Shown here: positions 1-64,000 of the stretch, piece by piece
How the letters are laid out: the number at the start of each line of letters is the position of its first letter
How positions within the stretch are numbered: position 1 is the first letter of the stretch
Origin: Micromonospora inyonensis
GTDB taxonomy: Bacteria > Actinomycetota > Actinomycetes > Mycobacteriales > Micromonosporaceae
DNA length: 64,000 bases
NCBI RefSeq assembly: GCF_900091415.1
Contig: NZ_FMHU01000002.1
Coordinates: 682,001 to 746,000 of the forward strand
Direction of reading: 5' to 3'
Made by a program: the position numbers and the translations under genes
Notes under the pieces: model-generated
Database searches by the model: none
Seen by the model: only the letters and a program-made list of their open reading frames with translations
What the model was told of the DNA's origin: nothing

Positions 1-160
1 CCGCGGTGGGCAGCCGCTGGTCGGAGCGGACCTCCAGCACCTCGACCGGCATCCCGCGCTGCTGCGCCCGACGGGCCAGGATCAGCACGTTGCCCCGGTC
101 GCCGTAGGTGGAGAGCAGGTCGGGGTAGATCCAGACGATGCGCAGGCTCTCAGTTGACAC
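1..160 (-). CDS. gatD: GatD, glutamine amidotransferase partner of MurT (3' part cut by window edge)
   Basis: Only the first 53 codons lie in the window. The GTG start at 160 overlaps the last codons of murT, so the two are translationally coupled. The visible N-terminus (LRIVWIYPDLLSTYGDRGN) matches the CobB/CobQ-like class I amidotransferases called GatD. In the family, GatD releases ammonia from glutamine and passes it to MurT, which amidates the D-glutamate of lipid II to D-isoglutamine. The catalytic Cys and His would lie beyond the window. Assignment rests on this short N-terminus plus the adjacent murT. Confidence 0.8.
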   Translation of the reverse strand, partial: MSTESLRIVWIYPDLLSTYGDRGNVLILARRAQQRGMPVEVLEVRSDQRLPTA

Positions 161-1412
161 GGTCCAACTCCGCTCGGATGTCCTGGAACGCGGTGTAATT
201 GGCGATGACCTCCAGCCGGCCCGCAGGGACGCTGCGGACCGCCTCGTCGAACGAGCGGACGTACTGGAACGGTACGTCGTTGACGTCGAGACGGACGGCC
301 AGGTCGTAGGCCCGGTCACCGGTGATCAGCACCTGCCGGCCGCGCAGCGGGCCGAAGTCGACGTCGAACAGCCAGGAGGTGTCCAGGCCGTCGGGGTCAC
401 GGGCGTTGATGGAGAGCAGTGTCGGGGCGTGGTCGGCCATGTCGAAGGCCTCCAGCCAGCTCGCCGGGTTCTTCGCCAGCAGCAGCCGGATGTTGCGACC
501 GTCCCGGTCGACCTGCGCGTACCGGCCGGCGACCGAGGTGACCCCGGAGAGCCGGGAGACCGCGTCGACCGGGCGGACGCCGAACTCGGCGGCGACGGCG
601 AGCGCGGTGGCCGCGTTGCCGAGGTTGACCCGTCCGGGCAGCTGGAGGACGACCTTATGCCACGCGCCGGTCGGGTCGACGACGCCGTCGTCCTCGACGA
701 CCCAGTGCGGCTGGGGACGGCGCAGCGGGCAGCCGGAGCACCACCACTGCTCGCCGGAGCGCTGGATGGACGAACCGCACTCGGGGCAGACCCAGGAGTC
801 GTCGTGCCACCGCTGGCCGGCGCTGAACCAGACCACCGCGGGTGGGGTGATCCGGTGGTCGTGGCTGGCCGGTGGGGTGGCCGCCCAGACCACCATCGGG
901 TCGTCGGCGTTGGCCACCACGTGCAGCTCCGGGTGGCGGACCAGCGCGGCCCGCCAGAGCTGCGCCATCATGGCGACCTCCTTGGCCCGGTCGAGCTGGT
1001 CGCGGGAGAGGTTGAGCAGGGCCACCACGTGCGGCTCGGTGGCCTCGATGACCTGGGCCAGGTAGTGCTCGTCGACCTCGAGCACCGCGTACGGGGTGCT
1101 GCCGGCCTTGGCCAGGGCGGAGGTGTGCCCGGTGGGCATGTTCGCCCCGAACGAGTTGGTGGCGACGGTGCCGAGCACACCGACCGCGGCGGCGGTGAGC
1201 CGTGTGGTGGTGGTCTTGCCGTTGGTGCCGGAGACCAGGGCGATGGCCCGCCCCGCCGAGAGGTGGGCCAGCAGGTCCGGGTCGATCTTGAGGCCGATCC
1301 AGCCACCGATCACCGAGCCGTCCCCGCGGCCCGCGGCCCGCGACAGTGCCGCGGCAGTGCGCGACACGGAGCTGGCCACCTTTGCCCGCAGGGGCATCTT
1401 CGCGTCCGTCAC
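150..1412 (-). CDS. murT: MurT, lipid II isoglutaminyl synthase ATPase subunit
   Basis: A 420-residue Mur-ligase-like protein. The ATP-binding loop GTNGKTTTT is at about residues 62-70. Four cysteines (C209, C212, C225, C228) form a zinc-ribbon insert typical of MurT, which separates it from MurC-F. The C-terminal part matches the DUF1727 region. In the family, MurT with GatD amidates the second stem-peptide residue of lipid II at the cytoplasmic membrane. The GTG start at 1412 fits a -10 box 7 nt upstream, suggesting a leaderless mRNA. It is transcribed away from the dcw cluster and overlaps gatD by 11 nt. Confidence 0.93.
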   Translation of the reverse strand: MTDAKMPLRAKVASSVSRTAAALSRAAGRGDGSVIGGWIGLKIDPDLLAHLSAGRAIALVSGTNGKTTTTRLTAAAVGVLGTVATNSFGANMPTGHTSALAKAGSTPYAVLEVDEHYLAQVIEATEPHVVALLNLSRDQLDRAKEVAMMAQLWRAALVRHPELHVVANADDPMVVWAATPPASHDHRITPPAVVWFSAGQRWHDDSWVCPECGSSIQRSGEQWWCSGCPLRRPQPHWVVEDDGVVDPTGAWHKVVLQLPGRVNLGNAATALAVAAEFGVRPVDAVSRLSGVTSVAGRYAQVDRDGRNIRLLLAKNPASWLEAFDMADHAPTLLSINARDPDGLDTSWLFDVDFGPLRGRQVLITGDRAYDLAVRLDVNDVPFQYVRSFDEAVRSVPAGRLEVIANYTAFQDIRAELDRVN

Positions 1413-1419
1413 CCGAGCG

Positions 1420-1425
1420 AGGTTA
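1420..1425 (-). promoter_or_regulatory. -10 box (TAACCT) for murT, leaderless type
   Basis: On the minus strand TAACCT ends 7 nt before the murT GTG, the spacing expected when transcription starts at the start codon. No Shine-Dalgarno sequence precedes the gene. Confidence 0.5.
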
Positions 1426-1557
1426 CCGGACCGGTCACTCCGTCAGATCGCCGCCGACGGCGAACCGTTCGGGCGGGTGTCCCCACCCGCCGGGGCGGCC
1501 GGGTGGCCGGGCGGACGCGCGGGGCCCGCCGGCCGGAGGCGGCCCGCGCGCCGGCCG

Positions 1558-1575
1558 GGTGGATCTTGATCCACC
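1558..1575. repeat. Perfect palindrome in the murT-mraZ intergenic region
   Basis: GGTGGATC and GATCCACC face each other across TT: an 8-bp perfect inverted repeat in the 404-bp gap between divergent murT and mraZ. A half copy (GATCCACC) recurs near 1638. It may be a regulator site or a dispersed palindrome. I see no gene in 1426-1700; the GC-rich tract 1490-1560 holds nothing recognisable. Confidence 0.55.
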
Positions 1576-1701
1576 GGATGGAGTCGATCAATGTCGGAAA
1601 ACGGACGCCGGTGGCGGGGCGTTTCCGGCCCCCACGTCGATCCACCCCATCTGACGTGCAGTTTTGTCTTCCGGCGCGACGCGCCGAAGGGTCGTTTCCG
1701 G

Positions 1702-1743
1702 TTGCAGGTGGAGGGAAGTGGAGTAGAGTGGAGCCCAATGGTG
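1702..1743 (+). promoter_or_regulatory. mraZ promoter overlapped by four 10-bp-spaced MraZ-type boxes
   Basis: TTGCAG (1702-1707) and TAGAGT (1724-1729), 16 bp apart, form a plausible sigma-70-type promoter. GTGGAG hexamers start at 1708, 1718 and 1728, with a related ATGGTG at 1738, an exact 10-bp period. In other bacteria MraZ represses its own operon by binding closely spaced repeats just upstream of mraZ, so these are probably the operator. The boxes cover the spacer, the -10 and the initiation region. Confidence 0.7.
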
Positions 1744-1816
1744 AGGCCGGGAGGGCCCACCGGCCCGGGGGGTCAGCGGCGCCGCGAACGCCGTCGAAGG
1801 GCGAGGGGGTAGGGCC

Positions 1817-2248
1817 GTGTTTCTCGGCACCCACACTCCGCGCCTGGACGACAAAGGCCGGTTGATCCTTCCGGCGAGGTTCCGGGACGGACTGGCGGGG
1901 GGTGTCGTGATCACCAAGGGGCGAGAACGTTACCTCTGTGTCTTCCCGACGCCGGAGTTCCAGCGCATCGCCGACCAGTTGCGTCAGCAACCGATGACGA
2001 ACAGGGCCATGCGGGCGTACAGCCGGATCTTCTTCGCCAGCGCGCACGACGAGGTTCCCGACAAGCAGGGGCGGATCACCATCCCGGCCCACCTGCGGGC
2101 CTACGCCGACCTGGACCGCGACCTGGCGGTGGTCGGCGAGTACTCCCGCGTGGAGATCTGGGACCGGGCCGCCTGGGAGACCTACAGCGCGGTCGGCGAG
2201 GAGGACTTCTCCGACATACCGGAGGGGGTGCTGCCCGGCGGTCTGTAG
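1817..2248 (+). CDS. mraZ: MraZ, transcriptional regulator of the dcw cluster
   Basis: A 143-residue protein with two AbrB-like MraZ halves. The first contains LDDKGRLILPARFR (residues 10-23); the second contains DKQGRITIPAHLR, with the paired R/I/P pattern of the family. The GTG start at 1817 follows a purine-rich AGGGGG tract. MraZ proteins form ring oligomers that bind DNA repeats upstream of their own gene and control division and wall genes; matching 10-bp repeats lie at 1708-1743. It is the first gene of the cluster, and rsmH follows after about 200 bp. Confidence 0.95.
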   Translation: MFLGTHTPRLDDKGRLILPARFRDGLAGGVVITKGRERYLCVFPTPEFQRIADQLRQQPMTNRAMRAYSRIFFASAHDEVPDKQGRITIPAHLRAYADLDRDLAVVGEYSRVEIWDRAAWETYSAVGEEDFSDIPEGVLPGGL

Positions 2249-2296
2249 GGCGTGACGGCGCCCGACGTACTGCGAGATCTCCAGCCGCTTCGCGTT

Positions 2297-2322
2297 CCTG
2301 GCACCCCTTCCCCGGTGCCAGG
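2297..2322 (+). other. Stable hairpin between mraZ and rsmH
   Basis: CCTGGCACC (2297-2305) and GGTGCCAGG (2314-2322) pair perfectly around an 8-nt C-rich loop. No T-tract follows, so it is not a classical terminator. It could attenuate transcription or protect the mRNA between the regulator and the rest of the operon. The rest of the gap, 2249-2455, shows no other feature. Confidence 0.55.
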
Positions 2323-2455
2323 GGCACGATCCGGTCTCCTCGAGCCGCGGTCGGGGAGCGGGCGGGAGCGGATGGGGATCTGGCGGTACGACGGGGCGTC
2401 GGAGCGGCGACACAGACAACACGAGAGAGAAGGTCCGGTACCAGTGGGGGTCGAC

Positions 2456-3568
2456 ATGGGGGAGCTACGCGGCACGCATGTGCCGGTACTGCTCGAGCGG
2501 TGTCTCGAGCTACTGGCCCCCGCGCTGGACCGGCCCGGGGCGACGGTCCACGTCGACGCCACGCTGGGTCTGGGCGGACACGCCGAGGCGGTGCTCGAGG
2601 CACATCCCCGGACCACCCTGATCGGGCTTGACCGGGACACCGAGGCACTGGCGCACTCCCGGGCCCGGCTGGCCCGCTTCGCCGACCGGATCCATCTCGT
2701 GCACGCCGTCTACGACGAACTGCCCGAGGTGCTCGAGCGGCTGCGTGTCCCGGCCGTCGACGGGATCCTCTTCGATCTCGGGGTCTCCTCGCTGCAACTG
2801 GACGAACCCGACCGCGGGTTCGCCTACGCGCGGGACGCTCCGTTGGACATGCGGATGGACCAGACCCGGGGGACGACCGCGGAGGAGGTGGTCAACACCT
2901 ACTCCCATCCGGACCTGGCCCGCGTCCTGCGGACCTACGGCGAGGAGCGCTTCGCCGGTCGGATCGCCTCGGCGATCCTCCGGGAACGGGAGCGGGGGCG
3001 GATCACCTCGACGGCCCGGCTGGCGGAACTGGTCGAGGCGGCCATTCCGGCGCCGGCGCGACGGACGGGCGGTCACCCGGCAAAGAGAACGTTTCAGGCT
3101 TTACGGATCGAGGTAAACAGAGAACTGGCAGCGCTGGAGACGGCGCTGCCGGCCGCGCTCGACACGCTGACCGTGGGTGGCCGCATGGTGGTCCTGTCCT
3201 ACCAGTCACTGGAGGACCGGCTCACCAAGGCGGCGCTCGCCGAGCGGACCCGACGTCAGGGTCCGGTCGACCTCCCGGTCGAACTGCCCGGCACCGGCCC
3301 GACGTTCCGGCTGCTCAGCCGGGGCGCCGAGCTGGCCGGGGAGGCGGAGGTCACGGCGAACCCACGGGCCGCCTCGGTGCGGCTGCGTGCCGCGGAGCGG
3401 ATCGATCCCGACGCGGAACGCCCACGCGGTGCCGAACGCGAACGGTACCGCCGGCGGGTCAGGGCGATGCACCAGGGGGCGGGGTTGACCACGGGTTCCA
3501 CAGTGGACCTGCGGGAAGCCCCGGACGACGGCACGACGACGGACGACGAAAAGGGGGAGGGATCATGA
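2456..3568 (+). CDS. rsmH: RsmH, 16S rRNA (cytosine-1402-N4) methyltransferase
   Basis: A 370-residue SAM-dependent methyltransferase that modifies C1402 of 16S rRNA in the small ribosomal subunit. Motif [15 protein letters not shown] is at about residues 31-44, the acidic loop GLDRDTEAL follows, and the substrate-side motif [15 protein letters not shown] is present. I chose the ATG at 2456 because the conserved N-terminus ([16 protein letters not shown]) begins there. The frame is open back to 2252, and a GTG at 2444 with a GAGAAGG tract upstream is an alternative. The stop overlaps the ftsL start (ATGA). Confidence 0.95.
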
Positions 3569-4173
3569 ACGTCAACAAGCGCGACCGCCGGGACCTTCCC
3601 GGCGCGGGGCAGCGTACACCGCGGTCGGGGGGCCGGACCGTGGCGGCGCGGACCGCGTCGGTGGGAACCGGCGCAACCGGATCGGACCGGGCCCGGCGGC
3701 AGGGTGAGACTCGCGCCCGGGGGGCGCGCGAGTTCCCGACCCAGGGCAGTGCCGCGCTGCGACCGGCGGAGCGGAGCGCCAGTGCCGCGCGGCCGACCGC
3801 GCCGCGACTGCGGGTCGCCCCGCCGCCGCCGGTCTCCGTGCCGCGGGCGCCCTTCGTGGGCCTGGTCCTGGTCCTGGTGGTCGGCGGGGTGCTCGGCATC
3901 CTGCTGGTCAACACCAAGATCAACGAGAACGCCTTCCGGCTGGAGAAGCTCCAGCAGCAGCAGGCCAAACTCGACGTCGACGAGCAGCAGCTGAAGAAGC
4001 AGATCGCCGAGCACGAGGCACCGGGCAACCTGACCGCCGAGGCCCGCAAGCTGGGTCTGGTCGAGTCGGACGACCCGGCCTTCATCCAGCTGCCCGACGG
4101 CCGGATGATCGGCGTGCCCCGCCCGGCGGGCGGCCGGCCGGCCATCACGAGCCAGCAGGGCGCGGGAGACTGA
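3565..4173 (+). CDS. ftsL: FtsL-like divisome membrane protein
   Basis: A 202-residue bitopic protein with the FtsL layout. It has a long Arg/Ala/Gly-rich cytoplasmic tail (1-96), one membrane helix (about 97-115), then a Gln/Lys/Glu coiled coil (about 120-150) and a short periplasmic end. In the divisome FtsL pairs with FtsB/FtsQ and activates FtsW-FtsI. Sequence conservation in FtsL is weak; the call rests on topology and position between rsmH and ftsI. The ATG overlaps the rsmH stop, and ftsI starts 3 nt after its stop. The basic tail is longer than in rod-shaped bacteria. Confidence 0.82.
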
Positions 4174-4176
4174 CCC

Positions 4177-6450
4177 GTGGCCCCGAGACCAGAGGAACCG
4201 CGCCGGGACGCCACAGGCTCCCGGCGCGGTTCGTCACGTGCCGCGGGCAACCGGGGTGGCGAGCCACGTGAGCCGGGCGTCGGCGGGATCTCCGACGCGC
4301 GCTCGTACACGCCTCGGGGCCGTACCGTCCGGGAGAGCCGCGACGAGCGCGCCGGGTTCGCGCGGGGGACCGGTCGGGAGGACCGCGCCGCCCGCGAGAC
4401 CGGGCTGCCGGGCCGCAGCGAGCGCGAGGAACGCACCGCCGCCGCCCGCCGTACCACCGGCGCCGACCAGCGCCGCAACCCGCGCGGCGGGCGCTCCGCC
4501 GACCCGTTCCGCCCGGCCCTCCAGGTGCTCGACGGAGGGCGGACCGGGGCCGGGCGCACCGGCCGTCGGGCCGCGACGGCCACCCGTACCACTGTGATCC
4601 GCACCGTCGACCCGGCTGGCGCCCCGGGGAGCGAGGAAACCCCGCCGCCGCGTCGTCGTACCCCACGGCCGGCGTCCGCCGTGCGACGGCCCGTGCGCAA
4701 GCCGCGCCGTGCGCCGCTGCTCGCCGACTCACGCCGCCGGCTACGGCTCGGCACCGTCCTCACCCTCGCCCTGTTCGCCGTCATCGGCATCCGCCTCGTC
4801 GCGCTCCAGGCCGTGGAGGCCCCCGCGTACGCCGGGGGTGGCGTCGCCGACCGGCTGCGTACGGTGGAACTGCCGGCCGCGCGCGGGGCGATATACGACC
4901 GGGACGGCAACCCGCTGGCGCACAGCGTCGAGGCCCGGTACGTCTTCGCCGACCCGACGCGGGTGAAGGACATCCCGGCCACCGCCAAGGCGCTCTCCCC
5001 GCTGCTCGGCATCCCCGCCTCGGACCTGGCCGAGCGGATGGCCCCGCGCACCCGCGAGGACGGCCGGGAGTCAGAGTTCGAGTACCTCGCCCGGGGCGTC
5101 GAGATCGACACAGCCCGGAAGATCATGGCGTTGGAGTTGTCCGGCATCGGCGCGCACCGCGACGAGCGCCGCGAGGTGCCCGGCGGTGACCTGGCGGCGA
5201 ACCTGATCGGTTTCACCAGCCAGGACATGGTCGGGCTGGAGGGCCTGGAGGCCCGCTACGACGACCTGCTCGCCGGTGAGGACGGCAAGCGGGTCTTCGA
5301 GATCGGCAAGGGCGACCTGAGCGCGCCGATCCCCGGTGGCTACCGCGAGACCACCGAGGCGAAGCCGGGCAGCTCGCTCACCCTCACCACCGACCGGGAC
5401 CTCCAGTACCGCACGCAGGAGATCCTCAGCGACCGGATGGCGAAGGTCAGCGGCAGCACCGGCGCGGCGGTCGTCATCGAGATCCCGTCCGGTGAGATCC
5501 TGGCCCAGGCCAGCCACCCCACCTACAACGCCGCCGCTCCGGACAAGAGCAAGCCCACCGACCGGGAGGACGCGGCCACCAGCTTCGTGGTCGACCCCGG
5601 CTCGGTGCACAAGGCGATCACCTTCGGCGCGGCGCTCCAGGAGGGCGTGATCAAGCCCGACACGGCGTTTCCGGTGGAGAACTCCATCGTGAAGGGGGAC
5701 ACCCGCTTCTCCGACAGCCATCCGGCGGACGGGCGGCGGATGAGCCTGCCGGGGATGATGGCCTACTCCTCCAACGTCGGCACCATCAAGATCGCCGACC
5801 AGCTCGGCAAGGAGAAGCTCTACGCGTACCAGCAGCGCTTCGGGCTGGGCAAGCGCACCGAGGTGGGCATGCCCGGCGAGGCGCCCGGTCGGCTGCTGCC
5901 GCCGTCGGAGTGGAGCGACTCGTCGTACGGGTCGGTGCCGATCGGACACAGCGTGGACGCCACCCCGTTGCAGATGGCGGCCGTCTACGCGACGATCGCC
6001 AACAACGGCACCTGGGTCCAGCCGCGCCTGGTCAAGGAGACCATCGACCCGAACGGCAAGCGCACCCCGACCAAGGCACCGGCCACCCGGAAGGTGCTCA
6101 GCCCGGAGAACGCCGCCGCCCTGCGCCACATCCTGGAGGCGGTGACCACCGTCGAGGACGCCACCGGCCTGACGGCCGCGATCCCGGGCTACCGGGTCGC
6201 CGGCAAGACCGGCACCGGTTGGCGGTTGGTCGACGGGAAGAAGCAGCCCGGTGAGGTCGCCTCGTTCATCGGGATGGCCCCGGCGGAGAACCCGCGCTAC
6301 GTGATTGCCGTCTTCGCGCACACCCCGGGTGGGGGCGGCGGCGCGATCGCCGGCCCGGCCTTCCGCGACATGATGGGCTTCACCCTGCGCCACTTCAAGG
6401 TGCCACCGACCGGCGATAAGCGACCGGAGTTCACGGTCTATCCGCGCTGA
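4177..6450 (+). CDS. ftsI: FtsI/PBP3-type septal transpeptidase
   Basis: A 757-residue class B penicillin-binding protein that cross-links septal peptidoglycan. An unusually long basic, low-complexity cytoplasmic tail (1-190) precedes one membrane helix (about 191-211). Then come the dimerisation/pedestal domain (about 225-400) and the transpeptidase domain, with SVHK (active-site S476), SSN (531-533) and KTGT (from K677). The GTG start at 4177 lies 3 nt after ftsL, so the genes are coupled. FtsI works with FtsW, encoded downstream. The long tail is common in actinomycetes and may contact cytoplasmic divisome parts. Confidence 0.95.
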   Translation: MAPRPEEPRRDATGSRRGSSRAAGNRGGEPREPGVGGISDARSYTPRGRTVRESRDERAGFARGTGREDRAARETGLPGRSEREERTAAARRTTGADQRRNPRGGRSADPFRPALQVLDGGRTGAGRTGRRAATATRTTVIRTVDPAGAPGSEETPPPRRRTPRPASAVRRPVRKPRRAPLLADSRRRLRLGTVLTLALFAVIGIRLVALQAVEAPAYAGGGVADRLRTVELPAARGAIYDRDGNPLAHSVEARYVFADPTRVKDIPATAKALSPLLGIPASDLAERMAPRTREDGRESEFEYLARGVEIDTARKIMALELSGIGAHRDERREVPGGDLAANLIGFTSQDMVGLEGLEARYDDLLAGEDGKRVFEIGKGDLSAPIPGGYRETTEAKPGSSLTLTTDRDLQYRTQEILSDRMAKVSGSTGAAVVIEIPSGEILAQASHPTYNAAAPDKSKPTDREDAATSFVVDPGSVHKAITFGAALQEGVIKPDTAFPVENSIVKGDTRFSDSHPADGRRMSLPGMMAYSSNVGTIKIADQLGKEKLYAYQQRFGLGKRTEVGMPGEAPGRLLPPSEWSDSSYGSVPIGHSVDATPLQMAAVYATIANNGTWVQPRLVKETIDPNGKRTPTKAPATRKVLSPENAAALRHILEAVTTVEDATGLTAAIPGYRVAGKTGTGWRLVDGKKQPGEVASFIGMAPAENPRYVIAVFAHTPGGGGGAIAGPAFRDMMGFTLRHFKVPPTGDKRPEFTVYPR

Positions 6451-6527
6451 CCAGGCACACCGGGACATCATCGGTGAGTGGGGGCGAACCACCGGGGCGG
6501 CTGTGCGGTCCCTGCCGACCGACCGGG

Positions 6528-6533
6528 TAGGGT
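6528..6533 (+). promoter_or_regulatory. Possible internal -10 box (TAGGGT) before murE
   Basis: TAGGGT ends 8 nt before the GTG at 6542, in the 91-bp ftsI-murE gap. The same bases could serve as a weak Shine-Dalgarno sequence, so an internal leaderless promoter is only one reading. Confidence 0.35.
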
Positions 6534-6541
6534 CTGACGCC

Positions 6542-8074
6542 GTGCCCGGCAATCCACGCCCCCGTACCGTGATCGGAATCCGGCTCGGCGAACTCGCCGC
6601 GCGACTCGGTGTCGCGCCGCCGGCGCAGGTCGCGGACGTGTCGGTGACCGGGGTGACCCACGCCAGCCAGGAGGTCCGCCCTGGCGACCTGTACGCCGCG
6701 CTGCCCGGCGCACGCCGGCACGGCGCGGAGTTCGCCGCCGGTGCGGCGGCGGCCGGGGCGGTGGCCGCGCTGACCGACGAGGCCGGACGGGCGGCGGTGG
6801 CCGCCGCCGGGCTGCCGGCGCTGGTCGTCGCCGACCCGCGCGAGGCGCTCGGCCCGCTCGCCTCCGCCGTCTACGGCGACCCGACCGAGGGGCTCACTGT
6901 CATCGGGGTGACCGGCACCGCCGGCAAGACCTCCACCGCCTACCTGGTCGAGTCCGGGCTGCGCGCCGCCGGGCACACCACCGGCCTGATCGGCACCGTG
7001 GAGACCCGCCTCGGCGACCTCGTGGTGGAGAGCGTGCGGACCACCCCGGAGGCCACCGACCTGCACGCCATGCTCGCCGCCGCCCGGGAACGCGGGGTGA
7101 GCGCGGTGGTCATGGAGGTCTCCAGCCACGCGCTGGCCATGGGGCGGGTCGGCGGCGTCCGGTTCGCCGTCGGCGGATACACCAACTTCGGCTCCGACCA
7201 CCTGGACTTCCACGCCGACACCGCCGACTACTTCGCGGCCAAGGCCCGGCTCTTCGACGGCCGTTGCGCGGCCGAGGTGCTCAACCTCGACGACCCGGCG
7301 CTGCGATCGCTCTTCCGGCCGGCCACGGTCAGCTACTCGGCGGCCGGCGACCCGTCCGCCACCTGGTGGGCCTCGGACGTCGACGACGCCGGCTACGCCC
7401 AGCGGTTCACCGCGCACGGCCCGGACGGGCTGACCCTCTCCGCCGGGGTGGCGCTGCCCGGCCGGCACAACGTGGCCAACGCCCTGCTCGCCATCGCCAG
7501 CCTGGTGGCGGTCGGGGTGGACCCGCGTACCGCCGCGGCGGGGGTGGCCGAGTGCCTGGGCGTGCCGGGGCGGCTGGAGCTGGTGCGGGCGCCCGGCCCG
7601 GTGAAGGGCGTGGTCGACTACGCGCACAAGCCGGACGCGATCGTCGCCGCCCTGACCGCGCTGCGTGAGCTGACCACCGGCGGTGGCGGGTTGATCTGCG
7701 TCATCGGGGCCGGCGGGGACCGGGACCGGGGCAAGCGCCCGGTGATGGGGGCGGCCGCCGCCCGGGGAGCCGACGTGGTCCTGGTGACCGACGACAACCC
7801 GCGTACCGAGGACCCGGCGGCGATCCGGGCCGAGGTCCGGGCCGGTGCCGAGACGACCGCCGGCAGGGTGGCGACCGTCCTCGACGTGGCCGGCCGGCGC
7901 GCCGCCATCGACGAGGCGGTCCGGATGGCCGGGCCGGGCGACGTGGTGGCCGTGCTCGGCAAGGGCCACGAACGCGGTCAGGAGGTCGGCGGCGAGGTGC
8001 TGCCGTTCGACGACCGTACGGAACTGGCGGACGCGCTGCGCGCCCGCTTCGGCGACCGGGTGGAGCAGTCGTGA
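6542..8074 (+). CDS. murE: MurE, UDP-MurNAc-L-Ala-D-Glu:meso-diaminopimelate ligase
   Basis: A 510-residue Mur ligase adding the third stem-peptide residue in the cytoplasm. The P-loop [12 protein letters not shown] and the DDNPRTEDP motif are present. DNPR in this position is the signature of meso-DAP (not lysine) specificity, so the wall is DAP-type. I chose the GTG at 6542 (TAGGG tract 8 nt upstream; the family N-terminus starts soon after); the frame is open to a GTG at 6503. The stop overlaps the murF start. Confidence 0.95.
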
Positions 8075-9468
8075 TCACACTGACCCTGGCCGAGCTGGCC
8101 GCCGCCGTCGACGGGCGGCTGGTCGGCGCCGACCCGACCGCCACGGTGACCGGCGCGGTCGAGTTCGACTCCCGCAAGGTCCCCCCCGGCGGACTCTTCG
8201 TCGCCTTCGACGGGGAGAAGGTCGACGGGCACGACTACGCGGCCCGCGCGGTGGCCGACGGCGCGGTCGCCGTCCTCGGCACCCGGGAGGTGCCCGGCGT
8301 ACCGATGGTGCTGGTCGCCGACGCGCTCGCCGCGCTGGGCCGCCTCGCCCGCGCCGTGGTGGACCGGCTGCCGGAACTGACCGTCATCGGCATCACCGGC
8401 TCCTCCGGCAAGACCACCACCAAGGACCTGATCGCCCAGCTCACCGCCCGGCTCGGCCCGACGGTGGCCCCGCCCGGGTCGTTCAACAACGAGCTGGGAC
8501 ACCCGTACACGGCGTTGCAGGCGGGGCCGGACACCCGGTTCCTGGTGCTGGAGAAGGGCGCCCGCGGGGTGGGGCACGTCCGCTACCTCTGCGACGTGGT
8601 GCCACCCCGGATCTCGGTGGTGCTCAACGTGGGGGTGGCGCACATCGGGGAGTTCGGCTCCCGGGAGACGATCGCCATGGCCAAGGGGGAACTGGTCGAG
8701 GCGCTGCCGGTCGACGGGCTCGCCGTGCTCAACGCCGACGACCCGCTGGTCGCCGCGATGGCCACCCGCACCCGGGGCCGGGTGGTCCGCTACGGCGAGG
8801 CGGTCGACGCCGACGTGCGCGCCACCGATGTGACGCTGGACGACCGGGGGCGCCCCTCGTACACGCTGGTCACGCCGGAGGGTGCCGTACCGGTGCGGCT
8901 CGGGCTGACCGGCCGCCACCAGATCTCCAACTCGCTGGCCGCCGCGGCGGTGGCCCGGGAACTGGGCATGCCCCTGGCCGACCTCGCCGAGGCGCTCGGT
9001 GGGCTGGGGCTGGTCTCGACCCGGCGGATGGACGTCTTCGACCGTCCCGACGGGGTGACGGTGATCGACGACTCGTACAACGCCAACCCGGCGTCGATGG
9101 CGGTGGCGCTGCGCGCGCTGGCCGGCATGCGTCGGGACGGGCGGACGATCGCGGTGCTCGGCTACATGGCCGAACTGGGCCTGTTCGAGGTCGACGGGCA
9201 CCGGGAGGTCGGCCGACTCGCGGCCGAACTGGGTGTCGACCGGCTGCTCGTGGTGGGCGAGGCGGCGGCACCGATCCAAGCAGGCGCGACAGCGGTAGGA
9301 AACTGGGGAGGAGAATCGGTGCTGCTCACCGATCAGGCGGCGGCCGTAGAGGTGCTGCGCAGCGAGCTACGACCAGGGGACGTGGTCCTGGTGAAGGGCT
9401 CCCGGTACCGCACCTGGGAGGTGGTCGACGCGCTGCGCGTCGACACCGGGGGTGGGGACGCCGCATGA
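8071..9468 (+). CDS. murF: MurF, UDP-MurNAc-tripeptide:D-Ala-D-Ala ligase
   Basis: A 465-residue Mur ligase that attaches D-Ala-D-Ala to complete the UDP-MurNAc-pentapeptide. The N-terminal domain with [16 protein letters not shown] is typical of MurF. The P-loop [14 protein letters not shown] and the FNNELGHP and [11 protein letters not shown] motifs follow. The GTG start at 8071 overlaps the murE stop, and the stop overlaps the mraY ATG, so the three genes form a coupled run. Confidence 0.95.
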
Positions 9469-10589
9469 GGGCCGTCATCGTGGCCATCGGGGTGGCCTTC
9501 CTGGTCTCGCTCCTCACCACCCCGATCGCGATCCGGGTGTTCACCCGACTGAAGGCGGGACAGCCGATCCGGGCCGAGGGCCCGATCATGCACCAGGGCA
9601 AGAAGGGCACGCCCACCATGGGTGGCGTGGTGTTCATCGTCGCCACGGTCATCGCGTACGTCGCCGGGCACCTGGCCCTGACCACGCTGCCGGACCAGCA
9701 GATCGCCCAAGTCGAGCCGACCATCACCGCGCTGGTGCTGCTCGGTCTGATGGTCTTCTCCGGCGCGGTCGGTTTCATCGACGACTTCCTCAAGGTGCGC
9801 AAGCGCAACAGCGCCGGGCTGAACAAGCGCGGCAAGCTGCTCGGGCAGATCCTGGTCGGCGCGGTCTTCGGCGTGGTGGCGCTCTACTTCCCCAGCAGCA
9901 TGACCGACCCGACTGGTGTGATCACCAACGTCGAGACCGTCGGCAGCACCACGCTGAGCTTCATCCGGGACATCCCGGCGCTGGAGGTCGGCAAGATCGC
10001 CTCGGTGGTCATCTTCATCTTCGTGGTGATGGCGGCGACCAACGGCGTGAACCTCACCGACGGTCTGGACGGCCTGGCCACCGGCGCGTCGGTGATGGTG
10101 CTCGCCGCGTACGCGGTGATCGCGTTCTGGCAGTACCGGCACTGGTGCGCCGACCCGAACTACACCGAGGACTACTGCTACAGCGTCCGGGACCCGCTGG
10201 AGATCGCGCTGATCGCGGGCGCGGGGGCCGGCGCCTGTGTCGGCTTCCTCTGGTGGAACACCTCACCGGCCCGGATCTTCATGGGCGACACCGGCGCGCT
10301 CGGGCTGGGCGGGCTGATCGCCGGCATGGCGATGTCCACCCGTACCGTGCTGCTGCTGCCGATCATCGGCGGCCTCTTCGTGATCATCACGATGTCGGTG
10401 GTCATCCAGATCATCTCCTTCCGCACCACCGGTAAACGGGTGTTCCGGATGTCCCCGCTCCAGCACCACTTCGAGTTGGCCGGCTGGAGCGAGGTCAACA
10501 TCGTGGTCCGCTTCTGGATCATCGCAGGGATCGGGGTGGCCATCGCGCTCGGCCTCTTCTACAGCGAGTTCCTCGCCAACGTCAGCTGA
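9465..10589 (+). CDS. mraY: MraY, phospho-MurNAc-pentapeptide transferase
   Basis: A 374-residue integral membrane enzyme with about ten helices that moves phospho-MurNAc-pentapeptide to undecaprenyl phosphate, making lipid I. Recognisable motifs are [13 protein letters not shown], the acidic [32 protein letters not shown] and [12 protein letters not shown]. The ATG at 9465 overlaps the murF stop (ATGA). The next gene on the strand is ftsW, 145 bp away; murD, usually found here, is absent. Confidence 0.95.
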
Positions 10590-10605
10590 CCGCTCCTCGG
10601 GTGAC

Positions 10606-10653
10606 TGCAGGGGCCCCTTGCTACACAAGAAGCGGTAGCCGGGGGCCCCTGCA
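10606..10653. repeat. Palindromic dispersed repeat, copy 1 (between mraY and ftsW)
   Basis: TGCAGGGGCCCC (10606-10617) pairs with GGGGCCCCTGCA (10642-10653). The loop contains a second small stem (GCTAC/GTAGC) and the string ACAAGAAGCGGTA. A related element, inverted, lies at 36539-36584 with a 12/13 match in the loop string and a compensatory change in the stem. It could act as a bidirectional terminator or an mRNA-stabilising structure. It lies where murD is normally found. Confidence 0.75.
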
Positions 10654-10734
10654 ACCGCCTAAGGCGGCAAGCCGACACGCCGAGAGTCGGGGGTTCCGCG
10701 CGAAGCGGGCGACGGCAGCGGCGATGATGGGCGG

Positions 10735-12258
10735 GTGGGGGAGGACCGAGGAAACAGCAGGACAGTCGACGGGCAGCCACGGGGAGCCGGCGCGGGGCGT
10801 ACCGCCGACCCGCCCGCGTCGCCGCGCGGCCTGGACGCCGTGGGCGGGCTGGCGGCGTTGCGCGGCCTGCTCGCCCGGCCGCTGGCGTCCTACTACCTGC
10901 TGATCTCCAGCGCCGGTCTGCTGCTGGTCATCGGGCTGACCATGGTCTTCTCCGCGACCAGCGTGAAGGCGTACGCCGAGGAGGGGACCGCCTTCGCCGC
11001 GCTCACCAAGCAGGCGATCTTCGCGGTGATCGGCATCGTCGCCTTCTGGGCCTGCCAACGGCTGCCGGCGCGCACCTTCCGGGTGCTCGGCGGGCCGGTG
11101 CTCGGGTTGTCGGTGGTGCTGCTGTTGCTGCTCAACCTCCTGCTGGCCTACGGGTCGCTGTTCGACACCGCCCCGAAGATCGGGCCGCTCGAGGCGAACC
11201 TGCTCTGGCTCTACCTCGGTCCGATCCAGTTGCAACCCTCCGAACTGGCCAAGTTCGGAATGGTGCTCTGGGGTGCCGACGTGATCGCCCGCAAGGGCGC
11301 CAAGCTGGGCTGGTGGAAGGAGTTGGCCACCCCGCTCTTCCCGGTCGTCGGCCTGCTCTTCGTCCTGGTCGGCTACAACGACCTGGGCACCATGCTCTGT
11401 CTGCTGGCGCTGGTGATCGGCCTGCTCTGGGCGGCCGGGGTCCGCAAGCGGGTCTTCGCCGTGCTGTCGGTGCTCGGGCTGGCCGGGGTGGCCCTGCTGG
11501 TGGCGGTGGCCTCGCTCGGCGCCGGCTCCGGCGAGAAGGGCGCAAAGAACTACCGACTGGCCCGGCTCACCTACTTCATCAACCGGCCTCCCCCGGACGA
11601 GTGCGGCGACCCGTGCTACCAGGCCGACCAGGCCCGGTACGCCATCGACCTCGGCGGCTGGTTCGGCACCGGGCTCGGACAGAGCCGGACCAAGTGGAAC
11701 TGGCTGCCCGCCGCCGGCAACGACTTCATCTTCGCGGTCATCGCCGAGGAACTCGGGGTGGTCGGCTGCGTCGTGGTGCTGGTGCTGTTCGCGGTGCTCG
11801 CGTACACCGGGCTGCGGATCGCCCGCCGGGTCGAGGATCCGTTCCGCCGGCTCGCCGCCGCCGCCGTCACCACCTGGCTGGTCAGCCAGGCCGTGATCAA
11901 CATCGGCGGCGTGGTGGGGCTGCTGCCGATCACCGGTCTGCCGCTGCCGTTCATCTCCGACGGTGGCAGCGCCCTGGTGGTCACCCTCGCCGCGGTCGGG
12001 ATGCTCGCCTCGTTCGCCCGAGCCGAGCCGGACGCCGCGCGGGCCCTGCACGCCCGTCCGCCTGCCCGATGGGTCCGACTAGTGTGGGCCCCGTTGCCGC
12101 CGCTTCCCGGCCGGCGTCGTCGACCGGCGACGCCCCCGGCCGACCGTGGGTCCGTACCCCGGGCGCGAGCGCGGCGGGAGGACGACGACGAGACCGCGCC
12201 GCGTGGCGCCCGGGGCACCCGGGCCCGCGCCGGGTCGGCCAGTGAGAGGAGACGCTGA
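10735..12258 (+). CDS. ftsW: FtsW, septal SEDS glycosyltransferase
   Basis: A 507-residue SEDS-family polytopic membrane protein that polymerises lipid II at the septum with FtsI. About ten helices run from residue 55 to 430, with the conserved QPSELAKFGMVLW stretch and the GLPLPFISDGGSALV motif near the end. A Pro/Arg-rich cytoplasmic tail of roughly 80 residues follows. The GTG start at 10735 lacks a strong ribosome-binding site; the first 50 residues are low complexity, so the true start could be slightly downstream. The stop overlaps the murG ATG (TGATG). Confidence 0.93.
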   Translation: MGEDRGNSRTVDGQPRGAGAGRTADPPASPRGLDAVGGLAALRGLLARPLASYYLLISSAGLLLVIGLTMVFSATSVKAYAEEGTAFAALTKQAIFAVIGIVAFWACQRLPARTFRVLGGPVLGLSVVLLLLLNLLLAYGSLFDTAPKIGPLEANLLWLYLGPIQLQPSELAKFGMVLWGADVIARKGAKLGWWKELATPLFPVVGLLFVLVGYNDLGTMLCLLALVIGLLWAAGVRKRVFAVLSVLGLAGVALLVAVASLGAGSGEKGAKNYRLARLTYFINRPPPDECGDPCYQADQARYAIDLGGWFGTGLGQSRTKWNWLPAAGNDFIFAVIAEELGVVGCVVVLVLFAVLAYTGLRIARRVEDPFRRLAAAAVTTWLVSQAVINIGGVVGLLPITGLPLPFISDGGSALVVTLAAVGMLASFARAEPDAARALHARPPARWVRLVWAPLPPLPGRRRRPATPPADRGSVPRARARREDDDETAPRGARGTRARAGSASERRR

Positions 12259-13364
12259 TGGGTCCGCTGCGTTCGGTGGTGCTCTGCGGAGGGGGCACCG
12301 GGGGACACATCTACCCCCTGCTCGCCTTCGCCGACTGCCTCCGCCGGCACGACCCGAACGTCCGGATCACCTGCCTGGGCACACCGAAGGGCCTGGAGAA
12401 CGAGCTGATCCCACCGCACGGCTACGACCTGCGCACGATTCCCGCCTACCAGCTGCCGCGCTCGGTCAACATGAACCTGGTCCGTACCCCCGGTCGGATG
12501 TGGACCGCGGCCCGCGCCGCCGGCAAGGTGATCGACGAGGTGCGCGCCGACGTGGTCGTCGGCTTCGGCGGGTACGTCTCGGTGCCCGGCTACCTCGCCG
12601 CCTGGCGGCGGGACCTGCCCATCGTCATCCACGAGGTCAACGTGCCGCCGGGGGTGGCCAACCGGCTCGGCATGAAGTTCACCCGGCACGTGGCGGTGGG
12701 CTTCCCGCACCAGCCGCAGCAGGCCGAGGCGCTGCGGGACGCCCGCGTGGTCGGGGTGCCGCTGCGGCGCGGCATCGCCGGGCTGGACCGGGTCGCGTAC
12801 CGCAACGCCGCCCGGGCCCGCTTCGGGCTCCGTCCCGACCTGCCGGTGCTCTTCGTCGCCGGCGGCTCGCAGGGCGCCCGCTCGATCAACCTGGCCGTAT
12901 CCGGGGCGGCGAAGGAACTGGCCCGGTACGGCGTGCAGGTGCTGCACGTGATCGGTGCCCGCAACGAGCCGGTGCCGGTCCCCACCGACCTGCCGGTGCC
13001 GTACGTCACCCTGCCCTACCTGTCCGAGATGGAACTGGGCTACGCCGCCGCCGACCTGATGCTCGGCCGGGGCGGGGCGATGACCTGCGCCGAGGTGGCC
13101 GCGATCGGTCTGCCCACCCTCTACGTGCCGTACCCGCACAGCAACCAGGAGCAGAAGCGCAACGCGCTGCCCGTGGTCGAGGCCGGCGGCGGGCTGCTGG
13201 TGGACGACGCCGAACTCACTCCGGACTGGATCGAGCGGACGGTCATCCCGCTGATCCGCGATCCGCATCGCCTCGCCGCGATGGGTGCCGCCGCCGCCAA
13301 CTACGGCCGGCGCGACGGCGACGAGGCGCTGCTCCGGTTCGTCCACGAGGCGGTGGCCCGGTGA
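12258..13364 (+). CDS. murG: MurG, lipid II-forming GlcNAc transferase
   Basis: A 368-residue GT-B glycosyltransferase at the inner face of the membrane that adds GlcNAc to lipid I. The N-terminal GGGTGGHIYPLLAFAD, the central FVAGGSQGARSIN and the UDP-GlcNAc-binding LGRGGAMTCAEVAAIGLP with PYPHSNQEQKRNA are all present. The ATG shares a base with the ftsW stop. The gene ends in CGGTGAG, where the GTG of a repeat-encoded micro-ORF overlaps its TGA. Confidence 0.95.
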   Translation: MGPLRSVVLCGGGTGGHIYPLLAFADCLRRHDPNVRITCLGTPKGLENELIPPHGYDLRTIPAYQLPRSVNMNLVRTPGRMWTAARAAGKVIDEVRADVVVGFGGYVSVPGYLAAWRRDLPIVIHEVNVPPGVANRLGMKFTRHVAVGFPHQPQQAEALRDARVVGVPLRRGIAGLDRVAYRNAARARFGLRPDLPVLFVAGGSQGARSINLAVSGAAKELARYGVQVLHVIGARNEPVPVPTDLPVPYVTLPYLSEMELGYAAADLMLGRGGAMTCAEVAAIGLPTLYVPYPHSNQEQKRNALPVVEAGGGLLVDDAELTPDWIERTVIPLIRDPHRLAAMGAAAANYGRRDGDEALLRFVHEAVAR

Positions 13365-13522
13365 GCCGGCCGAACCCGACCAGCCCGGTGAGCCGGCCGA
13401 ACCCGACCAGCCCGGTGAGCCGGCCGAACCCGACCAGCCCGGTGAGCCGGGCGATAGCGAACGGCCCGGTGCGCAGGGCGACCACGAACGGCCCGGTGAG
13501 CCGGGCGACCGCGACGGGAAGG
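13361..13522 (+). repeat. Six tandem 27-bp repeats between murG and murC
   Basis: Three identical 27-bp units start at 13361, 13388 and 13415; three degenerate units start at 13442, 13469 and 13496. Each unit starts with GTGAGC or GTGCGC. The units are multiples of three, so all reading frames are kept through the array. The degenerate units end in GAACGGCCCG followed by GTGAGC, a boundary also seen in the repeats at 46138-46247. Confidence 0.9.
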
Positions 13523-13534
13523 TACCTCTCATGA
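13361..13534 (+). CDS. Repeat-encoded micro-ORF bridging murG and murC
   Basis: A 57-codon frame starting at the GTG (13361) that overlaps the murG stop, and ending in a TGA (13532-13534) that overlaps the murC ATG. The product would be VSRPNPTSP repeated three times and then diverged copies: Arg/Pro/Thr/Ser-rich, with no known domain. Overlap at both ends suggests that ribosomes could pass from murG through this frame into murC. It may be functional only as a translational bridge, or be chance within a repeat. No homology is claimed. Confidence 0.4.
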   Translation: MSRPNPTSPVSRPNPTSPVSRPNPTSPVSRAIANGPVRRATTNGPVSRATATGRYLS

Positions 13535-15078
13535 ACACCGCGCAGTTCTCCCCGGCCGGCACACTGACCGCCGAGGACCTGGGCACCATCCACCTGATCG
13601 GGGTGGGTGGGGTCGGCATGAGTGGCCTGGCCCGGCTCTTCCTGACCCGGGGCATCCGCACCACCGGCAGCGAGCTGCGCGAATGGCCCTCGCTGGCCGG
13701 CCTGCGCGCGCTGGGCGGCACCATCCACATGACCCACGAGCCGGCCAACCTGGACGGTGTCGACACGGTGGTCTACTCGTCGGCCATCCCGGCCGACCAC
13801 CTGGAGATGGTGGAGGCCCGGCGACGCGGCCTGCGGGTGCTGCACCGCTCCGAGGCGCTCGCGGCGGCGATGACCGGCCGGCGGGCGGTGGCGATCGCCG
13901 GCACCCACGGCAAGACCACCACCACCTCGATGGTGACGATGGTGCTCCAGCAGGCCGGGGAGGACCCGTCGTTCGTCATCGGCGGGGAGATCTCCGAGGT
14001 GGGATCGGGCGCGCACCACGGCACCGGGCAGTACTTCGTGGTGGAGGCCGACGAGAGCGACCGGTCGTTCCTGATCTACCGGCCCTTCGTCTCGGTGATC
14101 ACCAACATCGAGCCCGACCACCTGAACACCTACGGCGACTTCGCGACGCTGAAGGCGGCCTTCGCCGACTTCGCCCGACTCACCGACCCGGCGGGCTTCA
14201 TCGTCACCTGCGCGGACGACCCGGCCGCCCGGGACCTGGCCGCGACGCTGCGGGCCGAGGGGCGCCGGGTGTACACGTACGGTGAGTCGCCCGACGCCGA
14301 CCTGCGGCTGACCGACATGTCGTCGTCGGCCCGGGGGGCCCGCTACCTGGCCGAGGTGGACGGACACGCGCTCGGGGAGATCCGGCTGCCGGTGCCCGGC
14401 CGCCACATGGGACTCAACAGCGCCGCCGCGGTGCTCACCGCGTATCTGCTGGACCTGCCGCTGACCGCCACCACGGACGCGCTGGCGGCCTTCCCCGGCG
14501 TCCGGCGGCGGTTCGAGCGCAAGGGCGTGGCCGACGGCGTCCTGGTCTACGACGAGTACGCCTACCACCCGACCTCGATCACCCTCGCCCTGCGGACGCT
14601 GCGCGAGGTGGCCGGGGACGGCCGGTTGATCGTGGTGTTCCAGCCCTACCGGCTCTACCGCACCCGCGACCTCCAGGCGGAGATCGCCGAAGGGCTGGCC
14701 GTGGCCGACGAGGTGGTGCTGCTGGAGGTCTTCGGCCCGGGTGAGCTGCGCCAGCCGGGGGAGGGGTCGGCCGCCCTGATCGAGGCGATCGACCTGCCGG
14801 GCGAGCGGAAGGTCTTCGTCGACTCGTGGGAGGCGGCGCCGGTGGAGGTGGCCCGCCGGGCCCGGCCCGGCGACGTGGTGGTCACCATGGGCGCGCCGCC
14901 GATCTCGCTGATGGGCGACCAGCTCCTCGACGCGCTGCTGGCCCGCACGGGCGCCCCCGGTGCGGGCGGCCCGGCGGTCTCCGGGGCCCCGGTCGGCACC
15001 ACCACCGCCCCGGTGACCGACGCCACCGGGGACGCCCCGGCCGCCGGTACGGACGGCGCGTCGCCCGCGGCCGGATGA
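13531..15078 (+). CDS. murC: MurC, UDP-MurNAc:L-alanine ligase
   Basis: A 515-residue Mur ligase adding the first amino acid to UDP-MurNAc. The N-terminal Rossmann motif IHLIGVGGVGMSGLA and the P-loop GTHGKTTTT (from residue 124) are clear; the last ~35 residues are a Pro/Ala/Thr-rich tail. I chose the ATG at 13531 (GGGAAGG 9 nt upstream). The frame is open upstream through the 27-bp repeats, where it would read GEPAEPDQP repeats, so an N-terminal extension cannot be fully excluded. The stop overlaps the ftsQ ATG. Confidence 0.94.
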   Translation: MNTAQFSPAGTLTAEDLGTIHLIGVGGVGMSGLARLFLTRGIRTTGSELREWPSLAGLRALGGTIHMTHEPANLDGVDTVVYSSAIPADHLEMVEARRRGLRVLHRSEALAAAMTGRRAVAIAGTHGKTTTTSMVTMVLQQAGEDPSFVIGGEISEVGSGAHHGTGQYFVVEADESDRSFLIYRPFVSVITNIEPDHLNTYGDFATLKAAFADFARLTDPAGFIVTCADDPAARDLAATLRAEGRRVYTYGESPDADLRLTDMSSSARGARYLAEVDGHALGEIRLPVPGRHMGLNSAAAVLTAYLLDLPLTATTDALAAFPGVRRRFERKGVADGVLVYDEYAYHPTSITLALRTLREVAGDGRLIVVFQPYRLYRTRDLQAEIAEGLAVADEVVLLEVFGPGELRQPGEGSAALIEAIDLPGERKVFVDSWEAAPVEVARRARPGDVVVTMGAPPISLMGDQLLDALLARTGAPGAGGPAVSGAPVGTTTAPVTDATGDAPAAGTDGASPAAG

Positions 15079-15890
15079 GTCCCGGCCCGGCGCGGGGGCG
15101 GACGGCCGGCGCGGAGCCCGGGGGCCGGCGCGGCCCGGCCCGCCGGTGGCAGCTGGTCCGGGCCGGCACGGACGCGGTGCCGCCGTCGACCCGCCGGTTC
15201 ATGCAACGGGCCCGGCAGCGTCGGCTGCGCGCCGCGCTGCCGTGGGCGCTGGCGGGCGGGGTGCTGCTCCTGGCCGGGCTGGTCGCCTGGGTGCTGCTCG
15301 GTACCGGCCTGTTCGGGGTCCGCGAGGTGCGGGTGGTCGGGGGCGAACTGGTGACCCCGGTACAGGTCCGTCAGGCGGCGGCGGTGCCGGACGGTGTCCC
15401 GCTGGCCCGGGTGGACCTGGCGGACACGGCCCGCCGGATCGGCGAGCTGCCGCCGGTGGAGCGCGCCACGGTGACCCGGGACTGGCCGGGCGCCCTGGTG
15501 GTACGGGTGGTGGAGCGGACGCCGGTGGCGGTGGTCCCACAGGGGGAACGGTTCGTCGTGGTGGACCGGTCCGGGGTGGCGTTCCGTACGGAACCGGCGC
15601 GCCCGGCGGGCCTGCCGTTGGCGCGGGTGGCCCGCCCCGGGCCGGACGACCCGGAGACCCGGGCGGCGCTGGAGGTCCTCGCCGCGCTCACCCCGCAGCT
15701 GCGCGAGGCGCTGGTGGACGTCACGGTGGAGGGGCTGGCCCGGATCACGGTCCGGCTCTCCGGTGGACGCACGATCGTCTGGGGTGACGCGACCCGGGGC
15801 GAGGACAAGGCCCGGGTGGCGACCACCCTGCTCGGTCGGAATGCCGACACCATCGACGTCAGCGCACCCGACGTGGTGACGTTCCGGTGA
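15075..15890 (+). CDS. ftsQ: FtsQ, divisome POTRA protein
   Basis: A 271-residue bitopic membrane protein. A basic cytoplasmic tail (1-52) leads to one membrane helix (about 53-76). The POTRA domain (about 79-150, starting FGVREVRVVGG) and the FtsQ beta domain follow. FtsQ recruits FtsL/FtsB and holds the septal synthase inactive until constriction. The ATG at 15075 overlaps the murC stop. ftsZ follows after a 241-bp gap with its own promoter region. Confidence 0.9.
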   Translation: MSPGPARGRTAGAEPGGRRGPARRWQLVRAGTDAVPPSTRRFMQRARQRRLRAALPWALAGGVLLLAGLVAWVLLGTGLFGVREVRVVGGELVTPVQVRQAAAVPDGVPLARVDLADTARRIGELPPVERATVTRDWPGALVVRVVERTPVAVVPQGERFVVVDRSGVAFRTEPARPAGLPLARVARPGPDDPETRAALEVLAALTPQLREALVDVTVEGLARITVRLSGGRTIVWGDATRGEDKARVATTLLGRNADTIDVSAPDVVTFR

Positions 15891-15999
15891 TCCGGGACGC
15901 CGGGAAGGGTGAGCCTGCCCGCTCTCCACGACGACACGCCGGTCAGGTCCTTGGCTCATCGGGCAGGGACGCTTACGTTGCCCGGAAGAGGATCAGTAG

Positions 16000-16060
16000 T
16001 TGACATAACTGTAAGCCTCTAGTAGAGGGTGAAGGTTAGCCCTTCGTCTTCACGGGTGAT
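16000..16060 (+). promoter_or_regulatory. ftsZ promoter and structured leader
   Basis: A consensus -35 TTGACA (16000-16005) is followed 17 bp later by TAGAGG (16023-16028), a weaker -10. Two small hairpins follow or overlap: CCTCT/AGAGG around AGT (about 16016-16028) and GTGAAG/CTTCAC (from 16029). A second TTGAC-like motif lies near 16065. This fits separate control of ftsZ within the cluster. The rest of the ftsQ-ftsZ gap holds no gene. Confidence 0.5.
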
Positions 16061-16131
16061 AGTTGACGTCGACGGCGATCCGGGGCGAGCCGTCGGTCGG
16101 CGTGGCCAATCTCGAAGGGAAAGGACCGGAG

Positions 16132-17247
16132 ATGACACCTCCGCACAACTACCTGGCGGTCATCAAGGTCGTCGGCATCGGGGGTGGCGGCGTCAACGCC
16201 GTCAACCGGATGATCGAGGTTGGGCTCAAGGGCGTCGAGTTCATCGCGATCAACACCGATGCGCAGGCGCTGCTGATGAGTGACGCCGACGTCAAGCTCG
16301 ACGTCGGTCGTGAGTTGACCCGGGGGCTCGGCGCGGGCGCCAACCCCGACGTGGGCAAGAACGCCGCCGAGGACCACCGCGACGAGATCGAGGAGGTCCT
16401 CAAGGGTGCCGACATGGTCTTCGTGACCTGCGGCGAGGGCGGCGGCACCGGCACCGGGGGCGCGCCGGTCGTGGCCAACATCGCTCGCAAGCTGGGGGCG
16501 CTGACCATCGGTGTGGTCACCCGGCCGTTCTCCTTCGAGGGCAAGCGGCGGCAGGTGCAGGCCGAGTCCGGCATCGAGGAACTGCGCAACCAGTGCGACA
16601 CGCTGATCGTCATCCCGAACGACCGGCTGCTGGCCCTCGGCGACCGGGGCATCAGCATGATGGACGCCTTCCGTCAGGCCGACCAGGTGCTCCTCTCCGG
16701 TGTGCAGGGCATCACCGACCTGATCACCACGCCCGGTCTGATCAACCTGGACTTTGCCGACGTCAAGAGCGTGATGAGCGGCGCGGGCAGCGCGCTGATG
16801 GGCATCGGCAGCGCCCGGGGCGAGAACCGCGCGGTCGAGGCGGCCGAGGCGGCCATCTCCAGCCCGCTGCTGGAGCAGAGCATGGACGGCGCGCGCGGCG
16901 TGCTGCTCTCCATCGCCGGCGGCTCCGACCTGGGCCTGTTCGAGATCAACGACGCGGCCCAGCTGGTCACCGACGCGGCCCACCCGGACGCGAACATCAT
17001 CTTCGGCGCGGTCATCGACGACGCCCTCGGCGACGAGGTGCGGGTGACGGTGATCGCGGCGGGCTTCGACGGTGGCGCACCGGCGTACAAGGCGGTCGAG
17101 TCGGGGCGCAAGAGCAACCAGAACCAGCCGACCACCCCGCCCTCGCCGGTGCCGCCGCAGACCACGATGCCCCCGCCCACCCAGTCGCCGCGCCGGGTCC
17201 TCTTCGACGACGTCGACGTGCCCGACTTCCTCAAGAACGGGTCCTGA
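16132..17247 (+). CDS. ftsZ: FtsZ, tubulin-like division GTPase
   Basis: A 371-residue GTPase that forms the cytokinetic ring. The tubulin signature [13 protein letters not shown] starts at about residue 103. After the core (to about 320) comes a Pro/Thr/Gln-rich linker and the C-terminal tail [18 protein letters not shown], the docking site for SepF and other partners. I chose the ATG at 16132 (AAGGA 7 nt upstream); the frame is open to 16063. In mycelial actinomycetes FtsZ is needed for sporulation septa. Confidence 0.97.
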
Positions 17248-17256
17248 GCCGCGCCC

Positions 17257-18003
17257 ATGACCGACCGGACCACCCCGGCACGACCCGACCGCCGCGCCGA
17301 ACTCGCCGCCGGGCTGGCCCGGGTCCGGGCGCGGATCGCCGAGGCGTGTGCCGCCGCCGGGCGGGACCGCGCCGAGGTGACGATGATCGCGGTGACCAAG
17401 ACCTACCCGGCCGGCGACGTGCTCGCGCTGGCCGGGCTCGGCGTCGTGGACGTGGGGGAGAACCGCGACCAGGAGGCGTCCGGCAAGGCCGCCGAGGTGG
17501 CGGCGGCCGGGGTGCGTCCCCGGTGGCACTTCATCGGGCAGCTCCAGCGCAACAAGTGCCGCTCGGTGGTCCGCTACGCCGACGTGGTCCACTCGGTGGA
17601 CAGCGTCCGGCTGGCCGACGCGCTCGGTGCCGCGGCCAGCCGGGAGCGGGACCAACCACTGGAGACGTTGGTCCAGGTCAGCATCGACGGTGACCCCGGC
17701 CGGGGTGGAGCGCTGCCGGATTCCGCCGACCCGGACCGGGGCCTGCACCGGGTGGCCGAGGCGGTGGCCGGGGCCGGTCCGCTGCGGCTGGCGGGGCTGA
17801 TGGCGGTGGCGCCGCTGGGTTGGGAGCCGCGGCGGGCGTTCGCCCGGCTCGCCGAGGTGGCCGAGGAGTTCCGGACCGTCCATCCGGGGGCCACCGCACT
17901 CTCCGCCGGCATGAGCGGCGACCTGGAGGTCGCGATCACGTACGGCGCGACACATGTCCGCGTCGGCAGCGCGTTGCTCGGAATGCGTCCCACGCTGCGG
18001 TAG
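17257..18003 (+). CDS. yggS: YggS/PLPBP-family pyridoxal phosphate homeostasis protein
   Basis: A 248-residue single-domain PLP-binding TIM-barrel protein. The PLP-lysine motif AVTKTYP is at about residues 45-51, with GENRDQEA, HFIGQLQRNK and the C-terminal SAGMSGDLEVAI signature. The family buffers pyridoxal 5'-phosphate and has no known catalytic reaction. It starts 9 nt after ftsZ, as in other Gram-positives, but the ylmD/pgeF gene that usually sits between them is missing. Confidence 0.92.
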   Translation: MTDRTTPARPDRRAELAAGLARVRARIAEACAAAGRDRAEVTMIAVTKTYPAGDVLALAGLGVVDVGENRDQEASGKAAEVAAAGVRPRWHFIGQLQRNKCRSVVRYADVVHSVDSVRLADALGAAASRERDQPLETLVQVSIDGDPGRGGALPDSADPDRGLHRVAEAVAGAGPLRLAGLMAVAPLGWEPRRAFARLAEVAEEFRTVHPGATALSAGMSGDLEVAITYGATHVRVGSALLGMRPTLR

Positions 18004-18189
18004 CCTTCGCGGGAAGGCAAATTACATCAGTGTTGTTTGGGCCGGCGTCCCACGTCGGGGGTCAGGCGGACGACCGCGAATCGTCCGCTGTGGTTGCCGG
18101 CCCGGTCCGGTGGGCAAGGGGAGTCCCACACGCGACACGCGACACGGGCACGGGGGCGCGTGCCGCACTGCGGACGGAAGGGCGCGGCG
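18003..18189 (+). other. yggS-sepF intergenic region with two hairpins
   Basis: GCCTTC/GAAGGC (18003-18018) forms a small stem right at the yggS stop. GCGGACGA/TCGTCCGC (18066-18088) forms a second one 100 nt before sepF. The AT-richer stretch 18017-18040 could carry a promoter, but I see no convincing -35/-10 pair. Confidence 0.4.
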
Positions 18190-18888
18190 ATGGGTGCACT
18201 GCGCAAGGCGGGGGTCTGGCTCGGTCTCGTCGAAGAGGACGACGAGCGGGGCTACGACGACGGCGGCTACGAGAAGGGTGGCTACCGCGACTCGCGGTAC
18301 CGGCAGAGCCGGTACGCCGAGGAGTTCGCCGAGGACGACGAGGACGAAGCCGACGACCCGCCGGCTCCCCGGCCACGGCCGGGTGAGCGGACCCGGGTGG
18401 GCGAGCGGGCGACCACCCGCACGGAGAGCGACCGGGGGGACGGCGACCGGTTGGAGCGTGCCGACCGGACGGAGCGGGCGAGTGTCCGCTCGATCACCCG
18501 CTCCGGCGCCGGTGAGGGTTCCGGCGTGGCCTACCACACCCGGGACAACCTCGCCCTGGCACCGCAGACCCAGCCCCGGGAGCGGACCGTGGTCGCCGAG
18601 GAGGAGCAGCGTTACCAGATCACCACGCTGCACCCGACGACCTACCGCGAGGCCCGGACCATCGGTGAGCACTTCCGCGACGGCGTTCCGGTGATCATCA
18701 ACCTCACCGAGATGGACGAGGCGGATGCCCGCCGTCTGGTGGACTTCGCCGCCGGTCTGGCGTTCGGGCTGCGGGGTACGATCGAGCGCGTGACCAACCG
18801 GGTGTTCCTGCTCTCACCGGCCAACGTCCAGGTCACCGCGGAGGACAAGGCCAAGATCGCTGAGGGTGGCTTTTTCAGCCTGGGGTAA
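18190..18888 (+). CDS. sepF: SepF, membrane anchor of FtsZ
   Basis: A 232-residue protein. A short amphipathic N-terminus (MGALRKAGVWLGLV) probably binds membrane. A long charged linker (about 16-140) rich in Asp/Glu/Arg/Tyr follows, then the SepF domain (about 145-228). SepF polymerises and tethers FtsZ to the membrane in actinobacteria that lack FtsA. I chose the ATG at 18190 because the amphipathic helix starts there; the frame is open to 18037. Confidence 0.94.
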   Translation: MGALRKAGVWLGLVEEDDERGYDDGGYEKGGYRDSRYRQSRYAEEFAEDDEDEADDPPAPRPRPGERTRVGERATTRTESDRGDGDRLERADRTERASVRSITRSGAGEGSGVAYHTRDNLALAPQTQPRERTVVAEEEQRYQITTLHPTTYREARTIGEHFRDGVPVIINLTEMDEADARRLVDFAAGLAFGLRGTIERVTNRVFLLSPANVQVTAEDKAKIAEGGFFSLG

Positions 18889-18917
18889 CACCCCCCGACC
18901 GAGGGACGTCGCCTGCT

Positions 18918-19217
18918 GTGTTGTCGATCCTGCTCCAAGTGCTGTACCTGATCCTGTACGTCTTCCTGCTCCTCCTCCTGGCCCGTTTCGTGCTCAGCGC
19001 CGTCCTCCAGTACGGTCGCCGCTGGCAGCCCGGTCGGGGAGCGTCGGCGGGACTGGAATCCGTGTGGAGCGTCACTGATCCGCCTCTCAGGGCGTTGAGG
19101 CGGGTGATCCCTCCGCTGCGGATTGGTACCGTGAGCATCGACCTGGCTTCCCTTGTGCTCCTGGTTATCCTGTTCGTGCTGATGGAGTTCGTGTTAAGGC
19201 GGCTGATCCTCGGGTGA
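18918..19217 (+). CDS. yggT: YggT family membrane protein
   Basis: A 99-residue protein with two hydrophobic segments (about 2-27 and 72-95) and the family motif RPxxRxxIPP-like PLRALRRVIPPLR between them. YggT/YlmG proteins lie next to sepF and divIVA in many Gram-positives and are linked to division or envelope functions; the molecular role is unknown. GTG start 29 nt after sepF. Confidence 0.88.
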   Translation: MLSILLQVLYLILYVFLLLLLARFVLSAVLQYGRRWQPGRGASAGLESVWSVTDPPLRALRRVIPPLRIGTVSIDLASLVLLVILFVLMEFVLRRLILG

Positions 19218-19267
19218 GTGCCCGGTGACAGCCCGCTACGCGGCCGCAACTGACCCGAGGAGTTTCG

Positions 19268-20068
19268 ATGCCGCTGACCCCGGCCGACGTCCACAACGTC
19301 GCCTTCAAAAAGCCGCCGATCGGCAAGCGGGGGTATGACGAGGAGGAGGTTGACGCCTTCCTGGACGAGGTCGAGCGCGAGCTGGCCCGTCTGATCGAGG
19401 AGAACAACGAGCTCCGCGCCCAGGTGGAGCGCGGTGGTCGAGGTGGTGCCCCGGCCGGCCCCGGTGCCGACGCCCGGCTCGCCGCCGAGCTCAACGACAT
19501 CAAGGCCCAGCTCGACCGGGCGCAGCGGGACAAGGCTGCCGCCGAGCAGGCCGCCCGCGCCATGCAGGCCGAGCTGGAGCAGGTCCGCTCCCAGGGTGGC
19601 CCGGCTCCCGCCGGGGACGGCGAGCAGCAGGCGCTGCGGGTGCTGATGATGGCCCAGCGCACCGCGGACGACCACCTCTCCGACGCCCGCCGCGAGGCCG
19701 ACCAGCTCCTCTCCGAGGCCCGGACGAAGGCCGAGGAGGTCACCCGCGAGGCCCGCAACAAGGCCGACGCGCTGGAGCGGGACGCCCGGCAGCGGCACCA
19801 GGAGGCGATGGGCGGGCTGGACGCCAAGCGCACCGCCCTGTCCAAGCACATCGAGGAACTCAAGCAGTTCGAGCGGGAGTACCGCACCCGGCTCAAGGCG
19901 TACCTGGAGAGCCAGCTGCGTGACCTCGGTGCCCGGGGGCAGGACATCGAGGCCGACATCAACGGCGGCGAGGGTGGCCGCAGCGTCGGCAGCGGTGGTC
20001 TGGCGACCGCCGGTCTCGGCGGGTCGTACAGCGGGAGCCGCACCAACGCTCTCGAAGCCGGCCACTGA
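19268..20068 (+). CDS. divIVA: DivIVA/Wag31 polar growth scaffold
   Basis: A 266-residue coiled-coil protein. The N-terminal DivIVA domain (about 1-60) includes [35 protein letters not shown], written here as positions 2-36, with the exposed hydrophobics that sense curved membranes. Long coiled coils (about 70-125 and 140-235) and a Gly/Ser-rich tail follow. In actinomycetes DivIVA marks hyphal tips and directs apical wall synthesis and branching. A GAGGAG tract precedes the ATG. Confidence 0.95.
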
Positions 20069-20079
20069 GCCCTCGACCA

Positions 20080-20095
20080 GCTGATCAGGATCAGC
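20080..20095. other. Perfect inverted repeat after divIVA
   Basis: GCTGATC and GATCAGC flank AG, 12 nt after the divIVA stop. No T-run follows. It could be a 3' mRNA hairpin or a regulator site for the next gene. Confidence 0.45.
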
Positions 20096-20116
20096 ACGAC
20101 GCGACGGGGGTGAGCC

Positions 20117-20767
20117 GTGAAAGTGGGAAGTCTCCTGCTCATCCTCGTCGCCGTCGTGCTCCTGGTGGCCGGTCTCGTCGGCGGCTCCAGCGTCCTGCTG
20201 ATCGCCTCCATCGCGGCCAGCCTCCTGGCCGCCGTGGCTCTCGTGGTGGGTGCCCGCCAGGTGGCCGCCGCCCGCGCGGCGGCGGATCCGACGGGCCCTC
20301 CCGCCCGTCCGGCCGACCGTAGGCGTGCGCCGGCGGCGACCGGGACGACGTCGACTGACGCCCGGCGTACCGCCGGGCCGACCGTACCGGCCCAGTTCGC
20401 CTCCGCGACGGACGGCACCGGTGGCAGCGGGTGGCGGCAACCGCCCGGGTCGCCGGTGGCCAGCCCGGAGCCGCACGCCCCGCCCGGTTCGCCGGTCGAC
20501 GCGCCCCGGGAGGACGACCCCGGGGCAGCGGCCGACGAGCCCGGCGTGCAGGAGGTCTCCCCGGCCGACGCGGCCCGGGTGGCCCGCCTCGCCACCGAGG
20601 TCCAGGTGGTCGACGGTCGGCCCCGCTACCACGTCGCCGACTGTCTGCACCTGCTCGACCGGGAGCCCGAGCCGCTGCCCGCCTCCGAGGCCGTCGAGTT
20701 GGGTTTCACCCCCTGCGCGGACTGCGCGCCGGATACCGCCCTGCTCGCCGACTTCCGCCCGTCCTGA
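20117..20767 (+). CDS. Membrane protein with C-terminal Ada-like zinc knuckle
   Basis: A 216-residue protein with two adjacent hydrophobic helices (about 4-22 and 24-45) and a Pro/Ala/Thr-rich disordered linker (about 55-150). The compact C-terminal motif has YHxxxC and, 22 residues later, GFTPCADC (H172, C176, C200, C203). That pattern resembles the metal-binding knuckle of Ada-type domains, so zinc binding is likely. No function is known to me. It lies between divIVA and a DUF167 gene, so an envelope or polarity role is possible. GTG start. Confidence 0.75.
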   Translation: MKVGSLLLILVAVVLLVAGLVGGSSVLLIASIAASLLAAVALVVGARQVAAARAAADPTGPPARPADRRRAPAATGTTSTDARRTAGPTVPAQFASATDGTGGSGWRQPPGSPVASPEPHAPPGSPVDAPREDDPGAAADEPGVQEVSPADAARVARLATEVQVVDGRPRYHVADCLHLLDREPEPLPASEAVELGFTPCADCAPDTALLADFRPS

Positions 20768-20794
20768 CCGGTCGCCGTGCCCGGGGAGGAGACT

Positions 20795-21082
20795 GTGTCC
20801 GTCGCGGTCCGGGTCAAGCCCGGCGCGTCCCGGGCGCGGGTGGGTGGGCGCTTCGACGGTCCACACGGGCCGGCCCTGGTGATCGCGGTGAACGCCCCGG
20901 CGGTGGACGGCCGGGCGACCGAGGCGGCCCGTCGGGCGCTGGCCCGTGCGCTCGGCGTACGACCGGCTGCGGTCTCCCTGCGGGCCGGCGCGGCGAGCCG
21001 CGACAAGCTCTTCCTGGTGGCACACCCCGAGCCGGCCGTGTCCGCGCTGCTGTCCCGGCTGCGCGACGGACCGGACGGGTGA
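20795..21082 (+). CDS. DUF167 (YggU-like) small protein
   Basis: About 95 residues with the DUF167 pattern: VAVRVKPGASRARVGG at the N-terminus, then VNAPAVDGRATEAA and a C-terminal GAASRDKLFLV. The family is a small alpha/beta fold of unknown function, often near yggT. I prefer the GTG at 20795 (GGGGAGGA 6 nt upstream) over the first in-frame GTG at 20777. Confidence 0.85.
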   Translation: MSVAVRVKPGASRARVGGRFDGPHGPALVIAVNAPAVDGRATEAARRALARALGVRPAAVSLRAGAASRDKLFLVAHPEPAVSALLSRLRDGPDG

Positions 21083-21104
21083 CGGCCGTCCGGGGCGGAC
21101 GCCC

Positions 21105-22607
21105 GTGACGCACAACCTGGACGTCGCGCTGCTGGTCGGCGCGGCGGTCCTGTTGGTCGCCATCGGCGCGGTCCGCTTCTCCACCCGGCTGGGTGTGCCG
21201 AGTCTTCTGGTCTACCTGGCGCTCGGCATGGTGATCGGCCGGTCCGGTCTCGGCATCCGGTTCGACGACGCCGAGCTGACCCGGATGCTCGGCTTCTGCG
21301 CGCTCATCGTGATCATCGCCGAGGGCGGCCTCACCGCCCGGTGGAGCACCCTTCGTCCGGTGCTCGGGCTGGCCACCGCGCTTTCCACCGTGGGCGTGCT
21401 GGTGAGCATCCTGGTGGTCGGGTTCGCCGTCCACCTCCTGCTCGGCCTGGACTGGCGGCTGGCCCTCCTCTACGGCGCGGTGCTCTCCTCGACCGACGCG
21501 GCGGCGGTCTTCGCCACCCTGCGCCGGCTGCGACTGCCGCCCCGGCTGGTGGCCACCCTGGAGGCGGAGTCGGGGATGAACGACGCCCCGGTGGTGCTGC
21601 TGGTGGTGCTGCTGTCCCGGGGCTTCCCGCTGGCCCACCCGTGGTGGTACGAACTGCTGCTGGTCGGCTACGAGCTGGCGGCCGGGGCGGCGGTGGGCTT
21701 CGCCGCCGGGTACCTCGGCCGGCTGGCGTTGCGCCGGGCCGCGCTGCCCTCGGCGGGGCTCTACCCGATCGCGGTGGTGGGGTTCACCGTGCTGGCGTAC
21801 GCGGTCGGGGCGTCGGTGCACGCCTCGGGGTTCCTCGCCGTCTACGTGGCCGGGGTGCTGCTCGGCAACGCCCGGCTACCGCACCGGCAGGCGATCCTCG
21901 GCTTCGCCGACGGGCTGGCCTGGCTGGCGCAGATCGGCCTCTTCGTGCTGCTCGGCCTCCTGGTGACCCCGGCCCGGCTGGACGAGGCGATCCTGCCGGC
22001 CGTGGTGGCGGGCCTGGCGCTGCTCTTCGTCGCCCGTCCGCTCAGCGTGGCCGCCTCGGCCCTGCCGTTCCGGTTCGGGGTACGGGAGCAGGCCTTCCTC
22101 TCCTGGGCGGGGCTGCGGGGCGCGGTGCCGATCGTGCTCGCCACCATTCCGCTCTCCACCCGGGTGCCCGACGCGGACCGGCTCTTCGACTCGGTCTTCG
22201 TGCTTGTGGTGATCTTCACGTTGGTGCAGGCCGGGACATTGGCTCCGGTCGCGCGCCGGCTGCGGGTGACCGCGCCGGCCGAGGCGGCGGAGATCCGGGT
22301 GGAGACGGCCCCGTTGGAGCGGATGCGGGCGGACCTGCTCCAGCTGGAGGTGCCGGACGGCTCCCGGCTGGCCGGGGTGCACGTCGACGAGTTGCGGCTG
22401 CCGCTCGGGGCGTCGGTGACCCTGGTGCTGCGGGACGGCACCGGATTCGTGCCCGGCCCGGACACCCGGCTCAAGGTCGGGGACAGCCTGTTGATCGTGG
22501 CGACGGCCGGGGTGCGGGACGAGACGGAGCGGCGGCTGCGGGCGGTCAGCCGCCGGGGCCGGTTGGCGCGGTGGTTCGGGGAAAGTGGGGATGACCGGAG
22601 CGACTGA
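21105..22607 (+). CDS. CPA1/NhaP2-type potassium(sodium)/proton antiporter with TrkA-C domain
   Basis: A 500-residue transporter with 12-13 membrane helices (to about 400). The ion-binding region includes SSTDAAAVFATLRR, ESGMNDAPVVLLV and SWAGLRGAVPIVLA. The cytoplasmic C-terminal TrkA_C domain (about 425-485) would sense nucleotides or ions. Similar proteins (CvrA/NhaP2) export K+ or Na+ in exchange for protons and regulate cell volume. The GTG at 21105 was chosen because the first membrane helix starts at residue 6; the frame is open further upstream inside the DUF167 gene. Confidence 0.88.
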   Translation: MTHNLDVALLVGAAVLLVAIGAVRFSTRLGVPSLLVYLALGMVIGRSGLGIRFDDAELTRMLGFCALIVIIAEGGLTARWSTLRPVLGLATALSTVGVLVSILVVGFAVHLLLGLDWRLALLYGAVLSSTDAAAVFATLRRLRLPPRLVATLEAESGMNDAPVVLLVVLLSRGFPLAHPWWYELLLVGYELAAGAAVGFAAGYLGRLALRRAALPSAGLYPIAVVGFTVLAYAVGASVHASGFLAVYVAGVLLGNARLPHRQAILGFADGLAWLAQIGLFVLLGLLVTPARLDEAILPAVVAGLALLFVARPLSVAASALPFRFGVREQAFLSWAGLRGAVPIVLATIPLSTRVPDADRLFDSVFVLVVIFTLVQAGTLAPVARRLRVTAPAEAAEIRVETAPLERMRADLLQLEVPDGSRLAGVHVDELRLPLGASVTLVLRDGTGFVPGPDTRLKVGDSLLIVATAGVRDETERRLRAVSRRGRLARWFGESGDDRSD

Positions 22608-22676
22608 CCTGGTATTGTCCTTTTGCCCCTATTGAGGATTGTTCGGGGATGAAATAGGGGATATCGGTGCGGCACG

Positions 22677-22705
22677 TTGTCGGACGCCTGTACGTTCCGT
22701 ATTCT
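22677..22705 (+). promoter_or_regulatory. Candidate promoter of the DksA/TraR-like gene
   Basis: TTGTCG (22677-22682) and TATTCT (22700-22705) are 17 bp apart, in a 221-bp gap that is clearly less GC-rich than its surroundings. Transcription from here would give a ~115-nt leader. Confidence 0.45.
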
Positions 22706-22721
22706 TCTGAATCTCTGGAGT

Positions 22722-22746
22722 GCGCGACGACCGTCGCGCGCCCCTT
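22722..22746 (+). terminator. Terminator-like hairpin with T-tract inside the leader
   Basis: GCGCGACG (22722-22729) and CGTCGCGC (22732-22739) form a tight stem, followed by GCCCCTTTT. This is the only hairpin with a following T-run I found in the window. It sits between the candidate promoter and the start codon, so it may attenuate the zinc-protein gene. Confidence 0.4.
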
Positions 22747-22828
22747 TTGTTCATGGGGGACGCCACCGCTGGCGGACCCCGTCCAGGCACCGGGGACCGC
22801 CGCGGCTGCCGCGGCCGAGGGAGTGACG

Positions 22829-23245
22829 ATGGCGAAGCCAGACACCAGGACCGCCGGCCGGAAACCGACGGCGAAGTCCCCCCGCAGCGCCGCCGAGACC
22901 GAGAAGATCCGGGCGGCCCTGGCGGCACGGCGTGACGAGTTGCGCGCCGAGTACGATCACACCCTGAGCGAGATCACCGAACTCCAGCGCGACCGGTTGA
23001 CCGACTCGGCGGGCGACGACCCGGCCGACACCGGCGCCCGGACCTTCGAGCGGGAACAGGAGATCTCTCTCGCCAACAACATCCTGGAGCGGATCACGCA
23101 GGTCGAGCGGGCGCTGGAGCGGCTCGACGAGGGCGGTTACGGCTGGTGTGAGCGGTGCGGCAACCCGATTCCGGTGGAGCGGCTCGCCGCCTTCCCGTCG
23201 GCCACCCTCTGCGTGACCTGCAAGCAGCTGGAGGAGCGGCGCTGA
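22829..23245 (+). CDS. TraR/DksA-type C4 zinc-finger protein
   Basis: A 138-residue protein with an N-terminal helical hairpin (about 22-100; acidic at its tip, DDPAD) and a C-terminal C4 zinc finger (C107, C110, C128, C131). DksA-family proteins enter the secondary channel of RNA polymerase, some with ppGpp; actinobacterial members are little studied. I chose the ATG at 22829 (GAGGGA 7 nt upstream) and not the open frame back to 22667, which would add a low-complexity stretch and cross the leader hairpin. lspA follows 66 bp later. Confidence 0.88.
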   Translation: MAKPDTRTAGRKPTAKSPRSAAETEKIRAALAARRDELRAEYDHTLSEITELQRDRLTDSAGDDPADTGARTFEREQEISLANNILERITQVERALERLDEGGYGWCERCGNPIPVERLAAFPSATLCVTCKQLEERR

Positions 23246-23311
23246 GGCGCGCTCCCCGGCGGCCGGGCCGAGGTCGGTGAGCGATCACCGCGGAGCGTCG
23301 ATGGGGAGCAC

Positions 23312-23989
23312 ATGACGGCAGCAGGGCCGGACGGGCCCGGAACCGCCGAGCCGGGCGGTGGCGGGCCCGGACGCCGCGCGATCGTGGTCCTCGCCGGCAC
23401 CGCCGGGCTCGCCTTCCTGGCTGATCAGTCCACCAAACACCTCGCGCTGGCCACACTGGACGACCGTGACCCGGTCCGCCTGCTCGGCGGGACGGTCTAC
23501 CTCACCCTGACCCGTAACAGCGGGGCAGCGTTCAGCCTCGGCGCCGACCACACCTGGATCTTCTCCGTGATCACCCTCGCGGTGGTCGGCTGGATCGGCT
23601 GGATGGCGCTCCGGCTGCGGTCGGTGCCCTGGGGGCTCTCGCTCGGCCTGGTGCTCGGGGGCGCGTTCGGCAACCTGGCCGACCGGATCTTCCGGGCACC
23701 GGGGCACTTCGTCGGCCACGTGGTCGACATGGTGAGCCTCTTCGACCCGTACGGCCGGGTGTGGCCGGTGTTCAACCTCGCCGACAGCGTGCTGGTCTGC
23801 GGAGTGGCGCTGGCCGTCGTCCTCGAACTCACCGGTCGGCAACGCGACGGCACCCGGCTCCGGGGGGCCGGCTCCGCGCCGGCCGCCGGGAGCCCGAAGG
23901 AGTCGACCGACGTTCCCCGACGGCGGGAGACGACCTCCGTCGAGGACCAGCGGGAGACAACCGACGTCGAGCAGCGGGAGCGGGCATGA
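23312..23989 (+). CDS. lspA: LspA, lipoprotein signal peptidase (SPase II)
   Basis: A 225-residue membrane aspartyl protease that removes lipoprotein signal peptides after Lgt has added the lipid (lgt is at 58346). Four membrane helices, the [10 protein letters not shown] motif and the two catalytic aspartates D124 (GNLADRI) and D158 (FNLADSV) are present. A hydrophilic tail of about 50 residues follows. The GGGGAG tract before the ATG is a good ribosome-binding site. The stop overlaps the rluD ATG. Confidence 0.95.
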
Positions 23990-24930
23990 GCACCACGTCG
24001 TACGGTGGCGGCGACCACCGGTCCCTGCCGGTCCCCGACGGTCTGGACGGCATGCGGCTGGACCAGGCCGTGGCCCGGCTGTTCGGGCTCTCCCGCACCG
24101 CCGCCGCGGCCCTGGTCGACGCGGGCGACGCCCTGGTCGACGGGGTGGCCCGGGCGAACTCGCACAAGGTCAAGGCCGGCTCCTGGCTGGACGTGACCCT
24201 GCCCGCGCCGGCCGCCGCGCCGACCGTGGTGCCGCAGGCGGTGCCGGGGCTGCGGGTCGTCTACGCCGACGACGACATCGTGGTGGTGGACAAGCCGGTG
24301 GGCGTGGCCGCCCACCCCAGCCCCGGCTGGACCGGGCCGACCGTGATCGGCGGGCTCGCCGCGATCGGCCACCGGATCTCCACCAGCGGCGCGGCCGAGC
24401 GGCAGGGGGTGGTGCACCGGCTCGACGTGGGTACCACCGGGATCATGGTGGTGGCCAAGAGCGAGCAGGCGTACACCGCGCTGAAGCGGGCCTTCAAGTA
24501 CCGCGAGGTCGACAAGCAGTACCACGCCGTCGTGCAGGGGCACCTGGACCCGCTGCGCGGCACCATCGACGCCCCCATCGACCGGCACCCGCACCACGAC
24601 TACCGCTGGGCGGTGGTCTCCGGCGGCAAGCCGAGCATCACCCACTACGACACCGTGGAGGCGTTCCCGGCGGCCAGCCTGGTCGACGTCCGGCTGGAGA
24701 CCGGTCGGACCCACCAGATCCGGGTGCACTTCTCCACGCTGCGCCACCCGTGCGTGGGCGATCTCACGTACGGCGCCGACCCCACCCTGTCGGCCCGGCT
24801 CGGCCTGTCCAGACAGTGGCTGCACGCCCGCGCGCTGAGCTTCCTGCACCCCCGAACGGGGGACGAGGTCCGCTTCGTCAGCGACTACCCTGACGACTTG
24901 GATCGCGCGCTGGGACGCCTGCGCGACTGA
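23986..24930 (+). CDS. rluD: RluD-family 23S rRNA pseudouridine synthase
   Basis: A 314-residue protein with an N-terminal S4 RNA-binding domain (about 14-85) and a catalytic pseudouridine synthase domain. The catalytic Asp is D147 in [13 protein letters not shown], and the family GRTHQIRVH motif is present. RluD-type enzymes modify helix 69 of 23S rRNA, but the exact site here cannot be read from sequence. The ATG at 23986 overlaps the lspA stop, a pairing conserved in many bacteria. Confidence 0.9.
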
Positions 24931-24985
24931 CGTCCCGGCCACGGCGCGGTCCACCGGTCACCCATCCGAGGAGGGGGCGGTCGCC

Positions 24986-25996
24986 GTGCGCGCCGGTGAG
25001 CTGTTGCGTCAGCTGGACGAGCGGTTCCTGCCGTCGCTGGCCCGGGCCGTGGACGGCCGCGCCCCCCGTCCTCGGCTGTTGGGCTGGGTCGCGCTCGTCT
25101 CGGTGAGCGCGGTCCTGCTCACCGCGGTCTGGACCACCGACCGCCCGCCGACCGGCGACCGGACGGTGGGCGAGGTGACCCGGGTCGGAGTGGGCCAGGG
25201 CGACTCGATTCCCGGCTACCTGCGCTCCGCCGGAGACGAACTCGCCGCGCTGCCCGACCCGGCCCCGTCGGCGTCCGCCGGGTCGACCTGGGCGCTGGTC
25301 TCCCTGGCGGAGTACCTGCCGCCGGACCGGCTCGCCCCGGTGCTCGGGGACGTTCCGGTCTCCGCGGTCTTCGGGCGGGTGCCGCTGCCCGGACGGCAGA
25401 CTCAGATCGTGCGCATTCCGGCGCTGCGCGTCCCCGAGGACGTACGCGCCGGGATGGTCGAACTCGCCGACCGCAAGGACCGGGAGGCGGCCGACTACCG
25501 GACCCGCAGCGCGGAGCTGACCGGCGAGGGGCCGCGCGAGCGGGAGCTGCGCCAGCTCTACGACAGCGGTGCCGAGGTGTCGGCGGCCGAGGCGGCGGCG
25601 TACCGGGCCGGTTGTTCCTGTGTGTACGCGGCGGTCGTGCGGGCCGAGCCGCCCCGGCTGCGGACGGTGGCGGCCCGCCCCGGCGTCCGGGCGGTGGACC
25701 CGGCACCCGAGGTCGATCGGCTGGACCGGGCGGTCTTCACCCCGCCCCTGCCCGAGCAGGAGGACCTGGTCCGCCCGCCCACCGACGAGCGGCTGCCGAG
25801 CGCGCCACCGTCCTTTACGGCCACCGGCGACCCTACCGCCACCGGCACACCGGAAGGTACCGTGACCAGCGCCCCGGCCCCGACGGCACCGACCAGCCCG
25901 CCCCGACCGGGCGGGACGGCCACGGTCCCGCCGGAGCCGTCCGGGGCGAGCACGTCCGCGGCGATCGACGGGGACGGTTCCGAACCGACACCGTGA
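24986..25996 (+). CDS. Unknown membrane-anchored protein with Pro/Thr-rich C-terminal tail
   Basis: A 336-residue protein that I do not recognise. A short cytoplasmic N-terminus is followed by one membrane helix (about 31-50). An extracytoplasmic region of about 190 residues contains GRQTQIVRIPALRVP and a pair of cysteines in GCSCVYAAVV. The last ~80 residues are a Pro/Thr/Ala-rich low-complexity tail that looks wall-spanning. GTG start with GAGGAGG upstream. It precedes the ParA-like gene on the same strand with a 97-bp gap, so a joint role is possible but unproven. Confidence 0.7.
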   Translation: MRAGELLRQLDERFLPSLARAVDGRAPRPRLLGWVALVSVSAVLLTAVWTTDRPPTGDRTVGEVTRVGVGQGDSIPGYLRSAGDELAALPDPAPSASAGSTWALVSLAEYLPPDRLAPVLGDVPVSAVFGRVPLPGRQTQIVRIPALRVPEDVRAGMVELADRKDREAADYRTRSAELTGEGPRERELRQLYDSGAEVSAAEAAAYRAGCSCVYAAVVRAEPPRLRTVAARPGVRAVDPAPEVDRLDRAVFTPPLPEQEDLVRPPTDERLPSAPPSFTATGDPTATGTPEGTVTSAPAPTAPTSPPRPGGTATVPPEPSGASTSAAIDGDGSEPTP

Positions 25997-26093
25997 AGCC
26001 GGCGACGGGGAGGTGCGCGCACGGGTGTGGTCCGAATAGGGTTGGCTTCGTAGCCTGTCAGGCGGAGACCGATGGCGCTGGGGAGGGCGAGCC

Positions 26094-27869
26094 TTGGACG
26101 GCACCGAGACCGGTTGGGGTCGGTCAGCCGAACCAGCACCACGTTGGCGCACGCTGCTCGACCGGGCTCGGCTCGGTGGCCGCGGCGGCGGGGAGCAGGT
26201 CGAGACCGACCGGGAGGTGGACGCACCGTTCCTGCCGCCGGCACCGGACCCGTTGCCCCGGCGCAGTGGTGGCAACGGCTACGCCGGGCGGGCGCGGGCG
26301 ATCGAGCCGGCGTCCGGCGGGGAGTACCGCTCGGATCCGGGGTACCCGGTGGAGCCCGACCGTCCGGTCGAGTCGGCGTACCGTGCCGACTCCGGATACC
26401 GGGCTGATCCTGGGTACCGTGTGGAACCGGTCTACCAGGGCGGAACGGCGTACCCGGCCGAGTCGACCTACCGCGTCGAGCCCGCCTACCGCACCGACGC
26501 CGACTCCGGCTACCGCGCGGGTTCCGGTTACCGCGCCGAGGACGGCTACCGCGCCGAGGACGGCTACCAGTCCGAGGACGGCTACCGCTCCGGCGACGGC
26601 TACCGGCCCGGCGAGGGCTACCGCGCCGACGACGGCTACCGCGCCGGCGACGCCTACCGCGCCGACGACGGCTACCGCGCCCAACCGGCCTACCGGCAGC
26701 CCGAGCCGGCGTACCCGGCGGAACCGGCGTACCCCGCCGAGCCGAGCTACCGGGCGGAGCCGGCCTACCCCGTCGAGCCGGCCTACGTGATGCCGGTGCA
26801 GCCGGTCTACCAGCCCGAGCCGGCCCACCCGGTCGAGCCGGTGTACCGGGAGCCGGCCCCGTCGGCGGAGTCCCGGTACGCGCTGCTGGAGCAGTACCGG
26901 CACAACCCCTACCCCGCCGAGAGCCGCTACGGGGCGTTGGAGGGCGGCTACCGCCAGCCGGAGCCCGCGTACCCGCCGCCGGTGGCGCGGGCGGCGGTGC
27001 CGGCGGTCGTCGACCGGAGCTACCCGGCCCGGCTGGAGTGGCGCCCGCAGTCCGTCGAGAGCGAGCAGGAGCACGCCGCGGCGATCCTGCGGCGCGACTT
27101 CGGCACCCCCCGGGTGCTCGCCTTCGCCAACCCGAAGGGCGGGGTGCACAAGACCACCGCCACCGTGCTGGCCGCCGCGACGGTGGGCAGTGTGCGGGGG
27201 CGGGGTGTGCTGGCCTGGGACGACAACGAGCTGCGCGGCACCCTCGGGTTGCGCGCCGGCAGCGCGCGACACGCCCGGACGATCCGGCACCTGATCGCCG
27301 ACCTCGCCACGATCGAGATCAGCCAGGGCCCGGACCTGGTGGAGCAGCTCGACGACTACCTGCGGCACGCCTCCGACGGCTCGTACGACGTGCTGGCCGG
27401 AGAGGAGAGCCCCCGCTTCGCCCAGAAGCTCGACAAGTACACCGTCCAGCGGGTGCTCGACCTGCTCCGCCGTACCCACGACGTGATCTGCGTCGACACC
27501 GGCAACAACGTGGAGAGCCCCAACTGGCGGGCGGTGATGAACGCCGCCGACCAGCTCGTGCTGACCACGGTGCCCCGGGAGGACGCGGCGTTCAGCGCCG
27601 ACTGGATGCTGGACCTGCTGCACGAGGTCGGTATGGGCGAGCTGGCCGACAACGCGGTCACCCTGCTCTCCTGTCCCAACCCGGACCGTTCCCCGCTCCT
27701 GGACGACCTGCAACGGCACTTCGCCACGCGGACCCGGGCGGTCGCGGTGGTGCCCTACGACCCGGCCCTGGAGACCGGCTCGTCGATCGAGTACCACCAG
27801 CTCCAGCCGGCGACCCGCGAGGCGTGGCTGAGCGCCGCCGCGGTGATGCTGGAGCCCTTCGCCCGGTGA
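26094..27869 (+). CDS. ParA/MinD-like ATPase with a long hexapeptide-repeat tail
   Basis: A 591-residue protein. Residues 1-75 are Arg/Gly-rich. Residues 78-310 are a Tyr/Arg/Pro/Asp/Glu low-complexity tract with Tyr every six residues over long runs (96-132 and 140-200). Residues 335-590 are a P-loop ATPase with the deviant Walker A KGGVHKTT (from K348), VICVDTGNNVE as Walker B region and a MinD-like C-terminus. The TTG start at 26094 has GGGAGG upstream. ATPases of this family position chromosomes, division machinery or secretion complexes; EspI of type VII secretion has a similar disordered-tail-plus-ATPase plan, but no other ESX gene is near. Function unknown. Confidence 0.8.
   Translation: MDGTETGWGRSAEPAPRWRTLLDRARLGGRGGGEQVETDREVDAPFLPPAPDPLPRRSGGNGYAGRARAIEPASGGEYRSDPGYPVEPDRPVESAYRADSGYRADPGYRVEPVYQGGTAYPAESTYRVEPAYRTDADSGYRAGSGYRAEDGYRAEDGYQSEDGYRSGDGYRPGEGYRADDGYRAGDAYRADDGYRAQPAYRQPEPAYPAEPAYPAEPSYRAEPAYPVEPAYVMPVQPVYQPEPAHPVEPVYREPAPSAESRYALLEQYRHNPYPAESRYGALEGGYRQPEPAYPPPVARAAVPAVVDRSYPARLEWRPQSVESEQEHAAAILRRDFGTPRVLAFANPKGGVHKTTATVLAAATVGSVRGRGVLAWDDNELRGTLGLRAGSARHARTIRHLIADLATIEISQGPDLVEQLDDYLRHASDGSYDVLAGEESPRFAQKLDKYTVQRVLDLLRRTHDVICVDTGNNVESPNWRAVMNAADQLVLTTVPREDAAFSADWMLDLLHEVGMGELADNAVTLLSCPNPDRSPLLDDLQRHFATRTRAVAVVPYDPALETGSSIEYHQLQPATREAWLSAAAVMLEPFAR
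26376..26787 (+). repeat. Degenerate 18-bp tandem array encoding Y-x5 hexapeptides
   Basis: Units such as GGCTACCGCGCCGAGGAC follow one another, two of them identical, with others differing by a few bases. At protein level a Tyr recurs every six residues (GYRAED, GYRSGD, AYPAEP types). Third-codon-position differences are few in the central units, pointing to recent expansion by slippage or unequal recombination. Confidence 0.85.
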
Positions 27870-27925
27870 CGTCGTGGTCGGCCACCGCCGTGCCACCACG
27901 TCGGGCTGCCTGAGAGGATCACCGG

Positions 27926-28753
27926 GTGAGCCCGGCAAGCCCCGATCCCGACCGTCCCGTCGACCCCGCCGACGCGGCACACCCCCCGCATCCCGGCGCC
28001 GACGGACCGGCTGTCGCCGCGCCTCCGACCGGCGTCGGCCTGCCGGCCGGCGCAGGCGGACCGATCGGCGTCGACGGACCCGGTGGCGTCGGTCTGCCGG
28101 CCGGAGCCGACGTACCGGTCGCGCCGGCCCGGTGGGCGCCCGGCCGGATGGTGGCTGCGCTCGGACTACTGACCCTGCTGGGCGTCCCCCTCGGGCTGCT
28201 CTGGGCGGCACTCGCCCCCGGCACGCCGGTGATCAAGAGCGCCGACGGGGCGGTCTACGCCGAGGCCCAGCCGGAGCAGCCGATCGCGGCGGACGGTTGG
28301 TTCAGCCTCCTCGGCCTCGGGTTCGGAATCCTGGTGGCGCTCGGTCTGTGGTTCCTGTTGCGCCGGCACCGGGGTCCACTGGGGCTGCTCGTGGGCGTTC
28401 TCGGCAGCCTGGGCGCGGCCGTGGTCGCCTGGCAGCTCGGCCGGCGGATCGGGCTGGCGGAGTTCCAGCGGCTGCTGGTCGAGGCACCCGTCGGGCGGCA
28501 CTTCGACAAACCGGTCGACCTGCGCGCGGGCGGCGTCGACCAGGTGCTCGGAGTGCTGCCGGTGCCGCACGGCAACCTGCTGCTGCCGGCGTTCGCCGTC
28601 GCCGTGACGTACACCCTGCTGGCCGGCTGGTCCCGGTGGCCGTCGCTGCGCCCGGAGCCGGAGCAGGTCAGTTGGGTGCCGGCGGGGACGCCAGTTCCCG
28701 CAACGGCACCGGAACCGCCCGCACCTGACGCAGCAGAGCCGCCTCGCGGTTGA
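27926..28753 (+). CDS. DUF2567-like four-helix membrane protein
   Basis: A 275-residue protein. A Pro/Gly/Ala-rich N-terminus (1-70) leads to four hydrophobic segments (about 74-95, 123-145, 152-170, 208-226) and a Pro-rich tail. The arrangement and actinobacterial context resemble DUF2567 proteins near his genes; the function is unknown. GTG start. Its last 86 bp overlap the convergent LON-domain gene, an unusually long overlap, so the extreme C-terminus may vary. Confidence 0.7.
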   Translation: MSPASPDPDRPVDPADAAHPPHPGADGPAVAAPPTGVGLPAGAGGPIGVDGPGGVGLPAGADVPVAPARWAPGRMVAALGLLTLLGVPLGLLWAALAPGTPVIKSADGAVYAEAQPEQPIAADGWFSLLGLGFGILVALGLWFLLRRHRGPLGLLVGVLGSLGAAVVAWQLGRRIGLAEFQRLLVEAPVGRHFDKPVDLRAGGVDQVLGVLPVPHGNLLLPAFAVAVTYTLLAGWSRWPSLRPEPEQVSWVPAGTPVPATAPEPPAPDAAEPPRG

Positions 28754-29372
28754 GCAGCCGCAGCTCGGCGCGGAGCCGGCCGGCGGTCTCGTCGATGGCG
28801 AGCAGCCGCTGCCGATCGGCCACGGTCAGCGCGGCGGTCGCCGCGACCAGGTGGGACAGCACCGTCGGGTCGTCGGGCAACTGCTCGGCGATCGCCTCCG
28901 GATCCGGTCGGATCAGCGCGAGGTACTGCCGGAAGACCGCGATCACCCGGGCCGCCAGCAGCCCGGTGGCCTCGTCGGGGTCCTCCGGTTCGGGCAGCCA
29001 CTCCACGTCGGCGGTGAGGTACGGCGCGGCGTGCTCGTCGACCCGGGCCAGCCGGAACCGCCGCCGGCCCACGGTCACCACGTCGAAGCCGCCGTCGGCC
29101 AGCTCGGTGACCTGGCGCAGCTCGGCCGTGCAGCCCACCTCGTGCAACGTCATCCCGGCCAGCCCCGGCGGCGACCCGTCGGCCGGTGCGGGCGGGGCCA
29201 CCTCGGAGCCGCGCTCGATCGCCACCACCCCGAACTCCCGGGAGGCACCCTCGGGAGACGCGACCAGGTGGCGGATCAGCGCGCGGTATCTCTCCTCGAA
29301 GATGTGCAGCGGCAGCACCAGTCCGGGGAAGAGCACCGTCTGGAGCGGGAACACCGGCAGCCGTGCGGTCAC
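28668..29372 (-). CDS. LON peptidase N-terminal (substrate-binding) domain protein
   Basis: A 234-residue stand-alone LON-SB domain with no ATPase or protease part. The N-terminal TARLPVFPLQTVLFPGLVLPLHIFEERYR pattern (residues 2-30) is the family hallmark, followed by the beta-rich half and a helical bundle. Such proteins may bind peptides, but their role is unclear. I chose the GTG at 29372 because the conserved LPVFPL begins at residue 5 and a -10 box lies 7 nt upstream. It is divergent from hisD and overlaps the DUF2567-like gene at its 3' end. Confidence 0.88.
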   Translation of the reverse strand: MTARLPVFPLQTVLFPGLVLPLHIFEERYRALIRHLVASPEGASREFGVVAIERGSEVAPPAPADGSPPGLAGMTLHEVGCTAELRQVTELADGGFDVVTVGRRRFRLARVDEHAAPYLTADVEWLPEPEDPDEATGLLAARVIAVFRQYLALIRPDPEAIAEQLPDDPTVLSHLVAATAALTVADRQRLLAIDETAGRLRAELRLLNREAALLRQVRAVPVPLRELASPPAPN

Positions 29373-29379
29373 GCCGTCG

Positions 29380-29385
29380 AGGGTA
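29380..29385 (-). promoter_or_regulatory. -10 box (TACCCT) for the LON-domain gene, leaderless type
   Basis: On the minus strand TACCCT ends 7 nt before the GTG at 29372; no ribosome-binding site is visible. Confidence 0.45.
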
Positions 29386-29386
29386 G

Positions 29387-31964
<2,578 letters not shown>

Positions 31965-31968
<4 letters not shown>

Positions 31969-32576
31969 GCCGGACCGCCCGGGTGGAGCGGACCACCAAG
32001 GAGACCAGGGTGCTCGTCGAGATCGACCTCGACGGCACCGGCGCGGCGGAGATCAGCACCGGGGTCGGCTTCTACGACCACATGCTGCACCAGATCGCCC
32101 GGCACGGCGGCTTCGACCTCACCGTGCGGACCGTCGGCGACCTGGAGATCGACGCCCACCACACCATGGAGGACACCGCGCTCGCCCTCGGCGCCGCGTT
32201 CGACCAGGCGCTGGGGGACAAGGCCGGCATCCGGCGGTACGGCTCGGCGACCGTCCCGATGGACGAGGTGCTCGTCCGCGCCGCCGTCGACCTCTCCGGC
32301 CGACCGTACGTGGTGCACGACGAGCCGCTGCTCACCCCGTACATCGGGCCGGTCTACCCGACCAGCATGACCCGGCACATCTGGGAGTCGTTCGGGCAGG
32401 CGGCCCGGATCACCCTGCACGTGGACGTGCTCCGGGCGGCCCGGCCCGGCGGCCACCCGGACGCGCACCACGTGGTGGAGGCGCAGTTCAAGGCGGTCTC
32501 CCGGGCGCTGCGCGAGGCCACCGCGGTCGACCCGCGCTCGGCCGGCGTGGTGCCGAGCACCAAGGGGGCGCTGTGA
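31965..32576 (+). CDS. hisB: HisB, imidazoleglycerol-phosphate dehydratase
   Basis: A 203-residue monofunctional dehydratase with two paired metal-binding repeats: DHMLHQIARHGGFDL and DAHHTMEDTALALG in the first half, and HIWESFGQAARI with DAHHVVEAQFKA in the second. It converts imidazole-glycerol phosphate to imidazole-acetol phosphate. The ATG at 31965 was chosen by homology; the frame is open upstream inside hisC. Confidence 0.95.
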
Positions 32577-32598
32577 CCGCCGCAACGGGGTGCCGCTG

Positions 32599-32772
32599 AT
32601 GGACACGGTGCTCCCCTCGTTGCTGCTGATCCTCGCCGGCCTCCTGGTCGGCGGGGCGGTCTCCCTGCACCGGCAGGGCGCCGCCCGGGGCGTGGTCGTG
32701 GTGACCGCCCTGCTCGCCCTGCTCGCGGGCGTCGGGGGCGTGCTCTGGCTGATCCCGGTGGTGACCTCGTGA
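32599..32772 (+). CDS. Small two-helix membrane protein in the his operon
   Basis: A 57-residue protein with two hydrophobic helices (about 2-22 and 32-53) separated by a basic loop (HRQGAARG). ATG at 32599; a GTG at 32590 is also in frame. The stop overlaps the hisH GTG (GTGA), so it is probably translated and coupled to hisH. I know no function. Its position between soluble histidine enzymes is puzzling. Confidence 0.65.
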   Translation: MDTVLPSLLLILAGLLVGGAVSLHRQGAARGVVVVTALLALLAGVGGVLWLIPVVTS

Positions 32773-33389
32773 GCCGCGTCGTGGTGCTCGACTACGGGTC
32801 GGGCAACCTGCGGTCCGCCGAGCGGGCGTTGCAGCGCGCCGGTGCGGACGTGACGGTCACCGCCGACCTGGCCGCCGCGGCCGCCGCCGACGGGCTGGTG
32901 GTGCCGGGCGTCGGGGCCTTCGCCGCCTGCATGGCCGGGATCGAGGCGCTCGGTGCCGGCCCGGTGATCGCCGACCGGGTCGCCGCCGGGCGACCGGTGC
33001 TCGGCATCTGCGTCGGCATGCAGGTGCTCTTCTCCCATGGCGAGGAGCACGGGGTGGTGACCCGGGGGCTGGGTCTGCTGCCGGGCGGGGTGACCCGGCT
33101 GGCCGCCACCCGGCTGCCGCACATGGGCTGGAACACGCTGCGCCCGCCGGCCGAATCGACGCTCTTCGCCGGGCTGCCGGAGGGGGGACGGTTCTACTTC
33201 GTCCACTCGTACGCCGTCGCCGACGTGGCCGCGCTGACCGCCGCCGGTGCCGTGGTGACCACCGCCCGGCACGGGGACGACTTCGTCGCCGCCGTGGAGC
33301 GGGGCGCGCTCTCGGCCGCCCAGTTCCACCCGGAGAAGTCGGCCGACACCGGTGCCCTGCTGCTGCGCAACTGGTTGGGCACGCTGTGA
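32769..33389 (+). CDS. hisH: HisH, glutaminase subunit of imidazole glycerol phosphate synthase
   Basis: A 206-residue class I glutamine amidotransferase. The nucleophile is C81 in GICVGMQ, and H187/E189 in QFHPEKS complete the triad. HisH supplies ammonia to HisF, which is encoded at 36750, about 3.4 kb away. The GTG start overlaps the stop of the small membrane protein. Confidence 0.95.
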   Translation: MSRVVVLDYGSGNLRSAERALQRAGADVTVTADLAAAAAADGLVVPGVGAFAACMAGIEALGAGPVIADRVAAGRPVLGICVGMQVLFSHGEEHGVVTRGLGLLPGGVTRLAATRLPHMGWNTLRPPAESTLFAGLPEGGRFYFVHSYAVADVAALTAAGAVVTTARHGDDFVAAVERGALSAAQFHPEKSADTGALLLRNWLGTL

Positions 33390-33421
33390 CCGGCGATGGC
33401 TGAGCACGGTCGGGTCGGCCG

Positions 33422-33745
33422 GTGAGCAAGGAACGGGCCCGGCTGCGGGCCGCCCGGGAGGCCGAACGGGAACGGGACCGGGCCGTACGGGCCCGCCGGG
33501 TGGCCCGGCGGGAACGCCGTCGCGCGCTGCTGCGCCGGCTGAGGCCGGGTGGGCGGCGGCGTACCGGCCGCCTGCTGGCCCGCCGGAGCCGGGCCGAGCG
33601 CGCCGGCATCGTGGTGCTGACCCTGGCCGTGCTGGGGTCGATCTGGACGCTGGTGCCCGATCCCGCGCTGCGGGTGCTGCTGATGGTGCTACTACTGCTC
33701 GTACTCCCGGCGATCGTGGTGATCGCCCTGGACCGCCGTACCTGA
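33422..33745 (+). CDS. Arg-rich small membrane protein between hisH and hisA
   Basis: A 107-residue protein. The first 60 residues are extremely Arg/Ala/Glu-rich and probably helical. Two hydrophobic segments follow (about 61-78 and 83-102), ending in DRRT. I do not recognise it. It lies 32 bp after hisH and 15 bp before hisA in the same direction, so it is probably co-transcribed. The basic tail could bind nucleic acid or acidic lipids; this is speculation. Confidence 0.6.
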   Translation: MSKERARLRAAREAERERDRAVRARRVARRERRRALLRRLRPGGRRRTGRLLARRSRAERAGIVVLTLAVLGSIWTLVPDPALRVLLMVLLLLVLPAIVVIALDRRT

Positions 33746-33760
33746 TCCGAGGAGAACACG

Positions 33761-34486
33761 TTGAGTCTGACCCTGCTGCCCGCCGTGGACGTCGCCGACG
33801 GGCAGGCCGTCCGTCTCGTGCAGGGCGCCGCCGGTAGCGAGACCACTTACGGCGACCCGCTGGAGGCGGCGCTGGCCTGGCAGAACGACGGCGCGGAGTG
33901 GATCCACCTGGTGGACCTCGACGCCGCCTTCGGTCGGGGGTCGAACGCCCCGCTGCTCGCCGAGGTGGTGCGGCGGCTGGACGTGAAGGTGGAGCTGTCC
34001 GGCGGGATCCGGGACGACGCCTCGCTGCGCGCCGCCCTGGCCACCGGTGCGGCCCGGGTCAACATCGGTACCGCCGCGTTGGAGGACCCGCAGTGGTGCG
34101 ACCGGGTCTGCGGCGAGTACGGCGACCGGGTGGCGATCGGGCTGGACGTGCGGGGCCGTACCCTCGCCGCGCGGGGCTGGACCCGCGACGGCGGCGACCT
34201 CTACGAGGTGCTGGAGCGGCTGGACAAGGCGGGGGCGTCCCGGTACGTGGTGACCGACATCACCAAGGACGGCACCATGCGCGGGCCGAACCTGGACCTG
34301 CTGCGCGAGGTCTGCGCGCGTACCGACGCCCCGGTGATCGCCTCCGGCGGTGTCTCCACCCTGGACGACCTGCGGGCCCTGGCCACCCTGGAGCCGGTCG
34401 GCGTAGAAGGCGTGATCGCCGGCAAGGCGCTCTACGCCGGCGCGTTCACGGTGGCCGAGGCGCTGCGCGTGCTCGCCGACGCCTGA
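33761..34486 (+). CDS. priA: HisA/PriA, phosphoribosyl isomerase (probably bifunctional with TrpF)
   Basis: A 241-residue TIM barrel close to actinobacterial Pri[19 protein letters not shown] at the start, [17 protein letters not shown], and the second catalytic Asp D170 in [13 protein letters not shown]; the first is D10. PriA isomerises both ProFAR (histidine) and phosphoribosyl anthranilate (tryptophan). No trpF is seen near the trp genes, consistent with the dual role. TTG start at 33761, with AGGAG 6 nt upstream. Confidence 0.92.
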
Positions 34487-34494
34487 CCCGGCAC

Positions 34495-34520
34495 CCCGGC
34501 CCGGCACCCACCGGGCCGGG
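34495..34520 (+). terminator. GC-rich hairpin after hisA
   Basis: CCCGGCCCGG (34495-34504) and CCGGGCCGGG (34511-34520) form a perfect 10-bp stem with a 6-nt loop, directly after the hisA stop and before the ohrR promoter. There is no T-tract, as is common for actinobacterial terminators. Confidence 0.6.
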
Positions 34521-34539
34521 TCCCGTCCAGCCAATTGAG

Positions 34540-34568
34540 TTGTGCGCAATCGAATTGCGCGCTACCTT
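34540..34568 (+). promoter_or_regulatory. ohrR promoter with palindromic operator in the spacer
   Basis: TTGTGC (34540-34545) and TACCTT (34563-34568) are 17 bp apart; the -10 ends 6 nt before the GTG at 34575, giving a leaderless mRNA. Between and over these boxes lies GCGCAAT-CGA-ATTGCGC (34544-34560), a perfect inverted repeat well placed for OhrR repression of the ohrR-ohr unit. Confidence 0.7.
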
Positions 34569-34574
34569 TTCCGG

Positions 34575-35021
34575 GTGGACGACGACCTGGTGCTGCGCCG
34601 ACAGGTGTGCTTCGCGCTCTACACCGCCTCCCGGGCGGTCACCGACGTCTACCGGCCGATCCTCGACGAGCTGGGGCTGACCTACCCGCAGTACCTGGTG
34701 CTGCTGGTGCTCTGGGAACGCGGCGAGGCCGCTCCGACCGTCTCCGAACTCGGCACCGACCTGCGGCTCGACTCCGGCACGCTCTCCCCGCTGCTCAAGC
34801 GGCTGGAGGGGGTGGGGCTGCTGGTCCGCCGCCGGGCCGCCCGCGACGAACGACGGGTGGAGGTCGAGCTGACCGCCGCCGGCCGGGCACTGCGGGAGCG
34901 GGCCTGCGACGTGCCGCACCGGGTCGCCGCGTCCACCGGACTCACCCCCGACGAGCTGGTCGCGCTCCGCGACACCCTCACCCGGGTGACCGAGACCATC
35001 CACCGACACAAGGGGAAGTGA
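34575..35021 (+). CDS. ohrR: OhrR, organic-hydroperoxide-sensing MarR-type repressor
   Basis: A 148-residue MarR-family winged-helix protein. The reactive sensor cysteine is C12 in RQVCFALY. The DNA-binding helix lies in [25 protein letters not shown] and the beta wing [15 protein letters not shown] follows. Oxidation of this Cys by organic peroxides is known to release OhrR from DNA. I chose the GTG at 34575 because OhrR proteins start about here and the -10 box ends 6 nt upstream; a GTG at 34542 lies inside the operator. ohr follows 5 bp later. Confidence 0.92.
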
Positions 35022-35026
35022 CCACC

Positions 35027-35452
35027 ATGCAGGTGCTCTACACCGCTGCCGCCCACGCCACCGGCGACGGCCGCGACGGCCACGTCCGCACCTCCGACGG
35101 CACCGTCGACCTCGATCTGGCCGTGCCGAAGGAGATGGGTGGCGCCGGCGGCGCGGCCAACCCCGAGCAGCTCTTCGCCGCCGGGTACGCCGCCTGCTTC
35201 CACTCCGCGCTGCGCCTGGTCGCCCGCAGGGCCAAGGCCGACGTCAGCGGCTCGGTGGTGGACGCCGAGGTGGGCATCGGCCCGAACGGCGACGGCGGCT
35301 TCACCCTCACCGTCGGCCTGGTGGTCGACCTGCCGTCGGTGCCGCGTGCCGTCGCCGAGGACCTGGTCGCCCGGGCCCACCAGGTGTGCCCGTACTCCAA
35401 CGCCACCCGGGGCGCGATCGACACCACCCTGACCGTCCGGGACGCCGCATGA
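35027..35452 (+). CDS. ohr: Ohr, organic hydroperoxide reductase
   Basis: A 141-residue OsmC/Ohr-fold peroxidase that reduces lipid and other organic hydroperoxides with dithiol donors. Both catalytic cysteines are present: C57 in [10 protein letters not shown] and C121 in [12 protein letters not shown]. The N-terminal [17 protein letters not shown] matches Ohr better than OsmC. It is transcribed with ohrR, and its stop overlaps the oxidoreductase ATG. Confidence 0.95.
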
Positions 35453-36447
35453 CGGTGAACCGGGAGATCCACCTCGCGTCCCGGCCGGACGGCTGGCCCA
35501 CCCCGGAGAACTTCCGTCTGGTCTCCACGTCCGTCCCGACCGCCGGGGACGGCCAGCTCGTGGTCCGCAACGTGGTCATGTCCGTCGACCCGTACATGCG
35601 GGGGCGGATGAACGACGTGAAGTCCTACGTCCCGCCGTTCCGGCTCGACGCCCCGCTCGACGGCGGCGCGATCGGCGAGGTGGTGCAGAGCCGGGCCGCG
35701 GGGTACGCCCCCGGTGACCTGGTGCTGCACGGCCTCGGCTGGCGGGAGTACGCGCTGCTCGACGCCGGCTCCGCCCGCCGGGTCGACCCGGCGCTCGCGC
35801 CGGTGAACGCGTACCTGAGCGTGCTCGGGATGACCGGCCTGACCGCGTACGCCGGCCTGCTGGAGGTCGCCGGCATGCGTGCGGGCGAGACGGTGTTCGT
35901 CTCCGCCGCCGCCGGTGCGGTGGGCAGCCTGGTCGGGCAGATCGCGAAGCTGCGGGGCGCGGCGCGGGTGGTGGGCAGCGCCGGCTCACCCGCCAAGGTC
36001 GAGCGCCTGCGCGCGCTCGGCTTCGACGCCGCCTTCGACTACCACGACGGCCCGGTCCGCGACCAGCTCCGCGCCGCCGCCCCGGACGGGATCGACGTGT
36101 ACTTCGACAACGTCGGTGCCGACCACCTGGAGGCGGCCATCGCCGTGCTGCGCCCGCACGGCCGGGCGGCGATCTGCGGCATGATCGCCCACTACAACGC
36201 CACCGAGCCGCCGCCCGCCCCGCGCAACCTGGCGCTGGTGATCGGCAAGCAGCTCACCCTGCGCGGGTTCCTGGTCAACTCCTACGGCCACCTGCGCGGG
36301 CAGTTCGTCGAGGAGGCGTCCGGCTGGCTGCGGGAGGGTCGGCTGCACCAGGACGAGACCGTGGTCGACGGCATCGAGAACGCCCCGGCGGCCTTCCTCG
36401 GCCTGCTCCGCGGCGAGAACCTCGGCAAGATGCTCGTCCGCCTGTGA
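35449..36447 (+). CDS. Zinc-independent MDR-family NADP-dependent oxidoreductase (CurA/leukotriene-B4 dehydrogenase-like)
   Basis: A 332-residue medium-chain reductase without zinc ligands. The N-terminal [17 protein letters not shown] is typical of the CurA/PTGR group, with [12 protein letters not shown], the nucleotide-binding [19 protein letters not shown] and [15 protein letters not shown]. Such enzymes reduce alpha,beta-unsaturated aldehydes and ketones. Its ATG overlaps the ohr stop, so it may clear reactive enals formed when lipids are peroxidised. That link is an inference from the operon. Confidence 0.88.
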
Positions 36448-36479
36448 GATCCACCACCCCACCCGGCTGGTAGCCGAGA

Positions 36480-36540
36480 TTCCACCCACCCCTCGGGTGG
36501 AAACAGGGCTTCCGCCCACCTCACCGACCCAGGTGGAAGC
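36480..36540 (+). terminator. Two adjacent hairpins after the ohr operon
   Basis: TTCCACCC (36480-36487) pairs with GGGTGGAA (36495-36502). CCACCT (36516-36521) pairs with AGGTGG (36531-36536), with extra GCTT/AAGC pairing. They lie 30-90 nt after the oxidoreductase stop, right before palindromic repeat copy 2, and probably end the operon together. Confidence 0.5.
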
Positions 36541-36584
36541 AGGGGTCCCCTGTTACCGCTTTTTGTCGAGGAGGGGACCCCTGC
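36539..36584. repeat. Palindromic dispersed repeat, copy 2 (before hisF)
   Basis: GCAGGGGTCCCC (36539-36550) pairs with GGGGACCCCTGC (36573-36584) around a 22-nt loop. Read on the minus strand, the loop contains ACAAAAAGCGGTA, matching 12 of 13 bases of copy 1 at 10606-10653. The stem differs at one pair (T-A here, C-G there), so the structure is conserved. Confidence 0.75.
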
Positions 36585-36615
36585 AGGCACCCAGCACCCG
36601 GCACCCGGTGCCCGG

Positions 36616-36678
36616 CACGCGTCGCCCGGTGCCCGGCACGCGTCGCCCGGTGCCCGGCACGCGTCGCCCGGCGCCCGG
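36616..36678 (+). repeat. Three tandem 21-bp repeats before hisF
   Basis: CACGCGTCGCCCGGTGCCCGG-type units start at 36616, 36637 and 36658 (the last with one change), preceded by a partial unit (36598-36615). Non-coding; MluI-like ACGCGT occurs in each unit. The remaining gap, 36679-36737, shows nothing else. Confidence 0.85.
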
Positions 36679-36737
36679 CGTGTGCCGGCACGGGCCGGGG
36701 GCGTCGGCGGGCCGGGGTGGCGGAACGGGGTGGGCGG

Positions 36738-36743
36738 TAGGCT
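36738..36743 (+). promoter_or_regulatory. -10 box (TAGGCT) of hisF, leaderless type
   Basis: TAGGCT ends 6 nt before the hisF ATG at 36750. No Shine-Dalgarno sequence is present. It lets hisF be expressed independently of the his genes upstream. Confidence 0.55.
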
Positions 36744-36749
36744 CGCGGC

Positions 36750-37556
36750 ATGACGGTGGCGGTACGGGTCATTCCCTGTCTGGACGTGGACGCCGGACGC
36801 GTGGTCAAGGGCGTCAACTTCGTCGACCTGCGGGATGCCGGCGACCCGGTCGAGCTGGCCGCGGCGTACGACCGGGCCGGCGCGGACGAGCTGACCTTCC
36901 TCGACGTGACGGCCTCCTCCGACGACCGGGGCACCATGCTCGACGTGGTCCGCCGGACCGCCGAGTCGGTCTTCATTCCGCTCACCGTCGGTGGGGGCGT
37001 GCGCCGCGTCGCCGACGTGGACGTGCTGCTCCGGGCGGGCGCGGACAAGGTGGGAGTGAACACCGCCGCCATCGCCCGTCCCGAGCTGATCGCCGAGATC
37101 GCCGAGCGGTTCGGCCGGCAGGTGCTCGTGCTCTCCCTCGACGTGCGACGGGCACCGGCCGGCACCACCGACAGCGGGTTCGAGGTGACCACCCACGGCG
37201 GACGGCGGGGCACCGGCCTGGACGCGGTGGAGTGGGCGCACCGGGTGGCCGTGCTCGGGGCGGGCGAGATCCTGCTCAACTCGATGGACGCCGACGGCAC
37301 GAAGGCCGGCTTCGACCTGGAGTTGATCCGCGCCGTGCGGGCGGTCGTCGACGTGCCGGTGATCGCCTCCGGCGGGGCCGGGGCGGTGGCACACTTCCCG
37401 CCGGCCGTGGCGGCGGGCGCCGACGCGGTGCTCGCGGCCAGTGTCTTCCACTTCGGTGAGCTGAGCATCGGTGACGTCAAGGACGCCCTGCACGCCGCCG
37501 GGCACCCGGTCCGGCTGCCGGTGGCCGCCCCGGCCGGGGTGCCCGCCGAGGCCTGA
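36750..37556 (+). CDS. hisF: HisF, cyclase subunit of imidazole glycerol phosphate synthase
   Basis: A 268-residue TIM barrel that uses ammonia from HisH to make imidazole-glycerol phosphate and [24 protein letters not shown] contains the catalytic D12 region; [36 protein letters not shown] and [15 protein letters not shown] with the second catalytic Asp follow. It is separated from hisA by the ohrR-ohr-oxidoreductase unit. Confidence 0.95.
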
Positions 37557-37613
37557 CGTCTCCAGCTGGAGCCGGTGGCCCCGGCCCGTCGGAGTCCCCC
37601 CCGGGTGGGCGGA

Positions 37614-38084
37614 TCAGCCCCGGTCGCGGTCCGGACCGCCGCCCTCCGGCGAGCGGCGTGGGGTCGGAATCGACCGTTTGACGTACTCGTGGACGGCGGC
37701 GGCGTGCTCCTCCTCCGGCAGCACCCAGTCGGCCTGTCCCGGCGCGTGCCGCCGGCCCAGCGCGGTCTGCACCGTGTCGACGGCGGTGGAGAGCCCGGCG
37801 GCCGGTCGGGTCCGCCAGAGCTGCTCACCGGCCGGTGTGATCCGGAACCAGCCGTCGGTGACGCTGACCAGACCGGCACCGGCCAGGCGACGCACCGCCG
37901 TCTCCACCTCGTGCCGCTGCGGAATCGCCTGGTTGAGGTGGTCGGCGGTGGAGAGCACGTCGGTGAGGCGGACCCCCTCCGGCCGCCGGCTCGACGGGGC
38001 CCGGCGGTGCCGTCCGGCTCCGCTGGCGATCACCAGTGCCACGAAGATCCAGGCGTCCGACCAACGCCATCCCTCAGCCCCCAT
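37614..38084 (-). CDS. Unknown protein with a winged-helix-like region
   Basis: A 156-residue protein I cannot name. The middle (about 40-105) looks like a winged helix: ADHLNQAIPQRHEVETAVRRLAGAGLV followed by a short wing, TDGWFRITPAGEQLW. The N-terminus has a short hydrophobic stretch (WIFVALVIASG). The ATG at 38084 is the likely start; the frame is open to 38123 and no ribosome-binding site is obvious. It faces hisF, with a 57-bp gap containing the palindrome CTCCAGCTGGAG. Confidence 0.55.
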   Translation of the reverse strand: MGAEGWRWSDAWIFVALVIASGAGRHRRAPSSRRPEGVRLTDVLSTADHLNQAIPQRHEVETAVRRLAGAGLVSVTDGWFRITPAGEQLWRTRPAAGLSTAVDTVQTALGRRHAPGQADWVLPEEEHAAAVHEYVKRSIPTPRRSPEGGGPDRDRG

Positions 38085-38151
38085 GGGAAAATGATGCCGG
38101 CTGAGTGGCCCGGAGTAAAACACCCGGTTCGGCGCTCGCGGGACGCCCAGC

Positions 38152-38796
38152 TCAGACCGGTTCGGCCAGTGGTCGTACCGGCGCGTCGGCGCCGGAGACG
38201 GTGACCAGGGGCAGGAACGCCTGGGTCAGCGGGCCGATGGCCAGCGCGTAGGCGACCGTCCCGACGCCCACCGTGCCGCCCAGCAGCCAGCCCAGCGCGA
38301 GTACGGCCACCTCGATGACGGTTCGGACCAGGCGGACCGACCGGCCCGGGTGACGGGCCACGTACCCGGTCATCAGCCCGTCGCGCGGCCCCGGACCGAG
38401 TCGGGCGCCGAGGTAGAGCGCGGTGGCCAGGCCGTTGAGCAGGATGCCGGCGGCGAGCAGCGCGGTCCGGGCGGCGACCGGGCGGAGGTCGGGCAGCAGC
38501 GCGAGGCTGGCGTCGATCACCAGACCGACGACCAGGACGTTGCTCACCGTGCCCGGGCCGGGACGTTGCCGCAGCGGCAGCCAGAGCAGCAGCACCAGCA
38601 ATCCGACCAGGATGGTGGCGGTGCCGAAGGAGAGCCCGGTGTGTCGCGCCAGCCCCTGGTGGAAGACGTCCCACGGGTTCAGCCCGAGGTTCGACTCGAT
38701 CATGAAGGCCATGCTGACGCCGTAGAGCGCCAGTCCGGCGAAGAGCTGGACCAGGCGTCGGGGCAGCCGGTCACGGAGGTTGCCAGTCGGGGCCAT
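38152..38796 (-). CDS. YczE-family integral membrane protein
   Basis: A 214-residue protein with about five membrane helices and the YczE/YitT-like motif FMIESNLGLNPWDVFHQGL near the N-terminus and GPRDGLMTGYV in the middle. Function unknown; candidates are transport or signalling. It is divergent from a MocR-type regulator, an arrangement known as the YczR-YczE pair in several phyla. I chose the ATG at 38796; on its strand a TAGGTT box ends 7 nt before it. Confidence 0.85.
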   Translation of the reverse strand: MAPTGNLRDRLPRRLVQLFAGLALYGVSMAFMIESNLGLNPWDVFHQGLARHTGLSFGTATILVGLLVLLLWLPLRQRPGPGTVSNVLVVGLVIDASLALLPDLRPVAARTALLAAGILLNGLATALYLGARLGPGPRDGLMTGYVARHPGRSVRLVRTVIEVAVLALGWLLGGTVGVGTVAYALAIGPLTQAFLPLVTVSGADAPVRPLAEPV

Positions 38797-38800
38797 GCAT

Positions 38801-38842
38801 GCCAACCTAAGGGCCAATCGCGGCGGTTCGAGAGAGCCAATT
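38801..38842. promoter_or_regulatory. Direct repeats GCCAAYC/T in the YczE-MocR intergenic region
   Basis: GCCAACC (38801-38807), GCCAATC (38813-38819) and GCCAATT (38836-38842) lie 12 and 23 bp apart in the 60-bp divergent promoter region, close to whole helical turns on one DNA face. MocR regulators are known to bind direct repeats, so this is the likely shared operator. Confidence 0.6.
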
Positions 38843-38856
38843 GGGAGGGAGTGGCC

Positions 38857-40311
38857 ATGACCAGCCAGGTTCGCGGGGGACAACTGGCCCGCCTGCTCGG
38901 TCAGTGGCATGCGCTGCCGGGCCGCCGCCGGTCCCCGGACTACGCCGCTCTCGCCGCCGCCGTCCGGGGCCTGCTCGCCGACGGCCGCCTGCCGCTGGGG
39001 GTACGCCTGCCGGCCGAGCGGGAACTCGCCGAGGCGCTGCGGATCAGCCGGACCACGGTCACCGCCGCCTACCGGGCGTTGCGCGAGAGCGGGCACCTGA
39101 CCAGTCGCCGCGGAGCGGGGAGCTGGACCATGCTTCCCGGCGGTCACCGGGTCGCCAGCTCCGGCCTGTGGACCCCCCAGGACGACCTGGACATGATCGA
39201 CCTGGGCATCGCCGCGCTGGCCGCCCCGCCGGAACTGGTCCCGGCCACCCGGGCCGCCACCGAGGACCTGCCCCGCTACCTGGGCAGCGCCGGCTACCAC
39301 CCGACCGGGATCATCGAGCTGCGGGAGGCGATCGCCCGCTCGTACGCCGAGCGTGGCCTGCCCACCAGCCCCGAGCAGATCATGGTCACCAACGGCACCC
39401 AGCACGCGTTGGACCTGGTGCTGCGGCTGGCGCTCGCCCCGGCCGGCAGCGTGCTCGTGGAGTCGCCGACCTACCCCAACGCGCTCGCCGCGCTCGCCGC
39501 GCGACGGGCCCGGATCGCCACCCACGGGCTCGCGCTCGACGCCGGCTGGGACGCGGACCTGCTGCTGGCCAGCATCCGCCAGTCCCGACCGCGGCTGGCC
39601 TACCTGATCCCCGACTTCCAGAACCCGACCGGCCACCTCATGCCGGTGGACCTGCGCGAGCGGGTGGTCGGGGCGGCCCACGCGGCCGGGACCGACCTGG
39701 TGGTCGACGAGTCCTTCGTCGACCTGCCGCTGGACGGCACGCCGGTGCCCCCGCCGACCGCCACCTTCGACCGGCACTCGCGGGTGATCACGATCGGCGG
39801 GATGAGCAAACCGTACTGGGGTGGATTGCGCATCGGCTGGGTGCGCGCCTCCGCCCCGCAGGTGCAGCGGCTGGCCGCCGCCCGGATCGGGGTCGACATG
39901 TCCAGCCCGGTGCTGGACCAGCTCGTCGCGGTCCACCTGCTCGCCGACGCGGCGACGATCGTGGCCGCCCGCCGGACGCAGCTCGCCCACCAACGGGACG
40001 CGCTGCTGGCCGCGTTAGCCGAGCGGCTGCCGCAGTGGCGGGTCACCGTGCCGCGCGGCGGGGTGACCCTCTGGGCGGAACTGGACGGGCCGGTCTCCAG
40101 CGCCCTGGCCCGGGCCGCCGAGGAGGTCGGCGTACGCCTGGCACCCGGCCCCCGGTTCGGGCTGGACGGCACGCTGGAGCGCTTCCTGCGGCTGCCGTTC
40201 ACCCTGCCCGCCGCCGATCTGGTCGACGCCGTGCACCGGATCGCCGCGGTCCGGTACGACCTGGACCGGGCCGGCCGTCCGCAGTGGCGCGAACCCTCCG
40301 TCATCGCCTGA
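38857..40311 (+). CDS. MocR-type GntR/aminotransferase-like regulator (YczR group)
   Basis: A 484-residue fusion. The GntR winged-helix domain (about 25-95) contains GVRLPAERELAEALRISRTTVTAAYRALR; an aminotransferase-like domain (about 115-475) carries the PLP-lysine K318 in GGMSKPYWGGLRIGW. PLP or a derivative probably serves as effector. It is divergent from the yczE-like gene, which it is expected to control. GGGAGG lies 8 nt before the ATG at 38857. It does not resemble an active biosynthetic aminotransferase by context. Confidence 0.9.
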   Translation: MTSQVRGGQLARLLGQWHALPGRRRSPDYAALAAAVRGLLADGRLPLGVRLPAERELAEALRISRTTVTAAYRALRESGHLTSRRGAGSWTMLPGGHRVASSGLWTPQDDLDMIDLGIAALAAPPELVPATRAATEDLPRYLGSAGYHPTGIIELREAIARSYAERGLPTSPEQIMVTNGTQHALDLVLRLALAPAGSVLVESPTYPNALAALAARRARIATHGLALDAGWDADLLLASIRQSRPRLAYLIPDFQNPTGHLMPVDLRERVVGAAHAAGTDLVVDESFVDLPLDGTPVPPPTATFDRHSRVITIGGMSKPYWGGLRIGWVRASAPQVQRLAAARIGVDMSSPVLDQLVAVHLLADAATIVAARRTQLAHQRDALLAALAERLPQWRVTVPRGGVTLWAELDGPVSSALARAAEEVGVRLAPGPRFGLDGTLERFLRLPFTLPAADLVDAVHRIAAVRYDLDRAGRPQWREPSVIA

Positions 40312-40370
40312 GCGCCGCCCCCGGGCAACCGTCCGGCGCACGGACCCCTCGTCCGGCCGGGACACGGGCT

Positions 40371-40412
40371 GGCCCCGGGCGGTTCCCTCGCGACGAGGGT
40401 CCGCCCGGGGCC
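40371..40412. terminator. Strong bidirectional hairpin between convergent genes
   Basis: GGCCCCGGGCGG (40371-40382) pairs with CCGCCCGGGGCC (40401-40412), and CCCTCG (40385-40390) with CGAGGG (40394-40399), around a 3-nt loop. It lies between the MocR gene (plus) and the ligase gene (minus) and can end transcription from both sides. Confidence 0.75.
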
Positions 40413-40422
40413 GGGTGGTGGG

Positions 40423-42249
40423 TCAGATCTCGGCGAGCGCGCCGTCGTACATCTTCTCGATCTCGGTGGCGAAGTTGCTCTCCACCCCGCGCCGCTTGAT
40501 CTTGAGCGACGGGGTGATCTCGCCGTCCTCGATGGTCAGGTCGCGCGGCAGGATGGTGACCTTCTTGATGGTCTCCCAGCGGTTGAGCTTGCTGTTCAGC
40601 TCCGCGACGTACCCCTCGACCATATCCTTCGCCTGCGGCGAGGTGGCGATCGCGGTGTAGTCGCGACCCGCCAGCGGCCCGCCCGCCGCCCAGCCCTTGA
40701 TCGCGTCCGGGTCGAGGGTGACCAGCATCGTGCAGAAGTTGCGGGCCTGGCCGATCACGAGAGCCTGCGAGGTGTACGGGCAGATCGCCTTGAACATGCC
40801 CTCAATGTGCGACGGCGCGACGTACTTGCCGCCGGAGGTCTTGAACAGGTCCTTCTTCCGGTCGGTGATCTTCAGGTAGCCGTCGGCGTCCAGCGTGCCG
40901 ATGTCCCCGGTACGGAAGAACCCGTCCTCGGTGAAGGCGGTGGCGGTCTCCTCGGGCAGGTTGTGGTAGCCACGCATCACCGGACGGCCCCGGAGCAGGA
41001 TCTCCCCGTCGGTGTCGATGCGGCACTCCAGGTCGCCCATGGCCTGCCCGACGGTGCCGATCCGCAGCCCGTCCGGCCGGTTGACGAAGTTGCCGGCGCT
41101 GGTCTCGGTGAGGCCGTACCCCTCGGAGATCGGCAGGTTGGCCGCGGCGAAGAAGGTGGCGATCTCCGGGCTCAGCGGAGCGGACCCGGAGACCAGCACG
41201 CGGATCCGGCCGCCGAGCCGGTCCTGGATCTTGCTGAACACCAGCTTCTCGGCCAGCCGGTGGCGCAGCCGGAGCCCGCCCGGGACCGGCTTGCCGGCCT
41301 GCTCCAGGGCGACCTTCTCCTTGCCGACCCGGACCGCCCAGGCGAAGATCTTCGCCTTCACGCCGCCGGCGTCCCGCGCGGTGGTGACCGACTTGTTGTA
41401 GACCTTCTCGAAGACCCGGGGCGCGCCGCACATCAGCGTCGGACGGACCACGGAGAGCAGTTCGACCAGCTTGTCCACCCGGCCGTCGACGTAGGTCGGC
41501 AGGCCGACGTGGGTCGCCCCGCAGAGCAGGGTTTTGCCGAACGAGTGGGACAGCGGGAGCCAGAGGTACTGGAGGTCGTCGCTGCGGAGCAGCCCGACGT
41601 CGGCCTGCGCGACCCCCTCCCAGCACCAGCCGCCGTGCAGCAGCTCGACGCCCTTGGGGCGGCCGGTCGTCCCGGAGGTGTAGATCAGCGTGGCCAGGTG
41701 GTCCGGTCCGAGGTTCTCGACGATCCCCTCGACGAGGCCCGGCTCTGCGGCCAGCGCCCGTGTGCCCTGCTCCTCCAGCTCGGCGAGGGTGAGCTGGGGG
41801 ACGGCCGCGCCGGGGTCGGCGGTGCCGTCGAAGAGGACCACGTGGGTCAGCGCGGGCAGGTCGGCCCCGGCGATCTTGGCAGCCTGGGTGGGGTTCTCGG
41901 CGAAGAGCACCCGCGAGCCGGAGTCGGCGACGATGTAGCAGGTGTCCTCCGGCTCGGTGGTCGGGTAGACCGTGGTGGTCGCCCCGCCCGCGCACATGAC
42001 GCCGAGGTCGGCGACGACCCACTCCAGCCGGGTGTTGGCCAGGATGGCCACCCGGTCCTCGAGTCCGACACCCAGACCGTGCAGGCCGGCGGCGACCGCC
42101 TTGGCCCGGTGCCCCACCTGTTCCCAGGTCAGCCAGACCGGTCCCGAGTCGTCGGGGGCGGGATGGGCGAAGGCGGGGCGGTCCGGGGTGGCCGCCACGC
42201 GCTTGAGGAACATGTCCGGGATCGAACGGTACGGTACATCGAGAGCCAT
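40423..42249 (-). CDS. Long-chain fatty acid:CoA ligase (AMP-forming)
   Basis: A 608-residue ANL-superfamily enzyme of the FadD15/AMP-dependent long-chain type. Motifs are the P-loop YTSGTTGRPKG, GYGLTETSAG, the TGD core in FFRTGDIG and the hinge DRKKDLFKTSGGKYVAPS. It would activate free fatty acids for lipid synthesis or degradation at the membrane face. I chose the ATG at 42249 (GAAGG 9-12 nt upstream); a GTG at 42291 is in frame but lacks a ribosome-binding site and lies in a GTGACCACGATCAC palindromic stretch. Confidence 0.92.
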   Translation of the reverse strand: MALDVPYRSIPDMFLKRVAATPDRPAFAHPAPDDSGPVWLTWEQVGHRAKAVAAGLHGLGVGLEDRVAILANTRLEWVVADLGVMCAGGATTTVYPTTEPEDTCYIVADSGSRVLFAENPTQAAKIAGADLPALTHVVLFDGTADPGAAVPQLTLAELEEQGTRALAAEPGLVEGIVENLGPDHLATLIYTSGTTGRPKGVELLHGGWCWEGVAQADVGLLRSDDLQYLWLPLSHSFGKTLLCGATHVGLPTYVDGRVDKLVELLSVVRPTLMCGAPRVFEKVYNKSVTTARDAGGVKAKIFAWAVRVGKEKVALEQAGKPVPGGLRLRHRLAEKLVFSKIQDRLGGRIRVLVSGSAPLSPEIATFFAAANLPISEGYGLTETSAGNFVNRPDGLRIGTVGQAMGDLECRIDTDGEILLRGRPVMRGYHNLPEETATAFTEDGFFRTGDIGTLDADGYLKITDRKKDLFKTSGGKYVAPSHIEGMFKAICPYTSQALVIGQARNFCTMLVTLDPDAIKGWAAGGPLAGRDYTAIATSPQAKDMVEGYVAELNSKLNRWETIKKVTILPRDLTIEDGEITPSLKIKRRGVESNFATEIEKMYDGALAEI

Positions 42250-42372
42250 CGCTGTAACCGCCTTCAGGGGTGGTGACGTGATCGTGGTCACGCTGGTCTG
42301 CGGTTACCGAAGGGTATTGCGTACACCCGGTCATCGGCTAGCCCCGGTCCTCCGGGGCCGTGTCCCGGGTCG

Positions 42373-43323
42373 TCAGGCGTACCGGGAGGCGGCGAGTGAC
42401 CAGTCCCAGGTGGCCCGGATCCAACCCCGGCGGGCCGCCACGAACCGGTGGGTGGCCGGGTCGGCCGTGCGCAGCAGCGCCGTCTCCCGCTCGGTGTACG
42501 CCGTCAGCGCCCGGTTGAACAGCTCCGCCGCGGCCAGCAGGGCGGCCTGCTCGGCGTGCTGCTCCTCCCCGGCGATGGCGGCGACCAGGTTGTGCCCGTC
42601 GCCGGTCGACCGGTACTCCTTGCCGTAGGAGAAGACGTCGTTGCACCAGCAGACCAGGTTCGCGGCGAGGGTCTCCAGGGTGGCCAGCGCCGGGTCGGTC
42701 CGCTCGTCCGGCGGCGGCCCGTCGTACGCCAGGTCGGTGAGGGTGAAGCTCGGGTGGACCGCGCCGGTGTGCCGGCGCATCTGCACGTACTCGGCGACGC
42801 CGGGCACCCGCCGGTGCTCCCGGTTGGCTGCCTCCCAGAGCAACGCCAGGAGGTACTCCCGCAGCTGCCCGGTGAAGGCGAGCAGCACCGCCGGACGGGC
42901 GTGCGCGCGGACCCGTCGGCACAGGTCGTGCAGCGCGACCCCGCGCGGACCTGCGGTGCCGAGCAGCGCCGGGGGCGCCGGGTCGCCCCGCAGGTCGAGC
43001 ACGTCGAGCAGGCCGGCCACGGTGGGGGCCAACCGGGTCGGGGTGTCGCCCAGCCCGTCCTCGTCGCAGGCGTCGTCCACCGCGAAGAGCCAGGTGATCA
43101 GATCGGTCAGCAGGCGGAGCCGGGCCACCGGTGCCTCCGGGCAGGCCCGCCCGGCCAGGTCGGCGGCGGCGGCCCCGGCGAGCCGTCGTCGGCTCTCGGC
43201 GGACCTGGTCAGGCCCAGCCGGTCGGCCCAGTCGGCGCTCTCCCGGGCGACCTCGGCGACCGCCGGGTGACACCGGCCCGGGAACGGTGGTTCCCGTAGC
43301 GTAGAAAGCGCGAAACTCCGCAT
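42373..43323 (-). CDS. Orphan class I terpene synthase
   Basis: A 316-residue protein with the bacterial class I terpene cyclase motifs. The metal-binding DDACDE starts at D83; the NSE triad is N228/S232/E236 in CNDVFSYGKEY. An arginine pair (R183/R184) sits about 45 residues before it as the probable diphosphate sensor, and the C-terminal R314-Y315 pair is also present. It should ionise a prenyl diphosphate (FPP or GPP/GGPP) and cyclise it. I cannot tell the product. No P450, methyltransferase or prenyl synthase lies nearby. The start ATG at 43323 has a GGGGGTGG tract upstream. The gap 43324-43472 holds no gene. Confidence 0.88.
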   Translation of the reverse strand: MRSFALSTLREPPFPGRCHPAVAEVARESADWADRLGLTRSAESRRRLAGAAAADLAGRACPEAPVARLRLLTDLITWLFAVDDACDEDGLGDTPTRLAPTVAGLLDVLDLRGDPAPPALLGTAGPRGVALHDLCRRVRAHARPAVLLAFTGQLREYLLALLWEAANREHRRVPGVAEYVQMRRHTGAVHPSFTLTDLAYDGPPPDERTDPALATLETLAANLVCWCNDVFSYGKEYRSTGDGHNLVAAIAGEEQHAEQAALLAAAELFNRALTAYTERETALLRTADPATHRFVAARRGWIRATWDWSLAASRYA

Positions 43324-43472
43324 GCCACCCCCTGCCACACCGTCCCGGGCGGGGCGGACCGACAAATCCGTGCGGGGGCAAGATATCGGACTTGTTCTTT
43401 CCGTTCGCCCCCGCCCCGGTCCGGAACGGTCGCGCCCCTGCCTGGCGGCCCGGTGGCCGGCCGCGGGGTCGG

Positions 43473-44102
43473 TCAGAGGCCCAGCTTGGCGGTACGCAGC
43501 CGGTCGGCGGTCGCCGCCGGTCCGTCCAGTTGCACCCGGGCCGCGCGCTGACGCCCGGAGAGGAAGAGGGTCAGTTCGCCGGGGGCGCCGACCAGCCGGA
43601 GCGCCTCGCCGCCGCGCCCGCAGCGCACCTCCCCGTGCCCCGGGGCCTGGACGAGCAGGCTCGCCGGGAACCGGCGCAGCGCGAACCGGGCCATCGGGGC
43701 GACCCGCTTCCACAGCGCGGCGTGCAGCCCGACCGGCAGGTCGCGCGGCTGCCAGCCGGGGTCGGCCCGCCGGACGTCCTCGTGGTGGATGAAGAACTCC
43801 ATGGTGTTGACCAACTCGTCGGTCAGCGGGTTGCTCAGCGGGCTCCACACCGGCGGCTGGCGCACCTGCGCCACCAGTTCGGCCCAGGGACGCGCCGCGA
43901 TCCGCAGCCGCATCCGCTCGGCGTACCCGCGCAGCGGGGGCAGCAGGATCCCGCCCGCCGCGTCCGGCCGGCGCTCGCGGACCACCAGGTGGGCGGCGAG
44001 GTCCCGGGCCACCCAGCCCTCGTTCAGGGTCGGCGCGTCGGGGCCGAGGGCCAGCATGAGGTCGGCGAGCGCCTGGCGCTCCGATCGGGCGTACCGCGAC
44101 AT
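43473..44102 (-). CDS. TIGR03085-family (DinB/maleylpyruvate isomerase-like) protein
   Basis: A 209-residue protein of the four-helix DinB-like fold. RDLAAHLVVRERRPD carries the first conserved His, and MEFFIHHEDVRRADPGW supplies the HHEDVRR signature of TIGR03085. Members probably bind a metal; some relatives are mycothiol-dependent enzymes, and mycothiol is the main actinobacterial thiol. Its own reaction is unknown. I chose the ATG at 44102 because TACCAT ends 6 nt upstream and the homologous region starts here; the frame is open to 44165. Confidence 0.85.
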   Translation of the reverse strand: MSRYARSERQALADLMLALGPDAPTLNEGWVARDLAAHLVVRERRPDAAGGILLPPLRGYAERMRLRIAARPWAELVAQVRQPPVWSPLSNPLTDELVNTMEFFIHHEDVRRADPGWQPRDLPVGLHAALWKRVAPMARFALRRFPASLLVQAPGHGEVRCGRGGEALRLVGAPGELTLFLSGRQRAARVQLDGPAATADRLRTAKLGL

Positions 44103-44108
44103 TCCCCG

Positions 44109-44114
44109 ATGGTA
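44109..44114 (-). promoter_or_regulatory. -10 box (TACCAT) for the TIGR03085 gene, leaderless type
   Basis: On the minus strand TACCAT ends 6 nt before the ATG at 44102. Confidence 0.4.
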
Positions 44115-44183
44115 GGCCGCGCCCCGCCGCACCACCCGACATGGCGCGGCGCACTCGTGCCACACCGGACAATTCCGAACCCG

Positions 44184-44206
44184 GGTCGGCGTGCGGGACG
44201 CCGACC
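44184..44206. promoter_or_regulatory. Inverted repeat upstream of the ABC exporter
   Basis: GGTCGGCGT (44184-44192) and ACGCCGACC (44198-44206) pair perfectly around GCGGG, 49 nt before the exporter start. A GATAAT box follows at 44222-44227. It may be an operator or a leader hairpin. Confidence 0.4.
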
Positions 44207-44254
44207 GGTAAGGATGAGGGAGATAATTGCGGCTTACGGCGGGGGAAGTAGAGC

Positions 44255-46141
44255 GTGTCGAGCGGGACGAGTACGGCCGTGCTCATCCGGGGCCTCCGGG
44301 TCCTCGGGCGGGCCGTCCGGGAACAACCACGGATCTTCACGATCGCGGTCGGCGGCAGCGTGCTCTTCGGCGCGATGGTGATCGGCAGCGCGTACGTGAT
44401 CGGCGCGGTGGTGGGCGACGTGGTGGTGCCCTCCATCACCCGGGGCTCGGTGGAGGCCGGCGTGCTGGCGCTGGCCGCCGCCGCCCTTCTCGGGATCAGC
44501 GTGCTGCGGGTGATCGGCATCTTCGGGCGGCGTCTCGGCGCCGGTTACATGCAGTACCGCCTCCAGGCGGCCTACCGCCGCCGGGTGACCCGACGCTATC
44601 TGGAGCTGCCGCTGGCCTGGCACCAGCGGCACGCCACCGGCACCCTGCTCTCCAACGCCAACTCCGACGTGGAGGCCGCCTGGTACCCGATCGCGCCGCT
44701 GCCCTTCGCGGTCGGGACGCTGGTGATGGTGGTCGGGGCGGTCGTCACGCTCTTCCTCACCGACTGGGCGTTCGCCCTGGTCGGGGTGGCCGTCTTCCCC
44801 GCCCTGTTCGCGCTCAACGTGGTCTACTCCCGGCGGATGGCCCCCCGGCAGGCCCGCGCCCAGCAGTTGCGCGCCGAGGTCAGCGGCATCGCCCACGAGA
44901 GCTTCGACGGCGCGCTGGTGGTCAAGACGATGGGCCGGGAGGCGCAGGAGACCCGCCGGTTCGCCGCCCGCGCGGGTGAGCTGCGCGACGCGCTGATCGC
45001 GGTCGGCCGGCTGCGCGGTCTGTTCGACCCGCTGCTGGAGACCCTGCCCAGCATCGGCACCCTGGCGGTGCTGGTGGTCGGGGCGGTCCGGTTGCGCCAG
45101 GACGCCATCACCGTCGCCGAGCTGGTCAGCGTCGCCTTCCTGTTCACCGTGCTGGCCGTACCGGTGCGGGCCATCGGCTGGGTCCTCGCCGAACTGCCGC
45201 GCAGCGTGGCCGGGTGGGACCGGGTGCAGCAGGTGCTCCGCGCCACCGGCGAGATGGCCTACGGGGACCGGGTCGCCGACCCGGCCGACGGCGGGCCGGC
45301 CACGCTCGCCTTCACCGACGTCTCCTTCCGGTACGAGCCGGCCGAGGCGCACCTGCCCGGCGCCGAGGTGCTCGGCGGGGTCACCTTCACCGTGCCCGCC
45401 GGGCGCACCGTCGCCCTGGTCGGCCCGACCGGGGCCGGCAAGTCCACCATCACCGCCCTGGCGGTGCGCCTGGTCGACCCGGACGCGGGCACCGTCACCC
45501 TGGACGGGGTCGACCTGCGGGAGCTGACCGCCGCCTCGCTGGCCGGCAACGTCGCGCTGGTCGCCCAGGTGCCGTTCGTCTTCGACGACACGGTGCGCGC
45601 CAACATCACCCTGGACCGGCCGGGGATCAGCGACGACGACGTCTGGGCGGCACTGCGGCTGGCCGAGGCGGACGGGTTCGTCGCGGCCCTGCCCGAAGGG
45701 CTGGACACCCGGGTCGGCGAGCGGGGCACCTCGCTCTCCGGCGGTCAGCGGCAGCGACTCACCCTGGCCCGCGCGCTCGCCGGCCGGCCCCGGCTGCTGG
45801 TGCTCGACGACGCGACGAGCGCGGTCGACCCCCGGGTCGAGGCGGCGATCCTGGCCGGGCTGCGCTCGTCGGCGACCGACGGAACGGGTCCGGGCACCTC
45901 GATCATGGTGGCGGCGTACCGGCGGGCCACCATCGCCCTGGCCGACGAGGTCATCTACGTCGAGCAGGGCCGGGTGGTGGCCCGGGGCACGCACGCCGAG
46001 CTGCTCGCCACCGTGCCCGGCTACGTGGACCTCGTCACCGCGTACGAGCAGGCGGAGACCGACCGCGAGCAGGCCCGTACCTACCAGGATCCGGCGGTGG
46101 TCCCGGTGGCCACCGGCCTCGAAGTGGAGATGGACCGGTGA
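44255..46141 (+). CDS. ABC exporter half-transporter with a degenerate ATPase site
   Basis: A 628-residue half-transporter: six membrane helices (about 25-310) and an ATP-binding domain (about 350-590). Walker A GPTGAGKST (from 390) and signature LSGGQ (from 494) are intact. The catalytic Glu after Walker B is Asp (D519 in LDDATSAVD) and the switch His is Tyr (Y555). With the next gene it forms a heterodimer like TM287/288. The substrate is unknown (drug, lipid or peptide). GTG start. The gene ends in a GTGA that opens the junction repeats. Confidence 0.9.
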   Translation: MSSGTSTAVLIRGLRVLGRAVREQPRIFTIAVGGSVLFGAMVIGSAYVIGAVVGDVVVPSITRGSVEAGVLALAAAALLGISVLRVIGIFGRRLGAGYMQYRLQAAYRRRVTRRYLELPLAWHQRHATGTLLSNANSDVEAAWYPIAPLPFAVGTLVMVVGAVVTLFLTDWAFALVGVAVFPALFALNVVYSRRMAPRQARAQQLRAEVSGIAHESFDGALVVKTMGREAQETRRFAARAGELRDALIAVGRLRGLFDPLLETLPSIGTLAVLVVGAVRLRQDAITVAELVSVAFLFTVLAVPVRAIGWVLAELPRSVAGWDRVQQVLRATGEMAYGDRVADPADGGPATLAFTDVSFRYEPAEAHLPGAEVLGGVTFTVPAGRTVALVGPTGAGKSTITALAVRLVDPDAGTVTLDGVDLRELTAASLAGNVALVAQVPFVFDDTVRANITLDRPGISDDDVWAALRLAEADGFVAALPEGLDTRVGERGTSLSGGQRQRLTLARALAGRPRLLVLDDATSAVDPRVEAAILAGLRSSATDGTGPGTSIMVAAYRRATIALADEVIYVEQGRVVARGTHAELLATVPGYVDLVTAYEQAETDREQARTYQDPAVVPVATGLEVEMDR

Positions 46142-46251
46142 GCGTGAGGAGTGAGCTTGCGAGCCCCGCAGTCGCGAACAGCGACGGCCCGGTGAGCGTG
46201 AGGAGTGAGCTTGCGAGCCCCGCAGTCGCGAACGAGAGGCTGATCCGGTGA
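46138..46251 (+). repeat. Two 54/56-bp junction repeats forming a micro-ORF between the ABC genes
   Basis: Copy 1 (46138-46191) and copy 2 (46192-46247) share an identical 42-bp core beginning GTGAGCGTGAGGAGTGAGC. A 37-codon frame starts at the GTG overlapping the first gene's stop and ends at the TGA (46249-46251) overlapping the second gene's GTG. The peptide would be VSVRSELASPAVAN twice plus linkers. The core contains GTGA three times (offsets 0, 6 and 13), offering stops in two frames and restarts. A truncated relative lies at 31933-31955. Confidence 0.9.
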
Positions 46252-48062
46252 GCGCGGTCGTGGTGGAGGAGAAGGTGGAGCCGGTGGGCGGGACGGGCCA
46301 GCCGACGGAGCGGGCCGAGACGGCCTGGCGCACCTTGCGCCGCGGTCTGGCCCTCTCCCCGGAGCTGCGGGTCGGCCTGGCCGGCACCCTGGCCCTGGCG
46401 CTGGTCTTCATGGTCGGTCGGGCCGCCGTGCCGGTGGCGGTGCAGCAGGGCATCGACCGGGGCCTGGTCGACGGGGTCGACCTGGGCACCGTCGGGACGG
46501 TGGTCGCGCTGACCGCCGCGACGCTGGTGATGACGACGCTCTGCGGCTACCTGATGATGCGTCGGCTGTTCACGGTCAGCGAGACGGCGTTGGCCAACGT
46601 CCGGACCCGGGCGTTCCGGCACGTGCACGACCTGTCGATGCTGCACCAGCAGTCCGAGCGGCGCGGTTCGCTGGTCTCCCGGGTGACCAGCGACGTCGAC
46701 CAGATCACCCAGTTCCTCCAGTGGGGCGGGGTGATCCTGATGATCAACCTCGGTCAGCTGGTGGTCACCACGATCGTCATGTTCGTCTACTCCTGGCAGC
46801 TGACCCTGGTGGTCTTCGCCGCCTTCCTGCCGGCCGTCCTGGTGATCCGGGCCCTCCAGCGTCGCCTCGGCGCCGCGTACGGGGTGGTCCGGCAGAGGCT
46901 GGGCGCGCTGCTCGCCACGGTCGCGGAGAGCGTGGTCGGTGCGTCGGTCATCCGGGCGTACGGGATCGCCGGCCGGACGGCGCGGCGGCTGGACGAGGCG
47001 ATCGACGGCCACCGGCGGGCCCAGCAACGGGCCATCCGGTTCAGCATCCTGGGCAGCTCGGTCGGGGAACTGGCGGCCGGTCTCGCCCTGGCCGGGGTGG
47101 TCGTGGTCGGGGTGAGCCTCGGCGCGGACCAGACGCTCTCGGTCGGTCAGATCACCGCGTTCCTGTTCCTGGTGACCCTCTTCATCCAGCCGGTGCAGAT
47201 CGCCACCGAGGTGCTCAACGAGGCGCAGAACGCGATCGCCGGCTGGCGGCGGGTGCTGGACGTGCTGGACCTGACCCCGGACGTGGCCGACCCGGGGGAG
47301 CAGGGGCGCCAGCTGCCACCGGGCCCGCTGGACGTCCGGTTCGCGCAGGTGGGCTTCGCGTACCCGGGTGGGCCGCCGGTGCTGCACGACATCGACCTGG
47401 AGATCCCGGCGAAGACCCGGGTGGCGGTGGTCGGCGAGACCGGCAGTGGCAAGACCACCTTCGCCAAGCTGCTCACCCGGCTGATGGACCCGACCACGGG
47501 CACGGTGCTGCTCTCCGGCGTGCCGCTGGAGCAGGTGCGCTTCGACTCGCTGCGCTCCCGGGTGGTGATGGTGCCGCAGGACGGTTTCCTCTTCGACGCG
47601 ACGGTGGGGGAGAACGTCCGCTTCGCCCGGCCGGACCTGAGCGACGAGCAGCTCGTCGCGGCCTTCACCGAGTTGGGGCTCGTCGACTGGCTGGAGGGGC
47701 TGCCGTCCGGGCTGGACACCCCGGTCGGGGAGCGGGGCGAGGCGCTCAGCGTGGGGGAGCGGCAGCTGGTCGCGCTCGCCCGGGCGTACGTCGCCGACCC
47801 GGATCTGCTGGTGCTGGACGAGGCGACCAGCGCGGTCGACCCCGCCACCGAGGTGCGGCTCCAGCGGACCCTGGACGCGGTGACCCGGGGCCGGACCACG
47901 CTGGCCATCGCCCACCGGCTCTCCACGGCGCAGGCGGCCGACGAGGTGATCGTGGTGGACCGGGGCCGGGTGGTGCAGCGCGGCCCGCATGACGAGCTGA
48001 TCCGGGAACCGGATTCGGTGTACGGGCTGCTCTACGCCTCCTGGCTGGAGCAGACGCGGTGA
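46248..48062 (+). CDS. ABC exporter half-transporter, catalytic partner
   Basis: A 604-residue half-transporter with six helices (about 40-320) and an ATP-binding domain (about 360-600). Walker A GETGSGKTT (from 396), the catalytic E525 in LDEATSAVD and the switch H556 in IAHRLST are canonical, but the signature is LSVGE (from 500) and not LSGGQ. Paired with the upstream partner, this puts all defects in one ATP site, as in known asymmetric exporters. GTG start inside the junction repeat. Confidence 0.9.
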   Translation: MSAVVVEEKVEPVGGTGQPTERAETAWRTLRRGLALSPELRVGLAGTLALALVFMVGRAAVPVAVQQGIDRGLVDGVDLGTVGTVVALTAATLVMTTLCGYLMMRRLFTVSETALANVRTRAFRHVHDLSMLHQQSERRGSLVSRVTSDVDQITQFLQWGGVILMINLGQLVVTTIVMFVYSWQLTLVVFAAFLPAVLVIRALQRRLGAAYGVVRQRLGALLATVAESVVGASVIRAYGIAGRTARRLDEAIDGHRRAQQRAIRFSILGSSVGELAAGLALAGVVVVGVSLGADQTLSVGQITAFLFLVTLFIQPVQIATEVLNEAQNAIAGWRRVLDVLDLTPDVADPGEQGRQLPPGPLDVRFAQVGFAYPGGPPVLHDIDLEIPAKTRVAVVGETGSGKTTFAKLLTRLMDPTTGTVLLSGVPLEQVRFDSLRSRVVMVPQDGFLFDATVGENVRFARPDLSDEQLVAAFTELGLVDWLEGLPSGLDTPVGERGEALSVGERQLVALARAYVADPDLLVLDEATSAVDPATEVRLQRTLDAVTRGRTTLAIAHRLSTAQAADEVIVVDRGRVVQRGPHDELIREPDSVYGLLYASWLEQTR

Positions 48063-48124
48063 CCCGGCGGCGGTCGGCGGCGGATCGGCTGGACGCCCGT
48101 GTCCGGGTGCTCTAACCTTCCGGG

Positions 48125-48142
48125 TTAGGTTAGCCTAACCTA
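48125..48142. promoter_or_regulatory. Iron box (IdeR/DmdR-type operator)
   Basis: TAGGTTAG-C-CTAACCTA is a 17-bp perfect palindrome matching the known IdeR/DmdR1 consensus closely. It lies 16 bp before the start of the haem-utilisation gene, so that gene should be repressed by iron-loaded regulator. Confidence 0.88.
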
Positions 48143-48157
48143 CGGAAAGGGGCGATC

Positions 48158-48901
48158 ATGCGACCGAGCAGCGCCGAGACGGTCCGGACCCTGGTCGCGG
48201 GCCGCCTCCCCGGGCTGGTGCACCTGGCGCACCGTCCGGGGCCGTACCAGGTCCGGCACGTCACCGACCCCGACGGCCGGGTGCTGATGCTCGTGCCGGT
48301 GGTCAGCGACCTGGCCGCCGCGCTGTGCCCCACCGGCGACGTCGCCGTGGTGCTCGACGTGCTGGACCTGCCCCCGGCGGCGGGCGCGCCGTCGCTGGGC
48401 CGGGCCTGGGTCTCCGGCTGGGCGGCGCCCCTTCGCGGAGCGGACGCCCGGGACGCCGCGGTGGACTTCGCCGCCGTGGAGCCGACCGGTGACCTGCTCG
48501 ACGTCGGCACCCGGTTCCGGCTGTACCGGTTCGAGGTGGCCGAGGCCCGCCTGGACGTCGCCGGGGAGGTGCGACGCGTCCCGCGCGACGAGTACGCCGC
48601 CGCCGACCCGGACCCCCTGCACCCGGTGGAGGGCGCGCTCCTGGCCGACTTCGCCGAACACCACGGTGACCAGGTCGCCGCCTATCTACGACGGCAGCTC
48701 GGCCGGCTCGTCGAGCGGGCCGGCGCGCCGCCCCGGATCGTCCGCGTCGACCGGTACGGCCTGGTGGTGTCCCTCGGCGGGCCCGGCGCCCGGCAGCGGG
48801 CCCGACTGGCGTTCCCCCGGCCGGTCGCCGACCACGCCGACCTGGCTCGGCTGCTGCACCCGGTGCTCTGCCGACGCCAGGCGTCGCCCCGTCCGGCCTG
48901 A
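48158..48901 (+). CDS. Iron-regulated DUF2470/HugZ-like haem-utilisation protein
   Basis: A 247-residue protein. The N-terminal part (about 1-150) resembles the PNPOx-like split barrel of HugZ-type proteins; the C-terminal part (about 155-240) fits DUF2470, with PLHPVEGALLADFAEHHGDQ and the RVDRYGLVVSL...RLAFPRPVADHADLARLLHP pattern. HugZ proteins bind or degrade haem to release iron. The iron box upstream supports an iron-starvation role. ATG 48158 with GAAAGGGG upstream. Haem-degrading activity is not certain. Confidence 0.82.
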   Translation: MRPSSAETVRTLVAGRLPGLVHLAHRPGPYQVRHVTDPDGRVLMLVPVVSDLAAALCPTGDVAVVLDVLDLPPAAGAPSLGRAWVSGWAAPLRGADARDAAVDFAAVEPTGDLLDVGTRFRLYRFEVAEARLDVAGEVRRVPRDEYAAADPDPLHPVEGALLADFAEHHGDQVAAYLRRQLGRLVERAGAPPRIVRVDRYGLVVSLGGPGARQRARLAFPRPVADHADLARLLHPVLCRRQASPRPA

Positions 48902-48905
48902 CGGG

Positions 48906-49514
48906 TCAGCCGGGGAAGACCCCGTCCAGTGGCCCGGTCAGGTAGCGCTGCACGCCGGGACCGATCGCGGTGACCAGGGTCTCCGGCGGAGTGGAGGCCA
49001 GCGGCTCCAGCCGGATGACGTACCGCATCAGCACCAGCCCGCCCATCTGGGCGGCGGCCAGGGAGCCGCGCAGCGGCAGCTCGGCCGGATCGGCGTCGAG
49101 GTGCTGGAGCACCCGGCGCAGCACCTGGGTGACCAGGAACTCCCGCAGCAGCCGGGCGGTCCACTCGGTGGTCACCGCCGAGCGCAGCAGCGCGACCCCG
49201 GCCATGCCGGCCGGTGAGTCCCAGACCGCGAGGAAGGCCCGGACCAGGCGTTCGCCGATCCGTTCCGGATCGCCGTCGAGCACGCCGGGCAGCAGCCGCC
49301 CCGGATCGATCGGCGCGTTCATCGCGGCCAGGAAGAGCTTGTCCTTGCTCCCGAAGTAGTGGTGGACCAGGGCCGGGTCGACCCCGGCCGCCCCGGCGAT
49401 CGCCCGGATCGACGCCGCGTCGAAGCCCCGTGCGGCGAACGCCGTCCGGGCCGCCGTGAGGATCGCCTCCCGGGTCTCCGGGTTGCCCGGCCGTCGTCCG
49501 GTCCGTCCGCTCAT
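48906..49514 (-). CDS. TetR-family regulator of the adjacent ABC transporter
   Basis: A 202-residue TetR protein. The N-terminal helix-turn-helix (about 15-60) ends in the VDPALVHHYFGSKDKLFLAAM hallmark; the C-terminal domain (about 80-195) is TetR_C-like and would bind a ligand. It is the third gene of a minus-strand unit ATPase-permease-TetR. A 30-bp palindrome at 51096-51125 before the ATPase gene is its likely operator, making this an auto-regulated efflux unit. Confidence 0.9.
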   Translation of the reverse strand: MSGRTGRRPGNPETREAILTAARTAFAARGFDAASIRAIAGAAGVDPALVHHYFGSKDKLFLAAMNAPIDPGRLLPGVLDGDPERIGERLVRAFLAVWDSPAGMAGVALLRSAVTTEWTARLLREFLVTQVLRRVLQHLDADPAELPLRGSLAAAQMGGLVLMRYVIRLEPLASTPPETLVTAIGPGVQRYLTGPLDGVFPG

Positions 49515-49592
49515 CGCCGCCTCTCGCTCGTCACCCCGCCCGCCGGCCGGTGTCGGGTCCGCTGCCGGCGGGCGGACCGTGTCCGGTCCTCG

Positions 49593-50348
49593 TCAACCGC
49601 TGCGCCGGCGCAGCGTGGCCGCGGCGAGCACCAGGGCCAGCAGTGCCGCCCCGGCCAGCACCGCGAGGTCCCGCCACATCGTGGCGGTGGGCTCGGCGTG
49701 CGCGCCGACCTCCCGCAAGGCCTCGACCGCGTACGACAGGGGGAAGACGTCGCTGACCGCCTGGAGCCAGCCCACCATCTGCTCCCGCGCGACGAAGAGC
49801 CCGCAGAGCAGGAGTTGGGGGAAGACCACGACCGGAAGGAACTGTACGGCCTGGAACTCGGTACGGGCGAAGGCGCTGCACAGCAGCCCCAGTGCCATGC
49901 CGAGCAGGGCGGTCACCACGGCGATCACGATCACCAGCGGGGCGCTGCCCGCGGTCTCCAGGTCGAGCAGCCCGTACGTCACCACGGCGACCACCATCGC
50001 CTGCACCGCGGCGGCCAACCCGAACGCCAGCCCGTAGCCGAGGAGCAGGTCGAGCTTGCTCAGCGGGGTGGTGAGCAGCCGTTCCAGCGTCCCCGTGGTG
50101 CGCTCGCGCAGCATCGCGATGCTGGTCAGCAGGAACATGATGGTGAACGGGAAGACGCCCAGCATGACCAGGGCGACCCGGTCGAAGGTGGAGGGTTGCC
50201 CGGGTGGAGTGGGCTGCTCGGAGAACATGAAGTAGAGCAGTGCCAGCAGCAGGCTCGGCACCACGAGCAGCAGGGCGATCGTCCGGGGGTCGTGCCGGAG
50301 CTGACGCAGCACCCGTCCGGCGGTGGCCGCCACGATGCGCGGGTTCAC
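49593..50348 (-). CDS. ABC-2 type transporter permease
   Basis: A 251-residue membrane protein with six helices (about 22-40, 58-78, 105-125, 137-160, 167-188, 222-245). It has the ABC2 features RTIALLLVVPSLLLALLYFMF and RERTTGTLERLLTTPLSKLDLLLGY. It starts with a GTG overlapping the ATPase stop (GTGA) and would act as a dimer with that ATPase to export drugs or lipids. Substrate unknown. Confidence 0.9.
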   Translation of the reverse strand: MNPRIVAATAGRVLRQLRHDPRTIALLLVVPSLLLALLYFMFSEQPTPPGQPSTFDRVALVMLGVFPFTIMFLLTSIAMLRERTTGTLERLLTTPLSKLDLLLGYGLAFGLAAAVQAMVVAVVTYGLLDLETAGSAPLVIVIAVVTALLGMALGLLCSAFARTEFQAVQFLPVVVFPQLLLCGLFVAREQMVGWLQAVSDVFPLSYAVEALREVGAHAEPTATMWRDLAVLAGAALLALVLAAATLRRRSG

Positions 50349-51079
50349 GACTCCTCCCGTCCGGCGCGCGCCTCGGTCGCCCGGATCAGGCGCAGGAAGG
50401 CCTCGTCCAGGTCCGTCACGCCGGCCGCAGCGCGCACCCCGTCGGGGGTGTCGTCGGCGAGCAGGCGGCCCTGCCGGATCAGCAGCAGCCGGTCACAGCG
50501 GGCGGCCTCGTCCATCACATGACTGGAGACCAGCAGGGTGGTGCCGGCGGCGGCCAGCTCGTGGAACCGGGCCCAGAGGTCGGCCCGGAGCACCGGGTCC
50601 TGCCCGACGGTCGGCTCGTCGAGCACCACCAGCTCCGGCTGGCCGACCAGGACGCAGGCCAGCGAGACCCGACTGCGCTGCCCGCCGGAGAGCGCGCCGG
50701 CGAGTTGCCCGGCCGCCTCGGTGAGCCCGACCTCGGCCACCGCGCGGTCGGCGTCGGCCCGGCCGCGCCCGTGCACCGCGGCGAAGTACCGGACGTTCTC
50801 CCGGACCGTCAGGTCGGCGTAGACGCTCGGTGCCTGGGTGAGGTACCCGACCTGCCGCCGCAGGGCCGCCGTCCCGGCCGGTCGGCCGAGCACGGTCACC
50901 GTGCCGGAGCTGACCGTCTGCACCCCGACCACCGCGCGCATCAGCGTGGTCTTGCCGCTGCCGCTCGGGCCGAGCAGCCCGGTCACCGTGCCGCGTGGTA
51001 CGGCGCAGCTCACGCCCTCCAGGACCCGGCGCCCGCCCCGGTCGACCACCAGGCCGTCCAGGGTGATCGCGTTGTCCAT
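50345..51079 (-). CDS. ABC transporter ATP-binding protein
   Basis: A 244-residue ATPase with Walker A GPSGSGKTT, Q-loop YLTQAPSVYADLTVRENV, signature LSGGQRSRVSLA, Walker B LVVLDEPTVGQDP and switch His in SSHVMDEA. It belongs to the DrrA/CcmA-like exporters. The ATG at 51079 has GGGAGG 8 nt upstream; the frame is open to 51160 through the operator, so the shorter start is preferred. It pairs with the permease downstream. Confidence 0.92.
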   Translation of the reverse strand: MDNAITLDGLVVDRGGRRVLEGVSCAVPRGTVTGLLGPSGSGKTTLMRAVVGVQTVSSGTVTVLGRPAGTAALRRQVGYLTQAPSVYADLTVRENVRYFAAVHGRGRADADRAVAEVGLTEAAGQLAGALSGGQRSRVSLACVLVGQPELVVLDEPTVGQDPVLRADLWARFHELAAAGTTLLVSSHVMDEAARCDRLLLIRQGRLLADDTPDGVRAAAGVTDLDEAFLRLIRATEARAGREES

Positions 51080-51095
51080 CCCGCCTCCCTTCAAT

Positions 51096-51125
51096 TCATC
51101 ACCCGTTGAACTCAACGGTAGATGA
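51096..51125. promoter_or_regulatory. 30-bp palindrome, probable TetR operator
   Basis: Outer arms TCATC/GATGA and inner arms CCGTTGA/TCAACGG are symmetric; 12 of 15 base pairs match. It lies 17-46 bp upstream of the ATPase start on the minus strand, where its promoter should be, and hisI is divergent about 180 bp away. Confidence 0.75.
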
Positions 51126-51291
51126 CTTCTCGGGCGTGCACAACGGACCCCTCCTGCCACGCCGCCGCCGACCGGTTCCGATCAGCCGTCCCCGGACGCC
51201 GGCCCGCCGTGTCGTCCTGCGGCGTCCCCGGCACCGGGACGGGCTGGTCCCTGGAATCGGGACGGGCTGGGTGCGTCCGCACAGCGTGCGG

Positions 51292-51297
51292 GACAAT
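51292..51297 (+). promoter_or_regulatory. -10 box (GACAAT) of hisI-trpE
   Basis: GACAAT ends 8 nt before the GTG at 51306. Just upstream lie a CCGCAC/GTGCGG hairpin (51277-51291) and two direct copies of CGGGACGGGCTGG (51235-51247 and 51258-51270), possible control sites for this mixed his/trp unit. Confidence 0.45.
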
Positions 51298-51305
51298 GGG
51301 TGACT

Positions 51306-51797
51306 GTGCCCGTACCTGACGCGCCGGTGACCGGCGTCCCCGCCCGCCCGCACCACCCCGCCCCCACCGGGCCGGTCCGCCCGTCCCGGCTCGACCCGGC
51401 CATCGCCGCCCGGCTCCGCCGGGGGGCCGACGGCCTGGTCGCCGCCGTGGTCCGTCAGCACGACTCCGGTGAGGTGCTGATGGTCGCCTGGATGGACGAC
51501 GAGGCGTTGCACCGCACGCTGACCACCGGTCGGGCCACCTACTGGTCGCGCAGTCGCCAGGAGTACTGGGTCAAGGGCGCCACCTCCGGCCACCACCAGT
51601 ACGTCCGCTCAGTGGCCCTGGACTGCGACGGCGACGCGCTGCTGGTCAGCGTCGACCAGGTCGGCCCGGCCTGCCACACCGGCCGGCGCAGCTGCTTCTC
51701 CGCGGAACTGCCGGTGACCGGCCGCCCGGGGGAGCTGCCGGCCGGCGAGCCGAGCGGGGACCTGCCGGTCACCGAGGGCGCGGTGGGTACGCCATGA
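51306..51797 (+). CDS. hisI: HisI, phosphoribosyl-AMP cyclohydrolase
   Basis: About 163 residues. The conserved [36 protein letters not shown] and the metal-binding [26 protein letters not shown] blocks define HisI. It opens the adenine ring of PR-AMP in histidine synthesis. There is no HisE domain; hisE/hisG are not in the window. I prefer the GTG at 51306 (8 nt after the -10 box) over the GTG at 51300. The stop overlaps trpE, joining the two pathways in one unit. Confidence 0.93.
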
Positions 51798-53347
51798 CCG
51801 ACGGCGTGGTGAGCCCCGACCTGGCCACCTTCACCGACCTGGCGGCCCGTTGGCGGGTCGTTCCGGTCGTCCGGCGGCTGCTGGCCGACGGCGAGACCCC
51901 GGTCGGGGTCTACCGCAAGCTCGCCGGTGGCCCGGGCACCTTCCTGCTGGAATCCGCCGAGCAGGGCGTCGGGTCGGCCGGGCTGGCCTGGTCCCGGTAC
52001 AGCTTCATCGGCGTGCGCAGCAGCGCCACCCTGGTCGAGCGGGACGGCCGGGCCACCTGGCTCGGGCAGCCCCCCGCCGGCCTGCCCACCGGGGGCGACC
52101 CGGCCCGGGTGCTGCGCGACACGGTGACCGCGCTGGCCGGACCGGCGTTCGACCCGACCAGCGGCATGCCCCCGCTGACCGGCGGCATGGTCGGCTACCT
52201 CGGGTACGACCTGATCCGTCGCCTGGAACGGCTGCCCACGCTCAGCGAGGACGACCTCGGTGTGCCCGAGCTGGGCATGATGCTCGCCACCGACCTGGTC
52301 GTCCTGGACCACTACGAGGGCTCGGCGATCCTGATCGCCAACGCGGTCCTGCCGCCGCCCGACGAGCCGGACCGGGCGGCCGAGGTGACCGCCGCCTACC
52401 ACCACGCGATCGGTCGTCTCGATGCGATGACCTCGGCGCTCTCCCGGCCGAACCCGCCGATGATCTCCACGGTCGACCGGCCGCCGGTCGGTGCGGTGAC
52501 CTGCCGGACGGCCGAGGGGAGCTACCCGAAGGCGGTCGAGGCGGCCAAGGAGGCCATCCGGGCCGGGGAGTGCTTCCAGATCGTGCTGGCGCAGCGCTTC
52601 GAGCGGCGCACCCACGCCGACCCGCTGGACGTCTACCGGGTGCTGCGCACCACCAACCCCAGCCCGTACATGTACCTGCTCCGCTTCGACGGCTTCGACA
52701 TCGTCGGTTCCTCGCCGGAGGCGCACCTGAAGGTCACCGGCAGCGACGACGGGCAGCGCCGGGCGCTGCTGCACCCGATCGCCGGCACCCGGCCCCGGGG
52801 CGTCGACCCGGAGCACGACGCCCGGCTCGCCACCGAGCTGCTGGCCGACCCGAAGGAGCGGGCCGAGCACGTCATGCTGGTCGACCTGGGCCGCAACGAC
52901 CTGGGCCGGGTGTGCCGGCCGGGCTCGGTCGAGGTGCCCGAGTTCGCCACCATCGAGCGGTACAGCCACGTCATGCACATCGTCTCGACCGTGGTCGGCA
53001 CACTCCGTCCGGACGCCACCGCGTTCGACGCCCTCGCCGCGACCTTCCCCGCCGGCACCCTCTCCGGTGCGCCGAAGGTCCGGGCGATGGAGATCATCGA
53101 GGAGCTGGAGCCGGTCCGCCGGGGCCTCTACGGCGGCACGGTCGGTTACTTCGGCTTCGGTGGGGACCTGGACATGGCGATCGCGATCCGGACCGCCCTG
53201 ATCCGGGACGGCTGGGCGTACGTCCAGGCCGGTGCGGGGGTGGTGGCCGATTCTGATCCCGCCGCCGAGGACCGGGAGACCCGGGCCAAGGCCGCCGCGG
53301 TGCTCGCCGCCATCGCCGCCGCCGAGACCCTCCGGCCGGCCCGGTGA
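51794..53347 (+). CDS. trpE: TrpE, anthranilate synthase component I
   Basis: A 517-residue chorismate-binding enzyme making anthranilate with TrpG glutaminase (not in the window). The C-terminal catalytic part has [51 protein letters not shown] and [20 protein letters not shown]. The N-terminal LLESAEQG region is the usual tryptophan-feedback element. The ATG overlaps the hisI stop; its own stop overlaps the TIGR02234 gene (GTGA). Confidence 0.95.
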
Positions 53348-53928
53348 GTACGCCGCCGTCGCCGGCCGGGCGGCGCGAGATGACGTACGCGGTGCTGCTC
53401 TGCCTGGCCGGAGCGGGGCTGGCGGTCTGGGCGGCGACCCGGACCTGGGCGGTCGAGGTGACGCCCCGGCCGGTGCCGCTCCCGGCGCTGCGGGAGGAGC
53501 GGTCCGGGGCCGCCCTGCTGCCCTGGCTGCCCGCGCTGGCGGTGGTCGCGCTGGCCGGCGCGGGGGCGGTGCTCGCCACCCGGGGCGGGCTGCGTCGCCT
53601 GGTCGGGCTGCTGATCCTGGTGCTCGGCGCGGCCGTGGCGGCCGGCGGCGGGTACGCCCTGGCCGCCGGGTTCGCCGGTGACGTCAGTCGACAGTGGCCG
53701 GCCCTCTGCCTGCTCGGCGGCCTGCTCGCGGCGGTCGGTGGGGCGTGGACGGCCCGGCGCGGGTCGGCCTGGCCGGCGATGGGTGCCCGCTACGAGCGCC
53801 CGGCCCGGGGCGGTGCCACCACCGCCGACGGGCCGGCGGCCCCCGGTGCGGTGGTACCGACGCGGGGGAGGGGCACCACCGACGCGTGGGACGCGCTGGA
53901 CCGGGGCGAGGACCCGACGGTCAGCTGA
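53344..53928 (+). CDS. Trp-operon-associated membrane protein (TIGR02234)
   Basis: A 194-residue protein with four membrane helices (about 13-31, 57-78, 86-106, 118-138) and the family features TRTWAVE near the first helix and a soluble C-terminus. TIGR02234 proteins follow trpE in many actinobacteria; function unknown. The start overlaps trpE. Its last 8 bp overlap the convergent small gene. Confidence 0.85.
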
Positions 53929-54184
53929 CCGGCTGCCGCTCGTCGGCCCGGGCGGCGGCTCGGGCCGCCGCCAGCTCCTCCACCAGGCGGTTCAGTTCGG
54001 CACGGCGGTCGGCGCGGGCCCGGTCCGCGCAGACCGCCTCCCAGGCGTTGCCCCGGGAGGTGCGCATCCGCTCCTCGCCGACGACCGCCCGCTCCAGGGT
54101 GTGCACCACGCCGACGGCGAGCGAGGCGACCGTCCGGGAGATCGTGGTGAGTCCGATGGTCGATGGAGGCTGGCCAGTACTCAT
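53921..54184 (-). CDS. Small unknown protein with helical C-terminus
   Basis: An 87-residue protein. The first 30 residues are mildly hydrophobic (TIGLTTISRTVASLAVGVVHTLERAV); the rest is a charged helix rich in Arg/Ala/Glu that may form a coiled coil. The ATG at 54184 has GGAG 6 nt upstream. I do not recognise the family. It is convergent with the TIGR02234 gene. Confidence 0.6.
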   Translation of the reverse strand: MSTGQPPSTIGLTTISRTVASLAVGVVHTLERAVVGEERMRTSRGNAWEAVCADRARADRRAELNRLVEELAAARAAARADERQPVS

Positions 54185-54605
54185 GATCACTCCGCAACGG
54201 GATCGTCGGGTCGGTGGGGCGGGCCCGTTTCCGAGTCTGCCCGAAGCTGATGCTGCCGGCTTCACGTTTCGCCGTGATGACCGCCGCATCAACACTCCGT
54301 CGGAGCGAACGCCGTGGTCAGGGTCGTTGGTCCTTGACCTTCGTCACACCGGACCTGGCGGTTGCGCCCGCGGGCCGGGGACGGGACGCCTCGCGCGGAC
54401 AACGGCCGGCGGTGGTGTCATGATGATGAGGATGATCGATGAGCCGGTGGCGGCGGGCGGTGGGGACGATGGCGGTGGTCGACTCGGCCGGCCGCGCTGC
54501 GTGTTTTTCCACTCACCGGAAGTCGGTCATTATGCCCCAGCCCATCTCGTGAGGCGCGCCATACCCCCCCACCTGGGGTTCAGCGCCGCCACCTAGCATC
54601 GGCCC
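54185..54605 (+). promoter_or_regulatory. trpC upstream region with -10 box TAGCAT (54595-54600)
   Basis: This 421-bp gap is less GC-rich than its neighbours. TAGCAT ends 5 nt before the ATG at 54606, fitting a leaderless trpC mRNA. I looked for a Trp-rich leader peptide and found none; a 58-codon frame at 54420-54596 (starting MMMRMID) has no Trp codon. Nothing else is recognisable. Confidence 0.4.
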
Positions 54606-55496
54606 ATGACACCCGGAGAGGGGAGTCCGTTGGTGACTGCTGAGCATGAGCACGCGGAGGGGGACGAGGCCGGTCCGACGGCGCCCGCCAGCGTGCTCGA
54701 CGAGATCCTGGCCGGCGTACGTGAGGACGTCGCCCGCCGGCAGGAGCAGATCCCGCTGGAGCGGATCCGCGAACTCGCCGCCGCCGCCCCACCACCGCTG
54801 GACGCGTACGCGGCCCTGCGGCGGCCCGGCGTGGCGGTGATCGCCGAGGTGAAACGGTCCTCGCCGTCACGCGGGCAACTCGCCGAGATCGCCGACCCCG
54901 CCGACCTGGCGGGGGAGTACGCCGCCGGCGGCGCCCGGGCGATCAGCGTGCTCACCGAGGGGCGCTGGTTCGGCGGGTCGCTGGACGACCTGGCCGCCGT
55001 GCGGGCCGCGGTGAACGTCCCGGTCCTGCGCAAGGACTTCGTGGTCTCCAGTTACCAGGTCCACGAGGCGCGGGCGCACGGCGCCGACCTGGTGCTGCTG
55101 ATCGTCGCGGCGCTGGAGCAGAACGCCCTGGTCGGGCTCCTGGAGCGGATCGAGTCGCTCGGGATGACCGCGCTGGTCGAGGTGCACGACGAGGAGGAGG
55201 CCGACCGGGCCCTGGAGGCCGGTGCCCAGGTGATCGGGGTCAACGCCCGCGACCTGCGCACCCTGGAGGTCGACCGGTCGGTGTTCGAGCGGATCGCGCC
55301 GGGCCTGCCCAGCAGCGTGGTCAAGATCGCCGAGTCCGGCGTGCGCGGCCCGCACGACCTCATCCGGTACGCCTCGGCCGGGGCGGACGCCGTCCTGGTC
55401 GGCGAGGGCCTGGTCACCCAGAAGAGCCCCCGCGAGGCGGTGTCGGAGTTGGTCAACGCCGGCAACCACCCGGCCACCCCACGTCCGGTGCGCTGA
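54606..55496 (+). CDS. trpC: TrpC, indole-3-glycerol phosphate synthase
   Basis: A 296-residue TIM barrel. [54 protein letters not shown] and the [22 protein letters not shown] blocks define TrpC. It closes the indole ring in tryptophan synthesis. The ATG at 54606 sits just after a -10 box; a GTG at 54633 with GAGGGGAG upstream is equally possible and would drop nine residues. The product passes to TrpB/TrpA, encoded next. Confidence 0.93.
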
Positions 55497-55547
55497 GGCG
55501 CACCGGACCCGCCCGAGCCCGTCAGCACCGAGAGGACCAGACCACCG

Positions 55548-56783
55548 ATGAGCGCCAACGCGCAGCCCGGCGCGGCCGGTCTGCTCCCCGACCCGACCGG
55601 CCACTTCGGCCGGTTCGGTGGCCGGTTCGTCCCCGAGGCGCTCGTCGCCGCGCTGGACGAACTGGACGCGGCGTACCGGCACGCGATGACCGACGAGACC
55701 TTCCTCGCCGAGTTCGACGCGTTGCTGCGTGACTACGCCGGCACCCCGTCCCGGCTCTACGCGGCGAACCGGTTCTCCGCCAAGGTCGGCGCGCGGGTGC
55801 TGCTTAAGCGGGAGGACCTCAACCACACCGGGGCGCACAAGGTGCGCAACGTGCTCGGTCAGGCGCTGCTCACCCGACGGATGGGCAAGACCCGGGTGAT
55901 CGCCGAGACCGGCGCCGGGCAGCACGGCGTGGCCACCGCCACCGCCGCCGCCCTGTTCGACCTGGAGTGCGTCGTCTACATGGGTGAGGTCGACACCGAG
56001 CGGCAGGCGTTGAACGTCGCCCGGATGCGGATGCTCGGCGCCACCGTCGTTCCGGTCACCAACGGCTCGCGCACCCTCAAGGACGCGATGAACGAGGCGA
56101 TGCGCGACTGGGTCGCCAACGTCGACGACACCCACTACCTGATCGGCACCGCCGCCGGCCCGCACCCGTTCCCGGCGATGGTCCGGGACTTCGTCCGGGG
56201 CATCGGCGAGGAGGCCCGGCAGCAGTGCCTCGACCTCACCGGGGCGCTGCCCGACGCGGTCGCCGCCTGTGTCGGCGGGGGCTCCAACGCCATCGGCGTC
56301 TTCCACGCCTTCGTCACCGACCCGGACGTCCGGCTCTACGGCTTCGAGGCCGGCGGCGAGGGCGTCCGGACCGGCCGGCACGCCGCCAGCATCACCGGCG
56401 GTACGTCCGGCGTGCTCCACGGCACCCGGACCTACGTCCTCCAGGACGCCGACGGGCAGACCATCGAGTCGCACTCGATCTCCGCCGGCCTGGACTACCC
56501 GGGCGTCGGGCCGGAGCACGCATGGCTGCACGACAGCGGCCGGGCGACGTACGAGCCGGTCACCGACGACGAGGCGATGGCCGCGTTCGAGCTGCTCTGC
56601 CGCACCGAGGGGATCATCCCGGCGATCGAGAGCGCGCACGCCCTGGCCGGCGCGATGAAGATCGCCCCCCGGCTCGCGGCCGAGCTGGGCCGGGAGCCGG
56701 TTATCGTGGTCAACCTCTCCGGCCGGGGCGACAAGGACGTCCACACGGCCGGCGGGTACTTCGGCATCCTCGACAGGGAGTGA
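55548..56783 (+). CDS. trpB: TrpB, tryptophan synthase beta subunit
   Basis: A 411-residue PLP enzyme joining indole and serine. The PLP lysine is K98 in [49 protein letters not shown] and [14 protein letters not shown] are the other hallmarks. It starts 51 bp after trpC. The small trpX/trpM-type gene found between them in Streptomyces is absent. Confidence 0.96.
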
Positions 56784-56784
56784 C

Positions 56785-57585
56785 ATGAGCCGGATCGGGG
56801 TCGCCTTCGACAAGGCGCGCGCGGAGGGCCGGGCCCTGCTGATCGGCTGCATGCCGGCCGGCTTCCCGACGGTCGAGGGGAGCATCGCGGCGATGACCGC
56901 GATGGCCGAGGCGGGCGTCGACGTCATCGAGGTGGAGATCCCGTACTCCGATCCGGTGATGGACGGGCCGGTGATCCAGAAGGCCAGCGACATCGCCCTC
57001 GCCGGTGGCGTGCGGACCGCGGACACGCTGCGGATCGTCGAGGCCGTCGCGGCCACCGGCGCGCCGGTGGTGACGATGACCTACTGGAACCCGGTCGAGC
57101 AGTACGGTGTGGACGCCTTCGCCCGGGACCTCGCCGCCGCCGGCGGCACCGGCCTGATCACGCCGGACCTGATCCCGGACGAGGCCGACGAGTGGCTGGC
57201 CGCCTCCGACGCGCACGGCCTGGACCGCACGTTCCTGGTGTCGCCCTCCTCCACCGACGCGCGGCTGGCGATGACCGTCGGACACTGCCGGGGCTTCGTC
57301 TACGCCACCGCCGTCATGGGCGTGACCGGTGCCCGGGCGCAAACCTCCGAGGCCGCGCCGACCCTGGTCGCCCGGGTCCGTGCGGTCACCCCCGACCTGC
57401 CGGTCGGGGTCGGGCTCGGCGTGGGCACCGGCGCGCAGGCCGGCACCGTCGGCGGGTACGCCGACGGCGTGATCGTGGGCAGCGCGCTGATCCGCTGCCT
57501 GCTCGACGCCCCCGACCGGGCCACCGGCCTGGCCGCGCTGCGCACCCTCTCCGCCGAACTGGCCGAGGGCGTCCGGACCCGCTGA
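56785..57585 (+). CDS. trpA: TrpA, tryptophan synthase alpha subunit
   Basis: A 266-residue TIM barrel releasing indole from indole-3-glycerol phosphate. Both catalytic residues align: E49 and D60 in [30 protein letters not shown] and VMGVTGARAQTSE follow. The ATG is 1 nt after the trpB stop, and the two proteins form the usual channelled complex. Confidence 0.95.
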   Translation: MSRIGVAFDKARAEGRALLIGCMPAGFPTVEGSIAAMTAMAEAGVDVIEVEIPYSDPVMDGPVIQKASDIALAGGVRTADTLRIVEAVAATGAPVVTMTYWNPVEQYGVDAFARDLAAAGGTGLITPDLIPDEADEWLAASDAHGLDRTFLVSPSSTDARLAMTVGHCRGFVYATAVMGVTGARAQTSEAAPTLVARVRAVTPDLPVGVGLGVGTGAQAGTVGGYADGVIVGSALIRCLLDAPDRATGLAALRTLSAELAEGVRTR

Positions 57586-57682
57586 CCGGTCCGCCGGCGC
57601 CGGTGACCGGCCGGGGTGGCGACCGACAACCGGACGGTCCGGACGAGCCACCGGAGCCGGGACCGTCACGGGCGGCGGAGAG

Positions 57683-58243
57683 TCACGCAACCTCCGCCGG
57701 GTGTGCGGTGTCGTCGGCGGACGCTTCCCCGCTGGCGCGGGGGGTGACCGGTGCCGGCTCTCCCGGGCGGGCCGTGGGCAGTCCGGGACCGGGGTGCGGT
57801 GCCACCTCGCGGAGCACGCCGGAGCGGCCAGCCGTCGCGTCGGCCACGGCGCAGCGGGTGACCGGGGTGACCGCCTCCGGCAAGCCGCAGGGGTCGTGCC
57901 AGGACAACCGGCAACCCTCGCCCGGTACGCCAGCCGGGGCGGCGTCCCGGACCCGGGCCCGGAGCACGTGCACCAGAACGTCCGGCCGTGGGCCGGCCCG
58001 CCCGGCCGGCGGCAGGACCGGTGCCGAGGGCAGGTGGTAGATCCCGACGAGATCCACGACCTCGACGGTCAGGCCGGTTTCGGCGTACACGTCGCGCACG
58101 ATCGCCTGACCCGGGCTCTCGTCGGGGCGGGACCGGCCACCCGGCAGCGCCCACCGTGCCGTCCGCCGGCCCTGCCGGCAGAGCAGCACCCGCCCGGCGT
58201 CGTCGGTGACGACCGCCGCGACAGCCCAGGTGAGCGACCTCAT
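57683..58243 (-). CDS. Nudix hydrolase-like protein with an altered Nudix box
   Basis: A 186-residue protein with the Nudix fold in residues 5-135 and a Pro/Ala-rich tail. The box reads GGRSRPDESPGQAIVRDVYAETGL: the usual REXXEE is RDVYAE, so the second glutamate is Ala and the first is Asp, while the last is kept. It may still hydrolyse nucleoside diphosphate derivatives, but less well, or act as a sensor. I chose the ATG at 58243; the earlier TTG at 58249 is only 2 nt from the -10 box. Confidence 0.82.
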   Translation of the reverse strand: MRSLTWAVAAVVTDDAGRVLLCRQGRRTARWALPGGRSRPDESPGQAIVRDVYAETGLTVEVVDLVGIYHLPSAPVLPPAGRAGPRPDVLVHVLRARVRDAAPAGVPGEGCRLSWHDPCGLPEAVTPVTRCAVADATAGRSGVLREVAPHPGPGLPTARPGEPAPVTPRASGEASADDTAHPAEVA

Positions 58244-58251
58244 GGACAAAC

Positions 58252-58257
58252 AGCCTA
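58252..58257 (-). promoter_or_regulatory. -10 box (TAGGCT) for the Nudix gene, leaderless type
   Basis: On the minus strand TAGGCT ends 8 nt before the ATG at 58243. Confidence 0.4.
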
Positions 58258-58331
58258 CGGCCCCCTAAACCAGAAGTCATCCGCTGGCAGTGGGCACCGG
58301 ACCGGGATGTCACCCACACGGGAAACAGCGG

Positions 58332-58337
58332 TAGCGT
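58332..58337 (+). promoter_or_regulatory. -10 box (TAGCGT) of lgt, leaderless type
   Basis: TAGCGT ends 8 nt before the lgt GTG at 58346; no ribosome-binding site is seen. Confidence 0.4.
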
Positions 58338-58345
58338 GTGCACCC

Positions 58346-59482
58346 GTGAATCTCGCCTCGCTGACACCCCAGGCGGCCCTGCCCAGCCCCAGCACCGCCG
58401 TCTGGCAGCTCGGTCCGGTGCCGATCCGGGCGTATGCGCTGTGCATCGTCGCCGGGATCGTGGTGGCCTGTCTGGTCACCGAGTACCGGCTACGTCGCCG
58501 GGGGGTGGCTCCGGGCGCGGTGTTGGACATCGCGGTCTGGGCCGTACCGGCGGGCATCATCGGAGCGCGGATCTACCACGTGATCACATCTCCGGGGAAG
58601 TACTTCGGCACCGGTGGCGACCCGCTGGCGGCCTTCGCCATCTGGGAGGGCGGCCTCGGCATCTGGGGCGCCGTCGCCGGTGGCGCGGTCGGCGCGTGGC
58701 TCGCCGCCCGCCAGCTCGGCATCCCGTTCGCCGTGGTGGCCGACGCCCTCGCCCCCGGGCTGCCGCTGGCCCAGGCGGTGGGACGGTTCGGCAACTGGTT
58801 CAACAACGAGCTCTACGGTGGCCGGACCACCCTCCCCTGGGGGCTGGAGATCCACCGGATGGACCCGGACATCCCCGGCCGGGCACTGCGCGACGAGGCC
58901 GGCCAGCCGATCCTCGAACCGGGCCTCTACCACCCGACCTTCGCCTACGAGGCGCTCTGGAACGTGGGCGTCGCCCTGCTGGTCCTCGCCGTCGACCGCC
59001 GGTTCCGGCTGGGGCGGGGCCGGGCGTTCGCCCTCTACGTGATGGGTTACACCGCCGGCCGGTTCTGGATCGAGCTGATGCGGACCGACGAGGCCACCGA
59101 GATCCTCGGCGTCCGGCTCAACGTCTGGACCTCGGTGCTGGTCTTCCTCGGCGCGCTGGCCTACTTCCTGCGGGCCCGGGGCCCCCGCGAGTACCTGGTG
59201 CCGATCCCGGCCGACGCGCCGGCCGCGGTCACCGACGGCGGGAACGTCTCCCAGCGTGACCTGTCCCGCACCGAGACCAGCTCCGACCTGGCCGCCCCGC
59301 GCGGCTACCGGGTGGTCGCCGAGGAACAGTTCCGGGCGTACCGGGAAACCGGCACGCTGCCCGACGGACCCGCCGGAACGGACGGCCCCGCGCCGGAGCC
59401 GGAGCCGGCCGGCGGCCGCCGCGGTGTGGACAGCTCCCCGGACACCGACGCCGGCCCGCGTTCCACCGACCGCGACAGCTGA
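58346..59482 (+). CDS. lgt: Lgt, prolipoprotein diacylglyceryl transferase
   Basis: A 378-residue membrane enzyme with seven helices (to about 285). It moves diacylglycerol from phosphatidylglycerol to the lipobox cysteine, the step before LspA (23312). The signature GRFGNWFNNELYG, plus YHVITSPGKYF, EGGLGIWGAV and YHPTFAYEALWN, are clear. A hydrophilic C-terminal tail of about 90 residues is typical of actinobacterial Lgt. The start GTG at 58346 was chosen by the homologous N-terminus; the frame is open far upstream. Confidence 0.95.
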   Translation: MNLASLTPQAALPSPSTAVWQLGPVPIRAYALCIVAGIVVACLVTEYRLRRRGVAPGAVLDIAVWAVPAGIIGARIYHVITSPGKYFGTGGDPLAAFAIWEGGLGIWGAVAGGAVGAWLAARQLGIPFAVVADALAPGLPLAQAVGRFGNWFNNELYGGRTTLPWGLEIHRMDPDIPGRALRDEAGQPILEPGLYHPTFAYEALWNVGVALLVLAVDRRFRLGRGRAFALYVMGYTAGRFWIELMRTDEATEILGVRLNVWTSVLVFLGALAYFLRARGPREYLVPIPADAPAAVTDGGNVSQRDLSRTETSSDLAAPRGYRVVAEEQFRAYRETGTLPDGPAGTDGPAPEPEPAGGRRGVDSSPDTDAGPRSTDRDS

Positions 59483-59489
59483 GGCGGAC

Positions 59490-60692
59490 ATGGCAGTGCG
59501 GACCGCCGTGGTGGTGGGTGCCGGCATCGGCGGCCTGGCGGTCGCCGGTGCGCTGGCCCGCTCCGGCTGGCAGGTCACCCTCCTGGAACAGGCCGACCGG
59601 GTACGCCCCGAGCCGACCGCCGTGGTGCTCTGGCCCAACGGTGTCCGGGCGCTGCGCGCGCTCGGCCTCGGTGCCGGCCTCGACGCGGTCGCCACCCCGC
59701 TGCCCGACGGGGGCATCCGCCGCCCCGACGGGCACTGGCTGGTGCAACCCCGAGCCACCCCGCCGGAGCGGACACCGGTCGTGGTGCACCAGGAGGACCT
59801 GCACGACGCCTTCGTCGCCGGCCTCGGCGACCGGGTCGACCTGCGCACCGGGGTGACCGTGCGCACCGTGCGCACTGGCGGGAACGGGCGTCCCTGGGTC
59901 GGTGACGGTCACCAGCAGCACGAGGCGGACCTGATCGTCGCGGCGGACGGCGTGGAGAGCGTGATCCGCCGCCAGCTCGCCCCCGAGGCCGGGGTGGTCG
60001 CCTCCGGCAGCGCCACCTGGCGGGCGGTGATCCCGTGGTACCGCGCGCCCCGCATCCCCGCCGACCAGCCGCTGGGCGGGGAGATCCTCGGGGCGGGCTA
60101 CCGCTTCGTCTCCGCCTCGCTGGGGGACCGGGGCTCCGCCGGGGGGACCGCCCGGGGCGGGGTCTACTGGGTGGCCACCGCGGCTGGCGCGCCCCGTCCG
60201 GAACCGGCGGAGACGCAGCTCGGCCTGCTCCGCCGCTGGTTCGCCGGCTGGCCCGCGCCGGTCGACGCGCTGCTCGCCGCCACCGAGCCCGCCGACCTGG
60301 TGCAGCAGGAGGTCCGCGAGCTGCGTCCGCTGCCCCGCCAGTACGCCTTCCGGTCGGGGCCCGGCGGGGTGGTGCTGCTCGGCGACGCCGCGCACGCCAT
60401 GCCCCCGCACCTCGGGCAGGGTGCCTGCCTGGCCTTCGAGGACGCGGCGACCCTCCAGTCCCTGCTCCGCGAGGCCCGGCTGCCCGACGCCGTCACCGGG
60501 TACGACCGGACCCGTCGGCCGCGCGTGGCCGCCGTGGTCCGGCAGACCCGCCGGATGTCGGCGGTGCTCCAGACCCGGGGGCGTCTCGCGCTCCGGGCCC
60601 GGGACGCCGCGCTCGGCCCGATCACCACCCGCCTGCTGGGCAGCGCCGCCTCGTCGGCCGCCCAGTGGCGTCCGCCCGCGTCGTCCGCCTGA
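59490..60692 (+). CDS. FAD-dependent monooxygenase (PHBH-type)
   Basis: A 400-residue group A flavin monooxygenase. Its dinucleotide fold is VVVGAGIGGLAVAGAL (residues 7-22), the DG motif is VAADGVES, and the GD motif is LLGDAAHAMPPHLGQGACLAFEDA. It probably hydroxylates an aromatic or polyketide-like substrate with NAD(P)H and oxygen; the substrate cannot be read. GAGGCGG precedes the ATG at 59490, 7 nt after lgt, so it may be co-transcribed with it. Confidence 0.88.
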   Translation: MAVRTAVVVGAGIGGLAVAGALARSGWQVTLLEQADRVRPEPTAVVLWPNGVRALRALGLGAGLDAVATPLPDGGIRRPDGHWLVQPRATPPERTPVVVHQEDLHDAFVAGLGDRVDLRTGVTVRTVRTGGNGRPWVGDGHQQHEADLIVAADGVESVIRRQLAPEAGVVASGSATWRAVIPWYRAPRIPADQPLGGEILGAGYRFVSASLGDRGSAGGTARGGVYWVATAAGAPRPEPAETQLGLLRRWFAGWPAPVDALLAATEPADLVQQEVRELRPLPRQYAFRSGPGGVVLLGDAAHAMPPHLGQGACLAFEDAATLQSLLREARLPDAVTGYDRTRRPRVAAVVRQTRRMSAVLQTRGRLALRARDAALGPITTRLLGSAASSAAQWRPPASSA

Positions 60693-60752
60693 ACCTGCGC
60701 CGCCCAGCCACCCGGACCGGCGGCCGCGCAGCCCAGGCGGTACGACGCCGTC

Positions 60753-61598
60753 TCAGGGCAGCACGGGGGCAGGCTCGGCGATGCAGGCGGTGCCGACCCG
60801 GCGGAAACCGACCCGGACGTACACCCGGGCGATCTCCTCGCTGCCGGCGGAGAGGAAGACCAGGTCGGTGCCGGCGTCCCGCAGCGCGCGGGCCAGGGTG
60901 GCGGTCACCGCCGCGCCGAGGCCCCGACCCCGGGCGACCGGCAGGGTGGCCACCCCGGCGATTTCGGCCACGTCGTCGACGCGCATCGCCATTCCGCAGG
61001 CCAGCACCCCCTCCTCGGGCGTACCGGCGAGGGCCGAGACGCGCCGCCCGTCGGCGGTGCGGGTGGTCTCCTCCTCGACCGCCGCGAGATCCAGTTCCTC
61101 GACGGCGGCATCCCGCTCGCGCGGGCCGGCGTCGCCCGCGCCGGTGCCGGGCGTGCTGAAACCGACCGCGGCCACCGCCCGCCGGATGGCCACCTGCGCG
61201 GCGAAGTCCGGCGCCGCCGGATCCAGCAGCCGGACCGGTACGTCGGTGAGCCCGGCCGGGTCGGGACACGCCGCCGGATCGAGGACCAGCAGCGGGGCCT
61301 CCAGCACGGCCAGTCCCGCCGAACGGGCCACGGCCAGCAGGTCCGGGGTCGTCTCGTGGACCCACTCGAACGCCTCCGGCAGCCCCAGTTCGCGCTGCCG
61401 CGCCCGGACGTCGTCGATGTCGGCGACCGACGGTGCTCGGGTGGCGTCGAGCCGGGGTCGCGCGTAAAACGGCCATCCGCCACCTTCCCGGACGAAAAGC
61501 ACCAGCGCGCCGAAGGACTCGACACGGGCCGCGTCACGGGGCACGGCGTCGTAGAAGCGTTCCAAGCGGTCGAACAGCCCAACGGGTACGTGATCCAC
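60753..61598 (-). CDS. GNAT-family N-acetyltransferase
   Basis: A 281-residue protein. The C-terminal GNAT domain (about 120-275) has the acetyl-CoA loop VARGRGLGAAVTATLARAL and the family end VYVRVGFRRVGTA. The N-terminal half (about 1-115) looks like a second, degenerate domain, as in tandem-GNAT proteins. Substrate unknown. GTG start at 61598, with a -10 box 6 nt upstream. It faces the flavin monooxygenase gene and is divergent from gltB. Confidence 0.85.
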   Translation of the reverse strand: MDHVPVGLFDRLERFYDAVPRDAARVESFGALVLFVREGGGWPFYARPRLDATRAPSVADIDDVRARQRELGLPEAFEWVHETTPDLLAVARSAGLAVLEAPLLVLDPAACPDPAGLTDVPVRLLDPAAPDFAAQVAIRRAVAAVGFSTPGTGAGDAGPRERDAAVEELDLAAVEEETTRTADGRRVSALAGTPEEGVLACGMAMRVDDVAEIAGVATLPVARGRGLGAAVTATLARALRDAGTDLVFLSAGSEEIARVYVRVGFRRVGTACIAEPAPVLP

Positions 61599-61604
61599 CG
61601 CGCG

Positions 61605-61610
61605 AGACTA
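61605..61610 (-). promoter_or_regulatory. -10 box (TAGTCT) for the GNAT gene, leaderless type
   Basis: On the minus strand TAGTCT ends 6 nt before the GTG at 61598. A TAGACT (61672-61677) on the plus strand in the same gap could serve gltB, though its -35 is unclear. Confidence 0.45.
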
Positions 61611-61743
61611 CATGTCCCAGATGTTGGAAGTGTGATCAATCCTTACTGGTCTTGCGGGTCGCGCCCTAACGTAGACTCAATAGACCCTTGAGGGCCGACG
61701 TCGTCCCGACCGTGTCACCACCTGAGCGACGACAGGAGGCCCG

Positions 61744-64000
61744 GTGGCCTTTCCGTACCCTCCCCACCCCCAGTCCGCCCCGTCCGCCGGCCCGCGCCCG
61801 CCCGCCGGCGCGGCTGGCGCCCAGGGCCTCTACGACCCGGCGAACGAGCACGACGCCTGCGGTGTGGCCTTCGTGGCGGACCTGTACGGGCGACGCTCCC
61901 ACGAGGTCGTCGCGAACGGCCTCGGCGCGCTGTGCCGGCTCGACCACCGGGGCGCCCGGGGCGCGGAACCCAACACCGGCGACGGCGCGGGCATCATGAT
62001 CCAGGTGCCGGACGCGTTCCTCCGCGCCGTGGTGGACTTCCCCCTCCCGCCCGTCGGGCAGTACGCCACCGGTCTGGTCTTCCTCCCCGACGACGACGCC
62101 GGTGAAGCCCGCGCCCGCCGGGTGCTGGAGAAGTACGCCCTGGTCGAGGGGGCCGAGGTGCTCGGCTGGCGGGACGTGCCTGTCGACCCGGCCGACCTCG
62201 GCGAGACCGCCCTGGCGGCGATGCCCCGGGTCCGTCAGCTCTTCCTCGCCGCGAGCCGGCTCACCGGCTCCCCGGACGCTCCTGCCGGCACCCCGCTGAC
62301 CGGTCTCGACCTGGACCGGGTGGCGTTCTGCGTCCGTAAGCAGACCGAACGGGAAACCGCCGAGCGGGGCGTGCCGGCGTACTTCCCGTCGCTGTCCGGG
62401 CGCACCATGGTCTACAAGGGGATGCTCACCCCCGACCAGCTCCCGGCGTACTACCCGGACCTGCGGGACAGTCGGGTGACCAGCGCGATCGCCTTGGTGC
62501 ACTCCCGGTTCTCCACGAACACGTTCCCGTCCTGGCCGCTGGCGCACCCGTACCGGTTCATCGCCCACAACGGCGAGATCAACACGATCCGGGGCAACCG
62601 GAACTGGATGCAGGCCCGCGAGGCGCTGCTGCGGACGGCGAACCTGCCGGGCAACATCCGCCGGCTGTTCCCGATCTGCACTCCGGCCGCCTCCGACTCG
62701 GCCAACTTCGACGAGGTCCTCGAACTGCTGCACCTGGGCGGGCGGAGCCTCCCGCACGCGGTGCTCATGATGATCCCCGAGGCGTGGGAGAACGACCCGG
62801 ACATGCGCGCCGACAAGCGCGCCTTCTACCGGTTCCACGCCAGCCTGATGGAGCCGTGGGACGGGCCGGCCTCGGTGGCCTTCACCGACGGCGCGGTCGT
62901 CGGCGCGGTGCTGGACCGCAACGGCCTGCGACCGGGCCGCTGGTGGCGTACCGCCGACGGCCTCGTGGTGCTCGGCAGCGAGGCGGGCGTGCTCGACCTC
63001 GACCCGGCCCGGGTGATCGCCAAGGGGAGGCTCCAGCCGGGGAAGATGTTCCTGGTCGACACCGTCGCCGGTCGGATCGTGCAGGACGACGAGATCAAGG
63101 CCGAGCTGGCCGCCGCCCAGCCGTACGGCGACTGGCTGCACGCGGGGCTGATCGAGCTGGACGACCTGCCCGCCCGCGAGCACATCGTCTACACCCACGA
63201 CTCGGTGCGCCGCCGGCAGCAGACCTTCGGCTACACCGAGGAGGAGCTGAAGATCCTCCTCGCGCCGATGGCCCGCAGCGGCGCGGAGCCGATCGGTTCG
63301 ATGGGCACCGACACCCCGATCTCCCCGCTCTCCACCCGGCCACGGCTGCTCTACGACTACTTCCACCAGCTTTTCGCGCAGGTCACCAACCCCCCGCTGG
63401 ACGCCATCCGGGAGGAGCTGGTCACCAGCCTCCAGACCACCATCGGCCCGGAGAGCAACCTGCTCGACCCGGGGCCGGCGAGCTGCCGGCAGATCGTGCT
63501 GCCGTACCCGGTGATCGACAACGACGAGCTGGCCAAGCTCCTCTCCGTCGACGACGACGGGGACCAGCCCGGCTTCAAGGCGGTCCGGGTCTCCGGCCTG
63601 TACCGGCTCCGCGAGGGCGGGGCGGGCATCAAGGCCCGGCTGACCGATATCTGCCGGCACGTCTCCGAGGCGATCGAGGACGGCGTGCGCATCCTGGTCC
63701 TCTCCGACCGGGACTCCAACGCCGACCTGGCCCCGATCCCGTCACTGCTGCTCACCGCCGCCGTGCACCAGCACCTCGTCCGCGAACAGACCCGCACCCA
63801 GGTCGCGCTGGTGGTGGAGTCCGGCGACTGCCGGGAGGTGCACCACGCGGCCGTGCTGATCGGGTACGGCGCGGCGGCGGTCAACCCGTACCTCGCCTTC
63901 GAGTCCGTCGAGGACATGATCGCTACCGGAGTGTTGACCGGAGTGGCCCCCAACCGAGCCGACGAACCGCCATCGGAGCTGGCGGCCAAGGCGGTCCGCA
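61744..64000 (+). CDS. gltB: GltB, glutamate synthase large subunit (5' part)
   Basis: The frame runs open off the window end, giving 752 codons of a protein usually about 1500 long. A Pro/Ala-rich propeptide of about 38 residues precedes C39 in [11 protein letters not shown]; by family knowledge this Cys becomes the N-terminal nucleophile of the glutaminase domain. [33 protein letters not shown] and [11 protein letters not shown] follow, and the central domain begins near residue 450. GltB makes glutamate from glutamine and 2-oxoglutarate. The GTG at 61744 has AGGAGG 4 nt upstream. Confidence 0.95.

Follow-up and report, generated by a model that had tools for sequence, protein, structure and literature searches.

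The mycobacterial interspersed repetitive units (MIRUs), which reportedly go back to Supply et al. in 1997, are not known to have marked dyad symmetry. They are intergenic repeats of 40-100 bp, single or in tandem, that appear to be mobile and to insert at start codons (PMC12548453, PMC2734929), and the stop-restart bridging presented for them in a review is the same kind of idea as the one considered here (PMC12548453). The RU sequences of enterobacteria are described as small intergenic repeats that are mobile and MITE-like and can carry ORFs (PMC2759123). Translational coupling by termination-reinitiation at overlapping stop and start codons is set out in a further source (PMC6728339).

The window, i.e. 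the whole stretch of DNA that we analysed, comprises 64,000 nt of Micromonospora inyonensis (GCF_900091415.1, NZ_FMHU01000002.1, positions 682,001-746,000 of the forward strand). Pfam matches identify murG, murC, hisD, a hisC-type aminotransferase gene, hisB and two ABC exporter genes in it, and reading the sequence bears out the double stop/start overlaps that an initial annotation had described at three junctions, all on the plus strand. The murG gene (12258..13364) ends in TGA (13362-13364) preceded by CGG, and a GTGA at this point opens a micro-ORF of 57 codons (13361..13534) whose terminal ATGA (13531-13534) overlaps the start of murC (13531..15078). The hisC-type gene (30797..31921, stop at 31919-31921) is followed by a micro-ORF of 16 codons (31918..31968), running from GTG at 31918 to ATGA at 31965-31968 and thereby into hisB (31965..32576); it holds the core CCGCAGTCGCGAAC at 31936-31949 and a likely Shine-Dalgarno (SD) sequence, GAGAGG, at 31950-31955. 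Between the two ABC exporter genes (44255..46141, stop at 46139-46141, and 46248..48062), a micro-ORF of 37 codons (46138..46251, from GTG at 46138 to GTGA at 46248-46251) spans two element units, the first of 54 nt (46138..46191) in frame with the second of 56 nt (46192..46247), which ends in the GTGA overlap and carries a likely SD, GAGAGG, at 46234-46239.

With a probability of roughly 0.8, we consider the his and ABC bridges to be copies of a MIRU-like element, small, dispersed and probably mobile, whose insertion at start codons would preserve the stop-restart path through a chain of restarts, and the murG/murC bridge to be an expanded 12-codon micro-ORF. As had been claimed, the his and ABC cores belong to one element read in different frames. 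The element measures about 50-60 bp, the unit being about 50 bp plus a duplication of ~9 bp, and its hisC/hisB copy is shortened or diverged. The sequence shows that it brings a GTG start of its own and, in most cases, an SD-like stretch close to the 3' end. RNA folding of four copies was no better than that of shuffled sequences (z -0.89 to +1.85).

The exact core occurs in 60 of the 61 genomes searched from the same genus, with 2 to 57 matches per positive genome, and a family-wide search found it in 148 of 300 genomes, representing 19 of 44 genera; a pattern search of 40 genomes from other families of the order gave none. The reversed core pattern had no match in the 61 same-genus and 40 other-family genomes, and a single match in each of two of the 300 family genomes. 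Since the census of the own genome was built on pattern and BLAST searches (40 of 59 BLAST candidates scored) together with 17 fetched stretches, diverged copies are under-counted. In a hunt for a longer relative, the 5' box alone was located at 22 places of this genome, two of them without a counterpart among the BLAST matches; no transposase turned up. A literature search, mostly without subscription papers, yielded no account of repeats of this sort from Micromonospora, and one apparent MIRU match was rejected as the species name 'mirum'.

The second repeat family of the initial annotation does not hold. The 27-bp unit at murG/murC (5.9 in-frame copies, 13356..13515) strongly matches a single locus of the genome, the next best match having an E value of 1.3e-4 among the 40 of 172 candidates scored, and it is in tandem at only 1 of the 30 murG/murC junctions fetched, namely that of the window. 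Close versions of the 3' module, 11-13 codons long, stand alone at several orthologous junctions; in the window, this module is a 12-codon micro-ORF (..ATGRYLS-stop, 13496..13534) with GGGAAGG as the likely SD for murC. Instead of a second mobile family, the array is the product of local expansion within a micro-ORF that relatives have as well, and the bridge probably represents another state of the same kind of junction, the 12-codon micro-ORF having been enlarged by an in-frame 27-bp tandem repeat. For the RNA of the 27-bp array, folding is somewhat better than in shuffled sequences (z -2.5).

Co-directional neighbours flank 133 of the 150 analysable arrays, the remainder having a divergent upstream gene (9), an up+/down- arrangement (5) or an antisense position (3); of the 130 copies with a 5' box, 119 lie between co-directional genes, 8 have a divergent upstream gene, 3 are up+/down- and none is antisense to both neighbours. 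A start codon follows the element immediately, in most cases where co-directional genes meet in a stop/start overlap; operon membership is taken from gene order. The upstream stop lies inside the element's GTGA in 91 of 124 elements; it precedes the element with a gap in 21 and the upstream gene is divergent in 7, and operon overlap is therefore not obligatory. From the element's own GTG, the path enters the next gene by an overlap of about -4 in 105 of the 124, by fusion in 15 and by neither in 4.

The phase counts of last units, single units and whole arrays, the SD-motif count and the duplication counts cover those rows in which an in-frame start follows the core within 6-25 nt; 112 of 124 elements remained for the per-site counts and the nine-base duplication count. 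Runs of at least 4 identical bases precede both element junctions at 15 of 64 sites (one row per site) versus 1.2 in shuffles, and all nine of nine bases are identical in 6 of 112, where shuffles predict 0.09. Some insertions have a 9-bp duplication just before GTGAG, which suggests transposition at the start codon, and the dispersed element is probably mobile. At ATGA sites no clear 9-bp duplication was seen, and GTGAG may therefore be part of the target. We infer that the element would insert at a start codon, duplicating ~9 bp just before GTGAG; ribosomes finishing the upstream gene would restart on the micro-ORF, terminate there and restart once more on the gene downstream, and insertion would therefore disturb coupling little. 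Selection would purge copies with path-breaking indels, and fusions to either neighbour would be tolerated. A tentative extension, which seems possible but falls somewhat short of likely, is that the element enters directly before GTGAG with body and 9-bp duplication amounting to 2 mod 3, each insertion rebuilding the -4 overlap. It would then be a transposable unit adapted to stay hidden in operons by passing ribosomes on, perhaps of an origin independent of MIRUs, with some copies absorbed into neighbouring proteins (HisC tails like APQPRPKGT, N-terminal fusions).

Three series of orthologous junctions, some carrying the element and others lacking it, were compared, each made up of the 30 best-matching of 61 genomes searched, the window included. 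The path is continuous in all 29 analysable ABC/ABC orthologues (12 plain overlaps, 17 with units), in 29 of 30 murG/murC orthologues and in 29 of 30 hisC/hisB orthologues, one of these cases read by eye; in the exceptional hisC/hisB orthologue, hisC ends in TAG and there is no overlapping start. Pooled, 87 of 89 junctions keep the path across spacers from -4 to >200 nt. Many are plain overlaps, and the presence of a plain overlap in relatives at the same junction supports the earlier proposal that repeats insert into overlaps. Unit number and length might instead set the output ratio of both genes, copies being kept for that purpose. The ABC/ABC junction, a single site, varies between 0, 1, 2 or 3 units among 29 species-level orthologues, and a study of M. 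tuberculosis reports modestly higher mRNA with a longer repeat array before fpg (PMC2734929). However, plain and filled states alternate within one genus at core-pathway genes, and we regard such tuning as rather unlikely; the path test alone does not separate it from tolerance.

Insertion that preserves the stop-restart path, the reading we prefer, draws on both path and length. An unbroken path is found in 104 of 119 co-directional insertions with the 5' box (restart at an overlap in 90, fusion in frame in 14), and the 15 others lack it mostly because the upstream stop precedes the element without overlap. The distinct genes that follow those 104 insertions number 65, of which 54 are entered by overlap throughout, 9 by fusion throughout and 2 by both; in the own genome, the path is kept in 10 of 13 scored arrays, weaker BLAST copies lying outside the count. 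Element lengths are phase-compensated. Last units (n = 114) fall at 2, 0 and 1 mod 3 in 95, 17 and 2 cases, compared with 50, 33 and 31 expected under independence of internal and spacer length, the insertion sites being partly shared by descent. Single-unit insertions, one per site (n = 42), give 34, 8 and 0 in the same order, and tandem periods (n = 86) are at 0, 2 and 1 mod 3 in 41, 41 and 4 cases. The phase is less clean for whole arrays, one per site with multi-unit arrays included (n = 64; 41, 16 and 7 at 2, 0 and 1 mod 3). Being predominantly 2 mod 3 long, the element closes its frame in a new overlap with the gene that follows. A portable ribosome-binding site with an incidental frame would agree with the lenient SD-like motif (4 or 5 bases) between core and start at 56 of 64 sites, an unshuffled count with one row per site, but the phase compensation, the scarcity of 1 mod 3 among last units and tandem periods and the frequency of unbroken paths would be unexpected if the frame were immaterial, and this explanation is improbable.

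The core is read equally often in two frames among the 104 path-keeping copies (50 and 49, with 5 in the third frame), implying that the path and not the peptide is kept. Together with the unbroken paths and the continuous orthologous junctions, this supports what the initial annotation had proposed. Micro-ORFs that start at the element's GTG do have like first residues (MSARS or close), as would a conserved small protein; the two core frames, and a 100-codon array frame that as a single query found one homologue among 8 candidates, make such a protein very improbable.

The path baseline was taken from co-directional pairs of well-scoring called genes in the window and 120 fetched loci. A micro-ORF path is present in 61 of 80 gaps with a repeat, whereas of the repeat-free gaps measuring 20-200 nt it is present in 20 of 153; including single restarts that continue in frame into the gene raises these figures to 69 of 80 and 47 of 153. 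A Fisher test of 59/76 (repeat, gaps 30-400) against 20/153 (repeat-free, 20-200) gave p = 3e-22, with unequal gap ranges and rows partly related by descent. In a base-insertion control, spacers with +1 nt still had a path in 76% and those with +2 nt in 21%; the control is asymmetric because with +1 nt the overlap becomes an N-terminal fusion, and the 90 to 14 split between overlap and fusion and the phase counts are tighter evidence. A target-frame-shift control (0 and 2 of 133) was discarded for its bias: frames other than the right one seldom stay open for 200 nt. Chance, given that high-GC DNA commonly contains GTGA overlaps and open frames and that a -4 overlap joins 97 of 362 co-directional pairs lacking the repeat, is scarcely credible, as had been supposed, against the excess in repeat-bearing gaps and the continuity of the orthologue series. 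The observation of path-keeping repeats is real and general.

These results indicate that mycobacteria are not the sole hosts of the MIRU way of life. The tiny frames in the repeats could pass ribosomes from gene to gene, and the phase statistics are natural evidence that termination-reinitiation continuity matters to these high-GC bacteria. Micromonospora is rich both in copies and in plain/filled orthologue pairs, which makes element movement and operon coupling by stop-restart chains testable.

By description rather than by aligned sequence, mycobacterial MIRUs are the closest known system and one that probably works alike. Both are dispersed direct repeats that occur singly or in tandem and keep to one orientation with respect to the genes; both have an internal ORF overlapping the next gene's start by about -4, and both sit at start codons or stop/start overlaps, with empty sites in relatives. 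They differ in hosts, the exact core being absent from all 40 genomes searched in the order's other families. Set beside MIRUs by description only, the Micromonospora element is characterized by its ~50-bp unit with a ~9-bp duplication, a two-frame core and measured phase compensation. Enterobacterial RU sequences, as described, resemble it as small, intergenic, mobile-type repeats with possible ORFs, whereas they are MITE-like with inverted repeats and the Micromonospora element, of which four copies folded no better than shuffles, is tied to start codons. Termination-reinitiation coupling shares the ATGA/GTGA or TGATG-type overlaps, but here the repeat adds at least one whole extra coupling step. 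The element family, its hosts, the phase evidence and the duplication are new here; the bridging principle itself was already known from MIRUs.

The observation made in the initial annotation is confirmed, and its three bridging junctions matched exactly in coordinates and codon counts when the sequence was re-read: a 57-codon micro-ORF at murG/murC (13361-13534) and a 16-codon one at hisC/hisB (31918-31968), each with GTGA at the 5' end and ATGA at the 3' end, and a 37-codon one between the two ABC genes (46138-46251) with GTGA at both ends. Pfam matches agree with the names of the flanking genes. The hisD/hisC junction adjoining the filled hisC/hisB one is a plain 4-nt overlap of the same kind (30797-30800). 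The window also holds 18-bp tandem arrays at 26446-26847, which give a repetitive protein stretch within a called gene (26421-27869), and a GC-rich 21-bp (7-bp based) tandem array at 36586-36680, intergenic to called genes.

Judged by their sequences, the his and ABC copies are one repeat family. The element runs from GTGAGCGCGAGGAGTG through a variable middle to the core AGCCCCGCAGTCGCGAAC, usually followed by an SD-like stretch, a spacer and the next start codon; in the his copy the 5' part has shortened or diverged, and units frequently occur in tandem. The 18-base core has 20 matches with at most one mismatch in the own genome (6.92 Mb, four contigs). Two 5'-box matches on its contig C2 (G000:C2:3347528-3347543 and G000:C2:1774807-1774822), without counterpart in the own-genome BLAST list, may be truncated copies.

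Placement of the element is strongly biased to stop/start overlaps. We collected 168 distinct arrays from the window, the own genome and fetched loci, and dropped 18 near an end. Among the 150 analysable arrays, 133 lie in sense between co-directional genes, 9 have a divergent upstream gene, 5 an opposite-facing downstream gene and 3 are antisense. For arrays with a recognisable 5' box the corresponding counts are 119, 8, 3 and 0. The preceding stop falls within the element's own GTGA in 91 of 124 well-delimited elements; otherwise it precedes the element with a gap (21) or lies inside it (5), or the neighbour is divergent (7). Co-directional pairs lacking the repeat show a -4 overlap in 97 of 362 cases. 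The placement and the upstream-stop counts therefore imply that the downstream start codon is the fixed reference for the element.

The path from upstream stop to downstream frame is open in 104 of the 119 co-directional 5'-box insertions, through overlap restart in 90 and N-terminal fusion in 14, and fails in 15. The path-keeping insertions precede 65 distinct downstream genes (54 overlap only, 9 fusion only, 2 mixed). When reading begins at the GTG that the element itself supplies, the outcome is an overlap for 105 of 124, a fusion for 15 and neither for the other 4. A micro-ORF path is present in 61/80 repeat-bearing gaps versus 20/153 repeat-free gaps of 20-200 nt, and, when single restarts reading in frame into the gene are included, in 69/80 versus 47/153; this baseline is if anything too high, because the mur bridge of the window and one truncated element (fetched locus L096) are still counted in it. 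At another fetched locus, L140, a 63-nt gap between co-directional genes carries a different short tandem repeat (GCCCGCTGATGGGCCGC...), giving successive TGATG stop/start steps.

The phase of last-unit, single-unit and whole-array lengths was counted for rows with an in-frame start 6-25 nt past the core, as were the duplications described below. The start-to-start length of the last unit (n=114) is 2 mod 3 in 95, 0 in 17 and 1 in 2, versus 50, 33 and 31 expected if internal and spacer lengths were independent. The commonest internal and spacer combinations (31+12, 29+14 and 26+14) have unlike lengths but equal phase, and the next commonest, 31+13, is an in-frame fusion. Taken one per site, single-unit insertions (n=42) give 34/8/0 and whole arrays (n=64) 41/16/7 at 2/0/1 mod 3, while tandem periods (n=86) fall at 0 in 41, at 2 in 41 and at 1 in 4. 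Across the 104 path-keeping insertions two reading frames of the core are used almost equally (50 and 49), the third 5 times. These counts and the two reading frames argue that the phase of the whole is kept, not the peptide, and support at the sequence level the earlier proposal that the continuous path is what is conserved. A spacer-insertion control calls for caution here: one added nucleotide leaves the path in 76%, often as in-frame fusion, which the path test also accepts, and two leave it in 21%.

Orthologous junctions with and without the repeat, taken from the 30 best-matching genomes per junction (window included) out of 61 searched, are nearly all continuous. All 29 analysable junctions of the ABC pair are continuous; 17 of them hold 1-3 units, the other 12 are plain overlaps, and a thirtieth locus was unreadable. 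For murG/murC the count is 29/30, with 11 plain overlaps, 10 repeat-free micro-ORFs and 8 scored with the repeat, one of which (L234, 4 mismatches) is probably a chance match; L225 is broken. For hisC/hisB it is 29/30, with L212 read by eye. At five hisC/hisB loci (L189, L191, L192, L198 and L211) the hisC frame itself extends to ATGA with hisB, and these hisC 3' ends look like decayed element sequence. Since C-terminal tails like APQPRPKGT (L191, L192, L198) match the element sequence, it was probably absorbed into the HisC protein.

Two repeat families had been proposed; the his/ABC family stands, and the 27-bp mur array does not hold up as a second. The genome holds a single strong locus for it (40 of 172 candidates scored), and it is tandem at 1/30 murG/murC junctions, the window's own; L239, L240 and L244 have a single match each to the unit with at most 7 mismatches. 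In several relatives murC is preceded by a micro-ORF of 11-13 codons, mostly ending ATGRY plus 2-3 residues, and the window's module (13496-13534) is preceded by the array in a shared frame. The preferred reading of the array is local tandem expansion within a micro-ORF that was already present. In L232 the corresponding position holds a tandem duplication of 36 bp, also in frame, with TTGA start and ATGA end, which looks like a separate event.

The element may have moved by insertion with target duplication. Comparing the bases before its GTGA with those before the downstream start, we found runs of at least 4 identical bases in 15/64, one row per site (shuffled mean 1.2, largest 6), and 9/9 identity in 6/112 rows not thinned by site (expected 0.09). 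The agreement ends cleanly at 9-10 bases in four loci (L168, L095, L060, L040) and spans 14 bases in L063; the identity in L050 is accounted for by an older unit upstream. The runs fit a duplication of ~9 bp, which insertion would generate immediately before GTGAG. Because the downstream start is GTGAG in all six rows with 9/9 identity, GTGAG may be part of the element, the target or both.

The exact 16-base core is present in 60/61 same-genus genomes and 0/40 from other families of the order, and the reversed pattern has no match in either set. Within the family, the core occurs in 148/300 genomes and 19/44 genera, and the reversed pattern gives a single match in each of two of the 300. Among the core matches listed (at least 120 contigs), 63 of 80 named contigs are Micromonospora. 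Other genera of the family account for nine named loci, of which six have the 5' box and three do not; 6 of these nine could be scored as co-directional, and all 6 keep the path. Among the loci shown by name, eight come from unrelated bacteria; none of these carries the 5' box, and they have the look of chance matches.

No account of this repeat family was found in the literature searched, a search that reached a minority of subscription papers. The closest comparison is with mycobacterial interspersed repetitive units (MIRUs). A 2025 review describes these as apparently mobile, inserting at start codons, with an internal ORF coupled to the gene at -4 spacing and a likely minimal impact on expression (PMC12548453). 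In M. tuberculosis, MIRU units of 40-100 bp occupy 41 places, and longer arrays before fpg are reported to have accompanied higher mRNA (PMC2734929). The senX3-regX3 MIRUs are reported to be able to drive regX3 expression independent of senX3 (PMC4213456). Compared by description rather than by sequence, our element works alike in the tested positional and ORF features. The kind of element is already known; this family and its phase evidence appear to be new.
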